A stretch of DNA of 64,000 nucleotides, taken from contig NC_087076.1 in assembly GCF_026151205.1 (NCBI RefSeq), positions 15,708,419-15,772,418 on the forward strand, given 5' to 3'. Shown here piece by piece: positions 1 through 64,000 of the stretch. Source of the DNA: Bolinopsis microptera (lineage: Eukaryota > Ctenophora > Tentaculata > Lobata > Bolinopsidae). Made by a program: the position numbers and the translations under genes. The notes beneath the pieces were generated by a model. That model saw nothing but the letters and a program-made list of their open reading frames with translations, made no database searches and was not told the origin of the DNA. Positions within the stretch are counted from its first letter, which is position 1. Each line of letters opens with the position of its first letter.

Positions 1-1679
1 AGACAAAGTTCGCAGCAACTTATCCCATAATTTGTCTCTTTGAACAGCTTATTAAGCATCTATTTAATCTTTTAGTCTTAGGAGTGTGGATTCAATACTT
101 AGTTAATATATGTAAAATACAATATAAATACCTAACGTCATATCAGCTTGAGGAGATTGAAGCCTAACTAGGGAAGTTAACTAGTCTTAACCTGATATTG
201 TAAACACGTTGTGCGTGAATTAGGTTATGTTTTTCTGAAACGCTTAACTGTATATTATCAAACTTAACGCTGAAGTAGCAGATTTTAATCCGTGGATAAT
301 TACATACTTAATTAACGACACGATTATATCTCTCTATGTAAACTGTTGTTTAAATAATCTTATCGAGTTTGCTTTAAATCACAATTCCTCGTTCCTCTGT
401 TTAATAGTGTAAATAATTATCATTTGTAGAAGAAACCAGACCTATAAATCAAGTTTAGACATCATGCAAATTAATGCAAATTGATGCTGTTAAATTGCTG
501 ACTGCTACTTCTCCATCATATTGAAAACAAATTGACGACAAATGATGTCAAAATTTTAATCAAACATGAAATAAATTAGTTACAAATGTAATTTTATAAG
601 ATATAATGTGTCAACAATTAAAACATTATATTAAACATCCATTAAATTATTAAACATTATAAAACATTTAGCTAGAAACATTGAGCGTCAAAATGTGGTT
701 ATTCTTGACAGAGCAGTCATCTGAAAAGTGAGTACCGAGCCTGTGATCACGCCTCAAAAGTCAGAGACGAAAACTGCAAGCAAGTGTAAATGAAGGAAAA
801 TCACAATATTCATATTAACATGATATAATTATTATTATAATTATTACTTCTCAACTATTTTAGGCATCATCATTTAAAATCATCATAAGGCATACTTTAA
901 CGAATAGAGCAAGCAATAAAAACATGCAAGAGTCAGAGAATTTGGTTAAACATACATAAATAAATTATAATAAATTACTTGTGTGTAAGTTATAATATAG
1001 AATTGAATAATTTGGCAGACGTAACATTAAAACAATCAATTTAAATTTTCATAGGTCATCAGATCTTTTTACACATTTAAAAATATATCGCTCGTGCGAT
1101 TAATATAAACAGCAAATAAACAAATCAAAAACAAACTACATAATTAGTTAATCCATTTAGCCCGTTTTAAAAACGTGTGAAAAGCTCATTCCGGTTCATG
1201 TTTACTGTTTTATTACTTTGTATTGTTGGAACCAGTAAATTATATAAACACGTCCTAACAGATTTATCGGAACTTTTAGGAAGTAAGAATTAAAAAAATA
1301 GGAGGAAGCAAATTTTTGTGGGCAATCCAGCTTATACAAACTTCTGCTAAATCAGGATTTAGATTGACATAATATCTTATTAATATGTACCGTTTTAGTC
1401 GGGGCAAGTTTACACTGCTACACTTATACGGATCCAGCCAATTAATTTGGTTCTTGACAAATATTTGTTACAAAGAGTGGTGGCAGCAGACAAAAGACGT
1501 CACGGACTTTAAACATTTAGTCCGTGAAATTGAAAAAAAGGATTGTGTCTGATAACAGTCCCCTGTCTATACAGTGTAAATACAAACACGTCCTAACTTA
1601 TAGATGAAGACGTCTCAAGATAACACCACTGAAACGGGGAACCTTTCTGATCGTCTCTAACAAACAGGGCTAAGTATTA
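1..1679. other. AT-rich sequence downstream of the TNFAIP8-family gene
   Basis: No coding region longer than chance, RNA gene or tandem repeat could be supported here. The segment lies 3' of the minus-strand TNFAIP8-family stop codon, so its right part should include that gene's 3' UTR. A reverse-strand AATAAA-like hexamer occurs near 1208, about 470 bases past the stop, but I cannot show that it is used. Confidence 0.4.
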
Positions 1680-4600
1680 TTAGTGTTGGAGGGAGCAGGT
1701 TTCAGGATCCTTCCCGAACACATAGTCCCTGAGGATGGGAGCCAGCACATCAAGGTAAGGGCTGTGGAAACGGGTTGTATCTTCAGGAGGAGGTCTGAAT
1801 AGGGTCCCCAGCAGAACACTGTCTGTCATGGTGGTAAACACGAACCTGCAGGATATTATTGGATATTATAGGGTTTGATTAAACAAGGAAACAAAAGTGA
1901 TAATTACTTTATTGAGAACACAATAGTAGTAATCCTGAAATAATTTAAGTTGAAAACAATTCCAATTATTTACAAATATAGGCGTCATGTAGCCTCCAGG
2001 CTCGACAAACCCCGACAAACCCCGACAAACCCCGACAAACCCCGACAAACCCCGACATATCCCGACAAACCCCGACAAACGGGGTTTGTCGGGGTTTGTC
2101 GAGGGGTTTTGCCTCGGGCCCACCGACTACATGAGGCCTTCTTGTATAGTGTTTTTCCACGTAAAGCTTGATGACTCCGTCTCGGCTTTTTGTTGGGAGA
2201 CTCAAAAAAAAAAAAAAAAAAAAAAAAAAAGCCTCCAGGCTCGACAAACCGGAAACCCCGTCAAACCCTGACAAACCCCGACAAACCCCGACAAACCCCG
2301 ACAAACCCTGACAAATCCCGACAAACCCCGACGTGTCAAGATATGTCGTATCATGTCGGGCCCACCGGCTACATGATGCCTAAATATGTGGGAATAATTT
2401 AGAAATATTATATTATGCTAGTTTGAAAATAAATCGAATTTGTAGGATTAAATTTTATTTATTATTGGATATTATAGGGTCTGATTAGATTAGCCTTATC
2501 TCGCACTGCATCAGGAGGGTGATATTTTATTAAATCATGGGCTTAATTAATATCTTGTTAGTACAGGTTGGTGGTAATTACTATCCAATTACTAATCATC
2601 CACACGTGGAGTTTCTAGGAGACAATAGGAAATTGGAATTACTGTTTCAGTAGTTACATGGTATTCACCACAACCGAATATGAGTGATCAATATTTCAAA
2701 ATGAACGAGTTGTCGTCAGTGCGCTGCATAACAGTATTATTCAACAAACAAGTATTAAAATACATGCAATTCACGTCACTGTGAGGCTTACTAGAGAATG
2801 TATTTTTAGAACTAATTCACCAACGTAAGCAATGCCCGTCTCTAGCAGTTGATAGTGTGAATTTTCAAAAGCCTCCCACTCCTTTCTAGCTACAGTAAAA
2901 TGATATGCACGATTCTAATGCATTAAAGTACCGTAAACTGTATACTAAAGTATACTATACGTTAAACGGGTCCTGTTGTATAAAATGAGGTCCACTATTA
3001 ATACCACGACTACCTTTAAATTTCCAGATTAAAGATCAAAGTGATTCCCGGGACGCTCTGCGTGAATTTAACCTAATATTGCTTGAATATCGCCATGATA
3101 TTACATATTCCAGGCAATGAGGGAAGCAATAATACAGCCTAAAGTAGCAGCGTGCACTGTTCATAATCTCCAACATCACACTAGTCAATATCTCACCTCA
3201 AAGTGCAATGATAGAAACATCCTTAAATTCTTCCTCAACAACATTATTTAAATGTTAATTTACCTGACTCTTCTCTCTGATTTACTGGTAAGATGACGGG
3301 TTATGATAGTGATTATCATTAATTTACCTGACTCTTCTCTCTGATTTACTGGTAAGATGAGGGGTTATGATAGTGATTATCATTAATTTACCTGACTCTT
3401 CTCTCTGATTTACTGGTAAGATGAGGGGTTATGATAGTGATTATCATTAATTTACCTGACTCTTCTCTCTGATTTACTGGTAAGATGAGGGGTTATGATA
3501 GTGATTATCATTAATTTACCTGACTCTTCTCTCTGATTTACTGGTAAGATGAGGGGTTATGATAGTTATTATCATTAATTTACCTGACTCTTCTCTCTGA
3601 TTTACTGGTAAGTTGAGGGGTTATGATAGTGATTATCATTAATTTACCTGACTCTTCTCTCTGATTTACTGGTAAGATGAGGGGTTATGATAGTGATTAT
3701 CATTAATGTACCTGACTCTTCTCTCTGATTTACTGGTAAGATGAGGGGTTATGATAGTAATTATCATTAATTTACCTGACTCTTCTCTCTGATTTACTGG
3801 TAAGTTGAGGGGTTATGATAGTGATTATCATTAATTTACCTGACTCTTCTCTCTGATTTACTGGTAAGATGAGGGGTTATGATAGTGATTATCATTAATT
3901 TACCTGACTCTTCTCTCTGATTTACTGGTAAGATGAGGGGTTATGATAGTAATTATCATTAATTTACTTGACTCTTCTCTCTGATTTACTGGTAAGATGA
4001 GGGGTTATGATAGTGATTATCATTAATTTACCTGACTCTTCTCTCTGATTTACTGGTAAGATGAGGGGTTATGATAGTGATTATCATTAATTTACCTGAC
4101 TCTTCTCTCTGATTTACTGGTAAGATGAGGGGTTATGATAGTGATTATCATTAATTTACCTGACTCTTCTCTCTGATTTACTGGTAAGATGAGGGGTTAT
4201 GATAGTGACTATCATTAATTTACCTGACTCTTCTCTCTGATTTACTGGTAAGATGAGGGGTTATGATAGTGATTATCATTAATTTACCTGACTCTTCTCT
4301 CTGATTTACTGGTAAGATGAGGGGTTATGATAGTAATTATCATTAATTTACCTGACTCTTCTCTCTGATTTACTGGTAAGATGAGGGGTTATGATAGTGA
4401 TTATCATTAATTTACCTGACTCTTCTCTCTGATTTACTAGTAAGATGAGGGGTTATGATAGTGATTATCATTAATTTACCTGACTCTTCTCTCTGATTTA
4501 CTGGTAAGATGAGGGGTTATGATAGTGATTATCATTAATTTACCTGACTCTTCTCTCTGATTTACTGGTAAGATGAGGGGTTATGATAGTAATTATCATT

Positions 4601-7575
4601 AATTTACCTGACTCTTCTCTCTGATTTACTGGTAAGATGAGGGGTTATGATAGTGATTATCGTGTTCTCCACTGCTCTCAGCTGGGTTACCAGGTGCTGC
4701 TCGTCGTACGAAAACGCCACCTGTAAACATGTTGCTCAGTTTCAAGGAGAGGAGACGTAGCTCAGCTTCAGGAAATTGGAGACGTAAATTGAAGACAACC
4801 AAATTTATTGTAGGACATGTACCACTTGTCGAATGTCGATATATCACTAATTATCAGTACATGAAAGCTCACAAGGGCCCATGATAGCAGCGAGCTAACT
4901 CAATAATCCTTAAAACACTATATGATAGATCAGGTGCTGCAAGTAAATGCCATTAAAAGCATGCTACAAGCTGCTAGAACACTTAAACTTAGAGTTCTTA
5001 CATGCAACATTTTATAATGCTGTCTGTGGGTCCCTTTCCTAAGAGAATTAATGCACTGTGTTTTAAGAGCAAGAGAGATCCATCATATCACAACCTTTTT
5101 ATTTAGTATTATGAACAGCATGTTTGACAAGTTAGTAATTCTAAAGGCTTAAAACCTGCAAAAGGAATAATATTTACTGGCCATTCTGTTTGGCGAGTCA
5201 CGTGATGTCTGTGAGTAAGATGGTTTAGCCTGTACACGGTTTATATTAATCTACATAGTCTATACCACGTCCACACACATACAGCTAGCCTGTAAATTTA
5301 GAGCTTTGAATGCATTTATAATGCAATTTCGAGCTTTTAAAGGCCACCATTTTGTGGCTGTGGTATATCAGTATTAGGTTAGTCTATATGAAAAGAGGTT
5401 TAGTTTGCGACGATGGATATTTTAGTACACATGATGGACTTTGACATAATTTGATTACATTTATTCAAATATGATGAATACTATAGCTACGACTATTCAT
5501 TGATGTAGCAATATGAGTGCTATATGCTATGTTTAGTACCACTACCAGAACACACCTTGCAAGTTGCAACACACCTTTAATTGCATTTACTTAAATGGTC
5601 AACATGATCATATCGATTTATATGTGTTGCACAATCTGATATGCCCCTTTCAGAAGAAATAATTGAAAATCATGCGACAGTTTAAACAACACTTCAATGA
5701 TTTTTACAGATATATAATGTCCACTCGGGTCTCGGATAGTCGGAGAATAATATAAACTCAGAGCTGAGTCGGGATACTCATTATATGATGTTGAGTGTCA
5801 TGATGACGTAGTAAATTAATTATTACAGAATTATGGGGATCGATACGGTTACCCTGGCGATACTTGTGAGAATTAGCAAGGAATGTTCGGGAGTACCCGG
5901 GTAATCTTATACCCGAAAATATTTCATTAATCTTGCAGATCTGTCGAGAGCTGTGATGCTCCCTACTGAACACTACAATGTCATTAATCTCACGAAGACC
6001 TAGATAACACAAGTGGTTAACAAGAAACCCAAGCTATCAATCCAACCATCAAACGTAGATCCAGTTCTACATGGCTAGAGTGATCTATCAAATATTAGCG
6101 GAAACCCCGGGCCCGCTCATAACTGTGAGTCCCAGTTACACTAATTTTATAGATAATTTGACAGCCGTTAATACTCATTATTATATTTGACAACAAAGCC
6201 TTTTTCTGTTTTTTTTTCAGGGAGCAAATTTGCCATGTATAGGTACAGGATAAGACTATACTATACAGAAGTAACCGGACAGTGTATATATACTGTGTAT
6301 ACCGGACTTTTGGGCAGGATGATAGAATATGCGACACACAAATAGAGCTTTTACCCACAGCAGCTAAATATAATATTCTGTGATAAACTGTGTTTAATAT
6401 ATGGAGACATATTTTGCCAATATATACTGCCAGTGCCACTCGGTTCAACATATTTAAGCTTAGCAGTAATATTAGGGCCTTGTTTGTTCTGCCGTAGCTA
6501 AATGTCTGCACCAATACACCATACATGGTATAACCATAGTTTTTGAACGCCTCAAAGTAAATGGTGCATTAAGTTTAAGGGTAGCTTTTCAACATGGGTA
6601 AATAATCAAAGATTGTCATAATATGCAGGTGTTAGAAAAAGAACATTTTGCAATGAACGTTAATTCTGATGGTTATGCTGTTATCCTGTGCGCAATAACC
6701 ATTTTGGAGCTGAGCCAAAATTTAAGAACACTCAAATTTCGACAACAGGGATTGAACCACTTTTCCTGATCCATACTGTAGGTTTTTATATTCAACAGAT
6801 AAGTCTCTCGATAACATAACACAGAAAAGGGTTAACAAAATTTACTGAAACATGGGAACATGTTAAGGAAGATACTGACAACGTTTAATAAACATGGAAT
6901 ATATTTATTTAAACAATAAGTTAGGCTGGATTATATTTGATAAAATTGTAACTACTCTTACCTCCCAAAACGTAACTAGGGTCATGATAAGTTTAGAAAA
7001 GTTTCGAATCATCTGTTTCAGCAGTTGCTTCTCATTTGGTGACAACTTTTCGTTTGAATAGAGAATTCCAAGCTTAATTATTATCTTAATTATGCATTTT
7101 ATCAGTTTTTTTGCCTCGACCTCTGACTTGGCCTCCTGGGGAGAGTTATTCAAAATAAAAGATTGCTCAATAAAATATAACTGTACCAAAGATTCCAGGA
7201 GTAAATATTACTGTAAATAATTAATACATCTGCATATAATTTGACACACACTGTATTGTGATGATCATGGAGTAATAATGCCAATCTTAGAAACAACAGT
7301 CCTTTGTGATATGTGCCTATTACTTTATCAATCACAGATTAAGGGAATCAAAATCCCAGCATGATATTTCAATGGGAAAAATGCAACCCAAAGATGTTCA
7401 TTGATAAGGTACTCACCTTCAAGAAAGCGTACAATGCGTCAAGGATCTTGCCTGCATCGTCATCGATAAAATGTCTTGCAACGGAGCGGGAAGCCATCTT
7501 ACCAAGAATCTTCTTTTGGATTCTGATACCCAAAGAGTGGGACTTAACACAACTTGCTCCATTTTCATCAACCAT
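1680..7575 (-). CDS. TNFAIP8L: TNFAIP8 (TIPE) family protein, four coding exons, 203 aa
   Basis: Coding exons in order: 7417-7575, 6962-7135, 4608-4720, 1680-1845. All introns are GT-AG and all phases close. Family hallmarks run in order: QKKILGKMASRSVARHFIDD (residues about 19-38) matches the TIPE first helix; KKLIKCIIKIIIKLGILY in exon 2; PHLTSKSERRVRFVF across the exon 3/4 junction matches the conserved HLTxKSxxR...VF segment; and a final amphipathic stretch ends at SLQH. The length fits the usual 185-200 aa. TIPE proteins are cytosolic all-helical proteins that bind phosphoinositides in a hydrophobic cavity and act in cell survival, migration and immune homeostasis. The start is the Met at 7575; an upstream 5' exon is possible because the frame stays open and a TTCTCAG acceptor-like site lies just before it. 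The intron after exon 3 begins inside a 64-bp minisatellite that copies the exon's own 3' end and donor. Confidence 0.9.
1981..2380. repeat. Foldback element with CGACAAACCC-type minisatellite arms
   Basis: The ends are inverted copies of about 14 bp: GGCGTCATGTAGCC at 1981 and GGCTACATGATGCC at 2367-2380. A related internal end, CTACATGAGGCC, lies near 2127. Between them are 10-bp tandem repeats of the type ACAAACCCCG, which switch orientation near 2078 and so form a hairpin, plus a run of about 25 A. GCCTCCAGGCTCGACAAACC-type sequence recurs at about 1990 and 2231, suggesting two nested or duplicated copies. It lies in the last intron of the TNFAIP8-family gene. Short open frames across it are repeat translations, not genes. 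Confidence 0.65.
3255..4662. repeat. 64-bp minisatellite, about 22 copies, built from a TNFAIP8 exon end plus its 5' splice site
   Basis: The period is exactly 64: the anchor TACCTGACTC occurs at 3261, 3325, 3389 and onward to 4605, giving 22 copies with only scattered substitutions. On the minus strand each unit is 54 nt identical or nearly so to the end of coding exon 3 of the TNFAIP8-family gene, followed by GTAAATTAAT, the start of its intron. Only the rightmost copy (4608-4661) is joined to the unique part of the exon. All others lie in the intron and repeat the donor site. Confidence 0.95.
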
Positions 7576-8907
7576 TACAAAGTCTGAGAATTGTTTGTAA
7601 AAAAGTCAAGTTGACTCATTTCGACTATTTTTTCACATAATTATATTATTATCTAACAGCATATTATGATATGTATACAAATAAAAATAAAAATCAATAA
7701 AATGGGGTCTTAAGGAGGCCAGGGGTCCCAATACTATAAATGACTAAGTATTATTAAGAAAACAACAAATTTAATTTAATTTCCATAGCACATGTGATTT
7801 CAACTGGGATGCAACAAAAATGACCTTTGTTTCTAACCAATAAGGATTTGTGGGATCGTTTTGAAACTTAGCAGGCATAAAATTTACGCTGTTTAGAGCA
7901 GACAAAATTCATACTGTCAGCATTTTCGATTTAAAGGCCTAACTTAAAGTTTTGCTCTGAAATAAATTCCCTAAATAGTATTTTGTTTAATACTTTGACA
8001 CTACTGCATAACAAATAATTTTAGTTATGTCAAATCGCAAGGCACTAGTCGAGTAATGATGCATATTGCATATTACCGGTTAAGTAACGATTCAGTTTCC
8101 CTCCCTCCATCCTGTACCAAGCCAAAGAAGCTTGTTTATCTCTGTACAAGGTACTGTTTTCTTCTATTTAAAAAAAAAGCAAATTGCAACAACAGTTTTG
8201 TGATAATCCTCTAAGTATTTGTTTAAGAGCTCTGCTTCGGATGACTACAGCATCAACAACTTTTGTGAGTACGGTGACGCCCTTTTGGACAGTGTGGAGA
8301 ATGATGATCTTATGGCTTCAAGTATTTAAAATCGGGTTTCAATAAAAAAGTATCAAAAGCTGAGGAGCAGAACAAAATTGTTCGCCTTTTTCTGATGCTT
8401 ACACCGAGAACTCGATCCTAAAAAGAGTCCTTTTATCAACCATGGCCATGATTTAAACAAATTCCTAGCCACAAATAATACTCTGACCAATATTTTTTTT
8501 CTTGAAAGTTAAAATTGTTGTTTTCTTGGAGATAAGATCAACTGTGAATTTGGAGGTAACCTGAATGTCATCAGTTAAATGGTTTCCCTTCTGATGCTAT
8601 CAGAAGTGTGCAATTTGTTGATAACAGACAAAAACATTTTTGGAGCAATGCGCTGGCTATAATTTATATCCCCAAAGATGGTATGACCTAGTGATGCGTG
8701 TCAGTTTTCAGTAAAGGTTCCGTCGCCGATCAGTCCACTCCAAATGTGTGAAAGGGTGAAAGATTTGAAATAAACTTGTCCTTTACAGCGCGGCGTTCAT
8801 CACCCATTTGAATAATACAACCCTCCAAAATCATAAATATGTCGGATGTTTCTCACTATGCAGCGCTTTACCTAACTTGCTTTTCTTACGTAGAAGCGAG
8901 CTAGAGC
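7576..8907. other. Spacer upstream of the TNFAIP8-family gene
   Basis: AT-rich sequence with no supportable gene. A short frame at about 8238-8328 (start SDDYSINNFCEYGDALL) looks protein-like but ends after about 30 codons and has no recognisable partner. It should include the promoter or 5' UTR of the minus-strand gene; no specific element is recognisable. Confidence 0.35.
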
Positions 8908-9172
8908 TGTTCAGGAAGCAATTGAAAAGAGCGCGGTGCACAGGGACTGGCGTGCCAGGTACGCTCCCACTTGTCAAACGTTGTATGACCTGCCGCGCAC
9001 GAGTGCGCGGCCCTGTATTGTCGCGTAGAAACGCTACACTTAGTGAAACGACAATGGGGGTCACAACGTGATACAAGTACTTACCCAGCTCAGTATATTT
9101 AATTGCTTGCTTCTCTCAGGAAGCTTGCGCTTGAAAAGAACGCCGCGCACAGGGATTGGCGAGCCAGGTAAC
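8908..9172. repeat. Pair of roughly 55-bp direct repeats in GC-rich sequence
   Basis: Segments at about 8908-8962 and 9117-9172 share the order CAGGAAGC, TTGAAAAGA, GCACAGGGA, TGGCG and GCCAGGTA with small changes. The 106-bp MITE-like copy at 8971-9076 sits between them. The surrounding 8.9-10.4 kb is distinctly richer in CG dinucleotides than the rest of the window. Confidence 0.55.
8971..9076. mobile_element. Short hAT-like MITE, copy 1
   Basis: Begins TTGTCAAACGTTGTATGACC and ends GGGTCACAACGTGATACAA, which are imperfect inverted repeats. It contains the palindrome GCCGCGCACGAGTGCGCGGC. It is the same family as the copies at 17968-18090 and 48819-48865. The flanking octamers (GCTCCCAC and GTACTTAC) do not match, so this copy has no preserved target duplication. 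Confidence 0.65.
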
Positions 9173-9539
9173 TATATTTCATACTAGTAAGGTTTGCTGG
9201 AAAATTGGAAATGAGCGGGAAATTATAAGGATTCTGGTCCGAAAAACTATTGATATTGTAGCTGGCGCGATGCGTTACTGGGTCGCGCGCTGCGCGTATC
9301 CAATAATGCTTCTGTGTTCTCGTTAGATTTAATCGGCAAAATGCGCTACTTGCCTCATGCCAAGCTACTATACAAAAAATGTTCACCTAACCTTAATTGA
9401 CGATGTCAATTCATGGCAGCTCGGCGCGGCACAGTAGCGCATCTCGCCGATCTCTCTGTCGCTGTGAGAAGCCTCATTGAGTGCGCGGCGCGGCACAGTA
9501 ACGCATCGCGCTACAACACCTAACCATATGCTTTCGCGC

Positions 9540-10400
9540 CACTTCGGGCGCGCTTGTTTCACAAGTCGTGAGGCGGGCGCGCGCTACTGCAAGCGCAAGG
9601 GCTCTGGATAGAGCAACGAAAAATTGACACCGTCAATTAACCAAGCGCGCAAGGATATTAAAAATACAAAATAAAACGTTCTAATATTATTTGGGGACCT
9701 CGAGCTTTTTCTGCCGCGGATAAATAAATTGATGCTGCGGCGGAATAACAATGACCTGAACAAGCTGATCGCCTACAACCAGAGGAACCCCAATAGACGT
9801 AAGTCACTAATGACGGACGTAGCATCCCAATAGGGAGGTAAAGTGGGTGCCCCAACATTTAAAAAAAAAAAAGCTGATCGCCGCCCAGTTATAACGCGTC
9901 CCGGCGCGAGTTGCTCCAACCAAAGCCCTCTCGCTTAATTGCAGTAGCGCGTGAAACAAGCGCGTCACGCAGTACGCGTAGACACATGGCTATGTGAACG
10001 GCGCGAGGGTGGAGGGTATCAAAAATATAATACATTAATCATCGAAATGCACAATGCATATGTGCCTATTATTTCGTCTATCGCACATCGAGTATCGAAT
10101 CGACAAAAATATTTTATTACGTACCGTTCATATCATAGAAAACGTACATGAAAATAAAAATAAATTTATTGTCATGCAAGACGCTTTAAGAATTTAAAAT
10201 CAGCAACATCAGTATACATTATGAAGCAAACAATGTTAACGTTACTGTCAATCCAATTATCGGCCGTTCAATCAGTCAGTCTCCTTTTTACTTAGCCATG
10301 AATCTACGCGTACTGCGTGACGCGCTTATAGTTATTTCACTTTCGGCGGTCGCGCGCTACTGCAAGCGAGACTCGAGAGGGCTCTTGATAGAGCAAATTC
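9540..10400. repeat. Nested GC-rich inverted repeats, including a 372-bp TIR element
   Basis: At 9958 and 10296-10329 lie inverted copies of about 34 bp (AAGCGCGTCACGCAGTACGC and on through CGTAGA..CATGGCT) with about three mismatches, bounding an AT-rich interior of about 300 bp. Outside them a second inverted pair appears: GCAGTAGCGCG at about 9941 and CGCGCTACTGC at about 10350, continuing to CCCTCTCG/CGAGAGGG. The same CGCGCTACTGCAAGCG...GGGCTCT...GATAGAGCAA string also occurs at about 9580-9620. This looks like one MITE inside an older foldback family. Confidence 0.6.
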
Positions 10401-10418
10401 TCCTAGTTCACTATCAGT

Positions 10419-10493
10419 TTACCTGGGGATCCCAGGCTACTATATATATAAATAGAGATTTGGCGGAATGACAGGCTGAGCGCCGCCCAGTAA
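10419..10493. mobile_element. 75-bp interspersed element at the stop codon of the receptor gene
   Basis: Begins TTACCTGGGGATCCCAGGCT and ends AGCGCCGCCCAGTAA, so the tips are imperfect inverted repeats. It is flanked by direct repeats of CTATCAGT (10411-10418 and 10494-10501), or 9 bp if the preceding A is counted. A related copy occurs at 49692-49796. The right-hand target copy contains the TGA of the neighbouring minus-strand receptor gene. Confidence 0.7.
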
Positions 10494-10496
10494 CTA

Positions 10497-11627
10497 TCAG
10501 TCTCCTTCACCACACGATCTACACCAAGAAGTGACTTTTCTCCAGTAGTTTACATATTTTCTCCTCAACTCCTCCTTCCTGCAGATCAAGATAACAGGAT
10601 AAAACACTGCGTATATTAGCGGCAGTGTGAACTCGGAAAATCCTAGTCCCACTCCCAAATCTGCTATCACGTTATCTGAATGGGATTCCTTATCCCAATG
10701 ATGAGCGTTGTAGTATAGCCAGAATCCTACGATGAGGCAGACGTACAAAGTGTTACAGATGAAGAAGAGAAGTGATACAGACAGGACTGTGATAGAAGCA
10801 TTTCGAGCAGGGTTGGGCATCAGTGAGGTAGCTTCATTCTCTTCTTCTGGCAACGATCGCCTCAAGTACACCACTTGTATCACCATACAAATGAGCACAA
10901 CCAGTGGTGGAACTAAGAAGTAGACTGCTACCATTGAATACTGAAGATTATCAAAAATCTCCTTGTTATTCCCCGTGTGCATATGGTCACGGTCACATCT
11001 TGTCCTTCCAGACTCATCTCGCATGCAATATAAGACGAGAGCGGTGAAGCCTCCAGGCACTTCGAATACAAATAGCAAGAACAAATACAGATAAGCGCTT
11101 CCGATACCAGGATCATACAAATTCAATTTTGGTGTTTCTTCAATCACCATGATGACATCCGAAAGGTGAAGCATGGCTATAATCGTAATACAACAACATG
11201 TCACCACACCCATAAAGCGATCAGAATCGATCCTGTCAAAAGGGTTGACCACTTTTATGGTGATAGAGATGGTCATCGCGAGATTGAACACCTTGGACCA
11301 ATTCGCACCAGGGAGTGCTGTCAACATGTAGTAAACCAAGCTCTTATAAAGAACAGTCACCTCGACCAGTCCTGTGTACGCTAGGATACTGATCACCGAG
11401 AGAACCAACTCTCCTTGTGCTCTGAGAATGTCAGACACGGCAATACCCATGAACAAGCTTGGGATCAGCTTGTTCCTGTCCTTGTAGTAGTTTAGAAAGA
11501 TGACAATGTTTCGGGTTATCACTATCAGACTCAGGGGGATGGTGAGAGGAGATAAATATAAGAATGTTCCTTTGAAAACGAGGTAAACAACGTGGTCAGA
11601 AATATGTTCTACATTCGACTGATTCAT
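10497..11627 (-). CDS. Divergent rhodopsin-class-like seven-transmembrane receptor, intronless, 376 aa
   Basis: A single uninterrupted frame with seven hydrophobic segments: about residues 22-45, 57-80, 95-120, 138-162, 175-202, 233-258 and 280-302, with a further one near 325-350 that includes the TM7-like stretch LIYAVFYPVILI. One of these counts may be a split helix. The N-terminus (MNQSNVEH) has a possible N-glycosylation site. A basic cytoplasmic tail follows (CRKEELRRKY). The DRY motif after TM3 is not recognisable (KVVNPFDR occupies that place) and NPxxY is reduced to FYPVI. Intronless divergent receptors are typical of expanded invertebrate chemoreceptor or peptide-receptor sets; the ligand cannot be inferred. 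The stop codon lies inside the target duplication of a 75-bp repeat. Confidence 0.75.
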   Translation of the reverse strand: MNQSNVEHISDHVVYLVFKGTFLYLSPLTIPLSLIVITRNIVIFLNYYKDRNKLIPSLFMGIAVSDILRAQGELVLSVISILAYTGLVEVTVLYKSLVYYMLTALPGANWSKVFNLAMTISITIKVVNPFDRIDSDRFMGVVTCCCITIIAMLHLSDVIMVIEETPKLNLYDPGIGSAYLYLFLLFVFEVPGGFTALVLYCMRDESGRTRCDRDHMHTGNNKEIFDNLQYSMVAVYFLVPPLVVLICMVIQVVYLRRSLPEEENEATSLMPNPARNASITVLSVSLLFFICNTLYVCLIVGFWLYYNAHHWDKESHSDNVIADLGVGLGFSEFTLPLIYAVFYPVILICRKEELRRKYVNYWRKVTSWCRSCGEGD

Positions 11628-12890
11628 TATCAGATTGTGGTGCTGGTAAATAGAGTTATCAAGGTGAAGGAGGTGTTTTAATTAATTGTACAAAAACCAG
11701 CTTTAAATTTTAATTTAGTGGAAAGTCTACCTAACAGTAGCAATCCCGAGAAGGCTAGAACAAAAAGAGGAATACATGTTTGCATCAGATTTGAGTTGCA
11801 CTTGCAGGTTGTGCTTATAATTTAACAATAACAAACTATTTATATTAGCCAAGTCGTAAAGAGAAACACTCACTATGTAAAATAGGTAACTCGGTGTTCA
11901 AGGTAAAGGATCAACATTTTTCTAGCTTCTACTCAGAATAAATGTTCAGGCACGGTAAAAGGGCCCTGCTTGTACTTGTAGTACTAACAAGTAGCAACTA
12001 TTTCCATTACATTCCACATTCCATTATATAACACCATCAAGAATATTCTTCACTCTCCACTTACTTTCTCAGTCAAAACGTTAACATTTAATCTCCTATC
12101 ATTTCCTAATACCCTCAGAAAATTGTAAACTCTTTGTGGGTGAATTATTACGCTTAATGAATAATGACGCTTGATGACTGACCAACTTTTCCAATATATT
12201 TGAGGCCACCTTTCACCACATGTCAAGTATAATCTTATTTATTTATAATCCTACCTTCAACTGTTTAGACCACGATTGACAACAAGTGTCCCCAAGAAAA
12301 CAACATTTTTTTTCAAGAAAACAACATTTTTATTTAGTATCAATTAAAGCAGACAAAAGTATATTTCATATATATATAACTAGCACGAACTTTAGATCAG
12401 ATATCTTAGGGGACTTGGTATGGAGTAGCAAGAGATTGACTAGAAGGTATATACCTTTTACAAAGATACGTCGAGAAGAATCCAGGGTGATACAGGATCG
12501 GAGAGGGTGATACAGGATCGGAGAGTGCAGACCAAAAGTTTACGCACCCACCTTTGCCTCCTGAGTTCTTGGGTGGATATAAATTTATGCAAACTTGGTC
12601 GTTTATACTCCAAGTCCCTTTCTTAAAAGAAGTAGTATTAACTATGTCTAGAGTTAGCTTCGTTCAATAATAACAATAACAATATAATCAATATCAATAC
12701 CAGATAAACCTACCGAATAAATTATTAAATATCAATTAATTCATTCCGATAAAAAATTTTATAAATTTAGATATTTAGTATCTAAAAACATTACAACAAA
12801 TGGTTAAAAAGCGCCCAAAATCGATTTGAAAGATTTTCTGTCTATAGTACAATCATGATAGTAATAGTAAGTGTGTGCCGCTGCAATTAG
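11628..12890. other. Spacer between the receptor gene and a LINE fragment
   Basis: AT-rich and without a supportable gene. It contains a 23-bp tandem duplication near 12485-12526 (GGTGATACAGGATCGGAGAG twice) and a TTATTG-type low-complexity tract near 12666-12690 that may be the 3' tail of the adjacent minus-strand LINE. Confidence 0.35.
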
Positions 12891-12896
12891 ATTTGA

Positions 12897-14055
12897 TTAC
12901 TGCAATTTAAAATTGTTTGGAGTCCAAGTATCTTTTAAGTCAGCTGCCTGTGCTTGTATTAATAGTGCTTTGGTTCTCAGTTTTATCAAGCTAATGGACG
13001 TTTCTAGGCAATTGCTTGAAGTTAAAATTTTTTTATGAACAGCGTTCCAAAGCTTGGCTGCATTAAACAAAAAGGTATTTGATTTATTTAGGAGAATAAC
13101 CGTGAGACTCGTTGCACGGTTTGAAATGTTGATAGCCTCATAAAGGGAGTATGGGCAGTGGTACTTGATAATCTTAGAGAATTCTAAGATGCAGTGATAT
13201 TTGTACAAGTTTTGAGCCGTAAGAATTTTTAATCTATTAAAAATGGGTTTTGTATGCTCCTTTTCAAAGTGTTTATGGTCTAGTTTTTGCATACCGTATG
13301 GTCTAGTACGTGCACATGTTGATTGTTTATCTAAATATGAGTCAAGGTCGCCAAAAAGGATCCTTATACAGTGCTTCTGTGTGATGAAAAGACTATCATT
13401 GGACCGTTCTCTGAGGACAACACCCCAAACACTTATACCATAACTGAGATGTGATTCAAAAAGAGCGTTATATATTTTCAAATATAGTTCAGAAGGTATC
13501 GATTGCCGAATTCTGCAGATTGCACCAGTCATAGATCGCAGTTTTTTACGGATGTAGTGCATGTGGGCAATCCAGTTTAGCTTACTATCTATAACAACAC
13601 CTAAGAATTTGGTATCCTTGACTTTAGTAATAACCTTACCATTGATGAATATTGATCTAGATTCATCTAGCAGGATAGCAAATGGTCTGGTCCGTGCACA
13701 GGTGTCATCATATTCAGAGGCTGGTTTAAAATGTATGTAGCAGCATTTGGACATGTTGATATGAAGTAGATTACATTTCATGTAAATCGAGACATGTTTA
13801 AGCACTAAGTTGGCTTTTTTGTATGTTGCTTCTCTAGATGGTCCTGATATGAAGATATTAGTGTCATCAGCATAAAGTACAAATTTCACCTCACTGTCTG
13901 AAAAGCAGTTTACTATATCGTTCATATACAATAGGAAGAGTAACGGCCCTAGAATTGACCCTTGTGGTACTCCAAATTTCACGTCCATTGTTTCTGATGG
14001 TACATCGTTATACATAACATACTGCTTTCTGTTAGTCAAATAGCTTTTTAGTAAG
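12897..14055 (-). pseudogene. 5'-truncated non-LTR retrotransposon reverse transcriptase
   Basis: An open frame of about 380 codons holds the second half of a LINE reverse transcriptase. It has the palm motif GVPQGSILGPLLFLLYMND, the catalytic YADD in KFVLYADDTNIF, the thumb-like LNWIAHMHYIRKKL, then SYGISVWG and a C-terminal region. Homology begins at about 14055 with LLKSYLTNRKQYV and stops, so the endonuclease and the first RT motifs are missing; this is the usual 5' truncation. The organisation suits the Jockey/CR1/L2 superclade; the exact clade needs a search. The frame is still open, so insertion may be recent. Confidence 0.85.
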
Positions 14056-15134
14056 GTAAGTGCGAGAATTTAAGCGATAGACTATATCTATATAAATAGA
14101 CTAGCAAGCTAGGTAATGAAACAATGTGACATTTGTACTGTCAAGTGTATCACTTGTTCAACATCAAATTATCAGATATAATACGGGACTCGGGAGGATA
14201 TAATTTCTTTAATCCTTAAATCAGGCCGGTAATATTGCAGTTTACATCAGTCCCTAGCTATATATAGTAACTAGCCACACCGCTATTGAATAACGGTATT
14301 TCTCAGTCTATGGTCTACTCAACAAAATATTAGCATCTGATCAAACTGGTGGGACACAGGTTCGTCGAATGATCTTTCTATTATCTCATCATTCATTAAT
14401 TATCCTTTCCCGACCCCGTGACTTTACTAACTACCATCACGTTACTATGAGACACTCGCCTCATCATGATGCTGGATCATAAATGCTACAATAAAGTAGC
14501 ATTTAGTGGTTTGTGCGAAGTATCGTGTAAAAATGGGACAGCGAGGTTTATTTCTATGAGGCATATTAATCTTTTGTTTACCGTTCCAATATTTCGAGCC
14601 CGGATACAATTCTAAGTATAATATTCCTAGTTTGTAAACTCCCTTGCATTTCCGATTAGTGACTTAATTGTGTGATTAGTAACCCAGCAGTCTGATTAGT
14701 GATTTGTGGGTTGGATACGATATATATAGCAAAACTAACGCTAACTTGTTTTTACCAAAACCCAGAATTGGGTAGAGCGGACCGTTGCCTTGTTCCTCCT
14801 TTTCCCAAACAAAAAGAAACGATGTAAATATGAACCGTTCTCATATGCAAAATAATACTGATTAATTTGTCGGCAACTAGAACTTTATGTTTCATGCGAT
14901 GTATGTAAAATAAAATCAATAATCTATCAAGCTTAAACTAAAAATTTAATTTAATTTAACATTCAAGTCATTGTCTGTTCGATTCCAAAACAATTTTTAA
15001 TATTTTCCAGTTCCGCATGCTCACTTTTTTTAACCGTTTTTCATAGCTTTTTTTTTCATTAAAAAAAAAAGAAACTAAATAAAGTGTTTATCCGTGCAGT
15101 TCAGTTATAACTAATTTTCCATATTTAATTACAA
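14056..15134. other. Spacer downstream of the TSP1 gene
   Basis: No supportable gene. AT-rich sequence with short A/T homopolymers near 15045-15072. The right edge should contain the 3' UTR of the minus-strand TSP1 gene. Confidence 0.35.
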
Positions 15135-16300
15135 CTACCCGTAGCGGCAGTAGTGAGTGTTGCATCTTTGGTGTATGACGGAAGGTCCAGAGCACGATCT
15201 GCCACCATGAGCTGGGGCAGGATTGTTGCAATATCTTATGTTTACCCGATACCCTCCCCCACATGTTACAGAGCACGCGGACCAAGATCCATAGTTTGAC
15301 CATCCTCCATTGACTGTGACAGGAATAACGTGTTCATTTTAAAAGAATATAATACTCTTTTAACACTTTCATACAGTTTGTCAAAAATATTTAGAACAAT
15401 AATATCAAACGAATTTGTATCCTACCTGGGCAACTTTTTTTATTGCAACGTTTGGATTCCTCAGCATTGCCAACACAGTCAGGTTCACCGAACGCTGGGG
15501 CAGGGTTATTGCACAATCTTCTTCTTACCTGATCCCCTCCCCCACATGTTACAGAGCACGCAGACCAATCTCCAAAGTTTGACCATCCTGTGGCAAAAGT
15601 AACGTTACATACGTTGGCCTTTATAGGCCTTTATTTGGCCTTAATTATAGGCATAGCTCTGTCAGTGTCACTGATCGAGGTAATTATTTTTTGGTATGAT
15701 TTACTATCACATCTCATTCAAAAAATATTCATGTTTATTTTTTTCGAATGAAGGTTCATTTTCGCATTTATTTGATCGATTGAGTACAAAGTAATCGCAA
15801 ATCGGCCGATCGAGCTAAATTGATGAATCTAAATTCGCATTATTATGTTCGTAATTACCTGGGCATTTTTTTATATTGCAACTTTGGGATTCCTCAGCTT
15901 TGCCAACACAGTCAACTCCACCAAACGTTGGGGATGGGTTACTGCAAGATCTTCTCCTTATTTTCTTTCCTTCCCCACATGGCGCGGAGCAAACTATCGT
16001 GGTCCATTCTCTGTAGTCAGTCCAACCTCCATCAATCGGGGGCAGGCAGGAGTAGTCGCACTTTTTCAAAATCCCTTCGAGCTTGCGACATTTCTTCGTG
16101 GCCTTCTTGCTCAATTTTCCTCTTTCAGTCTTGCAATCGATAGATGATTGGAATCCTTTCTTTAGACATTTACTTTTGTACTGCTTTATTTTCTTTTTGA
16201 CTGCATTCTTTTTAAGCTTGCACCCGCTTGAAGCTGTCAGCGCCACTACCGATATCGCACAAATTATTACAACAAAGAGCGTTATATTATTATTACTCAT
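15135..16300 (-). CDS. Secreted protein with a Lys/Cys-rich region and three TSP1 repeats, three exons, 260 aa
   Basis: Exons are 15859-16300, 15426-15587 and 15135-15313. All introns are GT-AG, and both internal junctions are phase 1, the usual arrangement for shuffled extracellular modules. MSNNNITLFVVIICAISVVA is a signal peptide. An upstream in-frame Met exists but would bury that signal, so the start at 16300 is chosen. Residues 27-85 form a very basic region with cysteines at 27, 45, 56, 71, 81 and 85 that I do not recognise. TSP1 repeats follow at about 91-148 (GGWTDYREWTTIVCSAPCGEG), 149-202 (WSNFGDWSACSVTCGGG) and 203-257 (GGWSNYGSWSACSVTCGGG). TSP1 modules mediate extracellular matrix and receptor contacts. 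Exons 2 and 3 are nearly identical at the nucleotide level around WSACSVTCGGG, indicating recent exon duplication. Confidence 0.85.
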
Positions 16301-17967
16301 TACAAAGTAATTTATTAAGTTCAAAGTTATTAACTTAAAATAATAGAAACACAAACGAGAAATAACCTCTACTAGTACTACAGTAATTATACTACACCTT
16401 GGTTGGGCGGTACAAAGGGACACTCTTTGAATCGGTTTTCAGCCGCGTCACAACTTTAATTAAAAGGGCGGGCATCATCGCCATAAAGACATACCTCCAA
16501 GTTCCCACCTATAAAATTATTATAACAAAACATTGCAATAAGTATAACTGATAATAAAGAAACGCTCAAATTGTTGTTTAACTATAAAGTTAGTTTGAAA
16601 AGGACTCTACGTCAAATTGTAAATGGTTTCATGTGGTGCAGTAAACAGTGGACATAATTGTTAATGTTATACTTTAACTTATAGTGAAGAATATTTCAAT
16701 ATCGGTCCTGCATAATATATTCAATATTAGGTACACCGCTGGAAGTGAAGCTAGAATGAACACAAATAATAAAGTCACAATGCTGGCAAGCACGAACGTT
16801 GACTGTTATATAGTTATACCCCCTTTACTATTATACCCCCCCCCTTTACTACTATTTCCCTCTCACTATTATTTTACCTATTTATTTAGACTCAGTTCAT
16901 CAGAATTCGTCCGGGAGGTTGAGTTTTAGTTAAAATGTATGTGTAGCATTCTATAATTCAATGCTAAAGAATTTAGGTTTATTAGTATTACATAGCATAA
17001 ATCACACTTTGCAGAAATTCCTTTGGCTTGCTTTCGGGCCGATAACTATAAGCGTACTTTGAGATTAGAGCGGTAGGTAGTCTGTCCAATGAGGCCGTGA
17101 GTTTTATCACATCGTTATTGCCGAGGACTGCCTACGGATAATGCTCCTCAATGAATCATCAATTGTGAATGAATGGGAACTCCCGATTTTGCAACATAGT
17201 AAAAGTTCCAAATTTGGAGAATGGCTATATATTCCCGGCTCTGCTATATACTTATAGTATAGTATATAGTTTGTCAGGCGAGACGCTTTTATTCTGTGTT
17301 AACTGTTCAGTGTTCAATATGATTCAGTCACAACGAGATGCAGCAGGGCCTACTCTCATGCTGTCTCAGTGTCTCGAATATAATTATATGCGAATATATA
17401 ATCTACAAACTGAAAAAAAAAATTATTCAGTCAGCTAAGACCAAGCAGTCTATTAATTTTAAATGAAGAACAAAGGATTCATAAGCGAAAGAAAGTCATA
17501 TAGGCTGAAACATAATGCTGAACAAATGCACTCAGTCTCAATTGATCCACATCTCGAATATCGTTTGAACAAACATTTCTTTTGTTTTCATTTTTTATTC
17601 TCAAAGTTTTATTCAATTCGATATTTTATTTTCATGACATTGTAGATCGATGTTAAAAATGAAGTCTGAGTAAAACTAAAGGTTTAAAGGCGTGTTGAAC
17701 TTGACGTTCGGTTACCTTAAGAAAATACAATAGAACTCTATAATCTATATACCAAATCTCTCGGGGGAAAGGTAAAACGTACGTTGTAGGAACAAACCCG
17801 GTATAGAGATCTCAATCCCGGTACTTGTGATTCTGTAGCCTCTCAAATAATGCATCAATTAGCGTCTCATATACCCCATTATGGCCGTATTTAAACACGA
17901 GCTAATTGACTAAAAGTATGAGGAAAACGGAGGCCTGGTATATCGAGGTACCCGATATAGAGAAGCA
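16301..17967. other. Spacer upstream of the TSP1 gene
   Basis: Contains no gene that I can support; the open frames here are short and unlike known proteins. It holds pyrimidine-rich runs near 16818-16876. The sequence GGTATAGAGAT recurs on both sides of the MITE that begins at 17968 (near 17804 and 18104), so this MITE probably lies inside another degraded repeat. Confidence 0.3.
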
Positions 17968-18090
17968 TTGTCATACGTTGTATGACCCGCCGCGCACGAG
18001 TGCGCGGCTCCCCCTGTATCGTCGAAACTCTACAGGGGGTGTAGTACTCCACTATAGTGAAGCGACCGTGGGGGTCACCACGTGATACAA
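17968..18090. mobile_element. hAT-like MITE, copy 2, with a perfect 8-bp target duplication
   Basis: 123 bp from TTGTCATACGTTGTATGACC to GGGGTCACCACGTGATACAA, flanked by GAGAAGCA at 17960-17967 and 18091-18098. The ends are inverted repeats and the middle carries the palindrome GCCGCGCACGAGTGCGCGGC. An 8-bp duplication is the hAT hallmark. There is no coding capacity. Confidence 0.8.
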
Positions 18091-18270
18091 GAGAAGCACG
18101 GTATAGAGATTAAAGAAGTTCTACTGAAGCAAAATTCTTAATTCAGCTAATTTAAACTCTTTATAGGTCAAAGTACAATGATATTGATAATATCATAGCG
18201 GATTGTATAGACATCAACAAACTCTGCACTGAAAGAAAACGGCAACATAACATTTAAGTTTAACATCGAC

Positions 18271-19056
18271 ATGATTTTACTAATGTTGATATTCGGTTCT
18301 AGCGTATTGATAGCGATATTCGGGACAATAACAAACACTGTGTCCCTATCATACTTCATCAGTAAAATCATGGCAAATAGGCGAACAAGAAACTCTGACA
18401 CTCTCACCACAAAAATATTTGCTGCTCTGAACATATGTGATCTATTGGTCAGCGTGATGATGGCATTTTTAATACTTGATTCATTTTTCAAAGATCTAGC
18501 TTTTGATTGCATATTGTACCCAACAGTATTAACGACTGGTTACTTAACTTGTCTACTCACAGCTGTCAGGGCAATACATTTGATATTCCCTCTTCACGTC
18601 ATTAATTGGACGGCTTTTAAATTATTGTCTGCAATTTATACTGCACTTATTGGATTGACAATAGCAATGAAATTTGTAGACTCTTCAGAAGAGTCTAACA
18701 ATAAAGAAGAGGCTTCTGTTGCCGTTTATATTCAATTTGTTTTGCTGGTTAGTTTGTTTCTACCTGTGGTTTACTGAACGTTATCAGCTTTGGAAAGCTT
18801 TACCTCTGCAAGCTGTCCCAAACAGATACCTGGAGGAGGAAAGCTGCAGTTACTGTGGGCATTATATCACTTATATTCTGTGTCTGCTATGTCGGTTTGT
18901 GATCATTGTTGGATGGAGAATCGTATCTGTATTGAGCATTCTGCAGATACCTCATGCTCAATTACTGACTGCTGTAACATATAACATCCTGCTTCCTCTC
19001 AATTCAGCCTGCAACCCAGTGGTCTACCTTACCAGGAAAAAGGAGATGAGATTCTG
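18271..19056 (+). pseudogene. Rhodopsin-like receptor pseudogene with two frameshifts
   Basis: TM1 to TM5 are read from 18271 to 18777. TM1 has the GTITN motif, TM2 has LNICDLLVS, and TM3 ends in VRAIHLIFPLHV where a DRY-like motif would be. The frame then ends in LFLPVVY and a stop. The continuation lies one frame back from about 18774 (GKLYLCKLSQTDTWRRKAAVTVGIISLIFCVC, loop 3 and TM6). After about 18893 it moves again to the frame ending NSACNPVVYLTRKKEMRF, which carries an intact NPxxY. Two single-base losses would explain the pattern. Either the gene is dead or the assembly has two indels. Confidence 0.75.
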
Positions 19057-20220
19057 ATTATACGTTAAGACGTCGTGGGGTAAATTCGTAGGATGCCTGT
19101 GCAGAAAGGATAGAGAGAACGATGCAGAAAATAGAAGACAACCTACTATGATGACTGCAGATGTATGATGGACACTATTGTAATGCTATACGAGGCAAAA
19201 AGATATGCATGTAAACAGCATCAACATTTTCAATTTGAATCGTACTGAACTACTTTTCACTGCAGTTTTGAACCACCGACTAAAAGCTGATATCATATTT
19301 TGAAGTTACAAATTTAAAGTTTGGATTTCTATTTTCAAGGTTGTTTTCAAAACGATTTATTACTTTTATATTGATATATGTCTGCATCAGCAAGGAATCA
19401 ATCGATAGTTGAAACAGTTAAAAGAATAATTCTTATATCGCATTAAAAATAAAGAAGCATTTCATAACAAAACAGCTAAATCTTTCTCAAACTACTTTAT
19501 CAAAACTATTTGAAGAATGCGTGCAGTCCTAGAACACTAGAAGTACAAAGCAGATCTGAGGCATAATGGATTTGTCAGACGCCGATTATTATTAAATATA
19601 ATCACCAGGATTTAAGATGGATTTAATAAATATTTCTAATAAACTGTAGTTAAAATATTTATGCGGACAAGGTTTCACTTACAAGCAGAATAATTATCGG
19701 CGTCTGACTGTTGATAAATTAATTAAAACAGGAAATAAAATAGCAGGTAAACTGAAACTGATAGCGAAAAAATATGCAGAAATTTCTAATACTTGTTAGG
19801 TTGTTACTATAAGAATTGGATATCCTTACATTATTAGAACTGACAGTAGAATAATTACCCATATCTGTTTATATAACAAAATGATTGAGGGTCAAATATA
19901 ACTGTAATGTGTAAGTTTAATATGGGATTGTTTTTCTAATCAGAGTGTTCTCGTAAAAATTTCAGATTCCTAATAAGATGACAGCTAAAACCAATAATCA
20001 CCATTCGTTGATGTAGTTTGCAAGACTTAATAGTGCTATTTACTTGTAGTATAGGAGAATGATGGCAGATGGCAGTATGATAGAACTTATTTGCACTTTT
20101 CCATTTCATTCTGAATCTTACTGATGGTCTCAAATCCAAGTCCTAAGCTTGATCATTCAACCATAGCTGATAACACAATCTCTGATAGGATAGGAAGGTC
20201 GCTAAAAGGTTGGGTAACAC
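19057..20220. other. Spacer and probable 3' UTR of the CUPID-domain gene
   Basis: AT-rich, no supportable gene. The part next to 20220 lies just past the stop codon of the minus-strand CUPID gene. A reverse-strand AATAAA occurs near 19357, about 860 bases past the stop. Confidence 0.35.
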
Positions 20221-35947
<15,727 letters not shown>

Positions 35948-38900
35948 GTTGTGTCTCACCTTCAACACTAAATTCTCAAGTAAACCAGATACACACACTA
36001 AACAAAACGTGATATACAATTACAAAACGAAAGCAGATTATATGATACAGTTCGCTCTGAATACGCACTTAGCAGTGCGAGACAAGCAAAGTGAAGAACA
36101 GTGCACCGAATCACGCATACGCACCGGTCGTCGCTTGCTGTGTTGCTTCTCAAGCTACAATATACTACATCGCCATATTTAGAGCAGCCATTAAATGATC
36201 TGGAGGAAGGGCAATAATAGTAGGATTTATGAGCTTGGTGACGTCACAGTTCAGGGCGACCAATAACCACTGCTAACTGGTATCGTCTAGGTAGAAGTTG
36301 GGTATGGTAAACGAAGGTAGGCTAATATATCATATGATAGCTGCAGTCTTATTGTAGCCTGACAAAGTGAAACAGTGCGGTGGTCTGGTGGTCACGTGAT
36401 CTGATGTTCGTTAATAGGCCGACAAGCTGGCTGGTAATTGGAGCAGAGAGAAGTGAGCTTATAAGTGTTATTGAGTTGATAAGCTCATTATTATTGAGTA
36501 AATAAAAATGATTGTAAGCTGCAAAGTGTGGTGACGTTTTATACAGCATGAGAAAAGAGAGCCTGCTTGAATAGGGCAGCAGTCGGCGAGACAAAATAAT
36601 CGTTTGAGAGGAATTGTTTACAAGATTGGAGGAGATAGTGTTATCTGGACTGGAACATGGGTTGTGATCTTGAGGAGATAATTATTTCCTTAAAATATGT
36701 TGATTGCATATTGTTATTCAAGTTTCACTAACTAACCAAACCCCCTTTGGTGTTCATGGAGGGATAAAGAAAATGCTGGACATCTACTTAGCCTACTGCC
36801 CGAATCTAGCGGTTCTGGGAACATTTTTATATTGTAACAGGCGTAAGTTTTTGATTTGTATGATTTTACGTATAATAGTTTGTCATGCTTAGAATTGTTA
36901 TGAACTTAATATTTCCAACTGAAATAGGAACATTCACTATGGTATAAAAAGTGCACACTGTGCTGTGTGAACTGCAAAGGTTCGTATTTTTACGGTTAAG
37001 AAGTGACCACACAGTGTACTGGACTGAAATATTGCAAAATCTCGATAGTTTTTAGGCCATATTTTTTTGGTAGATCCATTGGCACTCAACAACTATGATG
37101 GCATAGTATCTTGCTGTCCTGCATTGTCAAAGTTTTTATTAGGCCATGTTAAATAGTTCCTGTAATATTTTACGTTTCCAGAAAGTTCAAACGTTTTAAT
37201 GAGGTGTGATATTAATATTAACGAGTAACATTTTTAATAGCTGTTACATTCTTTTTGTTTCTAAATTCCGAAATCAAAATTTGCCATTAAGTTAAATAAT
37301 TTCTCTTTAGCGCTGCTGTATTATTATAAAATGTGGTTGTTCAGTCAGTGGTTACTTTCGGGACAAGTCTGTTGAAATTACTTGATAGTTTAAAGAATAA
37401 TCAGAATCTGTCATTTGCATCAATCAGTTGCACTTTACAATTCACAATCTTATACTGGAGACAGCGGGGTATAGAATTAGAAGGCTGCCAAATTATCAAA
37501 AATGCGACTTTTACAAATAGTAGTTTCAATAGTTTCAACGCCTTCTTCTAGACTTACTAATAACTTACAATAATTTATTTATTTTCCTGAAGGAGCTCAA
37601 CGGACTGAAAACATGCATGCACTTAGGAGGAACTTGTAGAAAGAATCAGTTAGCGTTTGATAAGAGTGACATAAAGGATTAGGGAACATGGTCTTCAATA
37701 ACACGCACCACTGCACATGTCTCTATACCAACTATAGATCAACTTCAAATAAAGTTAAGGTCTAGACTACCAAATATGTAACACCCTATCGCGCTTCAAT
37801 TTTGGACATAAAATGTGGGTTTAACTTTTGTGCGAATTTTGCAGTAGATGTGCACTGCATTGTTTTCGATCTGCATTGGTTTGGCTATGCAAAGGTTTTT
37901 ATAATTTATAAGCTTATACCTGCTTTATTTATAAAATTAGACTTATTAGAGGGTAATAGCATCTTAAAACGATAACAAATCATTCCTTGGTCGGTATTCT
38001 CCAAACAAAAAGCCTGGCAAATAGGTCCCTCGACCACTCGTAATCCTGATAAAAGGCCCGCAGTTTGCCGAATATATTAGTAGTATTGAATGTATTAAAA
38101 CCTTTATAAACCAAGAATATTGAATAATAGGTCAGTGTAAATTAAGCAGCCAGTTGTCTAACATAAGCTCTTAGCTCAGGTACCCTAGTAACCAGCTAGT
38201 AACCTAGTAACCAGCTAGCAACCTTGACTTGAACAGCAGATAGTATGCTGTTACCTTAATAATTCAATAGCTTTGTTATCAGCCCTGATAAGTTCATACC
38301 CCACCCTTGGATTTCAACGACATTTGTAGCTCCGTCACAATTTGGAATCGGGATTTCATCATGTCATTCCACAATCCACGTCATTTATGAGCCTACTTAA
38401 GTAATCTATTTCATAAGGCCACTTCCGCTATTTTATCTAATGTATTGGTGATAGCATGAGTAGTGGTACCACTGTGATTTGGCAGGTTCTTAAATTAAGA
38501 TTGTTCATGTTTGATTTTCACTTATTTTACCACTATAAAATTGAATATGTACGTGTTTCTCAGTTTTTAGTATTAAGTACCTTTAATCACATTATGTTTC
38601 TACTTTTTCTCCGTATGATTTAAATCGTTTCATGAGCTTAATGTCCCATGTAACGGTGCGTATCTTAATAAAACTAAATATAAAATATAAAAAACAGTAG
38701 TAGGTCGACAGAGATATCCGCATTTCCATTAACCATGATTCATTTACGGTAGTCAAACGTGCGAACTGCTAAACAAGATTTAGTCAAAATAAGCCATGCA
38801 ATAGTCTGAAAAAGCTTAAAAACATCAAAGCGGCATGGTTTTTATAGTTCGGGATAAATATGTCGACCTTAACGCATCAACCTCTGCTAACTTACTTTCT

Positions 38901-40868
38901 CACTTCACTTTTATTGACTCACCTAATCATAGTAACAGCCTTCATGAAGGTTCATGTGTTCTGACTTCCGTGTGTTTATTGTGCCGTTTTTATTGTAAAT
39001 GTATAACAGATATTATATCATTGAGTTGTTGAATAAAATTATGGAGAATTGTGAATATATTCCATGATTGAGAAGTGAGAACTAAGTCTTCTGATTTTTC
39101 CGGGTTTCAAATAAAGGGTCCGATCACAGCACAGAAATTCAATTAATAAACCCCTATATTAAATTTAAAACGTACACAACATGCAGTTGTCAATTTCCCG
39201 GAATTTCCGTCGGTATAATGTAATACTATAGCCTTATCACCCAAACAATTATTAACAAGTGCGTAATATTTCTTCCTCGTCAACGGTAATGGTTACTTTC
39301 ATTTGTATCTGTCTTTTAACACAGTTATTATTACGCAAAACTCGGCCGTGAACTTCAGGTTTTAAACTGTTTTGGGTCGTGAGGGTTCTAGGAGAGCAAC
39401 AATTAGAGGTAGGTCAAAAGCCCCCGAAACGCCCCTATATTAAGATACAGAGAACTGTTGAGGTAGCAAAAACACCCTTTCTATGGGGGAACTCATGAGG
39501 TTTCAGTGTTCTTTTACTATGCGTATAGTCACGTGTACTTTTCACATTGTTTCATTATACGATAGCGTTTGTAACGTTTTTAATATGACTGAGTTTCTAG
39601 GTTCTGATTTTAGTTCTGGTTAACCTTTCGACTTGGAAATTCCATTTCACTTCACACTGGCAACCGTCCAGTTTCCCCAACTTGCGGAAGTTTCCCTCCA
39701 GCTTAAAGGTCATTACTTTATTAAGCGCTATTGGTTGGAATAAGAAAACGGCTCTCACATGACACCTTAATTGCTCCTTGACAAAAACAATCACTTCGTT
39801 AGAAAAGGAGTGTTCGGTTGGAAAGTGTTATGTGACAGCCTAGCAAGAGCTTCAGGATAGACCCCCAGGGAAGTCCGTTTGGGGAGGAATCGTCACGCTC
39901 TATTGTCAACCAGAGCCCCGAATATACTGACAATAATAAACCTTGACAAAGCATTGTAAATTTAGAAACTTGCCGATGTTAATTTTGTGGTAAATCACTC
40001 CTTTGGCAAAGAGCGAAATAGAAGAGCGACTGGCTCCATGTGTTTGTCAGCGTATATTTACGTTTCCCCCGTGACTTGTCAGGGTATGTTTGTTAAGGAT
40101 CCCGCGGGACGAATTAACGATTATCCCAGCACCTTGCGGTCCAACCAACCTCAATTATTGACATCACAGTGCTCATCAATATAATTACTGTTAAAACATC
40201 TCACCATAACACAAACTTTGTTATAGTACGAGTCGTCAGCTTGGTATCCTGTGGTAGTATCCTGTGTTTCTAGACTGTATAATTCCTACCATTTAGGTAT
40301 GGGATCGTTAGACTGCTTCTTCAAAGGTTTCATTCTGTATAAAGGTAGATACTGCTTCTCTAATCACTTTTATTAGTCTCTGTAAACTCGAGCCGAAAAC
40401 TCCCGACTTTGTCTATAATGAAGAATTTTCTGATACTTTTCAGTGTCAGTAAATACGGCGTTCTTAGAAGTTTTGACAAATCCAGTGTTCTTTTTCGTAA
40501 CTTCAGTACACTTTCGTAAGCAGTCCTATAAAAAAAGTCCTATTCATAACCAATCCCTATTCACAACAATCCTACTGGAAAATCTTATCCGATCTAAAGA
40601 AGATGATGACTTGATATTTGTTTAAGACTTTTACTTTTGATGATTTGAGTTTAGTGAACACGTGAGAGCTCGTTTTAAAGTTACGCCTATTTCTAATTGT
40701 TGGTTTTAAACTGAGCTATAAACATTCCACATACTGCTACAACTTACAACAGAATTATCATTTTTAAACTGAGCAATATAAACATTTATTGCATCACGCA
40801 CTGATCTCATGTAACAAAAACAACAACTCTCTCCCAGAGATGTAGATATCAGGTCAGAGAGAGAAACA
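35948..40868. other. Gene-poor spacer upstream of the CUPID gene and the second receptor
   Basis: No gene could be supported in about 5 kb. Open frames are at or below chance length and show no family motifs. The left edge should carry the 5' UTR and promoter of the minus-strand CUPID gene, and the right edge those of the plus-strand receptor. Confidence 0.35.
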
Positions 40869-41954
40869 ATGCAGCACAACTACACAACATTTCACAACAA
40901 AGTTAACAACTACTACACTGAGCGGATACGAAGTAGAGACGAGCGGTATTTCTGGACTTTATACAACATTATCGTGGCTCTCTCATCCCTCCTGGGAGAC
41001 ACGACCATCCTGATCGCCACCATAAAATGGAAAGCAATCAAACTGCACCGGGTAATCGTGGTGGTGATCCAGCATTTAGCGGTATGTGACCTCCTCCTCA
41101 CCACATTCCACGTTATCCCAACTATTATCTCCCTCATAGCTGATGACTGGGTGTTCGGACAGTCCCTCTGTCATCTCCAGGAAACAGTAGACTGGTTGTG
41201 CTTCCCCATGACGGGAGCTCTGACTTGTGTTCTTACTCTCAGTAAACTAATCATTGTAAAGTTCCCCCTGAAAACAGGGACCTGGTCGAGGAAGAGGGCC
41301 CATGTGGTGTGTGGGATGGTTTGGGTCCTCAATGTCGTCTCCCCAGTTCACGTTATCCACATCTTCTACACCGACTCCGATACCATCTTCTTCAGCTACG
41401 TCTCCTACTCTTGTAACTTTGACTTGTCTTTAACTCGAGCCCCAGGATGGCTCCAGAAGTCAGCCCACATCTCCATGTTAGTGTCTCTAGCTGTTGTCTT
41501 CATAATCCTGGCTCTGTCCTCAGCTCTGCTGCTGTTTGAAGCCAGGAAGACAGCAATGCGACAGAGGTCCTCACTGAGGTGGCAGGGGGTTGTAACAGTC
41601 ATCATGACCACTGCTGTCTTCATCATATCCTGGTGTCCTAACCTCCTGGTGGGAACCACTAGTCTCACCCTCTCAGTTCACTACAATATCTCAACATGGA
41701 GAACCACTCAGTTTCTGCTGAACCTCAACATTATGGCTAACTTCTTTGTATACACTCTAACAGTACCGAGCTTCAGGGAGACCCTGAGGTCTAGATTTCA
41801 GACGGCAGCAGGGAAAGTAGGACAGTTGAGAACGCCGCCCGGTGAGGGGATCAGACACTTTGGTGGGGTTACAGCCAGGGTGGGCAACTTACCACATATT
41901 GTGTGGCAACAGCTTGAGAACTCAGATCAGTCTGAGCCGGGAAGGCCCGGATAA
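40869..41954 (+). CDS. Divergent class-A-like seven-transmembrane receptor, intronless, 361 aa
   Basis: A single frame with seven hydrophobic helices. TM1 is about 32-52 with GDTTIL in place of GNxxV. TM2 is about 65-88 (HLAVCDLLLTTF). TM3 is about 100-125 after Cys in GQSLCHLQETVDW. TM4 is about 142-162. TM5 is about 200-225. TM6 is about 240-262 (FIISWCPNLL, resembling CWxP). TM7 is about 280-302 (NLNIMANFFVYTL, where NPxxY has become NFFVY). The Cys in TM3 and one in loop 2 (YSCNFD) could form the usual disulfide. The DRY position reads SKL. Two NxT sites lie near the N-terminus. The ligand is unknown. Clean codon structure and full length argue that it is functional. Confidence 0.8.
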   Translation: MQHNYTTFHNKVNNYYTERIRSRDERYFWTLYNIIVALSSLLGDTTILIATIKWKAIKLHRVIVVVIQHLAVCDLLLTTFHVIPTIISLIADDWVFGQSLCHLQETVDWLCFPMTGALTCVLTLSKLIIVKFPLKTGTWSRKRAHVVCGMVWVLNVVSPVHVIHIFYTDSDTIFFSYVSYSCNFDLSLTRAPGWLQKSAHISMLVSLAVVFIILALSSALLLFEARKTAMRQRSSLRWQGVVTVIMTTAVFIISWCPNLLVGTTSLTLSVHYNISTWRTTQFLLNLNIMANFFVYTLTVPSFRETLRSRFQTAAGKVGQLRTPPGEGIRHFGGVTARVGNLPHIVWQQLENSDQSEPGRPG

Positions 41955-44900
41955 TCAGTTAAAGAGGGCCAGATATGAACATATCGAAAGTTTTTAATAA
42001 TTATTATTCGTTGTTTGCATATAATTATAAACGTACAGACTGAGTGATATTTGTAACAGGCCTGATGTGACTACATTTTGTAAACCTACGTCGCTAGTGA
42101 TTCTAAAATTCTATTTAGATAAAGTCTCCAAAAATATATTCACGTATTGTATTTTAAGAATGTCGTTATAAATTTCACAAATCGACGTTGTCTCAGACAG
42201 GAGCCTCCCGGTTTTTAAAGTTACGGTAATCGAGTAATGGGAGTAACTGATATACTGATTATAAAAAGCGAGCGGTTAACTAACAGAAATCATGAAAAAA
42301 TGAATGAAATTAAACGTGTATTAACAAGAGAAGAAAAGTGCAAAAGTGACCATCAACACAAGTGAAGAGTCAAACTAAATCTCACGAAACAAGAAAAGAC
42401 GAAACAGAGCAAGAAATGACACACTGCAATATCATCACACAGTATTTACAACCACCCCAGCAGCTCATGAGGTCGCATCATACGACGATGATGTAATGTT
42501 CTAGAACACTAGTTCCACATCGAGTGTGTACCCCACTAAACGTAACAGTTAACTTAATGCTATTCAACTTTACAAGTGTACAGATAAACTAAAGCTGGAC
42601 CTCACTTTTCGATTGTGGTACAGGAACTGTTCAGATAGAAAATGAACAACATGCCCAGTGGTATATATACCAAATACAATACAAAATACAAGGGGGGAAT
42701 AAATGAGGAGATTTGGCTCTCGAGATGCCCCCTATATAGTGTCATTATTCCATGTGTGCGTATTGGTTTACATGTTATTAACCACCTGGATCATTTCTAC
42801 ATCCAGTACTCTATTTACCTCTCTACACATAGCTCTCGCTACTTGTAAACACTAGAGCTAGTTAACAGGACAGAGTAAGAGAGGGGGGATAGGGGGGGGG
42901 GGGGGGGGGGGGACTGGCCACTGGGGGAGCTATGAGAGTGAGATGAACAGTCGGAATAGCTCTGCTAATTTCATGAGAAGATAATCATTTTCATAACACT
43001 GTAGAGATCAGTATATATTCAACGAAAAGCCGCAAATATCCTATGTAACCTAGCTCACTAAAATGAGATGCCATAATGAACCGCAAGATTGAAGATACAA
43101 TCTGGAAATTAAAAAGTATCTTAACAATAAATAAACGTTACGATTAACAGTATCGAGTTATACGAGAATGGAATCAACGCTGAGTAATAATATAAGGGGA
43201 GATTTACTATTTAGGAGAACAAATGAAGCAAACAAAAGCATTAAGTGTGGGAGAGTAAAGTGTGGGAGAGTAAAGTTAAGGAAGTGGAATATAGCTGGAG
43301 TGTTCTCCTCTGGATTAAATAAACAAATTTAATGAGGCCTAGCAGCTGACTTCTTACTATAGCGTGTGGTGTGTATTGTGTGACTTATTGGTGGAAAGTT
43401 GCACACCTTTTGTACAAATTAGGTGTTAAGTAAATATTAGTTGTGTAAATATTGAGATCTACAGCTCTAATGAGGATTAGGAAAATACTCACATTTTTCT
43501 GACAAGTGAAGACATCTCAGTGGTCAAAGGAAAGTGGACTAGTGATTAATTGTCAACTTCAAGCAAACAGTCGATGGTAAAATGGAATTGATCGTTGAAG
43601 CTGTGATAGTGATAAAGCAGGAACTCGTGGGAGACAGGAATGTCAAGTGATAAGATTATAGAAGTGATAGCGGTACATTTACATAGATGATAAAACAAAT
43701 TCTTAAGTTAACATCATCTACATTATACATTCTACACCAATTTAGGAGATAACCGGAAAGTTGTGGGTTCTATTTATACGAACTACGGAACTGATACTTG
43801 ATAGTAATATGATCAGAAAATCACAAGAACTGGCGTAGAACGTCTGCATTTTGAAACACGTGCGCGCGGCGTGGTGGTGTGACGTCACGCTGCACCCCTA
43901 TTTTTAAGTGGCACTGTACCACATGCTGGGTAGTGGGTATGCTCTGATATCCTCTCAACCGAACTATCCCCGACCTATTCTTGTAACACAGTAAATATAC
44001 CACTAACCTAAGTTCGAAAGCTTACCTGGTAACTAATGTATAACAACTTGAGAATAATAATTAGAGAAAGGAGGGATGATAAAAGAAAAGTTTGTTAAAG
44101 CAACTAGACTTTAGTTATTACTCCACCATGTATGTAATTATAATCTAACAATATACATATTATATAATAGGGGAATTTTTCAATATCGCCGTATCTCAGG
44201 GAAGCGGTACAAGTAGAAATGCAGATCCCATATAATTGTGATGCAGCAGCTCTGTAACGAATGTAGATCTCTTGTTAACAATCACCCGCACGGAAATTAT
44301 AATGAAGCAATTATTGGTAAGGAGTAGACAATGATCTCTCCGAATCTGCAGCCCCAAATACAATAGAGGATGTTCTGCATTGTCCGTGAGGCTGATGATA
44401 TAGTAGTAAAACATGCACTGTGCAGTAAAGCATGCCATATTGGGTGCATACTGCATACCAAATCGTCATGGCATGGACCTTCAAAATCTCTTCAAAATCT
44501 CTCAGAAGTAGAGGTGAAACCACCACAAGGACTATATAAGGCTTGAAAATGTACAAACAGAACAAATGCCACACCATTTCTGATCTTTACGTGCTGGCTT
44601 TTATATATCGGTGACAACTGCAGAGAACATTCGCATTTTTACAAGTATGTATTAAGAAATTACGAGCAAACGTTGTATACCTTGAAACATTGCAACAAAA
44701 TTTTGAGATATTAAATCGCAATTATTAACAGAAGTAACGCGGACACTAATATTGACATGATCGTTCCTAACGATGTAAGATGCAACACCAGTAGTCGGAT
44801 GTATCATATGATCATATTATGGCTCCAGCTATTAGCTAATATGTAGGCTGATGTTTCTACTTGGCGACGTTATGATTCTTGGATATACGTTAAGTGGCAT

Positions 44901-46813
44901 CAAATTTCAGGGAGGATGATCTACCAGTAATATCAAAACCGGACGTGCCTCCCAATGCCACCTGATTTAAAATTTGCATGCTGATCATTACATTTTGTTT
45001 GGAAATGTATCAAAATAAATATGAATATGTCATTTTAAGGGTAATCTGGCTTTGATCATTGACGAAGACACCAAATCTAAGAGTACTGTAAACAAACTGC
45101 ATGAACTAAACAGAAACGGAAATGAAACCATCAAATCTACAGTTTATCACGATAAACGCGGCAGTTAACAACAAGAAATGAGTCAAGGGTAAACAATATG
45201 ATATTTAAATATACAAATGTTTTACAAGTCTTATGAGTTTCTAACAGGACTGAGGACGGCACAGCGTGATTGTACCCTGCTGTTACTGTCCAGCCGGGTA
45301 GAGATGCAGGTTGGACTAATCTCTCTCTCGACAACTACGCAGCCTCATTGGAGCGCAAACATTACAGGCCTGGTTCCTGGAGCAACAACCGTCTGCACGT
45401 TAACCATGGTAATAACTTTGCAGAGGTAAATGGTTAGCCTGATAATAACTTTGCAGGAGATAATGACGTAATGATCCCTCTAGTCGAATTGTGTTGAACA
45501 GCTCAGGATTGTAGTGACGTGCCCGTATAATAATCTGTAATCCAAGCAGAGCTGGGGGTTGGTCTTGTTAATGTTTTGTGCCCGTACTGTCGGGTCTAAT
45601 TACGTCATTGAGAGATAATGTTATCGCTACAATTACGTGTGGCCGGTGGTTATTTCAATTTGGGCGTTAGGAAATGACTCATCAATCAGGAATAGAAAAA
45701 GTCAAAACTCGAAAGTATCGCTCAATTTCGGTTACATGCACCTGCAGGCTCTAAAGTGACACCTGCAGTTTTGATAATTAACAAAGACCTAAGTGCTTGG
45801 TGTGCTTCAAGTTCAAGAGTGAGATCAAATAACGTACACAAATCACGGCACAATGCGCTGAATTCATTTTCACTGACAAAAGAGCTAACCTGAGCAGTTG
45901 ACAAGGGTAGAGAATAGAGCAAAACCTCGGGAAGTTAACAACATCCTCCCCACTAACTACATCTCCACATCCAATACAGATTGTGTAAGAACACTCCTCA
46001 GTCTGATCTTCACAAACAGTTTCCTTGTGTTTGGATTCGCTTATCATGATAACTTCATTGTCCTTTTAGTCGTGATATTGATGAATCAGTCGTATTTGAA
46101 GGTGGAAACTGACGAGGATCTTCAAATATCTATCGTACTGAACGGATCAAGAAGTTGAGCAAGAAGCGTACAAGTTGTCATATAATCGTTTACAGCCCCT
46201 CTAGTACTAAGACAGTTGAAACGAGAAGATGAGAGCGATAAAAAGAGACTCGTTAATTGTAATGTAGTACTGTGGCTGTAACAACAGCAACACCTGGACT
46301 AAGTTTACACATCCCCCACACCCTGCGTGGGTACATTATATGATAAGTCTGCTAATAATGAGAAACTTGCTGGCCTCCCCTCCCCAATGTTTGGTATTTT
46401 AGTAGTTTCTCTCGATATGACGTAAGATTTGAGCTTGTTGTTCTGTCTCCGATAAGTTGGAACTCTGCCAGGAGTTAGCGATCAAAAGCTTTTGTGTTGT
46501 TCTGATAACAGATGTTATGGAGTGTTACAGCTCATTTGGCTGACTATCGACATCATGAAACATGACAGTTTCTTTGCTATGTCTTTATAAGGATCGTTTG
46601 CATATCAAAGTTGGCCTAAGTACGGACGCTGATAAAATTTTTGTAATGGCCAGGATTAAGCTCGCTGAGGGAAGCAAATTTTCAAAATCTTGCAGACGTC
46701 ATATGTGAACAGTATCTAGTTATTTCTACGGTTGGAAAACAAGTTTTTACCCATCAAAAACTCCTGCATGCATACACTAAACATTTCCATCTGCATAGTG
46801 ATTCCGCGTAGGA
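41955..46813. other. Spacer between the second receptor and the GST-fold gene
   Basis: No gene supported. A frame at about 45279-45425 reads like protein (YPAVTVQPGRDAGWTNL, ending FAE at a GTAAAT), but an in-frame TGA directly precedes it and no acceptor lies between, so I do not call it. A run of 21 G lies at 42892-42912. Confidence 0.35.
42892..42912. repeat. Poly-G run of 21
   Basis: Uninterrupted G homopolymer followed by ACTGGCCACTGGGGG. Potentially quadruplex-forming; length may be uncertain in assembly. Confidence 0.85.
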
Positions 46814-49102
46814 ATGGCCGAGTCTAGCAGTACCTTACACGTGTTAACAGGAAACAAAGATGCAAATGCGGTCCAGTTGATGGCCAAGATATCCAGCTTG
46901 AGTTTGAATGTGGTAAAGTAGGTCACAGGTCACTTTAGCTTTAAATCGATCATGTTACTGAGATGACCTTATGTTATTGTAACACAGTTACTTTGAACAA
47001 TAAATTGTACAGGAATATTCTTAAATTCAGTGCGACGGAATCATATTTGTTTTGAAGTTGTACGGGATTATTCAATCGTAATATTCGTTGGTATTCTGTA
47101 TTATTTCCTTAAAGCGATTAATGATTTAATCAATCAGTCACCACCTACGTCCCACAGTCACGACAAAGAAGACGAAATGAAAAGTTCCGTACCATTTGGA
47201 GAGTTGCCAGCTCTGGAGGTGGATTTACAGCTGTATTCAGGGGTGGAGCCTATCCTTCGTTATGTGGCTCAGCTAGCTGGCTTCTGTCCTACTGACCCCA
47301 TTGAGGTTGAGCTTGAGCTGTCTTTTTGTTAAACGTTTACTTTCTTCGCCTTCCTCATAGTCATACTTATCGTTTTGTTTTATCCACGAGAGTTACCTTG
47401 ACAAATATTTGTCCAGGTATTAGAAGCAGACATGCTGTTAAAAGCAGTGGAGGATTTCAGAAGGTGTCCTAAACCGATGATCCCGAATCCAACAGACGAA
47501 GAGCCTGGCCAGGAGATGAGAGGTCTGATGAGAGGAGTTAGGGGGCTGGGGAGACCTCCCCGACGTGGAGGCAGGGGGATGAGGAGGGGGAGGGGCATGA
47601 GGCACCTTGTTGATGACGAGGTAGGGTATTATCATTCCTGGTCCGCTATCATTGCTTGTCAGTTCTTAGTGTTTGAAAGATCTATATAATTGGTTATCTG
47701 TTTATCAGTCAGGAGGGTTTGGACCAGTACGGAGACAAAGACGACGGCACGGACTGGATCCAATGAGCGGTGAAAGAAAGAACCCATTCGACTTGAAGGA
47801 AGAGGAGAACACACCTGGTAATCTGATTCTTGGTAACCATCTGCTGGAAAACCATCGCCAGCTCAGAAAGATTAAAAAAGCAAAGGATTACTTGATTGGA
47901 TTTAGTCGACATCTAGAGAACAGTCTAGATGGAGCAGAGTTCCTGGTGGGAAGCAATGTATGTGAAGTAATCTAGATTCACGTACTCTAGTTCGACAGTC
48001 GACACGCACTATAGTTCGACAACTTAAGTTCGCCAGATATATACCCCTGTCGAAATTCGGTACGTGTCGAACTAGAGTCCAGGTAGCGTACTCTAGTTCG
48101 ACAAATAGTTTCGGCTTGTGATCCAACGGCTATTGCCAGGTCCTCATCATAGAATTATAAATTACAGGGTTCAATGACAGATAAAACAATTTTCTGACAT
48201 CTAGCAACTAGATTTACCAGCGGTTAGAAATTCCAGAACCTTTCAGTGGTTTTAATTCTCCTGTTTGCCACTCGGTTCTGGTATAGGTAACAGGAAAATG
48301 GATTGATATCCGACTGTTTCCGGTTCAGCAGCCAAATCTCTAGATCGGTACTCGGTTACTAGTCGTTTGTGATAATATAAAGTGTGGTATGTGATATTTA
48401 TATTAATATAGCGTACTCTACAAGCTAGATCTATAAAACGGAGTACGAGTTACCACGTTTGTCTTTTATCTCTCCGCTAAGTCTACAATTCTGCTAACTA
48501 ACAATTGAGTATGGAGTCAATTAAATGTTCATAGATATGGATTATAGATCGAGATAACATTCACACACAATTGAACAGCATGGGACAAGTGGAAAACAAA
48601 CGAATAAATTTCAAGCTCGTAAAGGATCGTTGGTTGAGATCGGAGATTTCAAAACTCTAGTTTGACAGTCTAAGTTCTCTTGTCGAACTTTAGTACGCGT
48701 CGAACACTAGAAGTTGAGTTCAGGTAGCGCACTTTATTTCGACAGAGTCGAACCTAGGTTTTGTCGAACTACAGTACGTGTAGAACTAGAGTGCGTGTCG
48801 AACTTGAGTACGTGTACCTTGTATCACGTGGTGACCCCCACGGCGGGTCATACAACGTATGACAACGTGTACCCTAGTTCTAGATATATAGTGACGATGA
48901 TTTAAAACTAACAGTAACAATTACAAAAGTACTCCCATAATGATAATTCAAATTTCAGCTGAGCTATGCGGATTTTTCTTTGTTTGCGGAGCTGAGGACT
49001 CACTTAACGGCCCAGCCAGAGTTCCTGAAACATTTCCCAACTTTGCAGAACTGGCACAACAGCCTGGCAAACGCTCAACCTTTCAGCAACTTTATGAACT
49101 GA
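46814..49102 (+). CDS. Glutathione S-transferase-fold protein with an RG-rich insertion, five exons, 282 aa
   Basis: Exons: 46814-46917, 47158-47305, 47417-47620, 47709-47957, 48959-49102. All introns are GT-AG and phases close; the exon 2 donor GTTGAG is the weakest. Residues 1-80 resemble a GST thioredoxin-like half: LHVLTGNKDANAVQLMAKI, then VPFGELPALEVD with the cis-Pro-like LPALE, and GVEPILRYVAQLAG in place of the usual SxAILRYLA. The C-terminal helical half has KKAKDYLIGFSRHLENSL, AEFLVGSN and the N-capping box LSYADFSLF, then HFPTLQNWHNSLA. Between the halves, about residues 109-170, sits an arginine/glycine-rich stretch (RPPRRGGRGMRRGRGMR and VRRQRRRHG) absent from ordinary GSTs. It could be an enzyme, or a non-enzymatic GST-like module as in EF1-gamma or the multisynthetase proteins; the serine of EPILRY-type glutathione sites is replaced by Glu. 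Confidence 0.8.
47985..48120. repeat. Inverted-repeat cluster of a GTACTCTAGTTCGACA motif, part 1
   Basis: In intron 4 of the GST-fold gene. The motif ACTCTAGTTCGACA and its complement TGTCGAACTAGAGT alternate in both orientations with small changes, so the transcript could fold into several alternative hairpins. Confidence 0.7.
48650..48812. repeat. Inverted-repeat cluster of the same motif, part 2
   Basis: About eight copies of TGTCGAACT-like words in alternating orientation, ending directly at the 8-bp target duplication of a 47-bp MITE copy. Same intron as part 1, about 530 bases downstream. Confidence 0.7.
48819..48865. mobile_element. Minimal 47-bp hAT-like MITE, copy 3, with a perfect 8-bp target duplication
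   Basis: Begins TTGTATCACGTGGTGACCCC and ends GGGTCATACAACGTATGACAA. It consists of little more than the two terminal inverted repeats. Flanked by CGTGTACC at 48811-48818 and 48866-48873. It is inverted relative to the copy at 17968. Confidence 0.8.
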
Positions 49103-49691
49103 AATCTGAGCTAGTGAAATGAAAATGATCATACCTTCCGCATTCGATGTTGGTGTTGTTGTGAAAATGTTGTTTTAAAACTAAAAGTGAACAAGATACC
49201 ATAAAGCTAGGAGTAGGTGTGTTAACTCACCTCAAAGTTGAAATACATTCATGAGATTCAGGGATATCTTCCAGTGTGGCTGTGTGGATGGGTCTTGGAG
49301 CCTGTTGATATGCTCTTTGTTGCAGCGGCTGCCACGGCCACGCCATTAAAATCTTATCGATTTAACCAACATCACAAGCCATCAAGTTATTGTCATGCTA
49401 AATTGAAGCACCTTGAAAAATTAGAGAAACAGAAGGCCAAATCATTGAAAACATTTACCGACAAAGACAAGTATATCATTTGTCTTTTATAACGCAGTTT
49501 TCCAAAGAACTGTGTAATATTAGCCTAGCTATTTAAACTTTTTAAGGTCGACTGTAAAACGGGTATATCAACTTCATGTGACTTTTAATGTATTGCATCT
49601 TAAATTCTGAAACAATCTGACTTTAATGTTATTGGAGCACTCGTCCCATAAAAAACTTCACAACAATGAAAGTATTATCAAGAAATGCGAT
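49103..49691. other. Spacer after the GST-fold gene
   Basis: Contains the gene's likely 3' UTR and an open frame at 49238-49492 (84 codons, with LKHLEKLEKQKAKSLKTF). It is lysine-rich but has no recognisable domain or splice partner; I do not call it a gene. Confidence 0.3.
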
Positions 49692-49796
49692 TACCTGGGG
49701 ACCCCAGGCTATAATGTTCATAAAGTTAAACATAAACATAAACCGAATAGAGATTCAGCGGAATGATACATGATAGGCTGAGCGCCTCCCAGTATA
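49692..49796. mobile_element. Second copy of the short TACCTGGGG...CCCAGTA element
   Basis: Shares TACCTGGGGACCCCAGGCTA, AATAGAGATT, GCGGAATGA and AGGCTGAGCGCC with the copy at 10419-10493, plus about 30 extra internal bases. It is flanked by a longer direct repeat, AAGAAATGCGATT (about 49679 and 49797), which argues against a fixed 8-bp duplication for this family. Confidence 0.65.
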
Positions 49797-49919
49797 AAGA
49801 AATGCGATTGCTGTTGATGGGATTAATCCTCAGGATCTAGGAGGGTGTACGTGTTCTATGCAGAAGACTATCGTTTTTGCATTTCAGAAATTTGTCAAAC
49901 TAATGTTTGTCCATTAGCT

Positions 49920-50030
49920 GATGTTCTGGGGGGGGGGGGGGGGGGGGGGGGGAGGGGGGTTTCCAAATGATTACGCTGGTGTAATTTTGATACAATGGCT
50001 ATGTGTAAAACTGCTAGGTTGAGATAATAC
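49920..50030. repeat. Poly-G run and fragment of the 52.6-55.0 kb TIR element
   Basis: A run of 25 G (49928-49952) and AGGGGGG are followed by GGTTTCCAAATGATTACGCT and then GTGTAATTTTGA...ATGTGTAAAACTG. The same word order occurs at about 54905-54958 inside the TTAA element, so this is a partial copy of it. It is joined directly to the LINE 3' fragment. Confidence 0.65.
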
Positions 50031-50039
50031 TACAGAAAT

Positions 50040-51262
50040 GGATCTTTCACAGCAGCAAATACTGAACTGAGGGCCAAGGCTCTCCGTGCTCTCTATGGCC
50101 TCAAAGGCAATATCGTCAAAGATGCCCTCTCTCACCGTTCTCTAAACTTTCTATTTGACTCTCTAATAAAACCGATACTGCTCTATGGCTGCCAAATCTT
50201 ATGTCCTCACTGAAAAACCATGAGATACCTCTCCAAAGCAGATAGCAAAGCCAACCCCCAGCATACTCTCAGGTACATCTCACAAGACCACTATGAAAGA
50301 TTCCACCTTAAGTTTATCAAGTGGTCCTTGTCTGTCCATTCAAAAGCATCAAATATAGGCTGCTGGGGCGAAAGTGGGCGCCACCCCCTCTTCTTTGAAG
50401 CCTGCAAACTTGCAATAGATTTCTATACTCGCCTTGAAAGCACTGAAAATGAACTTCTCTCCGCTGCATTTCACGAGCAGATTATGCTGGGCCTTCCTTG
50501 GTACACCAACATCTCTAATCTTCTCACCAAATATAACTTCCCCCACTCATCCTCTTCAAAATCCAAGCTCTCTACCCAAATCAGTCACAACATGAGGGAA
50601 GAATTTGTGGATACCTGGAAATCTGCCAAGGCATCCTCACCTAAATTAGAATTCTACAATCAAATTAAACATGATTTTGAACCAGAAACATACTTAGGAG
50701 TGGTTAAGATCCCCGATGCTCGGAAAAGCTTAACAAGGTTTCGTATTAGCTGCCACAATTTTTACATTGAGAGGGGCCGTTACGAAACCCCCCTGGTACC
50801 AAGAGAACATCGATGGTGCACTTTTTGCTTTTTCAGCAAGGGGCTTAAGCCTATTGAGGACGAAATTCATGTTCTAACTGACTGTTTACTCTACTCCTCA
50901 GTTAGAGAAAAATTTAACTTCCATCCCAAAAATATTACTGACCTAGCCGGTTTGCTATCCGATAAAACACTAGACCCTACAAAATTTACTGCCACAGCAA
51001 GAGCAATCCATTCAATTCTCTCTGTGAACGAAAATTTTACAGCCTACTATAAGAGCCCAGATTTCCACTCAAATACTGGCCAATGCATAATGCTATAGGA
51101 CCTCAAAAATAGTATTATATTAAACATTTCTATTTTATCCCTACACATCTGTAAATAACTAGAATTGTGTAACCTTAAATTATTTCAGAATTATAACTAT
51201 TGTGAATTCAATAAAATAATTATCACTTTTGTATCCTTGTATCCTTGTATCCTTGTATCCTA
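50040..51262 (+). pseudogene. LINE 3' end with RT thumb, zinc-finger-like C-terminus and repeat tail
   Basis: The frame from about 50040 (LRAKALRALYGLKGNIV, then SLIKPILLYGCQIL) is the region just after the RT active site in CR1/L2-like LINEs. It has one in-frame TGA near 50211 and then runs open from 50220 to 51098. Near the end is a Cys/His cluster, WCTFCFFSKG followed by EIHVLTDCLLY, as seen in LINE C-terminal zinc-knuckle regions. The 3' end is a short tandem tail of TATCCTTG (51231-51262), typical of target-primed insertion. 5'-truncated and not autonomous. Confidence 0.85.
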
Positions 51263-52559
51263 GCGGTGGCATGCCGGGTGTTTTAAAAACCAATCCATAA
51301 TCAGTAAGCAGTTAGCGGGAAGCAGCCAATTAATCAATAGGTAGATCTAAGATCCAAATAATGTGAATATAAGCGAATATGAGGAGAACAATTAAAGCTG
51401 TATTATATCATCAGAGGAAAGCGGTGGTAAGTAAATAAGGTAAATAAATAAGTTTAACCTAGTGGCATTAAGGATTAAGGCAGCACTCGTCTCATATAAA
51501 ATTAACAACATCTAAACATCATTGAGGAGAACTAACTAGCGCTAACAAAGTTTTGATCAATGCAAGACTACTCTTCTCAAAGTTGGTATACAAAGAATGT
51601 CACATACATAGGAATGTCGTCCATAAAAGTATGGTGTAAGACTGCTGTCCCTCAATTCCTCAAGTCTCTTTTGATCTGCAATAATTTAACAATAACAATG
51701 AGCAAGCAGAAAACAATAGCGGCCGCCAATAAATCTACAGGTTGATAATGTTCACTCATGGTCTGCACTGAGTATCGATTGAACTTCTCAAACAAAAGGG
51801 TACAACAAAGAAAACAACAATTTCAAGAAAAACAAAGCGATAACATCATACAACTTTCCCAGTCAGTACTGTTGAGTTCCATAAACAAAGGCGCTGAAAT
51901 CTATATAAGAACCTACCCTACATAAGAACTATGCTCTATTTCTAAGCCAATCAACAGAAATCCATGGATCACCGTCGATTAACCGTCACTGATTTAGGTG
52001 ACGAAACCTGATCTCAGTGGGATTCTAGATGGATTCTTAACGGTGGTCGGTCACCGGTTGATTAAGCGGCAAAATTTGTTGCAAAACTTCTGTTTTGTTA
52101 AGTACGTATATCATATTCATAATGTGGTGATCTTTAAAAAGTAAAACTGGCGAATTCATAACGAAATTTTGTAAACTATTACAGTTGAATGTTTCAATAA
52201 TTATCTAAACGTACAAACCGAACTCCTCGGTAACGATCGCACACTGCACACCATCTTGTAATGTTTACATGTACTATTATAGTAAAATAAGTAATACTTA
52301 TTAAGTATCGATAAAAGAGAGTATTAAAAGAAAAGAATAGCCAAAAAGGATTTACAAAACTATCTTTTGAAATCAATTCGTAAAAGAATACATAATTTTT
52401 GATGGATTATATAAATAATTAAGATAACATCGACAAGTTTTCAATAAACCATAATTAATCAGATCTATGAAACCGTATTTAATTGTTTTCGTATCACTTT
52501 GAAAGGTTCATCAGATTGAGAAACTTCATAATCATAAGTCTTTGTAAGAGAGAGCTCCT
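51263..52559. other. Spacer between the LINE tail and the TTAA element
   Basis: AT-rich with no supportable gene or tandem array. Confidence 0.35.
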
Positions 52560-52563
52560 TTAA

Positions 52564-55022
52564 GGGGTCGTTCACATATTACGTAATCAGCCGAGGGGGG
52601 AGGCACAGTGGGGTACCATTATGACTTTTGCTAAAAAGTTGACTTTCTCAAATACTTCATTTTAGGCTTTGTTTTAATTGAGAATCGTTTGCACAATCCA
52701 AAACTTTTTCAATTATGCAAATATTCCATTCCTATGAAACGTTATGGCTTTTGAAGTGACGCGCTTGCCAAATTTTGGTAAATCTGGTCTTTGCTTTGTT
52801 GTGAGGGTAGTGATTCAAGTGGCAGGCTGAAACTGCTCATACACATAACTTACATGAAATGTCATCCTGAATATGCTTGTTAGTGATTCTACTATACTTG
52901 GAGCATATAATCTTTATAAAAGGACGGCTGTATCTCCTTTTTCTGATTTTTAGTACCCAATAACAAGGTCTGGGCTTAAAAATTCACCTCCAAATTGTGT
53001 TTTTGATTTTTTTTGGCACCAAAGGGCTCAACCAAAAATCGGAAAGAATCGGAAAACTAGCTGTTATGTTATTTCGATAGCCTAATATGTTTTAAAGAAC
53101 ATATTTTTTTTTTATATTGAAATCTTTCAATCATTATCATCAGAATTTATTACAATATCAATGTTGTATAGAATTTCTAAAAATGGACTAGAGAAACCAA
53201 AAAATGCCTTGACAAGTGTACAGCGATGATAACAATCAGGGGACACCAATACACCCAAATAACCAAACAAAAGGCCTCGAGAGACCTGATGAAAAGTCGA
53301 GCAATTACATTGGGCCCCAAGTGCAGAAGGAGAAAAATGGGCAAATAATATGAGCTGTGAACTTAGGAGGCATTTCTAGGTTTTTAAGAATAATTGCCAC
53401 AACCCAAAAATTCTCAATTACAATTGGCTGATTTGTAATATTTCCGATGGAATGAAGTTTTAACGATAAAATTTAAATAATTGAATATAAAAGACTAAAT
53501 CAAAATTGTATCCGAATAAAGCAAAAATGCGTGATGAGTACCTCAAAAAAAATTAAAACAAAAATAATAGAGAAATACACTACCCGTAGTCTGGAGAAAA
53601 AGAATTGTCAGGATCTGAACTAGGGTCAATATCTACAGATGCAGTACAAACATGTTCCTTCCAGATGTGTTTAATAAGTTCTGTTTTAAACACACCTGGT
53701 CTGATAATCTCTCGAAGGGAAAGAGGAAGTCGGTTCCAAGTGAGATGAGCTCGATAAAAGTAAGATTTAGATATAGCTGAGCCAGGTGGAATTGAAGATA
53801 TTACTGATAAGTGATCAAGATGTGAGCTTCTCAGTCGGCTTGACCCGGAGAAGAAAGTAAGGTACTGAGGCAGAGTGGTGCATGGGTGGTATTGATGCAC
53901 TAGGGAATGAAAGAACTTGAGATCATGGTAATCAAACCTGTACTTTAGGGGCAGAATATTTAACTGTTTACAATGGGCATTATAGATTTCCTCTACACTA
54001 TAGCTTACACCGTAATCATTACGAATCCATTTGAGGGCCCTTTTCTGCAATCCTTCAAGCCTATTGATAGTGCTACTGGACGCTGGTCGCCAAATGATGG
54101 GACAGTGTTCGAATATTGAGCGTACAAGAGTAAGATACAAGACTCTTCTCTTGTTCAGATCATTAATAAAATGACAATTTCTCTTAAGCATGCCAAATTT
54201 TTGGTTAGCTTTACCATATTTTTATAAAAAAAATTACCGTTGCCTACCGTTGCATTTTTGAGAAAATTTTTCTTAGCCTTGAAAAGCTCAATGATAGACT
54301 AAAAACTGATTTTTTTCATTTATTTCACAGCATTTTCGGGCACACTTTGATATTTTATGTCAATACCAGCAAAGTTCAATATGAATAAGCAATATTTGGA
54401 TGGAAAAATAGTGCATATGAGCCAAAAATAGCCAGGGGCAACTCTGATTTCATAGGATTTTTCTTATATTTTTGTCATATTGCATATTGCATAGATTTAT
54501 GGTTATCCTTGCTAAAATACCCTTAAACAATCACATCAGCATGATTGATGACCATTGCCATACGACTACTACTACTACTATGTTGGAGCTAAGCTACGCC
54601 AGAAAACCCCCTTCATATATCCCTGTCCCGCATCAGGGTTCGCAGTTCCTCTTTAGAGTTTGTCCCAATGCACTTTTTCTAATGAGGAACTGTATAGTGA
54701 TATACAGAAAGAAAATCTGTAGTAGATCGAAAATTTACTTCCATACGAAAAAGCAGAAAATGGGACAGAAACCGTTAAAAAATCGATGAAATCTTAAAAT
54801 TGCTAGTCAAAAAAGATGTTTTTTGTGCGACAGAAAGTGCCAAATTTTCAAAAAAATTATTTTTTGCCCAAAAAAGTAGTGACAGTTTGGAAACCCTCCG
54901 GAGGGTTTCCAAATTTTACGCTAGTGTAATTTTGACATAATAGTTATGTGTAAAACTGATTACGGAGGGGGGAGGGGGTTAAAAATTTACAAAAAGTGAT
55001 TACGTAATATGTGAACGACCCC
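52564..55022. mobile_element. TTAA-target DNA transposon derivative with 26-bp perfect TIRs
   Basis: The left end GGGGTCGTTCACATATTACG and on through TAATCA is repeated perfectly in inverted orientation at 54997-55022. The flanks are TTAA (52560-52563) and TTAT (55023-55026), consistent with a TTAA target duplication with one change. TTAA duplication is used by Kolobok and piggyBac-type elements; TIRs beginning GGGG would need a search to classify. No transposase remains. A minus-strand LINE fragment lies inside. Confidence 0.8.
53104..54215 (-). pseudogene. LINE 3' fragment nested in the TTAA element
   Basis: The 203-codon frame at 53580-54191 is a post-active-site RT region: NKRRVLYLTLVRSIFEHCPI, then INRLEGLQKRALKWI, with a C-terminal ITS-like stretch AHLTWNRLPLSLREI. 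This is the common tail of Jockey/CR1-type LINEs. A T run at 53104-53113 is the likely poly-A end on the minus strand. It is a different lineage from the fragments at 12.9, 34.2 and 50.0 kb judging by sequence. Confidence 0.8.
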
Positions 55023-55026
55023 TTAT

Positions 55027-56177
55027 GAGGAGCATACATTACTTTTAAAATATTTATGATAAATGTTACGAAAAATCAGTTTTATTGACACTTCGAGACG
55101 TAACTTGATTTTAAGATTTTGTAATTTTCGTAACATTCATATTAGAGTCCTTTGCGGCAATTACAAAACTAAAATTTAATTAAGAAAAGAGAATAAATTA
55201 AGAGTTACTATTAATAAATACTAAAGGATAAGAAAAAAGGGTAATCTATGCACGAGAGATACATACTATTAAGCTTTACTATTAATAAATACTAAAGGTT
55301 AAGACAAACAGAAGGGTTATCTAAGTAAGAGTCAGCCAGAATCTTCATAATTGAATACACCTGGCAAGTTTGGATCCCTTTCCTGTCTGTCGATAATGTA
55401 AAGTGTAAACAACCAGAAAAATGTAGAGTAGAAAACCAACAATTCTTATGATAAAAAATAGTACTCTTCAGCTGCTCACATGATTACCCCCAAAGCTAAA
55501 TAAAAACCAAATCATTCCTCCATCTTCCATCGGATACACATTATAATACAGCAATATATAACAATTGATGAGCTATTAACGATAAAAAATAATTGTTTCG
55601 CTTTCCGTTTAATATTTATATACATTTTCAACTGAAAATACGTGCAAAAAACCTAAAATCTAGCCAAAAATAATCATTGTGGAGACTCTATGGCCAATAT
55701 TCCCAAGCTCACTTGACATTCCCTATTTAAAATATTGTGTGAAGTGCTAAGCATCTTCGATGTTTTCTATAAAAATAAAATTCGTGAATTGATGGTGCGG
55801 GAGTTGCTACATCAGCCAAATAAGGAATGATTTTAGGAGCTTCGACATTACTGCGAGTACATTACATTATGTACTCAGGAAACAAAGCAGTTCTGCACCT
55901 TTGGTGACGAGAATTTGAAGCTAGGGACCCAGTATGTTTTCTTACTACTGCATTGTTCAACTCAAAATTACCATTATCTGTTAGCAACTTTGTTGGAATG
56001 AATAAAACCGAGGATCTCGCTAAACATTGCATAATGTCCTGATTTCAAGAACATGATAATTGAAGTGGCATCACTACGTCAGCAGCAGCAGTGATCAAAA
56101 TTTCAACATTCCTTATTTGGGTGTGGCTTGTTAACGTTACAAATACAGTTCCTATATCCTAGTTTGATGCGGGGGGA
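55027..56177. other. Spacer and probable 3' UTR of the ZIP gene
   Basis: No gene supported. ACTATTAATAAATACTAAAGG occurs twice near 55208 and 55278 in a roughly 70-bp degenerate duplication. Confidence 0.35.
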
Positions 56178-59100
56178 CTAATCGTGGTCCAGGTGATTTC
56201 CCAGATCGTCAAGGTGGTCCTCGTCATGATGTCCCACTCCGTGCGCGTGAGTGTGGGTGTGAAGCAGAGAAGCCAGCCCAATGATAAAGATCCCAAAGCA
56301 GATACAAGGGATCTTATACTTCATGTCTTGCTTGTTTTTTAGCTCCGGGAAAAGGATTTCTGCAAAGGTGATGTAGAGGAAAATACCGGTTCCTAGTGCC
56401 TGAAAAAGGGCAAAGATTAACAAAAAGAACAAACAAAGAGGGGTTTATGGGTGGCATCTAAATAGCCGATAAGCGGGTGGGTTGCGAGGACATAATCAAT
56501 TTGTTATGAAATAATGTGGAGCTAACAAGATTAGTTTAGTCGCAATTTTCTGTATATTCAATCCAGGATTTAACTAGATTCCGGCGAAATATATTTCAGT
56601 TAATCATTCTATTAGAACTTTAGAATAAATCAAATTAACCTGCACTGTGCAGGTTGCAGAAATGATTCTACAATCTATGCCACTCACTTTATTTATATTG
56701 CTTATGATGACTATTGCCTTTGGTGCAAAAAAGATTCCGAAAATTTTCTCGTAGAATAATAGACTTACCTGAATGACAGCAGTCGTAATAAGGAGAGTGG
56801 ATCCAGTCAACTTAGCTTCAACAGCTACACCCAGTACAATACCAATAGGGGTCCCGACAGACAAGATAACCGCATACACGCACCCTTTCTTGAACTGTAT
56901 TTCTTGGGTTACCAATCTCGACCTAGAAACATTTAGCGTTAACAATTTCTATTGATATCTAGAGAAGTCACCTTTCGCGATGCCGCATCAGCCTGATAGA
57001 CGACCGACTCAGGTGATTTCGCAGGATGAATCGACTGCCTCGTGAGTAAGCTATTGATAACAACTTAATTCACAATTGGTTATTATGTCTGCAATGATAA
57101 CACTGCATGCTGAATTCTGTTGATAAAATACGATAAACGGCCACATGACAACGTAACGCGCCGCGCGGATGTCAATTTGATTCACACGCGCGTCTTTTTG
57201 CGCATATTTATGAGTAAAAATGGATACGCGCGTTCCAAACTAAATAAAATGTAGACCCTCTTTTGTTCTTTGAACTTTTCGCCTGTCAACGATGAATGCA
57301 AACAGACAGGACTCTCACCTTGACCGCGCCCAAAATCGAATTTAGAATTCAAATGAATGTGAACCGGACACTCACGCTTTGAGGTACACGTATTCGGTCA
57401 ACAAACCGCAAATACCTGTCTTAAACCTCATATCCCGCACTGTAACAAGGAACAAAGCCATAGCAAGGTCAGTAGTCAACAAGAGCGAATCCCCAAATGT
57501 AAGTAACCGCTAATCAAATAATTATGGGGATGAAACTAGACGCACGTCGAAGTGCAACCAGCGTCTTGCCCTGCTGAGATCACGTCATCCATCTTTCAAC
57601 AACAATTACACATCAAAGTTGTATGACGAGATGAGCAGACCCTTACAGTGTTATCTTACTCTACACCCCCACACACAACCAAACAGCTGCACATTTAACA
57701 CGTCAAGTGTAAGGGTTTGTGTCAGGTTATAGAGTTACATGCAGGGAGACGGCTATAATCCTACCTATCGTTAGTATGACATAGCTACACGCGTGTTAGT
57801 ATCAACACTTTAATGGTATATAATATAGCTCACCCCAGGGTCAGAGCTATAGCACATTTGTGAATTAGAACAGCGCCCATCAGACCCATTATAGTCTCTG
57901 CTTGTCTCTCCACACCTACTGCACCCCCTGCAATGTTAATAGATTGTACAGATTGTGGGGGACACTAGATAACACTGAAGTAAAGTTAAATTAATAATAA
58001 AGCTGTCAAATTAATAATAAAGCTGCAGGGATTTAATTATGTCTTAATTATGTCTTAAACTAACCCTCGAAGACGGAGTGAGTAAAGAGTGAAGCGAGTA
58101 GTATGCCAATGTTATGTCTCTTTTCTACGACACATCTTTTAGGAGTGTTGGAAGGCATCAGAAGAGAGTTCTTGTCAGCTTGTAGGATCACGTCCGTTGT
58201 TTCCTGTCATAGATATTCATATTATAATTAAAATATCATAGATATATTCTATAAATATAATATTCATAATCTAATTTCATAAAAACACGATGGTAGAAAA
58301 GAAATACTAAAAAACGCCATCTATTTTTAGATTGAGGTAAAAAGCAGCCGTTGATCATGCTACCGTTCCTTTCGTCAAAAATGCAAAAGATCTTATTTCA
58401 CCATAATATCAAGATTAAACATAAACTCATTAACTCATTCATTAACAATGAACATTAAGTAATTAGAACAGATTATGGCCCTCTGCACCATCAATTCAAT
58501 GCATACCATGCATTACCCTCTTTCAAAATCTCCCGTTTCTGGTCAAAGCACCATTCTTTACCTGGAGGAAGCCTCCTCTATGTTCTTGTACACGAGTTTT
58601 ATGTATATATATAAATATAATATCTTATGTCACTGAAGATGACGCCTTGCAACATGTTTGACGATAGCCTGTAAATTTATAGTTTGATCTCAGTATTATA
58701 TTAACAAATCATCTAGCTTGATTGATTCAAAGGGAGAAAATAAATTCTTCTGGAATAGTTTTAACCGTATCATGCATTACATAAGTTAAACCATGCCGTT
58801 ACTACGCATTCCGATGTTTTGTATACCAATTTACTTTTTGCAAGTTCGTACGACATGTACACGAATCTGGGATCACCAATTTGGGAAGGAAAGGACTTTC
58901 AACTTGCGTATTCTCAATCTGTGTCATGTCTATGACTTCAGTTGTTGCTGTGGCGACATCACCCTTATTGTTTATAAACTCATAAACATCACCCTTATTG
59001 TTTATACCTTATTGTTTATGAGCCACTAGAATAATCCAAACCGAAAAATATCACTTAAATCCACTAGGCAATCAATGCCATGAAAATATATATTAAATAG

Positions 59101-62100
59101 AAATTTAATTAATGCTGTTAATCAAGTGCCTTGTTGGTTAGATTGTAAAGATAAGGGAAAGATAACCACCACTGAACTATATAATTAAAATGTTTTATAA
59201 AATAAATATCAATTATCAAGTAAAGGTATGCCTGCCAGATTTCGGCATATATAAAAAAAAACAAAACTATTATATGGTATGAAGTGAGATGTGAACGTAC
59301 GACGGGAGGTAGGTTGTTGCACTGGTCAGGGCTGATATTCTCCAACATGTGCAGGTCGTTGTGTTTCTTCTCGCACTTCTCACAGTCCTCTGCGAACACG
59401 CCCTTCTTCAACTTCCGTACTGATAGCTGGTCAAAGAGCGTCTCTAGAAACAGGATCAGACAGAATCCTAACACCTGGAGTATTAGGGTTACAGGGAGTG
59501 AGACAGAATCCTAACACCTGGAGTATTAGGGTTACAGGGAGTGAGACAGAATCCTAACACCTGGAGTATTAGGGTTACAGGGAGTGAGACAGAATCCTAA
59601 CACCTGGAGTATTAGGGTTACAGGGAGTGAGACAGAATCCTAACACCTGGAGTATTAGGGTTACAGGGAGTGAGACAGAATCCTAACACCTGGAGTATTA
59701 GGGTTACAGGGAGCGAGACAGAATCCTAACACCTGGAGTATTAGGGTTACAGGGAGCGAGACAGAATCCTAACACCTGGAGTATTAGGGTTACAGGGAGC
59801 GAGACAGAATCCTAACACCTGGAGTATTAGGGTTACAGGGAGTGAGACAGAATCCTAACACCTGGAGTATTAGGGTTACAGGGAGTGAGACAGAATCCTA
59901 ACACCTGGAGTATTAGGGTTACAGGGAGTGAGACAGAATCCTAACACCTGGAGTATTAGGGTTACAGGGAGTGAGACAGAATCCTAAGACCTGGAGTATT
60001 AGGGTTACAGGGAGTGAGACAGAATCCTAACACCTGGAGTATTAGGGTTATAGGGAGTGAGACAGAATCCTAACACCTGGAGTATTAGGGTTATAGGGAG
60101 TGAGACAGAATCCTAACACCTGGAGTATTAGGGTTACAGGGAGTGAGACAGAATCCTAACACCTGGAGTATTAGAGATACAGGGAGTGAGACAGAATCCT
60201 AACACCTGGAGTATTAGGGTTACAGGGAGTGAGACAGAATCCTAACACCTGGAGTATTAGGGTTACAGGGAGCGAGACAGAATCCTAACACCTGGAGTAT
60301 TAGGGTTACAGAATCCTAACACCTGGAGTATTAGGGTTACAGGGAGACAGAATCCTAACACCTGGAGTATTAGAGATACAGGGAGTGAGACAGAATCCTA
60401 ACACCTGGAGTATTAGGGTTACAGGGAGTGAGACAGAATCCTAACACCTGGAGTATTAGGGTTACAGGGAGTGATACAGAATCCTAACACCTGGAGTATT
60501 AGGGTTACAGGGAGTGAAATAGAGAATAATTATTATCAAGAAGTAATGTTAAACACTTAGTTTATGATTATATACTCGCCACTGCGTCATGACAGAATTT
60601 TCTGTAAGAGTTGAAAGCACTATTAAAAAAGGGCCATCTCATCATAAATTAGACTTTTTGAAGATAAAGAAGTTATTTTTTACCTCTAGGGTTTCAGCAA
60701 GAGGAACAGGCATTTCTTGACCAGTCTGCAGCAGATACTGATTCATCTGTTGAGACACCTGAGCACAGAACCATAGAGTGAAAAATTCTAATGTTACAGT
60801 TTAACATTGGAGCTATTGAAAAAGGTTAATAGAGGGCTCTTTGTTAGTATGGTCGGCAAAAAGGACAAAGAAGAAATGCAATTATCAGACAATGATTAGT
60901 CAATGTTCAGGAAGTAATATTCCAGAACCACGGGAACAATGATTGCCTTAATTGATATATTATTGTGGTAACAATAATATGTCAATTAATAGATGTGTCA
61001 ATTATAGATGTTTTTATAATCTGGGAGCGTTTGAAGGGTCATTGTTCATCTAAGAAATCTGTAACGCCATACATCTTAGCTAAACGTCTTATTAAATAAA
61101 TCTAAGCATCTTAAATCCATTCAAACAAAAATTAAGGACTAGTATTTGTCTATATGAGACAAGAGAAACACATCATAATGTATAACTTAGAAATCTTGTC
61201 TTGACGAACAGAAAATGATTGTCTAGACAGTAGACACTGTTGTCTATACATGCTCTAGAAATATATATTTATTTAATGATATTTCAGAAATAGCATTAGT
61301 ATGCTGAATGTTGGATCTTGGAACGGAAGGGAACTGACCTCAGGAATAAGATGAAGGAAGATGGTCCCAAACAGAACACCACCACCGAAACAGTTAGCAA
61401 ATGATATGAGCCTCTGTCTGTGTTCGCAGGAGTACGTTTTATAGGGTAGCACACAGAAAACTGTTGTCAGAACTGAGAGGAGACCTATATTAAGGTTTTG
61501 TATATGTGGATTGTGGTGGGGAGGTGATGCTTATATTTTCTTAACACGTGACAGCATTTTTGGAGTTTGATTGTTCAATACTGGAAGCTGTTTGGTTAAT
61601 TGTGTTAGGAATATGTTTCACATCCCAACAAGGATCCACATCTCTGAATACTACCCACATCATGAAGTATAATGCAATACGAGTTAGTGATGTCTGAGTT
61701 GGGACCTAGGACCTGTTCGGTCCACAAAATCTCAAAATCTTACCGGTCGCGGTATGGAAGTTGGTTTTCATTTTGTACTTTTTTGTTTTTTTAAGAAATG
61801 GGTCCCCTTCAGGACCAGTACAATGAGCACCAACTCTTATCTGTACCATTGTGCAATACACCATTGTGCAATACACCATTGTGCAATACACCATTGTGCA
61901 ATACACCATTGTGCAATACACCATTGTGCAATACACCATTGTGCAATACACCCTTGTGCAATACACCATTGTGCAATACACTATTGTGCAATACAACAGT
62001 GCACTTACCATTGTACTGGTCTTAAGTGTAATTTAAGGGACGGTGTCAAACCTTCCTTACAATATATATCCATCCAGGTGCCTAAAAGGGCCGATATTCA

Positions 62101-62671
62101 TAAAGTGCTTTAAGTTCTGTAAAAAGTCCAGCAACAATTGTGCTAATGTTGATCAATTTTGTGCTAGTATTACTTGCACTCTAAATTTATTTAAAGACTG
62201 ACAGTAGAGGCGATCATCCTTGACAAAAATTGAAGAATATTGCGAGATAAGTCTCTAACGTATACCCCGAATTTGTACAAATGGCAAGTGTGTGATACTT
62301 ATCCCAGCGTGCCGTCAGCTGTTCATGCTTCTTAATTTTCAAATTCATCGCAAAATGTACTGGATATGTGATAAACGCCCATTTATAAACGATATAAATT
62401 ATCCAGATTTTGAGGACAATTCTCTTAAATCTCTCATGGTCTCAGTGGTAAATGAAGAGTTTACAGTAATTTAACGACGAAAGTCTTTCATAAATCCTGT
62501 AAAATTTTCTAAACCATGTTAAAACCATGCTAATCAACCTACTGACATACCCATCATGACGAGAATTCCAATAGACTTCATGGTGATGATGTAGTTAGGA
62601 TTAATGAGCATCTCCTCTCCTCCTTCTCCCAACTCCAGTCCCTCGTCATGGTGGTCGTGCATATCTGTCAT
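56178..62671 (-). CDS. SLC39A: ZIP family zinc/iron transporter (SLC39A1-3 type), eight exons, 374 aa
   Basis: Exons: 62551-62671, 61339-61484, 60684-60758, 59301-59474, 58065-58203, 57834-57927, 56769-56922, 56178-56399. All GT-AG, all phases close. ZIP proteins import Zn2+ or Fe2+ into the cytosol. TM2 ends GGVLFGTIFLHLIPE; TM3 is VPLAETLEVLGFCLILFLE; TM4 carries the signature HSVFEG (residues 213-219 region); TM5 has the pairing site IHKCAIALTLG (His about 241); TM6 is VYAVILSVGTPIGIVLGV; TM7 is ALGTGIFLYITFAEIL; and TM8 is IPCICFGIFIIGLASLL. The HK...LG form in TM5, not HExPH, places it in the ZIP1-3 (ZIP II) branch. Unusually, the C-terminal tail is histidine/aspartate-rich (HTHTHAHGVGHHDEDHLDD), while the TM3-4 loop is Cys-containing (EDCEKCEKKH). 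The start at 62671 follows a TTCTAG acceptor-like site, so a 5' UTR intron is possible. Confidence 0.93.
59461..60517. repeat. 43-bp minisatellite, about 25 copies, built from a ZIP 3' splice site plus exon start
   Basis: Units follow at 43-bp spacing from 59461 (59461, 59504 and so on), with two shortened units near 60310 and 60340. On the minus strand each unit reads CTCACTCCCTGTAACCCTAA, TACTCCAG and then GTGTTAGGATTCTG. The last 14 nt are the first 14 nt of ZIP coding exon 4, and TACTCCAG is its acceptor. Only the leftmost copy is joined to the exon. Confidence 0.95.
61848..61996. repeat. 15-bp minisatellite, CCATTGTGCAATACA, about ten copies
   Basis: In intron 1 of the ZIP gene. Nearly perfect units; all six reading frames are open across it, giving several spurious frames. 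Confidence 0.95.
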
Positions 62672-64000
62672 GCTAGAAGAGGACGTGTGTGTGTGTAGGT
62701 AGGGGTGTAATTAAGTCAGGAGGTGTAGTCTTCTTTATCTTTCTCTTGATATCTCAAACTCTCAGTTTGTTGTCCAGGGGTTTGGTAGTGTTCAATCAGT
62801 TGGTTGAGGGTTTACAGGTCTCCCTTCAACAGTCGTGTTTCATAGAACCTACAGTAAGACAGGTTGGTTATTAGAGGGAAACATACAGCAACATTGCGCA
62901 AACACTGTTCTCAGTAGGTTAAGTTAACATTATAGGTTTAATTAGCATGTCACGGTGAAGCTTGAAAAGTGAAAGTTTGTTACATGTTGTTAACCGCTAC
63001 ATACAATAAGATATCAGTTACATAATGCAGTCTACCAATAACATATAACCGGTCATAGCACAGAACATACTAGATCAAACATGTTATACGGATGTGATTC
63101 CGGGGTAACATCAGAGGTTATATTGTCTCGTTGCATCAGACACGTGCATTTTTATAAGTTGACTCATACGCGAGGGAGGGATTGATTGTGATTGGAAGAT
63201 GCTTTCAACTGAAACTCATACGTAGAGAATATTTATATTTTATGGTTGCGACATACCATTAAAATTGTGCATATCACTCAATAAAATCATTCCGCATAAA
63301 AACAAAACTTCCGAATAAGGCAAATTTGATTGATTTTTATTTATAAACCAGAAATCTAATAACTTAAAATGCGTTGCATTTTGCAATCCAATCAGTCCGA
63401 ATTAAGATATATATTGAGCAATAGTTCTCATACAAAATGTGAATATTCAAGATCACAAACAGCAGATAATTTCGATCCTAAAAACAGTTAAAAAGCAAGT
63501 AGTCATGGCTATATCAGTTAAAAAGCAAGTAGTCATGGCTATATCGGTTATAACATACTATTAACCAGCAATAAAACCACGCGAGAAATAGAACACATCA
63601 CAGTCTCTATTATACACACTACACAGTGAACACACGTAGAGTCCTCACTCAGATTAGATACTCAAACTAAAGTTTCACGTCATACAACATAATCAATACA
63701 GTGTAGCCAGTCCACACTCCACACCCATCCATAATATGAAGGACTTGTTTTAATTCTAAATGAAAAGCTAGAATTTACGTCATACGTCATACAGAACAGG
63801 ATGTACAAAATACCAAAATAGCGTCCTGTAATTGTAAATTGGTTCGAGTAATCACCGTGTCTACTGGGGGAGTAACTCGCACTAAAATCATTAATTGTAA
63901 GATTAAACCAGGGAGTGGAGCTCCGAGAACGTTGTGAGCCAGCTTTGGTTTAAATAGAACGAGTGCATATCACGCGATGTTGTCACGCGATGTTGGGTTG
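62672..64000. other. Sequence upstream of the ZIP start codon
   Basis: No gene supported. It should contain the promoter and any 5' UTR exon of the ZIP gene. A 31-bp tandem duplication (GTTAAAAAGCAAGTAGTCAT and on) lies at 63487-63548. Confidence 0.4.

Follow-up and report, generated by a model that had tools for sequence, protein, structure and literature searches.

Minisatellites spanning splice junctions of two unrelated genes in the ctenophore Bolinopsis microptera, and their recurrence at 5' splice sites

Splice sites carried within tandem repeats have been described before. A 1995 study of IFI6 reportedly found a minisatellite supplying several splice donors in the transcript, and intron gain by tandem duplication is said to be the subject of a 2007 paper by Zhuo. 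In the portions of their paper considered here, De Grassi and Ciccarelli (2009; PMC2812944) describe expanding minisatellites with units of ~30 bp on average, some of them at exon-intron boundaries (27 intron modifications). Those internal tandem repeats belong to human duplicated paralogs (segmental duplications) and have been associated with the creation of introns and with alternative transcripts. The consulted part of a further paper (PMC4974935) presents 24-bp AGGT repeats of fission yeast as intron gain by tandem duplication of the Rogers/Zhuo/Hellsten type. A narrow search for ctenophore or Bolinopsis literature on tandem repeats and introns found no paper. Splice-site minisatellites are a kind already known, and the arrays described here are a variant of it.

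The window, the whole stretch of 64,000 nucleotides analysed, holds two such arrays (Table 1). A preliminary description had proposed splice-junction minisatellites of opposite polarity in two unrelated genes, each with one copy fused to the exon and the remainder grown into the intron. Homology and TRF bear out both points, placing array A at the donor of a TNFAIP8-family exon and array B at the acceptor of a ZIP zinc-transporter exon.

Every unit of array A is exactly 64 bp long, and only 13 differences from the consensus occur over 22 x 64 positions, a divergence of <1%. The minus-strand donors read TCAG/GTAAAT in 20 units, TCAA/GTAAAT in one and TCAG/GTACAT in one; the exonic copy equals the consensus save for its edge base, which is one of the 13 differences. 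That copy forms the final 54 nt of its exon. The joined predicted exons match Pfam PF05527 (E 8.2e-48), and the alignment to PDB 5jxd is gap-free across the junction (..SERRVR^FVFTTMTD..). Based on this match and alignment, the exonic unit is old coding sequence with a real donor, whereas the 21 further units lie in the intron; at the level of sequence, array A is thus confirmed to sit on a genuine 5' splice junction. The working donor predicted from frame and homology has its first intron base at 4607, and the frame-keeping intron runs from there to 1846, ending ~1.4 kb past the array. An open frame follows only the exon-proximal donor among the 22; each of the 21 distal donors would bring TAA in frame at once, a premature stop.

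The 24 steps between units of array B comprise 22 of 43 bp, one of 39 and one of 31. ACTCCAG is present in 25/25 units, followed by GTGTTAGG in 24 and GTCTTAGG in one, and a branch site labelled by consensus only (CCTAAT in some units, TCTAAT in others) is predicted in each unit. The productive acceptor predicted from frame has its first exon base at 59474. It is the exon-proximal one and the only one of the 25 with an open frame, the other 24 all leading to premature stops. The gene is assigned to the ZIP transporters by PF02535, with a score of 59.4 bits when the exon beginning at array B is included and 43.5 bits when it is not. At the level of sequence, array B too is confirmed to lie on a genuine 3' splice junction. 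A PDB search with the ZIP transporter pieces gave no match. A later open segment ends in THSVFEG, the next transmembrane motif of ZIP proteins.

Table 1. Positions of the arrays and predicted exons within the window.
Feature	Position	Strand	Remarks
TNFAIP8-family exon (FVFTTMTDSVLLGTLFRPP..), following array A	1683..1845	-	acceptor CTGCAG; PF05527; 3' end approximate
Array A	3255-4661	-	22 tandem units of 64 bp, a 5' splice site in each; 1 exonic and 21 intronic; TRF period 64, 22 copies, 98% matches
TNFAIP8-family exon (VAFSYDEQHL..ENT + IITIITPHLTSKSERRVR)	4608..4720	-	gap-free PDB 5jxd alignment across junction
TNFAIP8-family exon (EAKSEVEAKKL..TFWE)	6962..7135	-	PF05527, joined exons; PDB 5jxd alignment
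TNFAIP8-family exon (..SHSLGIRIQKKILGKM..AFLK)	7417..7575	-	PF05527; donor AAG/GTGAGT; 3' end exact, 5' end approximate
Third array	24365..24508	-	AT-rich 12-bp repeat with 9 GTAAGT; judged ordinary
Open segment ending THSVFEG, downstream in ZIP gene	58063..58206	-	translation
ZIP transporter exon 4 (VLGFCLILFLETLFDQL..)	59330..59474	-	raises Zip domain match (see text); 3' end approximate
Array B	59458-60517	-	25 units, mostly 43 bp, 3' splice site ACTCCAG in each; exon-proximal copy fused to exon 4; TRF period 43, 25 copies
ZIP transporter exon 3 (VSQQMNQYLL..PLAETLE)	60684..60758	-	PF02535 match with frame and splice reading
ZIP transporter exon 2 (LLSVLTTVFCVL..HLIPE)	61339..61484	-	PF02535; splice sites by eye
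ZIP transporter exon 1 (MTDMHDHHDEG..)	62551..62671	-	PF02535; splice sites by eye

The preliminary description also named a third array, away from any junction, with a GTAAGT donor in every unit. That motif has only 9 occurrences in 144 bp of the minus strand against 11.3 units counted by TRF, hence not one per unit, and no splice junction was found there; that this array belongs to the pattern is not supported. The window contains 10 arrays with a period of >=10 and >=3 copies. At an assumed 0.8-1.4 junctions per kb, 0.18-0.32 junction-spanning units would be expected by chance, and two were seen. Two junction arrays in one window are by themselves mildly surprising.

Recurrence was assessed by whole-genome pattern searches for three copies of a splice-site word, compared with control words. 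The donor searches covered exact, strong donor words and left out weaker donors such as the GTAAAT of array A. Three copies of CAGGTAAGT gave 431 matches and three of AAGGTAAGT gave 457, against 0 for the backward word in each case; among the matches listed these represent at least 12 and at least 9 distinct arrays, respectively. The pattern of three CAGGTAAG (984 matches vs 26 for its control) was dropped for counting because every listed match fell within a single array on contig C1. The control words were few and uneven, with 0, 0 and 7 arrays plus 6 unlisted matches. The 7 arrays belong to the neutral word TAGACAGTA, one of them (on contig C11) being a 7-bp repeat of that word's own ends, and they lowered the claimed donor excess to 3.6-5 fold. 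Over the four control words, the donor words are in excess by 3.6-5.0 fold per word occurrence (Fisher p 3.4e-4 to 3.7e-5), counting arrays among the matches listed. Used alone, the backward-word control had given the appearance of an absolute donor excess.

Among the matches listed, 14 of the 21 arrays with a perfect donor word were placed at a splice junction. For four of these 14 (a homeobox, two ABC transporters and a DEAD-box helicase) a Pfam match exceeds the curated cut-off; one has a WD40 match that falls short of it, at 24.4 bits, and the remaining 9 are without a match. The other 10 junction calls therefore draw mainly on an open frame and consensus sites judged by eye. In three of the 14, the word used as search pattern is something other than the donor, two being acceptors and one an opposite-strand donor. 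At the homeobox array, removal of the intron gives 57/57 positions of PF00046 (4.4e-23), and both ABC transporter matches (E 3.3e-8 and 1.3e-12) extend across the junction. Eight donor arrays were compared, and in 7 of them the exon end is identical or near-identical among units, the exception being L022; in 7/8, the unit consists of 12-54 nt of exon end and the first intron nucleotides. By eye, the duplication probably ended in short homologies, exon ..TAAGT.. with the donor GTAAGT in the homeobox gene and AA in the WD40 gene.

Comparison within the donor words themselves was weaker. Junction placement was 14/21 for arrays among the matches listed and 6/18 for single sites (p 0.039, weak), and 11/21 vs 6/18 (p 0.19) when only same-strand donors were counted. 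Codon-usage scores exceeded the null's 90th percentile at 8 of the 20 array edges with a score (L042 was unscored) and at 3 of 18 single sites, a partial separation. Repeated matches of the acceptor word TTTTCAGG were no more frequent per word than those of its backward control (204/21,684 vs 85/8,934); ~59% of TTTTCAGG sites are acceptors, estimated from the excess over control, and by eye 5-6 of 16 of its arrays among the matches listed are at acceptors. The whole-genome TTTTCAGG search found no acceptor counterpart to the donor excess. The genome-wide process suggested in the preliminary description thus stands in part: a recurrent class of arrays exists at 5' splice sites of many unrelated genes, perhaps more often than by chance, but a general junction effect covering 3' splice sites is not supported.

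The best account of the arrays, with a probability of about 0.6, is a duplication straddling the border followed by growth with the exon-joined copy under selection. The founding event would be a single short tandem duplication, perhaps by slippage, across an existing exon-intron border; for array B, the founding segment would comprise the last 26 nt of the intron, which hold the AG and a putative branch site, and the first 17 nt of the exon. Slippage or unequal exchange would then expand the array. Selection would keep the exon-joined copy as coding sequence and working splice site, and the remaining copies would land in the intron and be removed by splicing. Growth at 5' sites would do little harm, since transcription reaches the exon-proximal donor before any other and this donor alone has an open frame. 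At 3' sites, upstream copies each with a branch site and the next AG would shift splicing, so that lower tolerance of arrays is expected there.

It is possible, though we hold it tentatively, that 5' splice sites are minisatellite hotspots or refuges in this genome and a steady source of intron growth, with arrays of exon end and donor several-fold over neutral DNA and no matching excess at 3' sites. Selection would see only the exon-proximal donor, and the conserved exonic copy would re-seed the array. The over-representation may stem from biased mutation where donors are transcribed, or from conservation of the exonic copy, by which the array would be kept homogeneous. Donor sites are in genes, and should arrays be denser in introns than elsewhere, some of the donor excess would be a gene effect.

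Plain coincidence would need no junction-specific process: where minisatellites are dense, some straddle junctions, and those that harm exons are removed. Density is indeed high: 194 kb from 13 hand-picked places hold arrays of period >=10 with >=3 copies at 191 per Mb. In those stretches a 9-mer position falls inside such an array with a probability of ~0.002, from which ~4 CAGGTAAGT arrays are expected. That a single control word had 7 arrays, that the acceptor word is unenriched and that the within-word test is weak all fit this explanation. It is nevertheless rather unlikely, given the arrays of both donor words against no backward-word match, p values of 3.4e-4 or lower with pooled controls, and the share of listed arrays at junctions. 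Selection for function is improbable. Stacked donors (U1 sites) or acceptors could tune splicing or protect a long intron, and the 20 of 22 unchanged donors in A, the AG in all 25 acceptors of B and the over-representation of 5' sites might be read in that way. However, every distal site in A and B would give a premature stop, and at the low divergence of array A intact sites reflect only youth.

A role in intron birth, also raised in the preliminary description, is highly improbable. According to the Rogers model, an exon segment that contains AGGT is duplicated in tandem and an intron comes to lie between two copies; units with AG/GT donors do have the form GT...AG, resembling stacked candidate introns, and cases are described in the consulted parts of the fission-yeast (PMC4974935) and human (PMC2812944) papers. 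Yet in neither array A nor the homeobox array does the intron begin at the GT in one copy and end at the AG in a second. Both lie inside a longer intron whose own frame-keeping acceptor is past the array, in unrelated intron sequence. The intron nucleotides in the array A unit continue into the flanking intron, which indicates that the intron is older than the array.

Should the 5' excess hold, it would show how tandem repeats can grow beside coding sequence without harm and offer a simple route to longer introns. It would also provide natural introns in which tens of near-identical donors or acceptors compete, and with which first-site choice by the spliceosome could be tested.

Array A (22 donors) and array B (25 acceptors) are tandem, carry splice sites in their units and span an exon edge at a junction placed by homology. 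They resemble the IFI6 minisatellite in having splice sites, donors in that case, within the repeat units. By its title, the IFI6 study concerns several donors provided in the transcript, whereas distal donors here would give stops; IFI6 is one gene, whereas the arrays of Bolinopsis microptera occur in many genes and include acceptor arrays. With the human repeats, as far as the consulted part of PMC2812944 describes them, A and B share a unit of minisatellite size across an exon-intron boundary, but they lie in conserved genes, and wherever this was tested the intron pre-dates the array. Tandem copies with AG/GT also recall intron gain of the Rogers/Zhuo/Hellsten type, as presented in the consulted part of PMC4974935. 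Unlike that type, array A and the homeobox gene contain no new intron; the intron was there before the array.

The two minisatellite arrays of the window lie at genuine splice junctions, as the preliminary description had claimed. Joining four minus-strand exons yields a TNFAIP8-family protein (PF05527, 8.2e-48; Pfam), and PDB 5jxd aligns without a gap from the third exon into the fourth. Array A, at the 5' splice site (donor) of the third exon, consists of 22 equally long units of 64 bp, the first of which includes the final 54 nt of the exon, and extends 1.35 kb into the intron. The donor TCAG/GTAAAT is present in 20 of the 22 units. The array departs from its consensus at 13 of 1,408 positions and is therefore young or homogenised. 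Use of any of the 21 distal donors is predicted from the sequence to lead to an immediate in-frame TAA. Array B lies at the 3' splice site (acceptor) of a minus-strand ZIP transporter gene (PF02535), and its unit, present in 25 copies, joins 26 nt of intron end to 17 nt of exon start. Only the last acceptor keeps the frame; the other 24 lead to a stop within ~35 codons. Because the intron is just 1,209 nt, array B makes up most of it. A role in intron birth, among the possibilities raised earlier, is unsupported in the two cases tested, array A and the homeobox gene; the intron of array A runs another 1.4 kb past the array, up to the acceptor before 1845.

Tandem Repeats Finder (TRF) was applied to 194 kb, comprising the window and a 10-kb stretch from each of 13 chromosomes, at hand-chosen, non-random places. 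Of the 37 arrays returned with a period of at least 10 and at least 3 copies, the window contained 10. For an assumed density of junctions, 0.18-0.32 junction-spanning units are expected in the window and 2 were observed, which is somewhat surprising and settles nothing. The hand-picked stretches give a rate of 0.002 per position, which predicts ~4 arrays of the donor word CAGGTAAGT.

The whole genome was searched for three copies of one donor word with gaps of 8-38. Matches numbered 431 for CAGGTAAGT and 457 for AAGGTAAGT, versus 0 for each backward control; with the next base not A, 290 and 196 were found (controls 0). At least 12 and at least 9 distinct donor arrays, respectively, are represented among the matches listed. 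As single words, CAGGTAAGT occurs 2,462 times (control 1,212) and AAGGTAAGT 4,018 times (control 3,288). The neutral word TAGACAGTA gave 85 triple matches, falling in 7 arrays, and its reverse gave 6, with single-word counts of 2,638 and 3,138. Taking ~5,400 independent donor words (our own estimate, array copies removed), ~10,200 control words and 8-11 control arrays (a range set for matches not listed individually), the odds ratio is 3.6-5.0, with p from 3.4e-4 to 3.7e-5, values that are too sharp because the control words are strongly unequal among themselves.

At least one flank was read for each of the 21 donor-word arrays, and the exon side for all except L042. Fourteen of the 21 were assigned to junctions: 11 same-strand donors, two acceptors and one opposite-strand donor (Table). 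In the other seven (L025, L027, L035, L036, L040, L044 and L049), the flanks read contain no exon or a doubtful one. Pfam returned no match for L023, L026, L028, L037, L039, L040, L041, L043 or L048; the match for L022 was not significant. For comparison, 18 consecutive single CAGGTAAGT sites on contig C1 include 5-7 real donors by eye, entered as 6, two of the real donors being near-identical copies. Placement at junctions is more frequent among arrays than among single sites (14/21 vs 6/18, p 0.039); for same-strand donors alone the figures are 11/21 vs 6/18 (p 0.19).

Features of the window (C5:15708419-15772418) and of loci (L) found by genome-wide pattern searches of the assembly (G000; C, contig)
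Feature	Location	Strand	Class or description	Basis
TNFAIP8-family exons	7575-7417, 7135-6962, 4720-4608, 1845-1683	-		PF05527 with exons joined
ZIP transporter exon 4	start 59474	-	begins VLGFCLILFLET	PF02535
Homeobox	L030/31		same-strand donor	..LAQIQVQ^VWFQNRR..; PF00046 complete after joining
ABC transporter	L042		same-strand donor	unit codes ..EGGSNL^SVGQRQL.., 3.3e-8; exon side outside reach
ABCA-like	L045		same-strand donor	1.3e-12
WD40, WDR62-like	L024		same-strand donor	1.7e-5, under curated cut-off
	L022, L023, L028, L032/39, L037/38, L033/34/43, L048		same-strand donors	open frame and splice signals alone
	L026, L041		acceptors	frame and signals
DEAD-box helicase	L046/47	opposite	donor	PF00271, 2.1e-9
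	L051, L060, L064		real-looking acceptors	by eye
SAC-phosphatase-like RTNCVDCLDRTN exon	L053		real-looking acceptor	by eye
WD40-like	L057		real-looking acceptor	by eye
~22-codon exon	L039, C10:17038450-17040450	-	arrays seemingly at both ends; acceptor inside 3-copy repeat (AACATAACTTGCTTTTCAG..); donor array long, mostly 27-bp units
~54-bp array	C1:428573-430919		44 exact AAGGTAAGT words; beyond searched gap range
Composite array, ~8 kb	C1:6658097-6665824		two CAGGTAAG per ~57-bp unit
15-bp minisatellite	window 20252-20391	-	in frame, codes repeats such as NGHMT; within 265-codon open frame
Two 10-bp arrays	window 2003-2332		CGACAAACCC-like, around A27 tract; short inverted piece in between
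Microsatellite	window 32962-33211		(TC)125, perfect
Reverse-transcriptase-like open frames	window 12897-14069; 34156-34530	-; +	probably LINE elements	by eye

Edge alignments of eight donor arrays revealed that the unit consists of exon end plus intron start in seven, L022 being the exception. By eye, the homeobox gene has TAAGT in the exon where the donor is GTAAGT, and the WD40 gene has GTAATTTT at the intron edge versus GTAAGTGGGG in the units, with GTGGGG derived from the exon. The edges of these two genes are consistent with duplication between short direct repeats, a process that could also create a stronger donor.

The acceptor word TTTTCAGG behaves differently. Its triple matches number 204 versus 85 backward, and there is no excess per word since the single words number 21,684 versus 8,934. 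Sixteen TTTTCAGG arrays were found among the matches listed, five at real-looking acceptors and one at a degenerate copy (L054). If ~59% of TTTTCAGG words were acceptors, 9.4 of 16 would be expected, and the probability of six or fewer is 0.07. The acceptor word is at the neutral level or lower, which agrees with the possibility that upstream copies of the branch site and AG are deleterious. The same SAC-phosphatase-like exon carries acceptor arrays at two places, L053 on C3 and L054 on C4, and is frame-broken at L054; the junction array seems to have been copied together with a gene fragment. The genome-wide process proposed earlier has moderate evidence in its favor at 5' sites (odds ratio 3.6-5.0), but as a general effect of junctions it fails for the 3' word.

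The literature searched, one open collection, yielded no report of a genome-wide excess at 5' sites. Related arrays are known from other eukaryotes. In duplicated human genes, minisatellites located at the borders between exons and introns were described by De Grassi and Ciccarelli (2009; PMC2812944), and Ma et al. (2016; PMC4974935) present the AGGT duplication model together with 24-bp repeats in fission yeast.
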